A stretch of 37,931 nt of DNA, taken from Betaproteobacteria bacterium (GTDB lineage Bacteria > Pseudomonadota > Gammaproteobacteria > Burkholderiales > Rhodocyclaceae). The notes beneath the pieces were generated by a model. It was not told the DNA's origin, ran no database searches, and saw only the letters and a list, made by a program, of their open reading frames with translations. The stretch spans positions 1-37,931 of the forward strand of contig VGHJ01000022.1 in the NCBI GenBank assembly GCA_016868295.1, read 5' to 3'. A program made the translations under genes and the position numbers. Shown here in pieces: positions 1-37,931 of the stretch (the first letter of the stretch is position 1; each line of letters starts with the position of its first letter).

Positions 1-441
1 CTTGATGCGCGTGGCGATCGGCTCGGGACCGAAGGCGGAGAAGAGTGGCGAGACCACCGTGCCGTTCTTGAAGCTGCCCAGCGCGGCGACATAGAGCTCG
101 GGCATGCGGCCGGCGAGGATGAACAGGCGCTCGCCCTTGCCGACGCCGAGGGACTTCAGCACGTTGGCGAAGCGGTTGGTCAGGCGCGACAGTTCGCCGT
201 AGCTGACGTCGCGCTTCGCCTGCGCGCCGAGGAAGCGGAAGGCGACCTTGTCGCGCAGCGCGCCCCAGGCATGGCGCTCGACCGTCTCATGGGCGATGTT
301 GAGCCCGCCGCCGGGCAGGCCGGCCAGTTCGGCGCGCACGGCGTCCCAGCTGAACGCCGCGCACGCCGCGGCGTAGTCCGCCAGATGCGGCGGAACGCGC
401 AGATCGGCGGCGGTCTTGCGGATGATGGTCGAACGGTCCAT
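1..441 (-). CDS. Acyl-CoA synthetase (AMP-binding), N-terminal part, cut by window edge
   Basis: The 147 visible residues are the start of an AMP-forming acyl-CoA synthetase of the acetyl/propionyl-CoA synthetase type, which would activate a carboxylic acid to its CoA thioester via an acyl-adenylate. The stretch KGERLFILAGRMPELYVAAL followed by GSFKNGTVVSPLFSAFGPEP is typical of the N-terminal AMP-binding domain; the P-loop and later core motifs lie beyond position 1. The ATG at 441 is preceded by a strong GGGGAGG ribosome binding site 4 bases upstream. It lies 65 bases downstream of the homospermidine synthase gene on the same strand, so the two may be cotranscribed. The exact substrate cannot be told from this fragment. 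Confidence 0.85.
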   Translation of the reverse strand, partial: MDRSTIIRKTAADLRVPPHLADYAAACAAFSWDAVRAELAGLPGGGLNIAHETVERHAWGALRDKVAFRFLGAQAKRDVSYGELSRLTNRFANVLKSLGVGKGERLFILAGRMPELYVAALGSFKNGTVVSPLFSAFGPEPIATRIK

Positions 442-506
442 CGCACCCTCCCCGATGTCATTCTGGGCAGGCGGCGGGGGTGTCTCTTTGACTTAAGACA
501 ACAAAA

Positions 507-1919
507 TCAGACGACGCGGAAGTTCTTGAACTGCCAGGGGTCGTCGCGATCGAGATCTTCCTCGAAGAGCCAGCCGCGGTCCTTCAGCGGCGTCCAGTCG
601 CTGTAGGCGCCGACCACCTCGCCCAGGTAGGGCCGGATGAAGTCGAGCACGGCCTTGTAGTCCATCTCGTCGGGATCGACCACGCCGCGGGCCGGGTTCT
701 TCAGCGCCCAGATCACGCCGGCCACCACCGGGGCGGTGACCTGCAGGCTGGTGGCGCTGTTGTGCGTACAGAGCGCGCGCGCCTGCTCGATGGAGAGGCG
801 CGAGCCGTACCAGTAGGCGCCCTTCTCGTGGCCCATGAGCAGCACGCCGAGCTCGTCCATGCCGGAGACGATCTCGTCCTTGACGATGCGGTGGCTGTCC
901 TGCAGCTTCCAGTTGCGGCCGGCCAGCTCGTGCACGGACTGCACGGTGTCGTCGCTGGGGTGATAAGCGTAATGCACCGTCGGCCGGTAATCGGGGCTGT
1001 CGCCCGATCCGACGGTGAAATAGTCGGCGAGCGAGATCGATTCGCCGTGCGTGATGAGGAAGCCGTGGATCGCCCCGGCCAGCGGCGTCCACGTGCGCAC
1101 GCGCGTGCTGGCGCCGGGGCGGGTGAGCCAGATGGCGGCCTTGCAGCCATGGTCGTGGCGGCGGCCATCGGCCGGGAAATGCTTCTCGTGGCTGCCCCAG
1201 CCCAGTTCTGCCGGCTGGCAGCCTTCGCCGACGAAGCCCTCCACCGACCAGGTGTTCACGAATTCCCCCGGCGCCTTGCGCGGCACGGCCACCTGGGTGT
1301 CGCGCTCGGCGATGTGGATCGACTTGATGCCGAGCGATTGCGCCAGGCGCGCCCAGCCGGCGCGATCCTTCGGCGCCTCGGCCGGCCGGCCGATATCGCG
1401 TGCGATGTTGAGCAGCGCCTCCTTGACCAGGTGGGAGACCATGCCCGGGTTGGCGCCGTGGGTGAGGATGGCGGTGGGCGTGCCGGGACGCTTGAGCGCC
1501 AGCGCGGCTTCGCGCAGGGCATAGTTGGAGCGCGCCTCGGGCGTCACCGAGGCGTCGGTGTAGCCGCCGGCCCACGGCTCGATGCAGGTGTCGATGTAGA
1601 GCGCGCCGCGCTCCTGGCAGAGGGCGATCAGCGCGACGCTGGAGACGTCGTTGGAGCAATTGACCAGGAAATCGCCGCGCGCGAGGCGCGGCTCGAGCAG
1701 GGCGCGATAATTGGCCGGCGTGAGGGGCGAGTCGTGGAATTCGACGCCGTATTCGGCGGCCACCTTTCGGCCGTTCTCATCCCCCGTGACGATGGTGATC
1801 TGGCCGGGCTCGAGATCGATGTGCCGCAGCAGCAGGGGCAGGGTGCCCTGCCCGATCGAGCCGAAGCCCACCATGACGATGCGGCCGGCGAACGCCAGCT
1901 CTTTGCGGAATGCTCCCAA
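507..1919 (-). CDS. hss: Homospermidine synthase
   Basis: This 470-residue protein matches homospermidine synthase in length and sequence. The enzyme makes sym-homospermidine from putrescine (or putrescine plus spermidine) with NAD+ in the cytoplasm. The N-terminus carries a Rossmann NAD-binding loop GFGSIGQG (residues 18-25), followed by family blocks such as VNCSNDVSS, YIDTCIEPWAGGY and LTHGANPGMVSHLVKEAL. The reading frame opens with TTG at 1919, preceded by a GGGGAGAGG Shine-Dalgarno; no ATG lies between this and the conserved NAD loop except one inside it, so TTG is the best start. The gene diverges from the DUF454 gene across about 150-190 bases. Homospermidine is common in alpha- and betaproteobacteria. 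Confidence 0.92.
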   Translation of the reverse strand: MGAFRKELAFAGRIVMVGFGSIGQGTLPLLLRHIDLEPGQITIVTGDENGRKVAAEYGVEFHDSPLTPANYRALLEPRLARGDFLVNCSNDVSSVALIALCQERGALYIDTCIEPWAGGYTDASVTPEARSNYALREAALALKRPGTPTAILTHGANPGMVSHLVKEALLNIARDIGRPAEAPKDRAGWARLAQSLGIKSIHIAERDTQVAVPRKAPGEFVNTWSVEGFVGEGCQPAELGWGSHEKHFPADGRRHDHGCKAAIWLTRPGASTRVRTWTPLAGAIHGFLITHGESISLADYFTVGSGDSPDYRPTVHYAYHPSDDTVQSVHELAGRNWKLQDSHRIVKDEIVSGMDELGVLLMGHEKGAYWYGSRLSIEQARALCTHNSATSLQVTAPVVAGVIWALKNPARGVVDPDEMDYKAVLDFIRPYLGEVVGAYSDWTPLKDRGWLFEEDLDRDDPWQFKNFRVV

Positions 1920-2106
1920 TTCCTCTCCCCTAGAACCCTTTCAGCAGCCCTTTGGGCGCATGTTTATTTTGACGTAAGGCCGCGCAGAATAAAGGAAAAA
2001 GAGCATAAATGCAATGTCGCAGCGCAAGCGCTGCTCCGCGTTCCCGGCGCGTACAATCCGGCCTGTCATGAAGCGAAGGCGAGAACACATCGACTACAGC
2101 GCGGAA

Positions 2107-2499
2107 ATGAACCGGCACGATTCGCCGGCCATGCGCCTGCTCTTCGTTGCCCTGGGCACGCTGTTCGTCCTGCTCGGCATCGCCGGCGCCCTGCTGCCGG
2201 TGCTGCCGACCACGCCCTTCATGCTGCTGGCGGCCGCCTGCTACGCACGCGCCTCGAGCCGCTTCTACAACTGGCTGCTCAACAACCCGACCTTCGGGCC
2301 GACCATCCTGGAGTGGCGCCGCCACCGCAGCATCCCCTGGCGCGTCAAGCTGACGGCCATCGCCCTGATGTCCGTCACGCTGGGGATTTCCATCGTCTTC
2401 TTCGTGCCCTGGCCCGAGCTGCAGGCGGCGCTCGCCGTGTTCGGCCTGCTGCTCGCCACCTATATGTACCGCATCCCCTCGCGCGACCGGCCGCGATGA
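2107..2499 (+). CDS. DUF454 (YbaN-like) inner membrane protein
   Basis: This is a small inner membrane protein of the DUF454/YbaN family, function unknown. The signature LLPVLPTTPFMLLAAACYAR lies near the N-terminus, followed by the family's amphipathic middle and two closing hydrophobic helices ending in TYMYRIPSRDRPR. Three membrane segments are visible. The start is uncertain: ATG at 2107 has a GGAA just upstream and gives 130 residues; ATG at 2068 lies 10 bases after a TACAAT box (2052-2057) and would give a nearly leaderless message of 143 residues; 2134 is also possible. The TGA overlaps the rsmB start as ATGA (2496-2499), so translation is coupled to rsmB. Confidence 0.85.
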   Translation: MNRHDSPAMRLLFVALGTLFVLLGIAGALLPVLPTTPFMLLAAACYARASSRFYNWLLNNPTFGPTILEWRRHRSIPWRVKLTAIALMSVTLGISIVFFVPWPELQAALAVFGLLLATYMYRIPSRDRPR

Positions 2500-3890
2500 A
2501 CACTTCGCTTGCCGAAACCTCGCTGGCCTTCGCCCTGCATGGCGCCGCCCGCGCCGTGGCCGGGGTCGCCGCCGGCCGCAACCTGAACGAGGCGCTGGCC
2601 GAGTTGTGGCGCGAACTGCCCGCGCTGCCGCCCGGGCAGCGCGGCGCCATGCAGGATCTCGCCTACGCCACGCTGCGCGCCTACGGGCGCGGCAGCTTCT
2701 TCCTCTCGCGCCTCATGGACAAGCCGCTGCGCGAGGAGGGCGTGCGCGCCCTGCTGCTGGTGGCGCTCGCCCGCCTCGAGGCGCGGCCGGAGGAGGCGCA
2801 CACCATCGTCGACCAGGCGGTGGAGGCCGCGGCGGCGCAGGCGCGCGGCCGCTTCAAGGCGCTCGCCAACGGCGTGCTGCGCAACTTCCTGCGCCGCCGC
2901 GCCGAACTCGAGGCCGCCGCCCTGCAGGACGATGTCGCCCGCTGGCAGCATCCGCGCTGGTGGATCGAGCGGCTGCGCCGCGACTGGCCGCGCGACTGGC
3001 AGGCGATCCTCGCCGCCGGCAACGACCGGCCGCCGATGACCCTGCGCGTCAACCGGCGCCGTGCCGCGGCGGCTGACTTTCTGGCGCGGCTGGAGGAAGC
3101 GGGGCTGCCGGCACAGATGCTGGACGGGGGCGCCATCCGGCTGGAACGGCCCGTCCCGGTGGAACGCCTGCCCGGCTTCGCCGAGGGGCTGGTCTCGGTG
3201 CAGGATGCCGGCGCCCAGCGCGCCGCGGCCTTGCTCGGCGCACACGACGGCATGCGCGTGCTCGACGCCTGCGCCGCGCCCGGCGGCAAGACGGCGCACA
3301 TCATCGAGTTGGCCGACGTCGACCTGCTGGCGCTCGATGCGGATGCCGGCCGCGCCCTGCGCATCCCGGAAAACCTGTTCCGCCTCGGCCTGCGCGCGGC
3401 GCCGTCGCCGGGCCGCCCCAAGACGGCGCGTACCAACCACACGGAGCAAAGCGAACCTTCGTCACCCCCTTCCTCGGGAAGGGGGGCGGGGGGTTGGCGT
3501 GTCGTCCCGGTCGATTGCCGGGCGACCGACGAGTGGTGGGACGGCCGCGAATTCGACCGCATCCTCGCCGACGTGCCCTGTTCCGCCTCGGGCGTCGTGC
3601 GCCGCCACCCCGACATCAAGTGGCTGCGGCGCCCGGCCGACATCGCGCGGTTTGCCCGCACCCAGGCGGAAATCCTCGACGCCCTGTGGCGGGTGCTCGC
3701 GCCCGGTGGTAAATTGCTGTATGCGACCTGCTCGCTCTTCGCCGAGGAGAACGGTCGCCTGGTCGCGGCCTTCGCCGCGCGACAGGAAGACTGCATGCGA
3801 TTGCCCGCCGCCGGCGCCTTAGACCTGCAGTTGCTGCCCGAAAAAGAACATGACGGCTTTTACTACGCGCTTCTCGAAAAGCAGGCCTGA
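2496..3890 (+). CDS. rsmB: 16S rRNA (cytosine-967-C5)-methyltransferase RsmB, with an in-frame repeat insertion
   Basis: RsmB/Fmu methylates C967 of 16S rRNA using S-adenosylmethionine. The 464-residue protein has the NusB-like RNA-binding N-domain (about 1-140) and the Rossmann methyltransferase domain: motif I DACAAPGGKT, motif IV DVPCSASGVVRRHPDIKW and motif VI ATCS, whose cysteine is the expected nucleophile. It is about 35 residues longer than E. coli RsmB (429). The excess is residues about 302-334, a Pro/Ser/Gly-rich, low-complexity stretch between the SAM-binding acidic loop and VVPVDCRATDEW. That stretch is encoded by a copy of the multi-hairpin repeat also found between ntrY/ntrX and trkA/trkH. 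Catalytic motifs are intact, so the enzyme is probably active with an extended surface loop. Confidence 0.95.
   Translation: MNTSLAETSLAFALHGAARAVAGVAAGRNLNEALAELWRELPALPPGQRGAMQDLAYATLRAYGRGSFFLSRLMDKPLREEGVRALLLVALARLEARPEEAHTIVDQAVEAAAAQARGRFKALANGVLRNFLRRRAELEAAALQDDVARWQHPRWWIERLRRDWPRDWQAILAAGNDRPPMTLRVNRRRAAAADFLARLEEAGLPAQMLDGGAIRLERPVPVERLPGFAEGLVSVQDAGAQRAAALLGAHDGMRVLDACAAPGGKTAHIIELADVDLLALDADAGRALRIPENLFRLGLRAAPSPGRPKTARTNHTEQSEPSSPPSSGRGAGGWRVVPVDCRATDEWWDGREFDRILADVPCSASGVVRRHPDIKWLRRPADIARFARTQAEILDALWRVLAPGGKLLYATCSLFAEENGRLVAAFAARQEDCMRLPAAGALDLQLLPEKEHDGFYYALLEKQA
3058..3081 (-). repeat. 24 bp bipartite motif, copy in rsmB
   Basis: On the minus strand: GAAAGTCAGCC, eight bases, ACGGC. 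Two changes in the first block relative to the consensus AAAAGTCAGTC. It encodes RAAAADF in a poorly conserved part of RsmB without adding length. Confidence 0.6.
3407..3497 (+). repeat. Multi-hairpin repeat inside rsmB
   Basis: Starts GCCGGGCCGCCCCAAG, continues through a degenerate middle hairpin (GAGCAAAGCGAA) and ends with a CCCCCTTCC/GGAAGGGGG hairpin and G-rich tail. It follows the order of the intergenic copies at 6582 and 9368 and has remained in frame, adding about 33 residues. Confidence 0.7.
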
Positions 3891-4470
3891 CGGCCTCGCA
3901 CGGCGGATTGCCGCGACGCTGCTGTTCCTCGCGTTCTCGCTGCTCTCCCTCGCCGCCGGCGCCGGCGAGATCAAGGTGAAGCAGGCCGAACTCGTCGCCG
4001 GCGAGGAGGTCTGGCTGGTCAACGCCGAGTTCGCCATCGCCCTCGGCCAGCGCCTCGAGGAAGTGATCGATCGCGGCGTGCCGCTCTATTTCGTCGCCGA
4101 GTTCGCGCTGACCAAGCCGCGCTGGTACTGGGCCGACGAGCACGTCGCCGGCAAATCGCAGACCTGGCGCCTCGCCTACAACGCCCTGACGCGCCAGTAC
4201 CGCCTGTCGGCGGGCGCGCTGCACCAGAACTTCGCCACCCTGGAGGAGGCGCTCGGCGTACTCGCCCGCCTGCGCGACTGGCCGGTGGCGGACAAGGCGG
4301 CGCTGAAGCCCGGCGAAGCCTACAGCGCGGCGCTGCGCCTCAAGCTCGACCTGACCCAGCTGCCGAAACCCCTCCAGGTCGACGCCATCGGCAACAAGGA
4401 CTGGAACATCAATGCCGTGATCAGGCGCTGGAGCGTCACGCCGGCGGCCGCGGAGGGCCCCGCGAAATGA
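3850..4470 (+). CDS. DUF4390 secreted/periplasmic protein
   Basis: A 206-residue protein of the DUF4390 family, found in betaproteobacteria beside rsmB and ntrY; function unknown. A positively charged N-terminus (RFSKSRPDGLARR) and a hydrophobic stretch (residues 20-36) ending AGA form a signal peptide with likely cleavage near residue 38, so the mature protein should be periplasmic or membrane-attached. Features include WLVNAEFAIALGQRLEEVID, RGVPLYFVAEFAL and a closing block with DWNINAVIRRWSV. The start overlaps the last 41 bases of rsmB in another frame, and the stop overlaps the ntrY start as ATGA (4467-4470). This tight coupling to a sensor kinase suggests it is part of the same expression unit and perhaps of the sensing process (inference). 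Confidence 0.85.
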   Translation: MTAFTTRFSKSRPDGLARRIAATLLFLAFSLLSLAAGAGEIKVKQAELVAGEEVWLVNAEFAIALGQRLEEVIDRGVPLYFVAEFALTKPRWYWADEHVAGKSQTWRLAYNALTRQYRLSAGALHQNFATLEEALGVLARLRDWPVADKAALKPGEAYSAALRLKLDLTQLPKPLQVDAIGNKDWNINAVIRRWSVTPAAAEGPAK

Positions 4471-6572
4471 GATGGGTGCTGCTCGCCGCGGCGGCGCTGG
4501 CCGGCGTCCTGCTCTTCCTGCTCACCTCGGCCTCGGCCAACACCGCGCTGTTCGCCGGCCACTACCGCTGGCTGCTCGGCGTCACTGCCGCGGTGGCCGC
4601 CGTCCTGCTCGGCCTCGTCCTGTGGCAGTTGGGCCAGCTCTGGCGCGAGCACCGCGCGGAGGTGTTCGGCTCGCGCCTCAAGCTGCGCCTGATGCTGATG
4701 TTCGCCCTCATGGCCGTGGTGCCCGGCGCGCTGGTGTATGCCGTCTCGCTGCAGTTCGCCGTGAAAAGCATCGAATCCTGGTTCGACGTGCGCGTGGACA
4801 AGGCGCTCGAGGGCGGCCTCAACCTCGGCCGCAGCGCGCTCGACTACCTGCTCGACGACCTCGCCGACAAGGCGGGCACCATGGCGCTCGATCTGGGCGG
4901 GACGACCGGCGCCGCCCGGCCGGGCCAGCTGCATCGCCTGCGCGAGCAGGCCGGCGTGCAGACGGCCACCCTGTTCTCCCCCGCCGGCCTGGTCGTTGCC
5001 AGCAGCACGGGGGAGCGCAGCGCCCTGCTGCCCGATCTGCCCAGCGCCTCCCAACTGCGCCAGGTGCGCCAGGGCCGCAGCCTGAGCCTCGTCGAGGGCG
5101 ACCCCGCCAGCGGCCTGACGCTGCGCGTGCTGGCGCCGGTGGCCGCGCTTTCCTTTACCGGGGAGACGCAGGTATTGCAGCTCACCCAGGCGGTGCCCGA
5201 ATCGCTCGCCCGCAACGCCGACAGCGTGCAGGCCGCCTACCGCGACTACCAGGAACTGTCGCTCGCCAAGGGCAGCCTGAAGACGATGTACACCCTGACG
5301 CTGACGCTGGCGCTGCTGCTCTCGCTCTTCGCCGCCGTCGCGCTCGCCTTCCTGCTGGCGCGGCGCCTCTCGGCGCCGCTGTCGATCCTGGCGCGCGGCA
5401 CCGAGGCGGTGGCCGCCGGCGACTACTCGCCGCGCGAGACCGTCGCCACGCGCGACGAGCTGGGCGTGCTGACGCAGCAGTTCAGCCAGATGACGCGCCA
5501 GCTCGACGAGGCGCGCGCCCAGGCCGAGAAAAGCCGCGCCGAGACGGAAGGCGCGCGCGCCTACCTGGAGAGCGTGCTCGGCAACCTCTCGGCCGGCGTG
5601 CTGGCCTTCGACGCGGACAAGCGCCTGCGCGCGGCCAACGACGGCGCGCGCGCCATCCTGCGCGACGACCTGGACGGCGCACGCGGGCAGCCGCTCGCGG
5701 CATGGGCGCGCCACCCCGAGCTGCGCGACGCCATCGCCGCCGGCTGCGAGGCGAAGGCGGAGGAATGGCAGCGCGAGATCGAGATGCAGAACGACGCCGG
5801 CGTGCCGCAGGCCCTGCTCGTGCGCGGCTCGCGCCTGCCGGAGGCGTCCGGCGGCGGCTGCGTCGTGGTGTTCGACGACATCACGCAACTCATCGCCGCG
5901 CAGCGCTCCGCCGCCTGGGGCGAGGTGGCGCGGCGCCTCGCCCACGAGATCAAGAACCCGCTCACGCCGATCCAGCTCTCCGCCGAGCGCCTGGCGCACA
6001 AGCTGTCCGACAAGCTCTCCGGCGCCGAGCGGGAGATGCTCGAGCGCGCGACGCAGACCATCGTGAACCAGGTCGAGGCGATGAAGCACATGGTGAACGA
6101 CTTCCGCGACTATGCGCGCCTGCCGCCGCCGCAGCTCGGGGCGCTCGACCTCAACGCCCTGGTCGGGGAAGTGCTCGGCCTCTACGAATCCTCGCGCGCG
6201 CGCCTGTCGGTGGCGCTGGCGGACGACATTCCGCGCGTGGCGGGCGATGCGGCGCAACTGCGCCAGGTCATCCACAACCTGGTCGCCAACGCCGAGGACG
6301 CGCTGGGCGAGACGGCCGAGCCGGCCATCCGCATCGCCACGCGGCGCGAGGGGCGCAGCATCCTGCTCACGGTGAGCGACAACGGCAACGGCTTCCCCAA
6401 GGAAATCCTCGCCCGCGCCTTCGAGCCCTACGTGACGACGAAGGCCAAGGGCACCGGGCTGGGCCTGGCCATCGTCAAGAAGATCGTGGACGAGCACCAC
6501 GGCCAGATCGAGATCGCCAACGCCGCGCCGCGCGGCGCGCAGGTGATAATACGGCTGCCTCTGGCGGCATGA
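4467..6572 (+). CDS. ntrY: NtrY-family membrane sensor histidine kinase
   Basis: This 701-residue inner membrane histidine kinase is the partner of NtrX. It has three N-terminal membrane segments (about residues 3-21, 33-52, 73-95), a periplasmic region, a fourth segment near 273-297, a HAMP domain (SAPLSILARGTEAVAAGDYS), a PAS domain (about 360-460), and the kinase core. The H-box LAHEIKNPLTP places the phospho-accepting histidine at residue 493; the N-box is NLVANAEDALGE, and the G-boxes are DNGNGFPKE and GTGLGLAIVKKI. In related betaproteobacteria NtrYX responds to redox or oxygen and controls respiratory and nitrogen genes; the signal here cannot be read. A multi-hairpin repeat lies between it and ntrX. 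Confidence 0.93.
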   Translation: MRWVLLAAAALAGVLLFLLTSASANTALFAGHYRWLLGVTAAVAAVLLGLVLWQLGQLWREHRAEVFGSRLKLRLMLMFALMAVVPGALVYAVSLQFAVKSIESWFDVRVDKALEGGLNLGRSALDYLLDDLADKAGTMALDLGGTTGAARPGQLHRLREQAGVQTATLFSPAGLVVASSTGERSALLPDLPSASQLRQVRQGRSLSLVEGDPASGLTLRVLAPVAALSFTGETQVLQLTQAVPESLARNADSVQAAYRDYQELSLAKGSLKTMYTLTLTLALLLSLFAAVALAFLLARRLSAPLSILARGTEAVAAGDYSPRETVATRDELGVLTQQFSQMTRQLDEARAQAEKSRAETEGARAYLESVLGNLSAGVLAFDADKRLRAANDGARAILRDDLDGARGQPLAAWARHPELRDAIAAGCEAKAEEWQREIEMQNDAGVPQALLVRGSRLPEASGGGCVVVFDDITQLIAAQRSAAWGEVARRLAHEIKNPLTPIQLSAERLAHKLSDKLSGAEREMLERATQTIVNQVEAMKHMVNDFRDYARLPPPQLGALDLNALVGEVLGLYESSRARLSVALADDIPRVAGDAAQLRQVIHNLVANAEDALGETAEPAIRIATRREGRSILLTVSDNGNGFPKEILARAFEPYVTTKAKGTGLGLAIVKKIVDEHHGQIEIANAAPRGAQVIIRLPLAA

Positions 6573-6581
6573 GCGCCGCAC

Positions 6582-6674
6582 GCCGGGCCGCCCCAAGGGC
6601 GGCGCAGCCAATGACATGGAGCCGCATTGCGGCGAACGGCCGTCACTCCCTTCCGCGGGAAGGGGGATGGGGGG
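6582..6674 (+). repeat. Multi-hairpin repeat between ntrY and ntrX
   Basis: Three successive hairpins: GCCGCCC/GGGCGGC, GCCGC/GCGGC, CCCTTCC/GGAAGGG, then a tail GGGGGATGGGGGGATGG. The tail supplies the only Shine-Dalgarno-like sequence before ntrX. Confidence 0.75.
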
Positions 6675-6686
6675 ATGGTAATAAAT

Positions 6687-7934
6687 ATGGCAAAGATTCT
6701 TGTAGTTGACGACGAAGTCGGCATCCGCGAGCTGCTCTCGGAGATCCTCTCCGACGAGGGCCACGACGTGCAGCTTGCGGAGAACGCCACGGCGGCGCGC
6801 GCGGCGAGGAACGGCGCGCGGCCCGACCTGGTGCTGCTCGACATCTGGATGCCCGACACCGACGGCATCACGCTCCTGAAGGAATGGTCGGCCGCCGGCC
6901 AGCTCACCATGCCGGTGGTGATGATGTCCGGCCACGGCACCATCGACACGGCGGTGGAGGCGACGCGCATCGGCGCGCAGGATTTCCTCGAGAAGCCGAT
7001 CGCACTGCAGAAGCTGCTGGCGGCGGTCAAGCGCACCCTGCAAAAGTCAGTCGCCGCGGCACGGCGCAGCGAGCTGACGCTGGCGGCCTTTTCCCGCTCC
7101 GGGCCGCTGCGCGACCTGAAGAAGCGCCTCGAGCAGGTGGCGGCGAAAAGCCGGGCGCTGATGCTCAAGAGCGGCAGCGGCAGCCTCGCCGAACTGATCG
7201 GCCGCAGCCTGCAGGCGCCGGGCAGGCCCTGGCTCGACCTGGCCGGCCACGGCCAGCCGCTCGCGCTGGAGGCGCTGGAGCAGGCCGCCGGCGGCGTGCT
7301 CTTCGCCGCGGAACTGGCCGCCCTCTCGCGTCTGCAGCAGAAGAACCTTGCCTTCGCCCTCGACCGCCTGGAGAAGTTCGACCTGCGCCTGGTGGCGGCC
7401 AGCGGCCAGACGGCGGCCGAGCTGGCAACGGCCGGCTTCGACGAGGCCCTGCTGCGCCGCCTCGCCGAGGTCAGCCTCGGCGCGCCGGGCCTGGCCGAGC
7501 TGAAGGACGAGGTGCCGGAACTGGCGACGCAGATCCTCACCCATCTCGTCGAGGCCGGCGAGGTGCCCCTGCGGCGCCTGTCCTCGGCGGCGTTGAACGC
7601 CCTGCGCAACCATGCCTGGACGGGCGGCTACGCCGAACTGCGCAACACGCTGCGCTCGCTCGCGCTCGCCGCGCTGGAGGAGGAGATCGCCGGCGAGGAG
7701 GTGACGCGCCTGCTCGCGCCGCAGCCCTCCGCCGCGGCGCAGGCCCTGCCGCTCGACCTGCCGCTGCGCGAGGCGCGCGAGGCCTTCGAGCGCGTCTATT
7801 TCGAGCACCACCTGCAGCTCGAAGACGGCAACATGACGCGGCTGGCGGAGAAGACGGGGCTGGAGCGCACTCACCTCTACCGCAAGCTCAAGGCGCTGGG
7901 CATTCAGCTCGGCAGGAAAGGCGAAGAACAATGA
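6687..7934 (+). CDS. ntrX: NtrX-like response regulator with degenerate AAA+ domain
   Basis: This 415-residue protein has a normal receiver domain: acidic pair D8-D9, phospho-acceptor D52 (LLDIWMPD), T/S at S81 and K103. It ends in a Fis-type helix-turn-helix (NMTRLAEKTGLERTHLYRKL). The middle aligns in length with a sigma-54 AAA+ module but is eroded: the Walker A GESGTGKE is replaced by a GSGSLAELIG-type stretch, no GAFTGA loop is present, and the Walker B LFLDE is LFAAE. It should therefore bind DNA and respond to NtrY, but cannot hydrolyse ATP or activate sigma-54 in the usual way. ATG 6687 begins the canonical AKILVVDDE; ATG 6675 in frame (adding MVIN) has better spacing to the G-rich repeat tail. 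The stop overlaps trkA (ATGA). A 24 bp motif copy encodes the receiver-AAA linker. Confidence 0.9.
   Translation: MAKILVVDDEVGIRELLSEILSDEGHDVQLAENATAARAARNGARPDLVLLDIWMPDTDGITLLKEWSAAGQLTMPVVMMSGHGTIDTAVEATRIGAQDFLEKPIALQKLLAAVKRTLQKSVAAARRSELTLAAFSRSGPLRDLKKRLEQVAAKSRALMLKSGSGSLAELIGRSLQAPGRPWLDLAGHGQPLALEALEQAAGGVLFAAELAALSRLQQKNLAFALDRLEKFDLRLVAASGQTAAELATAGFDEALLRRLAEVSLGAPGLAELKDEVPELATQILTHLVEAGEVPLRRLSSAALNALRNHAWTGGYAELRNTLRSLALAALEEEIAGEEVTRLLAPQPSAAAQALPLDLPLREAREAFERVYFEHHLQLEDGNMTRLAEKTGLERTHLYRKLKALGIQLGRKGEEQ
7042..7065 (+). repeat. 24 bp bipartite motif, copy in ntrX
   Basis: AAAAGTCAGTC, eight bases, ACGGC, perfect in both blocks. It encodes QKSVAARR in the linker after the receiver domain. 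Confidence 0.75.
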
Positions 7935-9358
7935 AAATCATCATCCTCGGCGCCGGCCAGGTCGGCACCTCGGTGGCGGAGAGCCTGGTCTCGGAAGCCA
8001 ACGACATCACGGTGGTCGACACCGACCCCGCCCGGCTCTCGCTGCTGCAGGGCCGCCTCGACCTGCGCACCGTCACCGGCAACGCCTCCAGCCCCTCGGT
8101 GCTGCGCCACGCCGGCGCCGAAGACGCCGACATGCTGATCGCCGTGACGCAGAGCGACCAGACCAACCTGTGCGCCTGCAAGACGGCGCACGCCCTGTTC
8201 AACCTGCCCACCCGCATCGCCCGCGTGCGCTCCTCGGACTTCGCCGACTGGACCGAGCTGTTCTCCAACGAGAATTTCGCCGTCGATTACTCCATCTGTC
8301 CCGAGCAGATCGTCACCGACTACATCGTCAAGCTGATCGAATTTCCCGAGGCGCTGCAGGTGCTGGAGTTCGCCGACGGCCAGGTCAGCCTGGTCGCCGT
8401 GCGCGCCTTCGAGGGCGGGCCGCTGGTCGGCCATCCCCTCAAGGACATGCGCAAGCACCTGCCGCAGATCGACGCGCGCATCGCCGCCATCTTCCGCCGC
8501 GACACGCCGGTCACGCCCGAGGGCGACACGGTGGTCGAGGTCGGCGACGAGGTGTTCTGCCTGGCTGCGACGAAGAACATCCGCAAGGTGATGCGCGAAC
8601 TGCGCCGCATGGACAAGGCGGTCAAGCGCGTCATGATCGCCGGCGGCGGCAACATCGGCCACCGCGTCGTGCGCGCCCTCGAGAGCGACTACCAGGTGAA
8701 GGTGATCGACCGCAACAAGCGCCACGCCGAGTGGCTGGCCGAGAACGTGAAAAGCGCCCTGGTGCTGCAGGGGGACGCCACCGACGAGAAGCTGCTCGAG
8801 GACGAGAACGTCGACCAGATGGACATGTTCCTCGCGCTGACCAACGACGACGAGAACAACATCATGTCGGCGCTGCTGGCCAAGCGCATGGGCGCGCGCC
8901 GCGTCGCGGCGCTGATCAACCGGCGCGCCTACGCCGAGCTGCTGCAGGGCAGCCAGATCGACATCGCCATCTCGCCGGCGCAGACCTCGATCGGCACGCT
9001 GCTGGCGCACGTGCGCCGCGGCGACGTGGCGGCGGTGCACAGCCTGCGGCGCGGCGCCGCCGAGGCGCTCGAACTGGTGGTGCACGGCGACCAGAAATCC
9101 TCCCAGGTCGTCGGCCGCCGCATCGAGGAGCTGCCCGTCATCAAGGGCGCCACCATCGGCGCCATCGTGCGCCGCCTCCAGCCCCGCGACCGGCCGGTGT
9201 TTACCGAAGATCCCGACAGCGTGCCGGAGTACAAGGTGATCATGGCGCACCACGACACGGTGATCCAGGCCGAGGATCACGTCATCGTCTTCGTCGTCTC
9301 GAAGAGCCTGGTGCCGAAGGTGGAGAAACTGTTCCAGGTCGGCGTCGGATTCCTGTGA
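7931..9358 (+). CDS. trkA: Trk potassium uptake regulatory subunit TrkA
   Basis: TrkA is the cytoplasmic, NAD(H)-binding regulatory subunit that gates the TrkH potassium channel. This 475-residue copy has the usual two RCK_N/RCK_C repeats: the first Rossmann loop ILGAGQVGTSVAE at the N-terminus and the second MIAGGGNIGHRVV near residue 240, each with its acidic ribose-binding residue (VVDTD, VIDRN) and each followed by an RCK_C domain. Its ATG overlaps the ntrX stop (ATGA at 7931-7934), so it is translationally coupled to the response regulator. The next gene, trkH, follows after about 110 bases occupied by the hairpin repeat. Placement suggests NtrYX and potassium transport are coexpressed. 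Confidence 0.96.
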   Translation: MKIIILGAGQVGTSVAESLVSEANDITVVDTDPARLSLLQGRLDLRTVTGNASSPSVLRHAGAEDADMLIAVTQSDQTNLCACKTAHALFNLPTRIARVRSSDFADWTELFSNENFAVDYSICPEQIVTDYIVKLIEFPEALQVLEFADGQVSLVAVRAFEGGPLVGHPLKDMRKHLPQIDARIAAIFRRDTPVTPEGDTVVEVGDEVFCLAATKNIRKVMRELRRMDKAVKRVMIAGGGNIGHRVVRALESDYQVKVIDRNKRHAEWLAENVKSALVLQGDATDEKLLEDENVDQMDMFLALTNDDENNIMSALLAKRMGARRVAALINRRAYAELLQGSQIDIAISPAQTSIGTLLAHVRRGDVAAVHSLRRGAAEALELVVHGDQKSSQVVGRRIEELPVIKGATIGAIVRRLQPRDRPVFTEDPDSVPEYKVIMAHHDTVIQAEDHVIVFVVSKSLVPKVEKLFQVGVGFL

Positions 9359-9367
9359 GCGCCATCC

Positions 9368-9463
9368 GCCGGGCCGTCCCAAGGATGGCGCAGCCAGCAC
9401 CCGGAGCCGCGCAGCGGCGAACCGCCGTCACCCCCTCCCCACGGGAGGGGGTCGGGGGGAGGG
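9368..9463 (+). repeat. Multi-hairpin repeat between trkA and trkH
   Basis: Three hairpins: GCCGTCC/GGATGGC (one wobble), GCCGC/GCGGC, CCCCCTCCC/GGGAGGGGG, then GGGGGTCGGGGGGAGGG, which is the ribosome binding site for the TTG start of trkH. Confidence 0.75.
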
Positions 9464-9467
9464 CGCT

Positions 9468-10925
9468 TTGAGCAATCCGCTGGCGGTCCTGCGCGTCTTC
9501 GCGCTGGTGCTGCTCGTCTTCGCCCTCACCATGCTGGTGCCGGCTGCGGTGGCCTGGTTCGAGCACGACAAGGCCGCCGGCGCCTTCCTGCGCGGCTTCC
9601 TCATCACGCTGTCCCCGGCCGCTCTGCTCTGGTGGCTGACGCGGCGCCATACCGAGGAGCTGCGCGTGCGCGACGGCTTCCTGCTGGTGTCCCTGGTCTG
9701 GGTGCTGGTGCCGGTTTTCGCCGCAATCCCGCTGATGGATTTCCTGCGCGGCATGAGCTTCACCGACGCCTATTTCGAGGCGGTGTCGGGACTCACCACC
9801 ACCGGCGCCACGGTGATCGAGGGGCTCGACACCCTGCCCTACTCGATCAACCTGTGGCGCGCCCTGCTCGTCTTCCTCGGCGGCATGGGCCTGATCGTGC
9901 TGGCGGTGGCCATCCTGCCGCTGCTCGGCGTCGGCGGGCGCCAGCTTTTCACGGCCGAGTCGCCCGGCCCGATCAAGGACACCAAGCTGACGCCGCGCAT
10001 AGCGCAGACGGCGAAGGGGCTCTGGCTGGTCTATTTCGGCCTGGCGATTGCCTGCACACTGGGCTACGCCTGGGCCGGCATGGGCTGGGCCGACGCCGTC
10101 ATCCACATGTTCACCACGCTCGGCCTGGGCGGCTTCTCCAGCCACGACGCCTCCTACGCCTACTTCAACTCGCCGCGCGTCGAACTCGTCGCCATCGTCT
10201 TCATGACGCTCGCCGGCATGAACTTCGCCACGCATTTCATGGCCGTGCGCCGGCGCACCCTGTCCTTCTACTGGGCGGATCCGGAGATCCGCTGGTACGT
10301 CGGCGTGATGTACGCCAGCGTGCTCGGCATCGCCGTCTATCTCTGGCAGACCCATACCTATGCCGATTTCTGGACCGCGCTGCGCTTCGCCGCCTTCAAC
10401 GTCGTGTCGATCGCCACCACCACCGGCTTCGCCAACACCGACTACGCGCAGTGGCCCTTCTTCGCGCCGCTGTGGATGCTCTTCCTCTGCAGCTTCGTCA
10501 CCTGCGCCGGCTCGACCGGCGGCGGCATCAAGATGATGCGCGCCATCATCGTCTTCCGCCAGGTGATGCGCGAGGTGGTGCACACCGTGCACCCGAACGC
10601 CGTGCGCACGGTCAAGCTGGCCGACGCGCCGCTGCCCAACAAGATCATCTTCGCCGTGCTCGCCTTCAGCTTCATCTACATGGCGATCATCGTCTCGCTC
10701 ACGCTGCTGATGGTCTTCGCCGGCCAGGATATCGTCACGGCCTTCTCCGCCGTGGTGGCGAGCTTCAACAACACCGGCCCGGGCCTCGGCCAGGTCGGCC
10801 CCGCGACCACCTTCAAGTCCCTCACCGACTTCCAGACCTGGGTGTGCACCATCGCCATGCTGCTCGGCCGCCTCGAGGTGTTCACCCTGCTGGTGGTGCT
10901 CACGCCCACCTTCTGGAGGAAATGA
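9468..10925 (+). CDS. trkH: Trk potassium channel subunit TrkH, first copy (TTG start)
   Basis: A 485-residue TrkH/KtrB-family channel. The four pore loops with filter glycines are visible: [43 protein letters not shown] and [13 protein letters not shown], set among about ten membrane segments. The frame begins with TTG at 9468 (MSNPLAVLRVF); the Shine-Dalgarno GGGGGAGGG just upstream is the 3' tail of a hairpin repeat. No good ATG exists before the conserved first helix. It is followed after 7 bases by a second, clearly similar trkH of identical length. Both would work with the TrkA encoded immediately upstream. Confidence 0.95.
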   Translation: MSNPLAVLRVFALVLLVFALTMLVPAAVAWFEHDKAAGAFLRGFLITLSPAALLWWLTRRHTEELRVRDGFLLVSLVWVLVPVFAAIPLMDFLRGMSFTDAYFEAVSGLTTTGATVIEGLDTLPYSINLWRALLVFLGGMGLIVLAVAILPLLGVGGRQLFTAESPGPIKDTKLTPRIAQTAKGLWLVYFGLAIACTLGYAWAGMGWADAVIHMFTTLGLGGFSSHDASYAYFNSPRVELVAIVFMTLAGMNFATHFMAVRRRTLSFYWADPEIRWYVGVMYASVLGIAVYLWQTHTYADFWTALRFAAFNVVSIATTTGFANTDYAQWPFFAPLWMLFLCSFVTCAGSTGGGIKMMRAIIVFRQVMREVVHTVHPNAVRTVKLADAPLPNKIIFAVLAFSFIYMAIIVSLTLLMVFAGQDIVTAFSAVVASFNNTGPGLGQVGPATTFKSLTDFQTWVCTIAMLLGRLEVFTLLVVLTPTFWRK

Positions 10926-10932
10926 GCGCGCC

Positions 10933-12390
10933 ATGGAACGCCTGCTCGCCGTCCTCAACGTCTTCGCCCGCATCGCGCTGATGTTCGGCTGCGCCATGCT
11001 GCTGCCGATCGGCGTGTCGTGGTGGATCGGCGACGGCGCGCTGACCGCCTTCGACGAGGCTTTCCTCGGCACCCTGGTTATCGGCGGTGCGCTGCTCCTG
11101 GCGACGCAGCGTTTCAAGCGCGAACTGCGCCCCAACGACGGCGTGCTGCTGGTGGTGCTGTGCTGGGTGCTGCTGCCCGCCATCGCCGCCCTGCCGCTGA
11201 TCTTCGGCATTCCGGACGCCCGCTTCGCCGACGTCTATTTCGAGGCCGTGTCCGGCCTCACCGCCACCGGCGCCACCGCCTTTTCCGGGCTCGACAAGCT
11301 GCCGCCCTCGATCAACCTCTGGCGCACCGAGCTGCACTGGATCGGCGGCCTCGGCATCATCGTGCTGGCGGTGGCCATCCTGCCCCTGCTCGGCGTCGGC
11401 GGCCGCCAGTTGATGAAGGCCGAGGTGCCGGGGCCGGTCAAGGAAGCCGGCATCACGCCGCGCGTCACCGAAACGGCAAAGGGTTTCTGGATCATCTACG
11501 TTTTCCTGACGCTCCTGTGTACGCTGGCCTACGGCCTGTTCGGCATGAGCTGGCTCGACGCCCTGACGCATGCCTTCAGCACGGTGGCCCTCGGCGGCTT
11601 CTCCAGCCACGACGCCAGCTTCGCCTACTTCGATTCGCCCGTGCTGGAAGGGATCACCATCGGCTTCGCCCTCGTCTCCGGAATAAGCTATGTGACGCAT
11701 TTCGCCGCGCTCTCGGGGCGCAGCCTGCGGCCCTACCTGCGCGACGGCGAAGCCCCCTACTACCTGCTGGTGATGGCGGGCAGCGTGCTGCTGATCGCCG
11801 CCTACATCTGGCAGCAGAACTACTACACGGAGTTTTCCGTGGCCCTGCGCCACGCCGCCTTCAACACCGTGTCGGTGGCGACGACGCTGGGCTATGCCTC
11901 GACCGACTACTCGCGCTGGCCCTTCTTCGCGCCGCTGTGGATGCTGTTCCTGTGCAGCTTCACCACCTGCTCCGGCTCGACCGGCGGCGGCCTCAAGATG
12001 ATGCGCGCCATCATTCTCTACAAGCAGGTGTTCCGCGAGGTGGCGCATTCCATCCACCCCAACGCAACGACCTACATCAAGCTGGGCGGCGCCGTGGTGC
12101 CCAACAAGATCATCCTCTCGGTGCTCGGCTTCGGCTTCCTCTACATGGTGTGCACCATCTTCTTCACGCTGGTGCTGGCGGCGAGCGGCATCGACATCCT
12201 CAGCGCCTTCTCGGCGGCGGTGGCCTGCTTCAACAACACCGGACCCGGCCTCGGCCTGGTCGGGCCGGACAGCAACTACGGCGTTTTCAACGATTTCCAG
12301 GTCTGGGTCTGCAGTTTCGCCATGCTGCTCGGGCGGCTGGAAATATTCACCCTGTTGGTGGTCCTGACGCCTGCCTTCTGGCGCAAGTGA
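10933..12390 (+). CDS. trkH: Trk potassium channel subunit TrkH, second copy
   Basis: A 485-residue paralogue of the preceding gene, the same length and alignable end to end. Pore loops are [43 protein letters not shown] and [13 protein letters not shown], so all four filter glycines are kept while neighbouring residues differ from copy one (for example TTTG against TATG in loop one). The pair is a tandem duplication that has diverged; E. coli also has two TrkH-type subunits (TrkH, TrkG), which differ in affinity and cation preference, so functional specialisation is plausible. The start ATG 10933 lies 7 bases after the previous stop with AGGAAATGA upstream. Confidence 0.94.
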
Positions 12391-12391
12391 C

Positions 12392-12472
12392 GACCCACCC
12401 CCCCGGCCCCCGCCCCGCGGGCGGGGGTGACGGCGGTTCGCGGGCTGCGCCCGCTCCATTACCTTGGCTGGT
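12392..12472 (-). repeat. Multi-hairpin repeat between trkH and hemE, inverted and shortened
   Basis: On the minus strand: CAGCCAAGGTAATGGAGC, then hairpin GCGGGC/GCCCGC, then CCCCCGCCC/GGGCGGGGG and a G-rich tail. The first hairpin is missing. Stem changes relative to the other copies are compensated on both sides. Confidence 0.7.
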
Positions 12473-12483
12473 AAACTCGCGCG

Positions 12484-13551
12484 ATGAACAAGCTCAAAAA
12501 CGACACCTTCCTGCGCGCCCTGCTGCGCCAGCCGACCGAACACACGCCGATCTGGCTCATGCGCCAGGCCGGCCGTTACCTGCCGGAATACTGCGAGACG
12601 CGCCGCCGCGCCGGCAATTTCATGAATCTGTGCAAGAACCCGCGCATGGCCTGCGAGGTGACCCTGCAGCCGCTGGCACGCTACGATCTCGATGCCGCCA
12701 TCCTCTTCTCCGACATCCTCACCGTGCCCGACGCCATGGGCCTCGGCCTGTATTTCGCCGAGGGCGAGGGGCCGAAGTTCGAGCGGCCGCTGCGCGAGGA
12801 GTGGGAGATCCGCAACCTGGCCGCGCCCGACCCGGGGGTGGAACTGCGCTACGTGATGGACGCCGTGGCGGAGATCCGCCGCGCCCTCGACAACTCGGTG
12901 CCGCTGATCGGCTTCTCCGGCAGTCCGTTCACGCTTGCCTGCTACATGATCGAGGGCGGCGCCTCGGATGACTTCCGCACCATCAAGTCCATGCTCTACG
13001 ACCGCCCCGACCTGCTGCACCACGTGCTAGCGGTGAATGCCGAGGCAGTGACCGCTTACCTCAATGCGCAGATCGAGTGCGGCGCCCAGGCCGTGATGAT
13101 CTTCGACACCTGGGGCGGCACGCTCAGCCAGCGCGCCTACAAGGAGTTTTCGCTCGCCTACATGCAGCGCATCGTCGAGGGCCTGACGCGCGAGCACGGC
13201 GGCGCGCGCATCCCGAGCATCGTGTTCACCAAGGGCGGCGGCCAGTGGCTGGAGGACATTACCTCCATCGGCTGCGACGCCGTCGGCCTCGACTGGACCA
13301 CCGACATCGGCGCGGCGCGCCGTCGCGTCGGCGACAAGGTGGCGCTGCAGGGCAACCTCGACCCGATGACGCTGTTCGCCCAGCCGGACAAGATCGCGCA
13401 AGAGGCCTGCGCCATCCTCGATGCCTTCGGTCCGGGCAGCGGCCATGTCTTCAATCTCGGCCACGGCATCTCGCAGTTCACACCGCCCGAGCACGTCGCC
13501 GCGCTCGTCAATGCGGTGCACGAGCACAGCCGAAAACTGCGCCAGACCTAG
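12484..13551 (+). CDS. hemE: Uroporphyrinogen decarboxylase
   Basis: HemE decarboxylates the four acetate groups of uroporphyrinogen III to give coproporphyrinogen III in heme synthesis. The 355-residue length is standard. Signature one, [13 protein letters not shown], supplies the conserved arginines (R27, R31); [12 protein letters not shown] supplies the catalytic aspartate (D77); the second signature region [17 protein letters not shown] and the C-terminal FNLGHGI are present. The start ATG 12484 follows a TAAACT box by only 6 bases and has no Shine-Dalgarno, suggesting a leaderless message from its own promoter, although trkH lies upstream. An AT-rich gap of 391 bases with DnaA boxes separates it from priA. 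Confidence 0.97.
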
Positions 13552-13942
13552 CTTCCGGAGACCCCCCTTCCGAATCCCAGGCGGGGCGCGGCTTGGCGAG
13601 GCGGCGGGCCGGAAAACCGCATGGGAAAAGGCTTTCCGCGAAGGTTGCGGGGCTTGACTTATGCACAAGAGCCTGCTCCGCACGGAAAATCTGCCAACAA
13701 TCAAGCATCATTCCGCATATTTTTATATTTATATGTTTTTTAAGGAATTTTTATCGATGAATTTCTGGGCGGAGAAAGAAAAAGCCTTTATCGTTGAGGA
13801 GTTAAGCTTTTTAGGCGAGCATTTCCCACAAAGTTATCCACAGATTTTGTGGACAAGATTATTGCGCTTTCATTGCAGGCAGTTAGCGTCGATTTCAATA
13901 CTTCGCGCGAAGATGTGAGACCAACTCGCGCAGAATGCTGAA
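13552..13942. other. AT-rich gap between hemE and priA with DnaA-box cluster
   Basis: This gap is strikingly AT-rich between about 13690 and 13890 in an otherwise GC-rich window. It holds two perfect 9-mers of the DnaA-box consensus, TTATGCACA at 13659-13667 and TTATCCACA at 13834-13842, plus near matches TTTCCCACA at 13822-13830 and, on the minus strand, TTGTCCACA at 13848-13856. The last two strong sites form an inverted pair around GATTT. A run of A/T bases (about 13717-13755) could be an unwinding element. A TTGACT box lies at 13654-13659. No convincing gene is present; a 53-codon frame (13757-13918) is discussed under rejected items. It could be an origin-like or DnaA-titrating site, or simply a DnaA-controlled promoter of priA. 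Confidence 0.5.
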
Positions 13943-16123
13943 ATGACTTTGCCGATCATCCGCGTCGCGCTCGACGTGCCCTTGATGCGGGGCTTCGATT
14001 ACCTCGCATCCGATGCGCGCGCGGACGATGTCGGACGCCGCGTCGGCGTGCCGTTCGGGCGCGGCGAGAAGATCGGCGTCATTCTGGAAGTGCTGTCGAC
14101 AAGCGAACTGCCACCTGAAAAACTCAAGCCCGCGCGCGCCATCCTGCGCGATGCGCCGCCGCTCCCCGCCGACTGGCTGGCGCTGGCCGATTTCTGCAGC
14201 CGCTATTACCAGCATCCGCTCGGCGAAGTCATCGCCCTCGCCCTGCCGCCGGCCCTGCGGCGGCGCGACACCCTGCCGCGGCTGCCGGATCGCCGTCAGT
14301 TTCGCATCACGGAAAGCGGCCGCAGCGTCCTGCCGGATCTGAAGCAGCGCGGCATCGCCGCGCGCCTGCTGGCGGCGCTGGAACTCAACGGCGCGATGAG
14401 CGGCCCCGAACTGCGCGAGGTGTCCGCCGGCGCGTCAAGGCAACTGCCCGATCTCGTCGCGAAAGGCTGGCTGGCGGTCGAGCGCGAAGCGCCGAACCTG
14501 AAAGCTTCGCCCGGCCCGGAACTCCTGGCCGAGCAACGGCAGGCGGTCGACGCGGTGGCGCAGGCCCTGGGCCGCTTCGCGCCCTTCCTGCTGCACGGCG
14601 TCACCGGCAGCGGCAAGACGGAAGTCTATTTGCGCCTGATCGAGCAGGCGCTGGCGCGCGGCGACCAGGCCCTGCTTCTCGTGCCGGAGATCGCCCTGAC
14701 GCCGCAACTCGAGGCGAGGGTGAGCAATCGCTTTCCAGGCGCGAGGCTGGTCAGCCTGCACAGCAGCCTGGCCGAAGGCGCGCGCGCGGCGGGATTTCTT
14801 CAGGCACTCGAGGGCGCAGCCGACATCGTGCTGGGCACCCGGCTGGCGGTGTTCACGCCGCTGCCGCGCCTCGGCCTGATCGTCGTCGACGAGGAGCACG
14901 ATTCGTCCTTCAAGCAGCAGGAGGGCATGCGCTACTCGGCGCGCGACGTGGCGGTGTGGCGCGCCAAGCAGCGCAAGGTGCCGATCGTCCTCGGCTCGGC
15001 GACGCCCTCGCTGGAGAGCTGGGCCGCCGCGCAGGCCGGCCGCTACACCTTGCTCGAACTGACCGCCCGCGCCGTGGCGGAAACCATGCCCGAGGTGCGC
15101 TGCGTCGACACCCGCCGCGAGAAGCTGCAGGACGGCATGAGCGAGCACTTGCTGCGGGCCATCGCCTCGCGGCTGGAGCGCGGCGAGCAGAGCCTGATCT
15201 TCCTCAACCGGCGCGGCTACGCGCCGGTGCTGGCCTGCCCGGCCTGCGGCTGGGTGAGCCGCTGCCCCGGCTGCGCCGCCAACCTGGTGGTGCACCTCGC
15301 AGACAAGCGGCTGCGCTGTCACCACTGCGGGCGCGAGGCGCGCATCCCGGTCGCCTGCCCGACCTGCGGCAACCAGGACATCCATCCCTTCGGCCGCGGC
15401 ACGCAGCGACTGGAGGAAGCGCTCACTGCGCGCTTCCCGCAGGCGCGCATCCTGCGCGTCGATCGCGACAGCGCAAAAAGTCAGTCGCGCTGGCACGGCG
15501 TGCTCGAAGCCATCCACAAGGGGGAAGCCGACGTCCTCGTCGGCACGCAGATGCTGGCCAAGGGCCACGACTTCCCCAATCTGACCCTGGTCGGCGTGCT
15601 GAATGCCGACGCGGCGCTGTTCGCCGCCGACTTCCGCGCGCCGGAGCGGCTGTTCTCGCAGCTCATGCAGGTGGGTGGCCGCAGCGGCCGCGCCGCGCTG
15701 CCCGGCCAGGTGCTGGTACAGACGCAGTACCCAGACCATCCGCTCTATCGCGCGCTGGCGGCGCACGACTTCGCCGCCTTCGCCGCCGGGCAGCTCGCCG
15801 AGCGCGAACGGGCCGGCTTCCCGCCCTTCACCCACCAGGCCATACTCCGTGCCGAAGCGCCGGAACTGAAGCAGGCGCTCGCTTTCCTGAAAACGGCGGC
15901 GGAAACGGGCGGCGAGCTGCGCCCGGAAGAAGTCAGGTTCTACGATGCGGTGCCGATGCGCCTGCATCGCCTAGCCCATCTCGAGCGCGCCCAGCTGCTC
16001 ATCGAATCGCACAGCCGGCCGGCGCTGCAGGCCTTCCTCGCGGCCTGGCTGGAAGCGATCCGCGAACTGAAGGCACCGCGCGCCTTGCGCTGGCACATCG
16101 ACATCGACCCGCTGGAATTTTGA
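13943..16123 (+). CDS. priA: Primosomal protein N' (replication restart helicase PriA)
   Basis: PriA recognises stalled or repaired replication forks and reloads the replisome. The 726-residue protein has the N-terminal 3'-DNA-binding domain, a winged helix, and a SF2 helicase core with Walker A GVTGSGKT (219-226) and DEEH box (316-319). The zinc-binding insertion shows all eight cysteines as CPAC, CPGC, CHHC and CPTC. A C-terminal domain follows (GFPPFTHQAILRAEAPE). A copy of the 24 bp motif encodes the weakly conserved segment AKSQSRWHG without changing the family's local length. A CAGAAT box lies 6 bases before the ATG. The TGA abuts the stop of the convergent MFS gene with no gap. Confidence 0.96.
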   Translation: MTLPIIRVALDVPLMRGFDYLASDARADDVGRRVGVPFGRGEKIGVILEVLSTSELPPEKLKPARAILRDAPPLPADWLALADFCSRYYQHPLGEVIALALPPALRRRDTLPRLPDRRQFRITESGRSVLPDLKQRGIAARLLAALELNGAMSGPELREVSAGASRQLPDLVAKGWLAVEREAPNLKASPGPELLAEQRQAVDAVAQALGRFAPFLLHGVTGSGKTEVYLRLIEQALARGDQALLLVPEIALTPQLEARVSNRFPGARLVSLHSSLAEGARAAGFLQALEGAADIVLGTRLAVFTPLPRLGLIVVDEEHDSSFKQQEGMRYSARDVAVWRAKQRKVPIVLGSATPSLESWAAAQAGRYTLLELTARAVAETMPEVRCVDTRREKLQDGMSEHLLRAIASRLERGEQSLIFLNRRGYAPVLACPACGWVSRCPGCAANLVVHLADKRLRCHHCGREARIPVACPTCGNQDIHPFGRGTQRLEEALTARFPQARILRVDRDSAKSQSRWHGVLEAIHKGEADVLVGTQMLAKGHDFPNLTLVGVLNADAALFAADFRAPERLFSQLMQVGGRSGRAALPGQVLVQTQYPDHPLYRALAAHDFAAFAAGQLAERERAGFPPFTHQAILRAEAPELKQALAFLKTAAETGGELRPEEVRFYDAVPMRLHRLAHLERAQLLIESHSRPALQAFLAAWLEAIRELKAPRALRWHIDIDPLEF
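15476..15499 (+). repeat. 24 bp bipartite motif, copy in priA
   Basis: AAAAGTCAGTC, eight bases, ACGGC, perfect in both blocks. Encodes AKSQSRWHG, a different frame from the ntrX copy. Confidence 0.75.
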
Positions 16124-17320
16124 TTATCTGCGGCGGCCTTCGAGCAGAAACCAAGTGTAGCTCGCCGCCTGCAGCAGAACGAGCAGGATAAAGGTGCCTC
16201 GATAGGCGGCGGCCGTCGACAGCCCGCTGGCCGCCAGGCCGTCTATCAGCAGGCCCAGCCCCCACTGCAGCGAGAAGGCGCCGACGAAGGCGAGCAGGTT
16301 GAGCGCCGTCGTCACGCGGCCGGACAGCGCCGGATCGAAATGGCCGGCGAGCAGCGCATAGGCGAGCGAGCCGCCGGAGACGCCGACGCCGTAGGCGAAC
16401 CACATCGGCAAGGCGGGCTGCAGGCCGACCACCATCGCCGCCTGGGCGGCGAGCGCCAGGCCGTAGCCGCCGACGAGCAGGGCCTGCGGCCGGATGCCGG
16501 CGCGCGCCAGGCGCGTGGCGAAGGTGGCGATGCCGAGGTGGGAGACCAGCATGGCGAGGTTGAGCGCGAAGAGCACTTCCGCCGCGCCGTGGCGGCTCAG
16601 GCCATCGACATTCATCAGCCAGGGCACCGCCCACAGGCCCTGCACCGCCATGAAGCCGCCGGTGATCAGCGCCATCGGCGGCGCGTAGCGCCAGAAGACG
16701 CGATTGGCGAGGATGCCGGCGACGTCCTTCAACTGGGTGCCGAGGCTGTCGCGGGAGACGCCAGCCTCGCGCTGCGGCACGGAAAAGAAGATCAGCGCGG
16801 CGACCGCGACGAGCAGGAAAGTCAGCCCCTGGAACACGCCGCGCCAGCCGAACAGCGGCAGGGCGAACTCCAGCGGCAGGCTGGCGCTGACGGCGCCCAG
16901 CCCGCCCGAAGCCATGATGGCGCCGGTGAGGGAAGCCTGGCGCTCGGGCGGGAAGTTCTGCGCGAAGCCCTTGAAGGCGGCCATCAGGCAGGCCGAGACG
17001 CCGAGGCCGATCAGGCCGCGCGCCAGCGTGAGCTGGGTCGTCGACGTGCCGAAGGCGAAGAGCAGCGTGCCCGCCGCGGCGATGAGCATGAGAGCGGCCT
17101 CCACCCTGCGCGGGCCGTAGCGGTCGAGCAGCACGCCGAGCGGGATCTGGAAGGCGGCGAAGGTCAGCAGGTAGGCGCTGGTGAGCAGGCCAAGGTCGGC
17201 GGCGGTGAGTGACAGCTCGCGCGCCAGTTCGGGCGCGATGACGGCGTTCACCGTGCGCAGCAGGTAGGAGAGGAAGTAGCCTGCAGCGAAAGGCAGAAAG
17301 ACCCGAACCCAGATATTCAT
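16124..17320 (-). CDS. MFS transporter
   Basis: A 398-residue major facilitator with about twelve membrane segments. The loop between helices two and three carries the family motif as GVLLDRYGPRR, and helix four has RGLIGLGVSACLM. The substrate cannot be read from sequence; the family is broadly similar to the second MFS protein at 23975-25261. The stop codon begins at the base immediately after the priA stop, a zero-gap convergent pair. The gene lies 1 base downstream of the MOSC gene on the same strand, so it is probably the last gene of a can-MOSC-MFS operon. Confidence 0.88.
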   Translation of the reverse strand: MNIWVRVFLPFAAGYFLSYLLRTVNAVIAPELARELSLTAADLGLLTSAYLLTFAAFQIPLGVLLDRYGPRRVEAALMLIAAAGTLLFAFGTSTTQLTLARGLIGLGVSACLMAAFKGFAQNFPPERQASLTGAIMASGGLGAVSASLPLEFALPLFGWRGVFQGLTFLLVAVAALIFFSVPQREAGVSRDSLGTQLKDVAGILANRVFWRYAPPMALITGGFMAVQGLWAVPWLMNVDGLSRHGAAEVLFALNLAMLVSHLGIATFATRLARAGIRPQALLVGGYGLALAAQAAMVVGLQPALPMWFAYGVGVSGGSLAYALLAGHFDPALSGRVTTALNLLAFVGAFSLQWGLGLLIDGLAASGLSTAAAYRGTFILLVLLQAASYTWFLLEGRRR

Positions 17321-17321
17321 G

Positions 17322-17978
17322 TCAGCCGTTCTGCCGGAGCCACTCGAGCCGGCCGCGCAGCTTCTCGGCCCAACTCTCCGACAGGCCCGGCGTCCACCCC
17401 AGGCGCGACAGTTCCTCCGCCGCCGGCCGGTGGCTGCGCGTTACCTGCCAGAGACGCTTCAGCGTCACGGGATCGGCGTTGCGCCCGATCAGCTCGAAGG
17501 CGTCGCCCGCCGCGATGCTAGCGGGCTCCAGCACGCGGCAGTACCAGCCGGTGAGGCCGCGCTCGGCGACGAACTGCAGCGCGTTCTCCAGTCCGTAGCG
17601 ATGGTTGATCTTCCAGCAGGGACTGCGCGGCTGCGTCACCTGCACGCGCGCCGCGCCGATGCGGAAGACGTCGCCGACGCAGACGTTCTCCTCGGTCCAG
17701 CCGGTAGTCGACACGTTCTCGCCGAGGCTGCCGGGCACGAATTGCGCCGCGCATTGCGGATAGGCCGCCGCCCAGGCTGCGTAGTGTTCGGCCGGATAGT
17801 GGTGCAGCGCCTTGTCCGGCCCGCCATGCACCTTGCGGTCGGCTTGCGCGTCGCCGGCGAGGCCTTCGAAACCGAGCGCCACCGGGCCGGCCACGGCGTG
17901 CTTGACGATGCCGGAGGGTTGGCCTTCCGGCGGCAGCGGGCGCACGCCGCCAGCGAAGACGGCGGCGACCCGGCTCAT
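17322..17978 (-). CDS. MOSC domain protein (YiiM-like)
   Basis: A 218-residue MOSC-domain protein of the YiiM type, related to proteins that handle 6-hydroxylaminopurine detoxification and to molybdenum cofactor sulfurase C-domains. Family blocks include GLAGDAQADRKVHGGPDKAL, LGENVSTTGWTEENVCVGD and TQPRSPCWKINHRYG, the last with the conserved cysteine that binds sulfur or molybdenum cofactor in this fold. The C-terminal part (RNADPVTLKRLWQV) is the usual 3-alpha domain. The ATG at 17978 overlaps the stop of the carbonic anhydrase gene as ATGA, and the MFS gene begins immediately downstream. The actual substrate here is unknown. Confidence 0.88.
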   Translation of the reverse strand: MSRVAAVFAGGVRPLPPEGQPSGIVKHAVAGPVALGFEGLAGDAQADRKVHGGPDKALHHYPAEHYAAWAAAYPQCAAQFVPGSLGENVSTTGWTEENVCVGDVFRIGAARVQVTQPRSPCWKINHRYGLENALQFVAERGLTGWYCRVLEPASIAAGDAFELIGRNADPVTLKRLWQVTRSHRPAAEELSRLGWTPGLSESWAEKLRGRLEWLRQNG

Positions 17979-18616
17979 GCGAGTTGCTTCAGCGCGTTCC
18001 GGTAGGTCGCCTCGAGCGCGTCGAAGCGCTCGACCGTCATGCCGAGGTCGCGCAGGCGCCCGTCGGCGAGGCCGTAGATCCAGCCGTGCACCGCGAGCGG
18101 CTGGCCGCGCTCCCAGGCGTCGCGCACGATGGTGGTGCGCGCGATGTTCGACACCTGGTCGATGACGTTCAGTTCGCACAGCAGGCGGTGCGCACCATCC
18201 ACGGACAGCGGCGACAGCATCGCGGCATGACGGTCGCGCACGTCCTGGATGTGGCGCAGCCAGTTGTCGATGAGGCCGAGGCGGTCGCCGAGGAGCGCCG
18301 CGCGCACGCCGCCGCAGCCGTAATGGCCGCAGACGATGATGTGCTTCACCTTGAGCACGTCGACGGCGAACTGCATGACGGAGAGGCAGTTGAGATCGGT
18401 GTGCACCACGACGTTGGCGACGTTGCGATGCACGAACACCTCGCCCGGCGCCAGCCCGGTGATCTGGTTGGCCGGCACGCGGCTGTCGGAGCAGCCGATC
18501 CACAGATACTCCGGCGACTGCAGGCGCGCGAGCTTGTCGAAGAAGGCCGGGTCCTCGGCCGTGATCTTCTCGGCCCAGGCGCGGTTGTTTTCGAACAGGT
18601 GTTTGAGTGTGTCCAT
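17975..18616 (-). CDS. can: Beta-class carbonic anhydrase
   Basis: This 213-residue enzyme interconverts CO2 and bicarbonate. The zinc ligands fall at the same numbers as in E. coli Can: C42 and D44 (GCSDSRVP), H98 and C101 (CGHYGCGG). Other conserved parts are the RNVAN stretch and HGWIYGL. The frame could extend further upstream, but ATG 18616 is the natural start (MDTLKHLFENNRAWA). A minus-strand TAGAAT box at 18625-18630 lies 8 bases before the ATG, suggesting a leaderless transcript, with the divergent DUF1840 promoter only a few bases away. It probably heads a three-gene operon with the MOSC and MFS genes. Confidence 0.96.
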   Translation of the reverse strand: MDTLKHLFENNRAWAEKITAEDPAFFDKLARLQSPEYLWIGCSDSRVPANQITGLAPGEVFVHRNVANVVVHTDLNCLSVMQFAVDVLKVKHIIVCGHYGCGGVRAALLGDRLGLIDNWLRHIQDVRDRHAAMLSPLSVDGAHRLLCELNVIDQVSNIARTTIVRDAWERGQPLAVHGWIYGLADGRLRDLGMTVERFDALEATYRNALKQLA

Positions 18617-18624
18617 GGGTGATG

Positions 18625-18647
18625 ATTCTATCAGCCGACCGTATAAT
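18625..18647. promoter_or_regulatory. Divergent leaderless promoters of can and the DUF1840 gene
   Basis: The 39 bases between the two ATGs contain two -10 boxes: TAGAAT on the minus strand (18625-18630) 8 bases before the can start, and TATAAT on the plus strand (18642-18647) 8 bases before the DUF1840 start. No Shine-Dalgarno fits in front of either start. The -35 elements are not obvious. Both messages would begin at or within a few bases of the start codon. Confidence 0.6.
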
Positions 18648-18655
18648 GCACACCC

Positions 18656-18985
18656 ATGCTGATCGTCTTCAAATCGAAAGCCGCCGGCGACGTCATGATG
18701 TTCGGCGACGTCGCGCACGCCCTCATGGAAATCATGGGCAAGGCGCCCGCTGCGCAGGGCATCGTCACCGTCGAGCAACTGCCCGAGGCGATCGCCCGCC
18801 TGAAGGCCGCCGTGGCGCAGGACAAGGCCGAAAAGCCCGTCGTCGACCACGACGAGCGCATCTTCGAGAAGACGCCCGAGGGCGGCAAGCGAGAGTACGT
18901 CAGCCTGGCGCGCCGCGCCGTGCCGCTCATCGAGCTGCTCGAATACTCCCTGCAGGAAGCAGTGCCGGTGACCTGGGGCGTCTGA
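18656..18985 (+). CDS. DUF1840 protein
   Basis: A 109-residue cytoplasmic protein of the DUF1840 family, typical of betaproteobacteria and of unknown function. Seen in the sequence: a beta-strand start MLIVFKSKAAGDVMMF, a helical middle (LPEAIARLKAAVAQDKAEKP) and a closing helix ARRAVPLIELLEYSLQEA. The start ATG 18656 is 8 bases after a perfect TATAAT box, so the mRNA is probably leaderless. The gene converges with metH; the two stops are separated by one base. Confidence 0.85.
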   Translation: MLIVFKSKAAGDVMMFGDVAHALMEIMGKAPAAQGIVTVEQLPEAIARLKAAVAQDKAEKPVVDHDERIFEKTPEGGKREYVSLARRAVPLIELLEYSLQEAVPVTWGV

Positions 18986-18986
18986 C

Positions 18987-22658
<3,672 letters not shown>

Positions 22659-22688
22659 GGGTGGTTCCGGAAAAAAACGGTTCTTTGG

Positions 22689-22820
22689 CTAGGCCATCGC
22701 CGCGCCGCTCGCCTTGTAGAACGTCGTGCGATCGGTGCGCAGCACGCGGCCGCAACCTGCCCCGAGAAGGGCTGCAGCGGCCAACGCCGCAAGGGTTCCG
22801 AACAGGGTCTTCTTCTGCAT
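22689..22820 (-). CDS. Predicted 43-residue lipoprotein upstream of metH
   Basis: This short frame reads MQKKTLFGTLAALAAA, then ALLGAGCGRVLRTDRTTF, and ends YKASGAAMA. It has the shape of a lipoprotein signal: two lysines, a hydrophobic alanine/leucine core and a cysteine at residue 23 in the context LLGAGC. The lipobox is slightly unusual, with glycine at -3. The mature part would be only about 21 residues. A TAGAAT box (22828-22833, minus strand) ends 7 bases before the ATG, as in the can promoter, which supports transcription from here. The stop is 30 bases before metH, so the two are likely cotranscribed. Function unknown; a peptide this short could also be a leader whose translation matters for metH. 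Confidence 0.5.
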   Translation of the reverse strand: MQKKTLFGTLAALAAAALLGAGCGRVLRTDRTTFYKASGAAMA

Positions 22821-22872
22821 GGGGGCGATTCTAATCCATCAGCCAGGCCTCAAGGCGCCGAAACTGCTCTGC

Positions 22873-22896
22873 TATACTCGGAGCGCGTCCCAGGAG
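22873..22896 (+). promoter_or_regulatory. Promoter -10 box and ribosome binding site of the rhodanese gene
   Basis: A TATACT box at 22873-22878 is followed by a leader of about 20 bases with AGGAG at 22892-22896, seven bases before the ATG at 22904. This gene therefore has a conventional leader, unlike several neighbours. The divergent lipoprotein-metH promoter lies within 85 bases. Confidence 0.55.
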
Positions 22897-22903
22897 AACG
22901 ACC

Positions 22904-23290
22904 ATGAAACACCTCGAACCCAAGGAAGCTTTCCAGTACCTGCACGACAATCCGACCGCCCTCTTCGTCGACTGCCGCAGCGAGATGGAGTTTCTCTTCG
23001 TCGGCCATCCGGTCGGCGCCATGATGATTCCCTGGAACGACGGCCCGGACTGGGAGATCAACCCGCACTTCGTCGCCCACGTGAAGAAGGCCGCCAGCGT
23101 CGATCGCCCGATCATCCTCATCTGCCGCAGCGGCAACCGCTCCGTTTCCGCCGGCCACGCCCTCGAGGAAGCCGGCTTCACCCAGGTGTTCAACGTCCTG
23201 CACGGCTTCGAGGGCGAGCTCGACGACAACCACCAGCGCGGCAAGACCACCGGCTGGCGGCATGACGGCCTGCCCTGGGAGCAGTGCTGA
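22904..23290 (+). CDS. Single-domain rhodanese-like sulfurtransferase
   Basis: A 128-residue cytoplasmic rhodanese domain. The N-terminal CH2-A motif appears as ALFVDCRSEMEF and the active-site loop as CRSGNRS with the catalytic cysteine at residue 74, followed by a helix (SVSAGHALEEAGF) and NVLHGFEGE. It should carry sulfur as a cysteine persulfide; the donor and acceptor are unknown. The last bases of the gene (GCTGA) are also the first bases of the left inverted repeat of a MITE-like element, so the stop codon is part of, or was preserved by, that element. Confidence 0.92.
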   Translation: MKHLEPKEAFQYLHDNPTALFVDCRSEMEFLFVGHPVGAMMIPWNDGPDWEINPHFVAHVKKAASVDRPIILICRSGNRSVSAGHALEEAGFTQVFNVLHGFEGELDDNHQRGKTTGWRHDGLPWEQC

Positions 23291-23439
23291 GCGCTTGTGA
23301 ATAAATCTACTGCGCGTGCCGGATCGTGGCTTGGGCGGTGCTCGGAATCCTCATGTACTTGCGTGTACATTCCGGTTCCTGCGCTCCGGCCGCGCCACGC
23401 TGCGGCCCGCTCGCTACGATTTCTTCACAAGCGCTGAGC
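23286..23439. mobile_element. MITE-like element with 22 bp terminal inverted repeats
   Basis: The arms at 23286-23307 and 23418-23439 are inverted copies matching at 20 of 22 positions (GCTGAGCGCTTGTGAA outward from the left end, GCTCAGCGCTTGTGAA from the right). They enclose about 110 bases without a reading frame. An internal hairpin has ATGTAC and GTACAT arms at about 23354-23371. No transposase is present, so this is a non-autonomous miniature element. The next gene starts 6 bases beyond the right arm, so its promoter must lie within the element or further upstream. Confidence 0.65.
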
Positions 23440-23444
23440 CCTGA

Positions 23445-23978
23445 ATGAGTGCCATGGAACCGGCGCCGCCGTCGCGGCGGCGCTTCGGCCTGCCCGTCGA
23501 AATCTGGATCTTCCTGCTCGCCTTCGTCGCCCTGCAGTTCTGGCAGGGGCGCGAGATGCAGGCCGGCGCCATGCCGCCCATCGAGGGCCGGCTCGCCGAC
23601 GGGCGCCCGGTCGCGCTCGACAGCATGCTGAATGAAGCCGGCGGCCGGCCGCTGCTGCTCTACGTCTGGTCCAGTTCCTGCCCGATCTGCCTTGCCCAGG
23701 AAGGCGCCATCGCCGGCATTGCCGAGGACTGGCCGGTGCTGACCCTGGCCATGCAGTCGGGCGACGCCGAGACCGTGGCGAAGTTCATGCGGGAGCGCAA
23801 GCTGGCCTATCCGGCGCTGGTCGACGCGCGCGGCGAGATCGCCTGGTCGCTCGGCGTGCGCGCGACGCCGGCCTGGTTCGTCGTCGACCGCCATCGCGCC
23901 ATCCGCTTCTCCGGCCTCGGCTACACCACCGGCTGGGGCCTGCGCGCGCGGCTGTGGTGGGCGCGCACCTTCGGATGA
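23445..23978 (+). CDS. Membrane-anchored thioredoxin-like thiol-disulfide oxidoreductase (ScsD/TlpA type)
   Basis: A 177-residue protein with a basic N-terminus (SRRRFG), one membrane segment (about residues 18-32) and a periplasmic thioredoxin fold. The active site is C79-P-I-C82 in YVWSSSCPICLAQE, and the cis-proline loop reads VRATPAWFVVD. CPxC chemistry, length and topology fit suppressor-of-copper-sensitivity ScsD-like proteins, which act on disulfides outside the inner membrane. ATG at 23445 is used; ATG at 23454 is also possible and neither has a clear ribosome binding site. The TGA overlaps the next gene as ATGA (23975-23978). Confidence 0.88.
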   Translation: MSAMEPAPPSRRRFGLPVEIWIFLLAFVALQFWQGREMQAGAMPPIEGRLADGRPVALDSMLNEAGGRPLLLYVWSSSCPICLAQEGAIAGIAEDWPVLTLAMQSGDAETVAKFMRERKLAYPALVDARGEIAWSLGVRATPAWFVVDRHRAIRFSGLGYTTGWGLRARLWWARTFG

Positions 23979-25261
23979 GCGAACGCCCGTTTCCGCCTGC
24001 CCGGCTGGCCTGGTTCGTCTGGGGCCTCGGCGCGCTGCTCTATTTGATTGCCTTCTACCAGCGCGTCGCCCCGGCGGTCATCACCGACCAGTTGATGACC
24101 GAGTTTGCCATCGGCGCGGCGGCGCTGGGCAACCTCTCCGCCTTCTATTTCTATTCCTACGTGGCGATGCAGATCCCCACCGGCATCCTCGCCGACCGCT
24201 GGGGGCCGCGCAAGCTCCTCGCCGCCGGCGCCGGCGGCGCCGCGCTGGGCACGGCCTTGTTCGCCCTGGCGCCCAGTTTGTGGTGGGCCAACGCCGGACG
24301 GCTGCTCATCGGCGGCTCCGTGGCGGTTGGGTTCGTCTCCATGCTCAAGCTGGCCACGCACTGGTTCGCGCCACGCCAGTTCGCGCTCGCCTCGGGCATG
24401 GCCCTGTTCATGGGCGTGGTCGGCGGCGTGCTCGCCGGCGTGCCGCTGCGCATGCTGGTCGACGCCTTCGGCTGGCGCGCCGTGATGGGCGTCTCCGCCG
24501 CGCTCACCGCCCTGCTTTGCGCAGCCATCTGGCTGCGCGTACGCGACGATCCTCTTGAAGCCGGCTACGCCAGCCATTTCCACGGCGCCGGCCACGGCAC
24601 GGGGCAGCACGGCTCGATCCTGCGCGGTCTGATGGAAGTGCTCTCCTACCGCAACACCTGGATCCTCGTCATCGTGCCGATCGGCGTCGCCGGCTCGGTG
24701 CTCACCTTCGCCGGCCTCTGGGGCGTGCCCTACCTGCGCCAGATCCACGGCCTCGAGACGAAGATGGCGTCGGCCATCACCTCGGCCTTCCTCGTCGCCT
24801 GGGCACTGGGCGGCCCGCTGCTCGGCACCTGGTCGGAGCGCATGGGCCGACGGAAGCCGCTCTACGTGATCACCACCGCGCTGGCGCTGGCGTGCTGGAC
24901 GGCGATCATCTTCCTGCCGCTGCCCGTCGCGCCGCTCGCCGCGCTGCTCGTCGTCACGGGCTTTCTTTCGGGAAATCTCATCATCGGCTTCGCCTGGGCC
25001 AAGGAGTCGGTGCCGGTGCGCCTGATGGGCACCGCCTCGGGCGTCTGCAACATGGGCCCGCTCATGGGCGGCATGTTCCTGCAGCCGGGCGTGGGCTGGA
25101 TGCTCGACCGCCACTGGAGCGGCGCCAGCGACAACGGCGTGCGCCTCTACGATGCCGCCGCCTGGCAGGCCGGCTTCACCGTGATGTACGCCTGCCTGAT
25201 CCTCTCCCTCGCCCTGATCGTCCTCGCGCGCGAAAGCCACTGCAAGCAAGCCGCCACATAG
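23975..25261 (+). CDS. MFS transporter
   Basis: A 428-residue major facilitator with about twelve membrane segments. The motif-A loop reads GILADRWGPRK and helix four has GRLLIGGSVAVGFVSM. A cytoplasmic central loop is rich in histidine and glycine (HFHGAGHGTGQHG), which is uncommon and might bind metal (inference only). The start at 23975 is chosen because it overlaps the stop of the thioredoxin-like gene as ATGA; an in-frame ATG at 23954 is less likely. The pairing with a CPxC oxidoreductase is suggestive of thiol or metal stress but the substrate is unknown. It converges with the parE-like gene, with 7 bases between stops. Confidence 0.88.
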   Translation: MSERPFPPARLAWFVWGLGALLYLIAFYQRVAPAVITDQLMTEFAIGAAALGNLSAFYFYSYVAMQIPTGILADRWGPRKLLAAGAGGAALGTALFALAPSLWWANAGRLLIGGSVAVGFVSMLKLATHWFAPRQFALASGMALFMGVVGGVLAGVPLRMLVDAFGWRAVMGVSAALTALLCAAIWLRVRDDPLEAGYASHFHGAGHGTGQHGSILRGLMEVLSYRNTWILVIVPIGVAGSVLTFAGLWGVPYLRQIHGLETKMASAITSAFLVAWALGGPLLGTWSERMGRRKPLYVITTALALACWTAIIFLPLPVAPLAALLVVTGFLSGNLIIGFAWAKESVPVRLMGTASGVCNMGPLMGGMFLQPGVGWMLDRHWSGASDNGVRLYDAAAWQAGFTVMYACLILSLALIVLARESHCKQAAT

Positions 25262-25268
25262 AGAACGG

Positions 25269-25562
25269 CTACCCTTTGTAACCCGCCTCCCGCTGGCTGC
25301 GCACCGCCAGCACGAAAACCGTGTCGATTTCGGCCGCATAGCGGTACAGGGCAACATAGCCTCGGGAGCGACGCCCGATCACCAATTCGCGCTTGCTTGA
25401 TTCGACCGGACGGCCGATGAGCGGGTTGTGTTCGAGCACGTCGATCGCCGCGATGATCTCCCGGATGCGCGATGGCGCATCCGCCACTTCATATTGCGCA
25501 AGGTGATCAAGAATACGCTCGAAGTCGTCGGCCAGTTCGGGCGCCAGTTCGATGCGCGACAT
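25269..25562 (-). CDS. ParE/RelE-superfamily toxin
   Basis: A 97-residue protein of the ParE branch of the RelE/ParE fold. Typical parts are the N-terminal helix ELADDFERILDHLAQ, the middle IIAAIDVLEHNPLIGRPVE and the strand end YVALYRYAAEIDTVFVLAVRSQREAGY. ParE toxins usually block gyrase; the ribosome-dependent RelE catalytic pattern is not obvious. The start at 25562 lies 13 bases after the antitoxin stop, the normal antitoxin-first order for ParDE. A longer upstream frame exists but is antisense-like filler that overlaps the antitoxin. Confidence 0.88.
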   Translation of the reverse strand: MSRIELAPELADDFERILDHLAQYEVADAPSRIREIIAAIDVLEHNPLIGRPVESSKRELVIGRRSRGYVALYRYAAEIDTVFVLAVRSQREAGYKG

Positions 25563-25575
25563 CCGGGGTGGTCCG

Positions 25576-25860
25576 TCAGCGCGCCAGCTTGCGGGCAGAC
25601 GGGCGCCTGGTTTTCCTGCCGGCGAGGCGGTCCTCCAGATAACTGCGCATTTCCTCCCAGGGAATGGTCTTTCCCGAGGCAACGATGCGTGCGTAGCGAT
25701 CTTCGGCAACCCGATCGAAGTCTGCACGCCGTTCTTCCTGATCGGTCTTTTCCGCGATGGCCTCCAGGATGAAGCCGTGCGGCGTGGTGCCCGCGCGCTT
25801 GGCAGCGGCGGCTATGCGTGCCTTCAGGGCTTCCGGGAGGCGAATGGTGGTCGTGGACAC
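25576..25860 (-). CDS. Ribbon-helix-helix antitoxin (ParD/CopG-like)
   Basis: A 94-residue antitoxin. The first 40 residues form a ribbon-helix-helix DNA-binding domain (TTTIRLPEALKARIAAAAKRAGTTPHGFILEAIAE); the rest is charged and would wrap the toxin. It is the first gene of a two-gene operon with the ParE-like toxin. The region before it contains a perfect 8 bp inverted repeat (25891-25910) positioned to overlap the promoter, the expected autoregulatory operator. Confidence 0.88.
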   Translation of the reverse strand: MSTTTIRLPEALKARIAAAAKRAGTTPHGFILEAIAEKTDQEERRADFDRVAEDRYARIVASGKTIPWEEMRSYLEDRLAGRKTRRPSARKLAR

Positions 25861-25890
25861 GTTTGTCTCCTTGGAAACGGGTTCGGCTAA

Positions 25891-25910
25891 TGTAGCACAA
25901 TGGTGCTACA
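25891..25910. promoter_or_regulatory. Operator of the ParDE-like operon
   Basis: Perfect inverted repeat with arms TGTAGCAC and GTGCTACA separated by AATG, 30 bases upstream of the antitoxin start. On the minus strand it contains a TACATT box, so binding of the ribbon-helix-helix antitoxin would cover the promoter. No other comparable palindrome occurs nearby. Confidence 0.7.
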
Positions 25911-25929
25911 TCGCACCAGCCGGCGTCGG

Positions 25930-27423
25930 CTAAAAGTCAGTCCCCGCGGCACGGCGGTAGTGGATCGCCTCGGCGACGTGGGCGCTCGCGATCTTCTCGG
26001 CGCCGGCGAGGTCGGCAATGCTGCGCGCCACTTTCAGCACGCGGTGGTAGGCGCGCGCCGAGAGGCCGAGGCGGGCGATGGCCTGCTTGAGCAGTTGCGC
26101 GCCTGCCGCGTCGGGCGCGCAGAGCCTGTCGATTTCCTTCGTCGCCAGACGGTTGTTGGGCTTGCCCTGGCGCGCGAGCTGCGCCGCGCGCGCCGCCGTC
26201 ACGCGCGTGCGCACCGTGGCCGAAGCTTCGCCCGCCGCCTTCCCCTGCAACTCGCCCTCGGCCAGCGCCGGCACCTCGATGTGCAGGTCGATGCGGTCGA
26301 GCAGCGGCCCGGACAGCTTGCCGCGATAGCGCGCCACCTGGTCCGGCGTGCAGCGGCAGCGCGCTTCGCCCAGGTGTCCGCAGGGGCAGGGGTTCATCGC
26401 CGCGACGAGCTGGAACTGCGCCGGGTAGTCGACGCGAGCCGCCGCGCGCGCGACACGGATGTGGCCGGATTCGAGCGGCTCGCGCAGCGCCTCGAGCACG
26501 CGCCGCTCGAACTCGGGCAGCTCGTCGAGGAACAGCACGCCGTGGTGGGCGAGCGAGATCTCGCCCGGGCGCGGGTTGCCGCCGCCGCCGACGAGGGACG
26601 CGGCCGACGCCGTGTGGTGCGGCGCCTGGTAGGGCCGGCGCATCCAGTTCTCGACGCGGAAGCCGCCGCCGAGCGAATGGATGGCCGCCGTCTCCAGCGC
26701 CTCGTCCTCGCGCAGCGGCGGCAGCAGGCCGGGAAAGCGCACCGCCAGCATCGACTTGCCGGTGCCCGGCGGGCCGATCATGAGCAGGCTGTGGCCGCCC
26801 GCGGCGGCGACTTCCAGCGCGCGCTTGGCCTGCGCCTGGCCCTTCACGTCCGAGAGGTCGGGATAGTCCGGCGTTGCCGTCGCCGGCGCGCCGGCCCAGG
26901 GCGCCAGCGCCTGCCGGCCGTTGAGGTGCGCGCACACCTCGAGCAGCGAAGCCGCCGGCAGGATGGTGGCCGCGCCGACCAGCGCCGCCTCGGCCGCGCT
27001 CTGCGCCGGCAGCACGAAGCTGCGTTGCTCGCCGCGCGCGGCGAGGCACATCGCCAGCGCGCCGCGGATCGGGCGCAGCTCGCCGGTGAGCGAGAGCTCG
27101 CCGGCGAATTCGCATTCGCCGAGGCGCTTGCCGTCGATCTGCCCCGAGGCGGCGAGGATGCCCAGCGCGATGGCCAGGTCGAAGCGGCCGGATTCCTTCG
27201 GCAGATCCGCCGGGGCCAGGTTCACCGTGATGCGCGACGCGGGAAACTCGAAGTGCGCGTTCTGGATCGCCGCGCGCACGCGCTCGCGGGCCTCTTTCAC
27301 CTCGGTGTCGGCCAGCCCGACGATGGCGAAGCTCGGCAGCCCGCGGCCCAGATGCACCTCGACGGTGACCTCCGGCGCATCCATGCCGGCGAGGGCGCGG
27401 CTCTTCAAAACGGCGAGCGACAT
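25930..27423 (-). CDS. comM: ComM/YifB-family AAA+ helicase (Mg-chelatase-like)
   Basis: ComM is a ring-forming helicase that promotes branch migration during natural transformation. The 497-residue protein has the N-terminal YifB domain (VTVEVHLGRGLPSFAIVGLAD), the AAA+ core with Walker A GPPGTGKS (about residues 217-225) and Walker B VLFLDELPEF, the zinc-like CPCGHLGEARCRC insertion, and the C-terminal Mg-chelatase helical domain (GLSARAYHRVLKVARSIADL). The final residues RRAAGTDF and the first base of the stop codon are encoded by a copy of the 24 bp motif. The presence of ComM is relevant to whether that motif could be an uptake signal. Confidence 0.94.
   Translation of the reverse strand: MSLAVLKSRALAGMDAPEVTVEVHLGRGLPSFAIVGLADTEVKEARERVRAAIQNAHFEFPASRITVNLAPADLPKESGRFDLAIALGILAASGQIDGKRLGECEFAGELSLTGELRPIRGALAMCLAARGEQRSFVLPAQSAAEAALVGAATILPAASLLEVCAHLNGRQALAPWAGAPATATPDYPDLSDVKGQAQAKRALEVAAAGGHSLLMIGPPGTGKSMLAVRFPGLLPPLREDEALETAAIHSLGGGFRVENWMRRPYQAPHHTASAASLVGGGGNPRPGEISLAHHGVLFLDELPEFERRVLEALREPLESGHIRVARAAARVDYPAQFQLVAAMNPCPCGHLGEARCRCTPDQVARYRGKLSGPLLDRIDLHIEVPALAEGELQGKAAGEASATVRTRVTAARAAQLARQGKPNNRLATKEIDRLCAPDAAGAQLLKQAIARLGLSARAYHRVLKVARSIADLAGAEKIASAHVAEAIHYRRAAGTDF
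25932..25955 (+). repeat. 24 bp bipartite motif, copy at the 3' end of comM
   Basis: AAAAGTCAGTC, eight bases, ACGGC, perfect in both blocks. Its first base is also part of the comM stop codon; the motif encodes the last residues RRAAGTDF. Confidence 0.75.
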
Positions 27424-27487
27424 GATGAATGCAAGTCTACTCGATCCCCTGGCTCACCTGGTGAGCCGGCTGTCGGCCGAGAATGGG

Positions 27488-27522
27488 ATCACCGACTCAG
27501 TCAGTGATATATAAGTTACAAT
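27488..27522 (+). promoter_or_regulatory. Operator and promoter of the first HigBA-like module
   Basis: An inverted repeat with arms ATCACCGACT and AGTCAGTGAT (9 of 10 positions pair) around a single C occupies 27488-27508. A TATATA box follows at 27508-27513, and the toxin ATG is at 27523, leaving a very short leader. The palindrome is placed where the HTH antitoxin would repress. Confidence 0.6.
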
Positions 27523-27852
27523 ATGCCCCATTCCATCGAGCACTACCGCGAGGCCGGCGGCCGAGTGCCTTTCCGGGCATGGATCGACAGCCTCAAGGAC
27601 AAGGCAACGAAGGCGCGCATCGCGTTTCGTCTGGCCAAAGTTGCGGCCGGCAATTTCGGCGACTGCAAGCCGTGCCGCAATGAGGTGTGGGAACTGCGCG
27701 AGGATTTCGGACCGGGCTACCGCATTTACTACGCCCGCAGCGGCAAGACCATCGTCCTGCTGCTCTGCGGCGGCGACAAGCGGAGCCAGCAAACCGACAT
27801 CGAGCGCGCCGTCACCTACTGGAAAGACTACCAACGGAGAAAGGCATCATGA
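27523..27852 (+). CDS. HigB-like toxin (RelE superfamily, addiction module killer protein)
   Basis: A 109-residue RelE-superfamily toxin of the class annotated as addiction module killer or phage-derived Gp49/HigB-like protein. Diagnostic parts are VPFRAWIDSLKDKATKARI, a conserved glycine/acid block VWELREDFGPGYRIYYARSG and LLLCGGDKRSQQTDIERA. Toxin-first order and the ATGA overlap with the following HTH antitoxin (27849-27852) are as expected for HigBA. Such toxins are usually ribosome-dependent mRNA nucleases. Confidence 0.88.
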   Translation: MPHSIEHYREAGGRVPFRAWIDSLKDKATKARIAFRLAKVAAGNFGDCKPCRNEVWELREDFGPGYRIYYARSGKTIVLLLCGGDKRSQQTDIERAVTYWKDYQRRKAS

Positions 27853-28184
27853 AACGACGCGCACCTGCCCCCTCGGTCTCGCACGAGGAGTGGATCGTCG
27901 ACGCCCTTCGCTCCGATCCGGAATTCGCGGTCGAATATCTCAAGCAGGCCATGGAAGGCATGAACGATCCGGAAGGCCGAGGCGCGGCGCTGCTCGCGCT
28001 GCGACAAATCGCCGAATCCTGCGGCGGCGTGGCCAAGATCGCCGCGGCGGCCGGCGTACAGCGCGAAAGCCTCTATCGCGCGCTCTCGCCGAAGGGCAAC
28101 CCCACCCTGAACACGCTGCTCGCCGTCCTGAAAAGCGTCGGCATGCGGCTCTCGGTGGAACCGGACCGCAAGGCCCACGCCTGA
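27849..28184 (+). CDS. HigA-like HTH antitoxin
   Basis: A 111-residue antitoxin partner of the preceding toxin. The N-terminal part (EEWIVDALRSDPEFAVEYLKQ) would contact the toxin; the C-terminal half is a helix-turn-helix (GGVAKIAAAAGVQRESLYRALSP) of the addiction-module antidote type, ending GMRLSVEPD. Start ATG 27849 overlaps the toxin stop. It should bind the palindrome at 27488-27508. It converges with the aminotransferase gene, with 2 bases between the stops. Confidence 0.88.
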   Translation: MKRRAPAPSVSHEEWIVDALRSDPEFAVEYLKQAMEGMNDPEGRGAALLALRQIAESCGGVAKIAAAAGVQRESLYRALSPKGNPTLNTLLAVLKSVGMRLSVEPDRKAHA

Positions 28185-28186
28185 CC

Positions 28187-29248
28187 CTACCCAAACACCC
28201 GCGCCAGCGCCTCGTAGTCCGACAACTCGTTGTACACCTGCGCCGAGAGGCGCGCCCAGAGGCGGCCGGCGACGGGGAAGATCGGCACCTCGATGCGGTG
28301 CTCGTCGAGCAGCCGGCGGCGCCAGCGGCGCGCGGCCTCCTCGGTGCCGGCCTCGTCGACGGGCAGCGGCAGCGACACCATCGCCGCGCACATGCTGAGC
28401 GCCGCGCCCGGCGCCACGCGCCAGGCGTCCGCGATCAGCTCCGCCGCCGCCCGCGCCTGGCCGACCAGCTCGGACTGGTAGCAGTCGACGCCCAATGCCT
28501 CGATGAACGCCAGCGCCGCCGTCACCGCCAGCCGCGCGCTCGGGTCGTGCGTGCCGGGCCAGGCGAACTCCTGCTCGTAGCCCTCGCCGTAGAAGTTCGA
28601 CACCACCGTCGGGTGCAGGTCGCGCTGGCCCTCCGGCGTGGCGTAGAGGAAGGCGCAGCCCTTCGGCGCGCACAGCCACTTGTGGCAGTTGCCGACGTAC
28701 CACGTCATGCCCTGCGCCGCCAGCGCATCCAGCTCCAGCGGCAGCATGCCCGGCGCGTGCGCGCCGTCCACCAGCACCGGCACGCCGCGCGCGCGGCACA
28801 GGCGCACGATCTCCTCGAGCGGCGACACCGCCGCCAGCGGCGCGAAGACGTGGTCGACGATCGCCAGCCGCGCGCCGCCGGCAAGCGCCGCGTCGAAGGC
28901 CGCCGCCACCGCCTCCGGCCCCGGCAGCGGCCAGGGCACGCGCGCCGTGGCGTTCTCGACAAAAGTCAGTCGCTGCGGCACGGCGCCGACGAAGCCCGCC
29001 AGCCGCTCGCGCGCCGCCATCAGCGCCCCCGGCAGCTCATCCACCATGAAGCGCACCGGCTCGCGCTCCATCGCCTCGCGCCAGCGCGTCTGCGCCGCCA
29101 GCACATGCCGCGGCGCGGCGCCGAAGGAACCGTGGTTGAGGAAATGAATGTCCGGGTCGAGCGACCACAGGCTGCGCAGGGGGTGGCCGAAGGGGGTGTT
29201 GGGTGGGGGCAGGAGATCGGCGGGCACGGAATGTTTTTCCGGCGTCAT
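28187..29248 (-). pseudogene. Class V aminotransferase (isopenicillin-N-epimerase-like) with internal deletion
   Basis: An open frame of 353 residues matching PLP-dependent class V enzymes of the CefD-like group. The N-terminal HFLNHGSFGAAPRHV, the PLP aspartate region LVDGAHAPGM and the Schiff-base lysine in GNCHKWLCAPKG are present. However, after FVENATA the chain jumps directly to RVPWPLPGPEAV; relatives carry about 45 further residues here, including the strand/loop with the histidine that stacks on the PLP ring. The frame is kept but the enzyme is likely inactive or altered. The junction is about 15 bases from a copy of the 24 bp motif. A fragment holding part of the missing segment lies at 32287-32338. 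Treating it as a functional short homologue is the alternative. Confidence 0.65.
28961..28984 (+). repeat. 24 bp bipartite motif, copy in the aminotransferase gene
   Basis: AAAAGTCAGTC, GCTGCGGC, ACGGC, equal to the consensus. It lies about 15 bases from the internal deletion junction and encodes AVPQRLTF at the place where relatives have a similar-length strand. Confidence 0.75.
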
Positions 29249-29571
29249 TGCGCTGCACCGCTCAATCCGGCGATGGCCCTGGCACGCTCGCGCACGGCTT
29301 CGATCCGGCTGCCGTAAAGCCCGTCATAGACCACCAGGCCCGGCAGAATGTTTTCGAAATCGGGATGCGAGACGACCTCACGGAATCGCAGGGCCAGATA
29401 GTCACCCAGCGCTCCGCCTGTCTCGGCGATTTCAGCGACGACAGCGGGGCGGCCGTCGAGCACGTGCAAGCCTGTGGCGCTGCCGCCGACGAACACCAGT
29501 TCCTCGCACAGCGCTCCCAGCGCCCGAGCGACCAGCTCGACGCGTTGGAGATTCGGATCGTCGGGATTCAA
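29245..29571 (-). pseudogene. Internally deleted nucleotidyltransferase (AbiEii-like toxin remnant)
   Basis: A 108-codon frame starting with TTG. The first 35 residues (QRVELVARALGALCEELVFV then GGSATGL) match the N-terminus of nucleotidyltransferases of the AbiEii type; the sequence then passes directly into the C-terminal block LDGRPAVVAEIAETGGAL and the closing helix of the same family. Relatives carry about 110-120 residues between these blocks, including the catalytic aspartates, so this copy appears to have lost its active site by an in-frame deletion. The start overlaps the stop of the upstream HTH gene, and its own stop overlaps the aminotransferase start (ATGA at 29245-29248). It would be toxin-dead. 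Confidence 0.6.
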
Positions 29572-30101
29572 AGCCGCTCCTCGAAAAACTGTGCGGCCAG
29601 GGCGCGCTCCCGCGCGTTGCCCATGCGCAGCGCATCGAACAACGCCAGGTTTTCGTACAAGGCGGCATTGCGCAAGGCCGCGGCCGGCGCGCTCGGATAA
29701 AGCGGAATCAGCGCGATGCCGCGTGCGCTGCCCTCGGCATGCGGCCAAACCGGCGGCGGATCGGCCGAGGGCGCGATCTGGCGATTGAGCGGCGCGGCGG
29801 CATAGGCGGTCGGCACGCCTCCCACCATCGAACCCCGCGCAGCCGGAAAGGCATAGCGCGCGCCGTGCAGCAGAAATTCCTTGAAAGCCGGCGTGACGAT
29901 GCGCGACTGCCTATCCACGAAAGCCAGCAACCGTGCCTGCTCCACCCGCTTGAGTCCACCATGCACCTCCGACATCGACAGGCCGGTCAGGGCCGCCAGA
30001 TCGGGATAAGTCAGGCTCTCCCCACGCACGGCCGCCAGCGCCAGGAGCAGATAGAAGTCCTGGGGCTTGAGCACGGGCTGACGATTGATCGGGCGTCGCA
30101 T
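29568..30101 (-). CDS. Winged-HTH protein, probable antitoxin/regulator of the deleted nucleotidyltransferase
   Basis: A 177-residue protein with an N-terminal winged helix-turn-helix (SLTYPDLAALTGLSMSEVHG, then GLKRVEQARLLAFVDRQSRI) and a C-terminal half of unknown fold (PLYPSAPAAALRNAALYENL, ALFDALRMGNARERALAAQF). It directly precedes and overlaps the AbiEii-like remnant, the arrangement of a regulator/antitoxin and nucleotidyltransferase toxin pair. The region upstream has two palindromes with TTCGC/GCGAA arms that could be its operators. It seems intact although its partner is not, so it may now act only as a regulator. Confidence 0.6.
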   Translation of the reverse strand: MRRPINRQPVLKPQDFYLLLALAAVRGESLTYPDLAALTGLSMSEVHGGLKRVEQARLLAFVDRQSRIVTPAFKEFLLHGARYAFPAARGSMVGGVPTAYAAAPLNRQIAPSADPPPVWPHAEGSARGIALIPLYPSAPAAALRNAALYENLALFDALRMGNARERALAAQFFEERL

Positions 30102-30117
30102 GGTAAATAGTTTCGTG

Positions 30118-30200
30118 TTTCGCGAAAAGCGAAAATATCAATAAGTCAGTATGTTGTCAATTTATCATGGCCTGCATTCGCCATTTGCAAATAGCGAATG
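30118..30200. promoter_or_regulatory. Two palindromes in the divergent gap between the HTH gene and fic
   Basis: Site one at about 30118-30135 has arms TTTCGC and GCGAAA around GAAAA. Site two at 30175-30200 is a 26 bp palindrome with outer arms CATTCGC and GCGAATG and core ATTTGCAAAT; 24 of 26 positions are symmetric. Both share TTCGC/GCGAA half-sites. The whole gap 30102-30377 is AT-rich against its surroundings and holds no gene. They are candidate operators for the winged-HTH protein. Confidence 0.5.
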
Positions 30201-30377
30201 GATTAAACCGGCAACTTTCTCGCAACAGAGCTTGCCAGTCCGTGAAATTCGCCTAGAATGCTACCCAAGTACGGACATTTATTGTCACTGAATTTCGTAG
30301 TAAATAACTAATCGAATTGTTATTAAACGATAATATTACGAATTCTCGAGGACATTTCCAGGGACATTATTGAGCCA

Positions 30378-31565
30378 ATGAAACCCCTGTCCCACTGCCT
30401 GCTCAGGGTCGAAACCGACCGGTTCGGCCCCTTCACCTTCCAGGCCGGCGTCGATCTCGAGGATCTCGTCGTGCCCCTGCAGCGGGTGGAAGACGCGCAC
30501 GAACTCTTCATCAAGACGCCCCTCAACCAGGTGGCCAGCCAACTCGAAAAAGAGGTCGTGGTCAGCAGCGTGTTCGGCACCAACACCATCGAAGGCGGCA
30601 CCCTGAGCGAAGCGGAAACCGCGCGGGTGCTCCAGCTCGACCCGGCCGAGGTCAAGGAAACCGAGCAGCGCCGCGCCGTGAACATCAAGGCGGCCTACGA
30701 TTTCGCGCAGCGTGCCGCCAAGACTGCCGGCTGGCGCCTGGACCTCGACTTCATCCGCACGGTCCACGCCCTTATCACGCGCGACCTGCCCGATCCGGAC
30801 ATGGTCCCCGGCGAGTTCCGCGACAACCCCAAGGGGAAGATCACCACCGTCGGCGACGAGGCCCACGGCGGCCGCACCAAGCCGCCCCAGTACGGCGGCG
30901 ACGTGAAGCTGCTCATGGGCAAGCTGATCGAATGGCACGACTGTCTGGTCGCAAACGAGGTGCCCGCGCTGATCCGCGCCCCGCTGATCCATTTCTACTT
31001 CGAAACCATCCATCCCTTCTGGGACGGCAACGGCCGCGTCGGCCGCGTGATCGAGGCCACGCTGCTGCAGGCGGCGGGCTACCGCTACGCGCCGTTCGCG
31101 ATGGCACGCCACTACCTCGACAACATCGACGAATACTTCACGCTGTTCAACACCTGCCGGAAAAACGCCGAGAAGCATGGGGCCGCGCCCAATCAGCCCT
31201 TCGTCCGCTTTCACCTGGAAGGAATGCGCGTCGTCATCCACCGGCTGCACGAGCGCGGCAACCGCATCGTCGGGGTGCTGCTCTACGAGAGCCAGATCCG
31301 GCGGGCGCTCGACCGCAAGGAAATCAACGCGCGCCAGTACACCATCCTCTCGCAGCTGCTCGACAAAGGCCCCACCGATCTCGAAGAGATGCGGCACAGC
31401 CCCTGGTATCAGAGCCTGTACCTCAAGCTCAACGACAAGACCCGGCTGCGCGACATGAACGCGCTGCGTGAAATGGAGCTGCTGTTCCTGGATGAAGCCA
31501 GCCGCCTCTGGCCGGGGACGATGCGAGCGGCGAACATCAAGCCCGTCGGAAGGAAGGGTTCCTGA
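30378..31565 (+). CDS. Fic family protein (class II, self-inhibited)
   Basis: A 395-residue Fic-domain protein, expected to transfer AMP or another nucleotide group to a target hydroxyl. The active loop HPFWDGNGRVGR starts with the catalytic histidine at residue 212. The inhibitory helix motif TNTIEG is at residues 68-73, the class II position N-terminal to the Fic core, so activity should be blocked by glutamate 72 until relieved. The C-terminal part is a winged-HTH-like region (ARQYTILSQLLDKGPTDLEE) as in SoFic-type proteins. It stands between TA modules, without a separate antitoxin gene because inhibition is built in. A homologous Fic 3' end recurs at 32340-32378. Confidence 0.92.
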   Translation: MKPLSHCLLRVETDRFGPFTFQAGVDLEDLVVPLQRVEDAHELFIKTPLNQVASQLEKEVVVSSVFGTNTIEGGTLSEAETARVLQLDPAEVKETEQRRAVNIKAAYDFAQRAAKTAGWRLDLDFIRTVHALITRDLPDPDMVPGEFRDNPKGKITTVGDEAHGGRTKPPQYGGDVKLLMGKLIEWHDCLVANEVPALIRAPLIHFYFETIHPFWDGNGRVGRVIEATLLQAAGYRYAPFAMARHYLDNIDEYFTLFNTCRKNAEKHGAAPNQPFVRFHLEGMRVVIHRLHERGNRIVGVLLYESQIRRALDRKEINARQYTILSQLLDKGPTDLEEMRHSPWYQSLYLKLNDKTRLRDMNALREMELLFLDEASRLWPGTMRAANIKPVGRKGS

Positions 31566-31582
31566 CGGGATCGAAAATTATC

Positions 31583-31611
31583 TTGTCAACTTGACCAGTA
31601 GACGATACAGT
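31583..31611 (+). promoter_or_regulatory. Promoter and operator of the Phd/PIN module
   Basis: TTGTCA at 31583-31588, a 17-base spacer and TACAGT at 31606-31611 form a plausible sigma-70 promoter. A perfect short palindrome GTCAA-C-TTGAC (31585-31595) overlaps the -35 box, where the Phd-type antitoxin could repress. Confidence 0.5.
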
Positions 31612-31640
31612 TCCTTGTCTTTCAATATCCGGCAGAACCC

Positions 31641-31880
31641 ATGAAATCCATCCAGGTCGGCGAACTCAAGGCGCGCTTTTCCGAGGTGCTCAGCGAAGTC
31701 AAGGCGGGAAAAACCGTCGTGATCAGCTACGGCCGCAAGCACGAGAAGGTGGCCGCACTGGTGCCCTATCCGCCCGCCGGCCAACCGGCGGCGCGCAAGC
31801 TGGGCGTGCTGGCCGGGCGCGCGAAGGCGCGCTTCGCGAAGGACTTTTCCATCAGCGACGAAGAACTGCTGCAGGCGTGA
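31641..31880 (+). CDS. Phd/YefM-type antitoxin
   Basis: A 79-residue antitoxin of the Phd/YefM fold: SIQVGELKARFSEVLSEVKA is the N-terminal DNA-binding and dimer part, followed by GKTVVISYGRKHEKVAALVP. The C-terminal tail (AKDFSISDEELLQA) would block the PIN toxin. The TGA overlaps the GTG start of the toxin (31877-31880), giving coupled translation. Confidence 0.9.
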   Translation: MKSIQVGELKARFSEVLSEVKAGKTVVISYGRKHEKVAALVPYPPAGQPAARKLGVLAGRAKARFAKDFSISDEELLQA

Positions 31881-32278
31881 GTTTCCTGCTCGACACCCAC
31901 GCCCTCGTCTGGTCCGTTCTGGAACCCAGGCAGCTCGGCGAGAAAGCCCGTGCTGCGATGACCGATCCTTCCAGCGAGGTGTTCGTCAGCGCCGTAAGCT
32001 TCTGGGAAATTTCCCTGAAGACCGCGCTCGGCAAGCTGAAGCTGGAGAATTGCAGCCCCGAGACGCTGCTCGAAGCGGCGCAGGCGCAGTCATTCCAGCT
32101 TCTGCCGCTGACTCCAGAGGATGCCAGCGCCTTTCATCGGCTGCCCCGAACCGCGCACAAGGATCCTTTCGACCGCATGCTGATCTGGCAAGCCATCCGC
32201 GGGCGGCATACCCTGATCACCCGCGACGCCGACATCAAGCGCGCATACCGGTCGCACAAGCTCGCCACGCTCTGGTAA
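31877..32278 (+). CDS. PIN-domain toxin (VapC-like)
   Basis: A 133-residue PIN-domain ribonuclease with the acidic set D6 (LLDTHALVW), E44 (FWEIS), D99 (DPFDRML) and D117 (LITRDADI) visible. GTG at 31877 is used because it overlaps the antitoxin stop and no other start is available. VapC toxins of this type cut tRNA or rRNA; the target is not evident. A fragment of an aminotransferase gene begins 8 bases after its stop. Confidence 0.92.
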   Translation: MSFLLDTHALVWSVLEPRQLGEKARAAMTDPSSEVFVSAVSFWEISLKTALGKLKLENCSPETLLEAAQAQSFQLLPLTPEDASAFHRLPRTAHKDPFDRMLIWQAIRGRHTLITRDADIKRAYRSHKLATLW

Positions 32279-32286
32279 CACCCATC

Positions 32287-32338
32287 GCCCCGGCAGCGGC
32301 CAGGGCACGCGCGCCTCGATAAGCTCCAGCCCGTGGCG
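32287..32338 (-). pseudogene. Fragment of an aminotransferase gene carrying part of the segment missing at 28.9 kb
   Basis: On the minus strand this reads GRHGLELIEARVPWPLPG. The last third is encoded by 29 bases (32287-32315) identical to 28918-28946 inside the deleted aminotransferase gene. The preceding residues correspond to the segment that the gene at 28187-29248 has lost. It is therefore a scrap of an undeleted relative. Confidence 0.55.
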
Positions 32339-32339
32339 A

Positions 32340-32378
32340 CCGGCGAACATCAAGCCCGTCGGCAAACGCGGCGATTGA
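32340..32378 (+). pseudogene. 3' end fragment of a fic gene
   Basis: This encodes RPANIKPVGKRGD followed by TGA. Bases 32342-32362 are identical to 31529-31549 near the end of the intact fic gene, whose ending is ANIKPVGRKGS. The remaining codons differ, so it comes from another fic allele or paralogue rather than a recent copy of the neighbour. Confidence 0.6.
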
Positions 32379-32388
32379 GCGGATTGGG

Positions 32389-32412
32389 AAAAGTCAGTCT
32401 GCGCAACACGGC
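32389..32412 (+). repeat. 24 bp bipartite motif, copy upstream of higBA
   Basis: AAAAGTCAGTC, eight bases, ACGGC, perfect in both blocks, in non-coding DNA just after the fic fragment and before the higBA operator. Confidence 0.75.
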
Positions 32413-32428
32413 GGCACAGCCCTTGCCA

Positions 32429-32447
32429 TAGTCCCGGAATGGGACTA
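32429..32447. promoter_or_regulatory. Operator of the second HigBA module
   Basis: Perfect inverted repeat TAGTCCC-GGAAT-GGGACTA, 11 bases before the toxin ATG. This is the expected binding site for the HigA antitoxin encoded in the same operon. A 24 bp motif copy ends 16 bases upstream. Confidence 0.65.
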
Positions 32448-32458
32448 AGCTTCATCCC

Positions 32459-32752
32459 ATGCGTGTCATCGCCCTGCGCACGATCAAGCAGTTCATCGGC
32501 AAGCACGACGATGCGCGCGAACCGGCGCTGGCGTGGTACCGGCAGGTGCTCAGGTCGGACTGGGCGTCGCCGGCCGACGTGAAGCGCGAGATCGGCAGCG
32601 CCAGCATCCTGAAGGACGGCCGCGCGGTGTTCAACATCGGCGGCAACAAGTACCGGATCGTGGTCTGGATCAACTACCCCTACCGGGTCGTTTACGTGCG
32701 GTTCATCGGCACGCACCGCCAGTACGACGCGATCGACGCGCAAACGATATAG
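32459..32752 (+). CDS. higB: HigB-family toxin (mRNA interferase)
   Basis: A 97-residue toxin of the HigB2-type RelE superfamily: RVIALRTIKQFIGKHDDARE, WYRQVLRSDWASPADVKREI and the strand block FNIGGNKYRIVVWINYPYRV ending VRFIGTHRQYDAID. These are strong family matches. HigB toxins cut mRNA on the ribosome. The antitoxin gene follows after 17 bases; a palindromic operator precedes it. Confidence 0.93.
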   Translation: MRVIALRTIKQFIGKHDDAREPALAWYRQVLRSDWASPADVKREIGSASILKDGRAVFNIGGNKYRIVVWINYPYRVVYVRFIGTHRQYDAIDAQTI

Positions 32753-32769
32753 GCAAGCGAGGCATTCAC

Positions 32770-33129
32770 ATGGACATCAAACCCATCCGCAACAAACGCG
32801 ACTACGAGGCGGCGCTCGTGGAAATCGAGCGCCTGATGACGGCGAAGCGCAACACGCCCGAAGGCGACCGGCTGGACGTCCTGGTCACCCTCGTCGAAGC
32901 CTACGAGGCCAGGCACTTCCCGCTCGACCTGCCCGATCCGGTGGAGGCCATCAAGTTCGTGATGGAGCAGCGCAATCTCGCCGTCAAGGACCTGGTGCCC
33001 TACATCGGCCGGCCCAATCGCGTCTATGAAATCCTCAACCACAAGCGCCCGCTGACCATGGCCATGGCCTGGAAGCTGCACAAGGGGCTGGGCATTCCGG
33101 CGGAATCCCTGATCAAGCAGGCCGCGTAG
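32770..33129 (+). CDS. higA: HigA-family antitoxin (Xre HTH)
   Basis: A 119-residue antitoxin. The N-terminal half (PIRNKRDYEAALVEIERLM, RLDVLVTLVEAYEARHFPLD) is the HigA toxin-binding part; the C-terminal half is an Xre-type helix-turn-helix (VKDLVPYIGRPNRVYEILNH, then KRPLTMAMAWKLHKGLGIPA). It should repress its own operon at 32429-32447. The start ATG 32770 is just after GAGGC; the frame upstream is an overlap with higB in another phase. Confidence 0.93.
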   Translation: MDIKPIRNKRDYEAALVEIERLMTAKRNTPEGDRLDVLVTLVEAYEARHFPLDLPDPVEAIKFVMEQRNLAVKDLVPYIGRPNRVYEILNHKRPLTMAMAWKLHKGLGIPAESLIKQAA

Positions 33130-33213
33130 GACGGGCCGCCGGATTCTCCTCAGCCGTTCGTGGTGAGTAGCCCGCGCTCGCGGGCGTATCGAACCACGGA
33201 CGGCATCACCCAC

Positions 33214-33237
33214 AAAAGTCAGTCGCTGCAATACGGC
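33214..33237 (+). repeat. 24 bp bipartite motif, copy between higA and the helicase gene
   Basis: AAAAGTCAGTC, eight bases, ACGGC, perfect in both blocks, in the 148-base gap after higA. Nothing else is recognisable in that gap. Confidence 0.75.
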
Positions 33238-33277
33238 ACCGAAGCTGCGTGACTGAATGGCATATGACGGTTGGGGA

Positions 33278-36200
33278 TCACACGCCACGCAGAACACTGA
33301 ACTCGCGGAACAATCGCGCCGGAAGCGGCACCTCCAATCGCCAGATCAAACTCATCGGGCGATCTCCCTCTGCCTTTTCCAAAGAAACCCGACCACAAGC
33401 GCGATAGGCATCGCCTTTACGTGCGCGCACGAACAACTGGAATTGCCATCCGTTTCCCGGACTTTCCAGATAGCGGCGACCGCTCATCGTGTCAGGGCCT
33501 GCGCTGTTCTGTGTCTGCCAGTGGAAGCGCTCGGCGCTGATGGCGTAGTCGTGATAAGCAATCCGGTCATGATATCCCTCGCTCTTGTCGAGCGTGACGA
33601 AGAGTAGTTCAGTCTTGCGTTCGGCCAATGGCAGAACACCGGACTGGAACGGCGAGCGCCTAAATGCAGTCAGCCAGCCGACAGCGGTCAATACCTCCCT
33701 TACGCCATACGCAGCATGCATGCATAGTGGCGTGTCTTCGAGTCCAGGAACGCGCATGAAGGGCAAGCTGGTTCTGACCTGAAGGATGCCGGCTAACTCG
33801 GCCAGTTCCTCGCAAATCACCGGATGCGCCTCCAAGCGTGCAAGGAACGCATTATGGTCCGCCACCTGATCGTTCCGGCCGTCGATCTGGTAAGCCAGAA
33901 TTTGCGAAGTAAGCGCAGTCTCAGGTGTGATCTGACCACTGCGGGCACCGGACGCCCCAATGCTCTGCAGCAAGTCGAGCCTATTCGGGTCGTCCACGTG
34001 AAGGAGGTCTTCGAATCGCCGACTGAAGTAGTCCTCCTCCGGCCCGGGTTCCGCCACGATCAAGCCGATATCACGCTTCAGAGCGGTCCAACCGCTGCGT
34101 CCGCTGGATCGGTATACGTCTTCCAACTCCAAGGCCTGGTCGTGCAGGAACTCTGCCAGCCTGATCGAGGTTCTTCCTCTCAGCGCTGCATACGATTGCA
34201 GCTCGGTTCGCAGACGCCGCCAGTTCTGCATCGTCAGGTTGCGCAACCCTTTAAGCACCTGTTCGCGTGTTTGCCTCTGCAAGTGAATGTGGCAGCCTGG
34301 CGGCAGACTGCCGAAACCCTGTTCGACGCCTTCGGTTAGGGCCCGGCGAGACAAACCTGTCAGCCCCGACAACAGCCGATCGAAGCGGAAATCAGCGCGC
34401 TGCTGGCCAACAAAATCAAGGATCAGGCAGCTTTCTTTTCCAGGGGAGAGACGCAAACCACGCCCGATCTGCTGCTGAAACAACACCGGGCTTTGCGTGG
34501 GCCGGAGCAGTAGCAAGGTATCAATCAACGGCAGGTCAACCCCCTCGTTGTAGAGATCCACTGTCACCAGCGCGTTCAGCTCTCCATTCAGCAGCCGTTG
34601 TGGCGCGCGGCGGCGCTCCTCATCTGCCGTTGTGCCGACCACGCATGCGGCGGGTATGCCTGCACGATTGAGCCAATCCGTCATGAATTGGGCGTGGGCC
34701 ACCGATACGCAGAACACCAAAGCCTTCGAGCGAAGTGGGTCAGCCGCAAGACGTCGCCATTCGTTGACGACAAGTTTCGCGCGCACATCGTTACCCGTGA
34801 CGAGATTGTCGATCGCCTCCCGTTCGCCAGGGCGATCCCATGGCACATCAGAAAAGTCGGTGGCATCGTCACACGCGTAGTACTCAAACGGGGCAAGCAG
34901 CTGAAGATCGAGTGCGTGCCAAAGGCGAAGCTCAACAGCTGGGCTGCCATCGGGCCGCGGATCGAAGTACGTTGTGATTGCTTGTCCGTCGCTGCGCTCC
35001 GGGGTTGCCGTCAGCCCAAGGAGAAGGCGCGGGCGTACTGTAGTCACGAACGCGTGAAAACGATCGGCCGCGAGACGGTGACATTCGTCGACGACAATTG
35101 TGTGCCAGTAGTCGGCCCCAAACGTGGCCAACAGTTCCCGGCTTGTAAGGCTGTCGATCGTGGTGAAGAGATGGTCAGCACGTTCCGGTTGAGTCCCGCC
35201 TGCAAGCAGTTCGCCAAAATCGGGATCGCGCAGCACTTCACGGTAAGTGCGCAGCGCTTGACGCAATATTTCCTCGCGGTGCGCTACGAACAGGAGACGT
35301 GGCCGGCCACCTTCAACACAGCAGGCATTTCGGTAATCGAAGGCCGCTACAACGGTCTTGCCTGTACCTGTCGCCGCTACGACGAGATTGCGGCATCGCC
35401 CGTGCGCTCGCTCTGCCGCGAGTTGTTCCAGCATATCCTGCTGATAAGTCTTGGGTTGCAGATCAAAGAAGCTGGGGATAACTGTGGGCGAGTCGCCGGC
35501 CTCACGGCCAAGCGCGACAGCGAGCGCCCGGCGATGGTCGGCATTGCCCGGATCGTATCGCTGGAACTCGTTGTCCTCCCACAGTGTTTCGAAGTGAGCG
35601 ATGGCCCGCGCAAATAAAGCCTCCTGAGAGCGCTGCGTTAGCTTCACGGTCCACTCCAGTCCACCCGTCAGCGCTGCACCGGACAGGTTTGCGCTGCCGA
35701 CATAGGCCGAACCAAAACCCGTGTTGCGCTGAAAAATCCACGCCTTGGCATGCAAGCGAGTACGCCGCCCGTCGAGCGAGACACGCACTTCGCAACCCGG
35801 CAAACGCGCAAGCTCATCGAGAGCGCGCGCTTCCGTGGCGCCCGTGTAGGTTGTGGTCAGAATGCGGATTCGGGTTGGCACCTTGCCGTCCGCCGCTAGC
35901 GCCGTGATCTGCTTTAGCACGTCCTGCAGCTTGCGCACACCGGAAACGGTAATGAAGCTCACCAGAATGTCTATCTGATCGGCAGATGCCAGTTCTCTCC
36001 GGATTTCTTGCAGCAAGGAGGGAGAACCCTTGCCTGCCGTAAAAAGCCACGGCGCAGCCAAGCTAACTTCCGGCGGTGTTTGAAACTGTTGGTTACGTTG
36101 AATGGCCTTCAGCAACCGCGCTGGCTGGGATATGAGGTCAACAACTGCGGCCGTGCCCACCTTGCTTCCCTCTGACGCAAGCTTCTGTCGCAAGGTCGCC

Positions 36201-36415
36201 AATAGACCATTCACAAGCTCCAGTTGCTGACGTAGTTTTTCGTCCGCAACGCCGGATATGTCCTCAAGAATGCCGGCCAGCTGACGAGCCAATGAATCGA
36301 CCAGGAATTCGGAGGCATCATCTCCGATCACCTGAATTTCAGCGTGTTCCTGGATCAGCTTGGCCGCTATTCCCTCGGTCAAAAGCAGATCGTACAGTCC
36401 ATCAGGTAAGGTCAT
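33278..36415 (-). CDS. PLD nuclease-SF2 helicase-DUF3427 protein, defence-associated
   Basis: A 1045-residue, three-part protein. Residues about 120-270 form a phospholipase D-type nuclease half-site with H222-A-K224 and GSANLSG (240-246). Residues about 320-660 are a superfamily 2 helicase: Walker A ATGTGKT (348-354), DECH box (443-446), TATPER (469-474) and motif VI QIGRGLRL (649-656). The remaining 390 residues fit the DUF3427 region. Single HKD motif implies dimerisation for cleavage. Such architecture resembles restriction-like enzymes that translocate on DNA. Base composition is visibly less GC-rich than the core genes, suggesting transfer. It lies 23 bases after the PIN-like gene on the same strand, so it is probably cotranscribed with that TA pair. 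The actual target is unknown. Confidence 0.85.
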   Translation of the reverse strand: MTLPDGLYDLLLTEGIAAKLIQEHAEIQVIGDDASEFLVDSLARQLAGILEDISGVADEKLRQQLELVNGLLATLRQKLASEGSKVGTAAVVDLISQPARLLKAIQRNQQFQTPPEVSLAAPWLFTAGKGSPSLLQEIRRELASADQIDILVSFITVSGVRKLQDVLKQITALAADGKVPTRIRILTTTYTGATEARALDELARLPGCEVRVSLDGRRTRLHAKAWIFQRNTGFGSAYVGSANLSGAALTGGLEWTVKLTQRSQEALFARAIAHFETLWEDNEFQRYDPGNADHRRALAVALGREAGDSPTVIPSFFDLQPKTYQQDMLEQLAAERAHGRCRNLVVAATGTGKTVVAAFDYRNACCVEGGRPRLLFVAHREEILRQALRTYREVLRDPDFGELLAGGTQPERADHLFTTIDSLTSRELLATFGADYWHTIVVDECHRLAADRFHAFVTTVRPRLLLGLTATPERSDGQAITTYFDPRPDGSPAVELRLWHALDLQLLAPFEYYACDDATDFSDVPWDRPGEREAIDNLVTGNDVRAKLVVNEWRRLAADPLRSKALVFCVSVAHAQFMTDWLNRAGIPAACVVGTTADEERRRAPQRLLNGELNALVTVDLYNEGVDLPLIDTLLLLRPTQSPVLFQQQIGRGLRLSPGKESCLILDFVGQQRADFRFDRLLSGLTGLSRRALTEGVEQGFGSLPPGCHIHLQRQTREQVLKGLRNLTMQNWRRLRTELQSYAALRGRTSIRLAEFLHDQALELEDVYRSSGRSGWTALKRDIGLIVAEPGPEEDYFSRRFEDLLHVDDPNRLDLLQSIGASGARSGQITPETALTSQILAYQIDGRNDQVADHNAFLARLEAHPVICEELAELAGILQVRTSLPFMRVPGLEDTPLCMHAAYGVREVLTAVGWLTAFRRSPFQSGVLPLAERKTELLFVTLDKSEGYHDRIAYHDYAISAERFHWQTQNSAGPDTMSGRRYLESPGNGWQFQLFVRARKGDAYRACGRVSLEKAEGDRPMSLIWRLEVPLPARLFREFSVLRGV

Positions 36416-36438
36416 TTTTCCATGTGATGTTTACCGCA

Positions 36439-36819
36439 TCACCCTTCCAATATCGTTAAGATGAAGGGCGGGGGTTGGGAAATCGCTCGGTTGGTCATAC
36501 CCGGCAGAGCATCCCTGAAAAGCGCTGCCATCTCCTGCCCGGTAATGTCCTGCTGAGTCAGGAAAAAGGCACGGACGTGTGCGGCTTCCAGCGCTTCGCG
36601 TTCGATGCGGTTGCGGCGGATGCGCTCGTCCTTGGAGAGCACCACCCAGCCGCGCCGGCCGACTTCGGCCAACCATTCAACGTCGGGCGTAGTCTGGGGG
36701 AAATGATCGTCGTGGACTTCGACCGTGGCGCCGACCTCGCGCAATGCTTCTGCAACCTGCTTACGGCCGAGGCTGCGGTCGATGAAGAAGACGGGACCGC
36801 CGGAGGGCTTCGGCGTCAC
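36439..36819 (-). CDS. PIN-like toxin of the VapC45/DUF5615 type
   Basis: A 126-residue protein with the short PIN-like fold: an N-terminal acidic strand VFFIDRSLGRKQVAEALRE, the middle DVEWLAEVGRRGWVVLSKDE and the RIRRNRIEREAL helix, then AFFLTQQDITGQEMAALF. The D/D/E acids (FID, DVEW, KDE) could make up the nuclease site. It follows a DUF433 antitoxin gene with an ATGA overlap (36816-36819), the order of Mycobacterium VapBC45. The helicase gene follows 23 bases downstream. Confidence 0.75.
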   Translation of the reverse strand: MTPKPSGGPVFFIDRSLGRKQVAEALREVGATVEVHDDHFPQTTPDVEWLAEVGRRGWVVLSKDERIRRNRIEREALEAAHVRAFFLTQQDITGQEMAALFRDALPGMTNRAISQPPPFILTILEG

Positions 36820-37511
36820 GCGGCGAGCGGCAGTTCGCTGCGGACGATTTCCTCGATATCGGAGCGCGAGCGGCCGTAGTCCTCAGCGATCGAGTCGATC
36901 GTCTCGCCGGCGCTGAAGCGGCCGACGATGACTTCCGTGCGGATGCCGGTACCCTCGATGACCGGCCGGCCGAAGCCAAGACGCGGATCAATCACTACGA
37001 TGCCGCGGTCAATGTCCGCACGCGGGGAGAGATATAGCTTGAGCGGCATGCCGGCCTCGTCGCGCAGAACGCAGCGCAGGCGCGCTTCGATCAGCCCCCT
37101 GATCTCGATCTGGCCTTCACGCGACAGGTTGAGGTACTCACCGAATTTCTCGACGAATAGATCGACGCCATTCGTTTGAAACTCGTTGTCCGCGAACGGA
37201 TGCGGCGAAGGAAAACGCTTTTTCAGGTAATCGAGCGCCTTGCGCACCTTCGGCAGGACCACACCGTGGTGGCGGCGGATCGCCGTGAGCACGAACAGCT
37301 CGACCAGATTGATGAACGAAAGCAGTCTGCCCTGACGGCTGGCGAGTGCGATTACCGGCTTGAACCGCCGGCTGCCGTCCTTGCGCTGGCCTTGACCGAA
37401 CGCCCAGGCTCGCACCGTCGAGACGGGAACGCGCAGGTAATGCGCCGCCTCGGCGGCGGTATAGAGGGGGGTTTCGCGGAAGTCCGTTTGAGGTGCCTTT
37501 GTCATCAGCAT
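36816..37511 (-). CDS. DUF433 antitoxin with MerR-like HTH (VapB45-like)
   Basis: A 231-residue protein. The N-terminus has a MerR-like helix-turn-helix (LYTAAEAAHYLRVPVSTVRA); the C-terminal 60 residues are the DUF433 domain (IDPRLGFGRPVIEGTGIRTE, then VIVGRFSAGETIDSIAEDYG). This combination is typical of VapB45-like antitoxins. The start is set at 37511 because a good promoter, TTGAAG (37542-37547), 17-base spacer, TATACT (37519-37524), ends 7 bases before it; upstream in-frame codons belong to a GC-rich repeat. ATG 37505 is an alternative. It heads an operon with the PIN-like toxin and probably the helicase. Confidence 0.82.
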   Translation of the reverse strand: MLMTKAPQTDFRETPLYTAAEAAHYLRVPVSTVRAWAFGQGQRKDGSRRFKPVIALASRQGRLLSFINLVELFVLTAIRRHHGVVLPKVRKALDYLKKRFPSPHPFADNEFQTNGVDLFVEKFGEYLNLSREGQIEIRGLIEARLRCVLRDEAGMPLKLYLSPRADIDRGIVVIDPRLGFGRPVIEGTGIRTEVIVGRFSAGETIDSIAEDYGRSRSDIEEIVRSELPLAA

Positions 37512-37518
37512 GGGGCGA

Positions 37519-37547
37519 AGTATAGGCGTGCTGAACATGCCCTTCAA
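37519..37547 (-). promoter_or_regulatory. Promoter of the DUF433/PIN-like/helicase operon
   Basis: On the minus strand TTGAAG, exactly 17 bases, then TATACT, followed by seven bases and ATG. This is the clearest complete sigma-70-like promoter in the window and implies a leaderless first gene. Confidence 0.65.
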
Positions 37548-37565
37548 GCGCTCGGGTGAAAGCCA

Positions 37566-37626
37566 GCCCGCAGGGCTTGGGGCTTGCCCCTCTCCCCGGC
37601 CCTCTCCCCGGAGGGGCGAGGGGTAA
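37566..37626. repeat. GC-rich inverted sequence between the TA promoter and the atp terminator
   Basis: A run of CCCCTCTCCCC-type and GGGGAGAGG-type blocks that can fold on itself. It resembles the C-rich/G-rich last hairpin of the repeats near trkH and ntrX, but the other two hairpins are missing, so family membership is uncertain. Confidence 0.35.
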
Positions 37627-37630
37627 AGCA

Positions 37631-37654
37631 AAAGGGCAGCTTGCGCTGCCCTTT
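37631..37654 (-). terminator. Terminator of the atp operon
   Basis: Perfect 10 bp stem AAAGGGCAGC / GCTGCCCTTT with a four-base loop, 23 bases after the atpC stop. On the minus strand the stem is followed by TGCTTT after the closing CCCTTT run, and on the plus strand by CGTTTTG, so it might work in both directions. Confidence 0.75.
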
Positions 37655-37676
37655 CGTTTTGATGCGTGACGCTCGC

Positions 37677-37931
37677 TCAGTGCCGCGGCTTGCGCAGTTT
37701 CTGGATGGCGGCGAGCTGGGCGATGGCTTCGGCCAGTTCGGCCTGGGCCTTGGCGTACTCGAGTTGCGAGGTCTTGTTCTGCAGCGCTTCCTCGGCCTTC
37801 TTCTTGGCGTCGAGGGCCTTGGCTTCGTCGAGGTCCTTGCCGCGGATGGCGGTGTCGGCCAGAACGGTCACCAGGTTGGGCTGCACTTCGAGCATGCCGC
37901 CGGCGACGAAGACGAGTTCTTCATTGCCATC
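37677..37931 (-). CDS. atpC: ATP synthase epsilon subunit, C-terminal part, cut by window edge
   Basis: The visible 85 residues are the end of the F1 epsilon subunit, which sits on the gamma subunit and restrains ATP hydrolysis. [27 protein letters not shown] is the end of the beta-sandwich domain, and the long charged helix pair rich in Ala, Lys, Glu and Gln ([17 protein letters not shown] onward) is the C-terminal inhibitory domain. The 5' end lies beyond 37931, where atpD would be expected. A terminator follows the stop codon, so this is the last gene of the operon. Confidence 0.93.

What the first reader, a model, noticed from the sequence alone, without database searches (positions are those of the whole stretch)
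3058..33237. A 24 bp bipartite motif repeated nine times across genes and gaps: a candidate DNA uptake or recombination signal
AAAAGTCAGTC, exactly eight variable bases, then ACGGC occurs at 7042, 15476, 21641, 25932, 28961, 32389 and 33214 on the plus strand with both blocks intact, and with changes at 3058 and 21220 on the minus strand. Inside rsmB, ntrX, priA, metH and the aminotransferase it fits the expected local protein length with no insertion, and it is read in at least three frame/strand combinations, so conservation is not at protein level. A transposed element would add length; a signal evolving in place would not. Density of roughly one per 4 kb resembles uptake sequences of Neisseria and Pasteurellaceae, but the sequence matches neither, and comM, a transformation helicase, is in the window. 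Relics of a spreading element or a protein-binding site remain possible.
Basis: partly seen in the sequence, partly recalled or inferred. Interest (0 to 1): 0.8.

Follow-up and report, generated by a model that had tools for sequence, protein, structure and literature searches.

The report
Candidate DNA-uptake tag in Rhodocyclaceae bacteria
Hundreds of copies of one 25-letter DNA tag are spread through the genomes of a group of environmental bacteria, in closely related 'dialects', and most of what can be checked by computer fits a self-recognition tag for taking up DNA of one's own kind, a device so far described in two other bacterial families.

Summary
AAAAGTCAGTC-N8-ACGGC occurs 7 times exactly in the window (10 with up to 3 mismatches; 0.2 expected) and 173 times exactly in the 2.67 Mb genome (reversed control 0). 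It is really a 25-bp motif ending in G with a constrained spacer. The genus is Candidatus Desulfobacillus. A two-dialect pattern reaches 20 or more copies in 65 of 395 family genomes (8 of 68 genera), at most 14 in 291 other order genomes, at most 2 in 368 other class genomes. Copies tested against motif-less orthologues arose in place. They lie on both strands, in several reading frames, enriched between convergent but not divergent genes. The motif word is the top over-represented 10-mer in 6 of 7 sampled motif genomes. Best reading: an uptake sequence for natural transformation, different from Neisseriaceae DUS and Pasteurellaceae USS. Competence and pilin genes are present, but in motif-free relatives too; receptor and uptake preference are inferred, not shown.

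The parts
7042..7066 (+). exact 25-bp motif inside the NtrX-like response-regulator gene (ORF 6627-7934 +)
   Evidence: (24-bp pattern), PWM 36.7, Pfam Response_reg/Sigma54_activ_2; ungapped motif-less orthologue in G011
15476..15500 (+). exact motif inside priA (13943-16123 +)
   Evidence: ungapped orthologue alignments to 7 genus members
21641..21665 (+). exact motif inside metH (18987-22658 -)
   Evidence: all fixed bases kept and spacer changed in G005, G001, G002
25932..25956 (+). exact motif at the 3' end of comM (25930-27423 -), encoding its last codons
   Evidence: kept with 0-1 changes at the fixed positions in 6 other genus members, degraded in G013
28961..28985 (+). exact motif inside a class-V aminotransferase-like gene (28187-29248 -)
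   Evidence: PWM 39.9
32389..32413 (+). exact motif, apparently intergenic
   Evidence: the ORF overlapping it (32090-32743 -) has no Pfam match
33214..33238 (+). motif (exact over 24 bp, last base A instead of G), downstream of the PLD/DUF3427 helicase gene (33278-36415 -)
3057..3081 (-). motif with 2 mismatches inside rsmB (ORF 762-3890 +)
   Evidence: PWM 30.6
   Evidence: PWM 25.8
21219..21243 (-). near-match inside metH, probably conserved codons rather than a real copy
   Evidence: near-identical string in 6 of 8 genus orthologues, also in motif-poor G009

Best explanation
The motif is a DNA uptake sequence: a self-recognition tag for natural transformation. Proposed mechanism: a minor pilin (or other surface receptor) of the type IV pilus binds duplex DNA carrying the 25-bp tag, the pilus retracts it, ComEC passes one strand inward, and RecA recombines it. 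Because tagged fragments are taken up and recombined more often, alleles that come nearer the consensus spread by biased uptake. So copies accumulate in place, at sites where the protein or the gene end tolerates them, at about one per 4-5.5 kb, and drift as lineage-specific dialects when the receptor changes. Shown here: number, over-representation, dialects, in-place origin at the sites that could be tested, both strands, preference for convergent and tandem gaps, clade distribution, presence of ComEC and ComP-family pilin genes. Inferred: receptor binding, preferential uptake, competence itself.
For: Abundance: 173 exact and 452 near copies in the own genome, controls 0 and 1; PWM density 1.8-2.6 per 10 kb in samples of 7 motif genomes of 6 genera, reversed PWM 0-1. 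The motif word or its reverse complement ranks first among over-represented 10-mers in 6 of 7 samples, second in G138; not in motif-poor G009. Excess over expectation of the exact 10-mer is larger than that of all 30 single-mismatch words together in 5 of 7 samples. Dialects: RAAAGTCGG(C/T)GCTGGCGRNACGGCG-like in 6 genera (one sampled genome each; g62 judged from listed sites only), AAAAGTCAGTC-(BSNSCRRB)-ACGGCG in the own genus. In-place origin: 22 pairs (14 query sites, not all independent) with motif-less genus orthologues aligned without gap; no indel of motif size in 70 gapped pairs. Placement, 343 sites in 7 genomes: 0.152 per kb in coding DNA, 1.78 between convergent genes, 0.71 tandem, 0.175 divergent. 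More even spacing than random in G002 (P 0.0013), G023 (0.0007) and marginally G184 (0.046) of 7 tested. A few hairpin-forming tail-to-tail pairs. ComEC in 65 of 66 and a ComP-family (PF16732) pilin in 61 of 66 genomes. On a ComEC tree of 40 genomes all motif genera sampled sit in one clade (82/99) with motif-free members nested; 6 label changes (threshold 40 copies) against 12.4 shuffled, 0 of 500 as low. The in-place test follows the logic used for USS in PMC1626085 (passages).
Against: No uptake data. ComEC and the ComP-family pilin are present in motif-free relatives too, so no gene was found that tracks the motif. Spacing was not more even than random in G011, G016, G245 and G138. In raw counts the exact core word outnumbers all its single-mismatch words only in G002; in excess over expectation it falls short in G011 and only equals them in G016. 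Density is below the ~1 per 1.2 kb implied for Neisseria by ~1900 copies in 2.2-2.3 Mb (PMC3630211, section read). Inverted pairs are few: 3 tail-to-tail within 60 bp in the strict scan of the loci then held. The motif is longer than known uptake cores.
Confidence: 0.75

Rival explanations
1. Binding site of an intracellular chromosome-organising or recombination protein (Chi-, KOPS-, MatP- or Noc-like).
For: Spread through the genome, more even than random spacing in 3 of 7 genomes, fixed bases kept at orthologous sites inside genes.
Against: No strand polarity seen: 37 sites on the G-rich and 48 on the C-rich strand in 20 stretches of G002 (local skew is noisy, so weak). Copy numbers from 0 to 404 among species of one genus, odd for a housekeeping site. 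Strong difference between convergent and divergent gaps.
Confidence: 0.14
2. Relics of a small copying element (REP-, RPE- or MITE-like) inserted many times.
For: A very strong consensus is typical of young copied elements, as PMC1626085 itself notes (passages).
Against: Ungapped alignments with motif-less orthologues and no motif-sized indel; spacer differs between orthologous copies; little conserved sequence beyond the 25 bp (flank information 0-0.6 bit per position, highest in small samples).
Confidence: 0.04
3. Operator of a global regulator, or a transcription terminator element.
For: Enriched between convergent and tandem genes; a few copies form long hairpins ending in TTTT.
Against: 218 of 343 sites are inside genes and only 6 of 343 between divergent genes; close tail-to-tail pairs are rare and the single motif is not palindromic.
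Confidence: 0.04
4. Target of a modification or nicking enzyme.
For: Bipartite look, like a type I restriction site (recalled).
Against: 16-17 specified bases (more in dialect 2) is far longer than such sites, and over-representation is the opposite of the avoidance expected at restriction sites (general knowledge); not tested by methylation data.
Confidence: 0.03

Closest known systems
DNA uptake sequence (DUS) of Neisseriaceae, read by the minor pilin ComP
   Same: Very abundant clade-specific motif with dialects, within and between genes, sometimes as inverted pairs; ComP-family pilins and ComEC encoded (PMC3630211 abstract and its sections on dialects and counts).
   Different: 25 bp instead of 10-12; sequence differs (a partial likeness of ACGGC to the reverse complement of GCCGTCTGAA, seen by eye, may be chance); lower density; receptor unproven.
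Uptake signal sequence (USS) of Pasteurellaceae
   Same: Core plus further conserved positions downstream, arises by substitution, two subclade types, unusually strong consensus (PMC1626085 passages).
   Different: Here both ends are strong and the middle is GC-rich, not AT-rich; AAAGTCGGT resembles AAGTGCGGT only by eye; another bacterial lineage.
Chi, KOPS and matS chromosome motifs
   Same: Short motifs repeated through the chromosome (recalled).
   Different: Those are shorter or regional and in part polar (recalled); polarity was not seen here (weak test).

Membership tests
uptake sequences (DUS/USS) as a functional class | motif is the, or among the, most over-represented words of the genome | tested here: met
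   top-ranked 10-mer in 6 of 7 motif-genome samples, second in G138; not in motif-poor G009 (samples of 136-436 kb, not whole genomes)
uptake sequences (DUS/USS) as a functional class | perfect copies outnumber singly mismatched copies | tested here: inconclusive
   raw counts: only G002 (55 v 30); as excess over expectation: G002, G023, G245, G184, G138 yes, G016 equal, G011 no
uptake sequences (DUS/USS) as a functional class | arise in place by substitution or recombination, not insertion | tested here: met
   22 ungapped motif-less pairs from 14 query sites; no motif-sized indel in 70 gapped pairs; priA and metH examples
uptake sequences (DUS/USS) as a functional class | both orientations, many coding copies, intergenic excess | tested here: met
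   82+/91-; 218 of 343 coding; convergent gaps 1.78 and tandem 0.71 v coding 0.152 per kb
uptake sequences (DUS/USS) as a functional class | frequent inverted pairs in terminators | tested here: inconclusive
   such pairs exist but are few: 3 tail-to-tail within 60 bp in the strict scan plus one found with the matrix
uptake sequences (DUS/USS) as a functional class | clade-specific dialects | tested here: met
   clade on ComEC tree
uptake sequences (DUS/USS) as a functional class | type IV pilin and DNA-translocation genes present | tested here: met
   PF16732 in 61 of 66, PF03772 in 65 of 66 genomes; also in motif-free ones. Other pilus and competence genes were not searched, apart from comM in the window
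uptake sequences (DUS/USS) as a functional class | tagged DNA is preferentially bound and taken up | not testable with these tools
   needs experiment
Neisserial DUS proper | 10-12 bp sequence with CTG core and GCCGTCTGAA-type consensus | tested here: not met
   consensus is a different 25-mer
Pasteurellacean USS proper | ANNNGCGGT core with downstream AT-rich segments | tested here: not met
   no such core and no AT-rich flank in the matrices, which cover 6 bp on each side, nor in the 30-bp flanks
copying repeats (REP, RPE, MITE) | copies are insertions | tested here: not met
Chi/KOPS-type polar motifs | orientation bias with replication | tested here: inconclusive
   37 v 48 by local GC skew in 20 stretches of G002
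regulator operator | concentration in promoter regions | tested here: not met
   6 of 343 sites between divergent genes, density near that of coding DNA; upstream parts of tandem gaps were not separated

The most novel reading that the evidence does not exclude
A third, independently evolved DNA uptake-sequence system, in a clade of Rhodocyclaceae (at least 8 genera), with a long 25-bp tag, at least two dialects, and repeated losses within genera, read by a still unknown pilus receptor.
Probability: 0.72. Interest if true: 0.87.

Novelty: new variant of a known kind. Interest (0 to 1): 0.77.

Why it matters
A 2016 review describes sequence-specific uptake in two families, Pasteurellaceae and Neisseriaceae (PMC5031613, passages), and a 2026 survey of terminators in thousands of genomes reports such signals in those same two (PMC13020248, passages). 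A third system, in environmental betaproteobacteria, with dialects and with closely related species that have almost none, would give a new natural comparison for how such tags arise, change dialect and are lost, and for what the receptor must look like. It would also mean that these bacteria are, or recently were, naturally transformable.

Tried and rejected
Insertion of a mobile repeat: rejected by orthologue alignments. Protein-level conservation: rejected for the set (several frames), but accepted for the 21220 near-match. Promoter or operator role: rejected. Correlating the motif with ComEC or with the ComP-family pilin: both nearly universal among the 66 genomes chosen. The 20 pilin sequences printed were looked at by eye only; no residue that tracks the dialect was tested for. 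Faster ComEC evolution in motif-poor G009 and G013: their MetH is also faster, so no evidence. Replacement dialect in G009: nothing comparable in about 190 kb; the iterated matrix started there drifted to an unrelated low-score pattern (216 hits, 7 reversed), and G013 gave only 4 sites in 79 kb. Pilin of G000 against solved structures: only general type IV pilin matches, mostly the N-terminus. Paper searches for the strings (6 and 15 papers, unrelated by title) and for uptake sequences with Rhodocyclaceae, Rhodocyclales or Betaproteobacteria (none; only 15 of 126 and 15 of 454 listed, none of the listed holds the uptake term; 10 listed) showed no report of this motif; the library holds open-licence papers only. 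PMC12616744 was opened by term search (one passage, not used); PMC1939737 was seen in a listing only. Runs set aside: wrong-strand ORFs chosen; redone; stopped at the fourth genome; redone, same G002 and G011 frame counts. Rows dropped before counts: loci L037, L058, L062, L108, L110 (and L088) of other or doubtful taxa, the viral-collection loci, and ungapped pairs with 4-5 mismatches.
Full report
OBSERVATION. The pattern AAAAGTCAGTC-N8-ACGGC is present at all nine places named. Seven copies are exact, two have two mismatches, and a tenth with three mismatches lies at 16817; 100 dinucleotide shuffles gave a mean of 0.20 and at most 2. The window's own assembly (G000, 2.67 Mb, 118 contigs) holds 173 exact copies, 82 forward and 91 reverse, with none of the reversed control, and 452 with up to two mismatches, control 1. 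Logos from 30 distinct own-genome sites and 89 sites of other records show a 25-bp motif: the last base is G, and the 'variable' eight are constrained.

ORGANISM AND DISTRIBUTION. The 3,145,360-base length of AP021857.1 equals that of handle G002, a member of the window's genus; hence the genus name. Among 60 relatives the exact form occurs in 15, all in the genus (15 of 16 members counting the own genome; 9 to 249 copies; G009 has none). With up to three mismatches of the 25-bp form, G023, of another genus, has 715 against a control of 39; it carries a dialect, AAAAGTCGGTGCTGGCGRGACGGCG. A pattern covering both dialects was run on 395 family genomes. By my tally of that table 65 of 395 have 20 or more copies, in 8 of 68 genera: g1 15/16, g2 21/22, g9 1/1, g19 13/19, g47 1/2, g62 1/1, g70 4/4, g88 9/9; the other 330 have at most 19, and the reversed control never exceeds 2. 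In genus g19 counts run from 0 to 404. Of 300 order genomes, 291 are of other families and have at most 14 (G475; next 4 and 3); 368 other class genomes have at most 2. Several strays outside the family have the perfect second dialect, which suggests transferred DNA or mis-binned contigs.

DIALECTS AND STRENGTH. Iterated weight matrices gave 1.8-2.6 sites per 10 kb in samples of G002, G011, G023, G016, G245, G184 and G138, with 0-1 hits for the reversed matrix. The same procedure in motif-poor genomes gave 4 sites in 79 kb of G013 and drifted to an unrelated pattern in G009. One genome each of g2, g9, g19, g70 and g88 shows RAAAGTCGG(C/T)GCTGGC(G/A)RNACGGCG with small variations, and the listed sites of G076 (g62) fit it; the own genus has AAAAGTCAGTC with a relaxed middle, G011 leaning to GTCAGCC as often as GTCAGTC. 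The seven listed sites of G061 (g47) look intermediate. [quoted passage not shown] The excess over expectation of the perfect core word is larger than that of all 30 single-mismatch words in five of seven genomes, equal in G016, smaller in G011; in raw counts only G002 has more perfect than singly mismatched words. PMC1626085 describes more perfect than singly mismatched copies as a puzzling feature of USS and DUS, unlike ordinary binding sites (passages).

IN-PLACE ORIGIN. At priA (15476) the 25 bp align without gap, in alignments of 418-425 bp, with G007, G001, G002, G010, G011, G013 and G009; mismatches at the fixed positions are 1, 2, 1, 8, 3, 9 and 5. At metH (21641) G005, G001 and G002 keep all fixed bases while the spacer differs, and motif-less G013 aligns without gap; G010 has small gaps in the site and G011 a 12-base gap elsewhere in the alignment. 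For rsmB, the aminotransferase and the two intergenic copies no orthologue was among the stretches. Pooling 238 distinct query sites (76 with any orthologue) against what had been fetched, genus pairs at 78-99% identity gave 114 ungapped pairs with the motif kept, 22 ungapped pairs (14 query sites, not all independent: several are the same metH site seen from different genomes) with the motif absent, and 70 pairs with some indel within 20 bp. Net lengths of those indels were -12 to +14, none near 25. Pairs with 4-5 mismatches were not counted there. In the ten absent examples printed, identity is lower in the site (0.52-0.68) than in the flanks (0.75-0.88). Treangen et al. [quoted passage not shown] In kept pairs the fixed positions are 83-100% identical against a flank mean of 86%; 'kept' was defined by few mismatches, so that contrast is partly built in.

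PLACEMENT. With a simple home-made codon-usage gene caller on 1.6 Mb from seven genomes, 343 sites gave 218 coding, 17 overlapping gene ends, 29 convergent, 67 tandem, 6 divergent and 6 at sequence edges; densities 0.152 (coding), 1.78 (convergent), 0.71 (tandem) and 0.175 (divergent) per kb. Coding copies use several frame and strand combinations, five of six in G002. Spacing is more even than uniform placement in G002 (CV 0.67 v 0.89, P 0.0013), G023 (0.55 v 0.87, P 0.0007) and marginally G184 (P 0.046; no correction for seven tests), but not in G011, G016, G245 or G138. Strand did not follow GC skew in G002 (37 v 48). A few tail-to-tail pairs make perfect or nearly perfect hairpins ending in TTTT, e.g. 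L205:681 and L197:1849, the kind of arrangement described for DUS and USS in terminators (PMC1852404 passages); their gene context was not examined further.

COMPETENCE AND PHYLOGENY. ComEC (PF03772) is present in 65 of 66 chosen genomes and a ComP_DUS-family pilin (PF16732) in 61 of 66, motif-rich and motif-free alike; the parts tested are there but do not discriminate. On a ComEC tree of 40 genomes every sampled motif-bearing genus lies in one clade (support 82/99), with motif-poor members nested in g1, g2 and g19 and two long-branched motif-free genera (G020, G027) inside; the label (40 copies or more) needs 6 changes against 12.4 in shuffles (0 of 500 as low). One gain with several losses is the simplest story, but several gains are not excluded. 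G009 and G013, both motif-poor, are sisters by MetH, though not by ComEC.

VIRAL COLLECTION. Twenty stretches of the 2.9 million-contig viral collection carry the exact pattern. Eleven of the 20 also fit the full matrix well (score above 30, G at position 25), nine do not. This says little about phages of these hosts.

MECHANISM. I commit to an uptake sequence, 0.75. Steps shown: abundance, over-representation, dialects, in-place evolution where testable, both strands, placement, presence of a channel gene and a ComP-family pilin gene. Steps inferred: a surface receptor binds the tag; tagged DNA is preferred; biased uptake and recombination drive spread. The best rival is an intracellular chromosome-organising or recombination protein.

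NOVELTY. A review describes sequence-specific uptake in two families (PMC5031613, passages), and a 2026 terminator survey names the same two (PMC13020248, passages). My searches for the strings and for uptake sequences in Rhodocyclaceae and related names showed no report (the listings were capped); the library holds open-licence papers only. In the Ca. D. denitrificans paper (PMC8402940) the terms competence, uptake sequence, pilus, natural transformation and repeat do not occur (term search only). The class is known; this lineage, length and sequence are, as far as I could search, new.

Noticed in passing
window 9468-10925 and 10933-12390 (+): Two adjacent 485-codon ORFs beside trkA with long 75-82% identical stretches; they look like a tandem gene duplication, probably potassium-uptake subunits (inference, no family search done in that frame).
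   Followed up: no
window 3451-3499, 6632-6680, 9417-9465: A second dispersed repeat: three 49-nt copies, 80% alike, of GCGAAC..CGTCAC-CCCCTTCC..GGAAGGGGG-type sequence, GC-rich and hairpin-like by eye.
   Followed up: no
G054 (another family of the order): Nine identical and four one-base-variant copies of GAAAGTCAGTCCCCGCAAAACTGCG in the list; identical spacers suggest a true inserted repeat that resembles the motif by chance.
   Followed up: no
G428, G046, G905 and others outside the family; G475:C45: A few perfect second-dialect copies, or five copies on one contig (G475:C45), in genomes of other families: transferred DNA or mis-binned contigs. The tag could serve as a contamination or transfer marker.
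   Followed up: no
L088 (record titled Bacteroidia bacterium Bin_39): Two motif copies on a 5-kb contig of a supposed Bacteroidia MAG, probably a mis-binned Rhodocyclaceae contig.
   Followed up: no
window 30378-31565 and 33278-36415: A Fic-domain gene and a PLD/ResIII/DUF3427 helicase, like a defence or mobile island, near two apparently intergenic motif copies 825 bp apart.
   Followed up: no
G138 sample (L365-L370, L307); G016 sample (L249-L256, L185, L299): Other strongly over-represented 10-mers: ACAGGCTTCT (12 seen, 0.2 expected) in G138, CAGCGTGTCG and GCAACGACAC in G016.
   Followed up: no
genus g19 (G033, G117, G279 against G245, G336, G346): Motif copy number ranges from 0 to 404 within one genus: a good natural contrast for finding the receptor gene.
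   Followed up: partly
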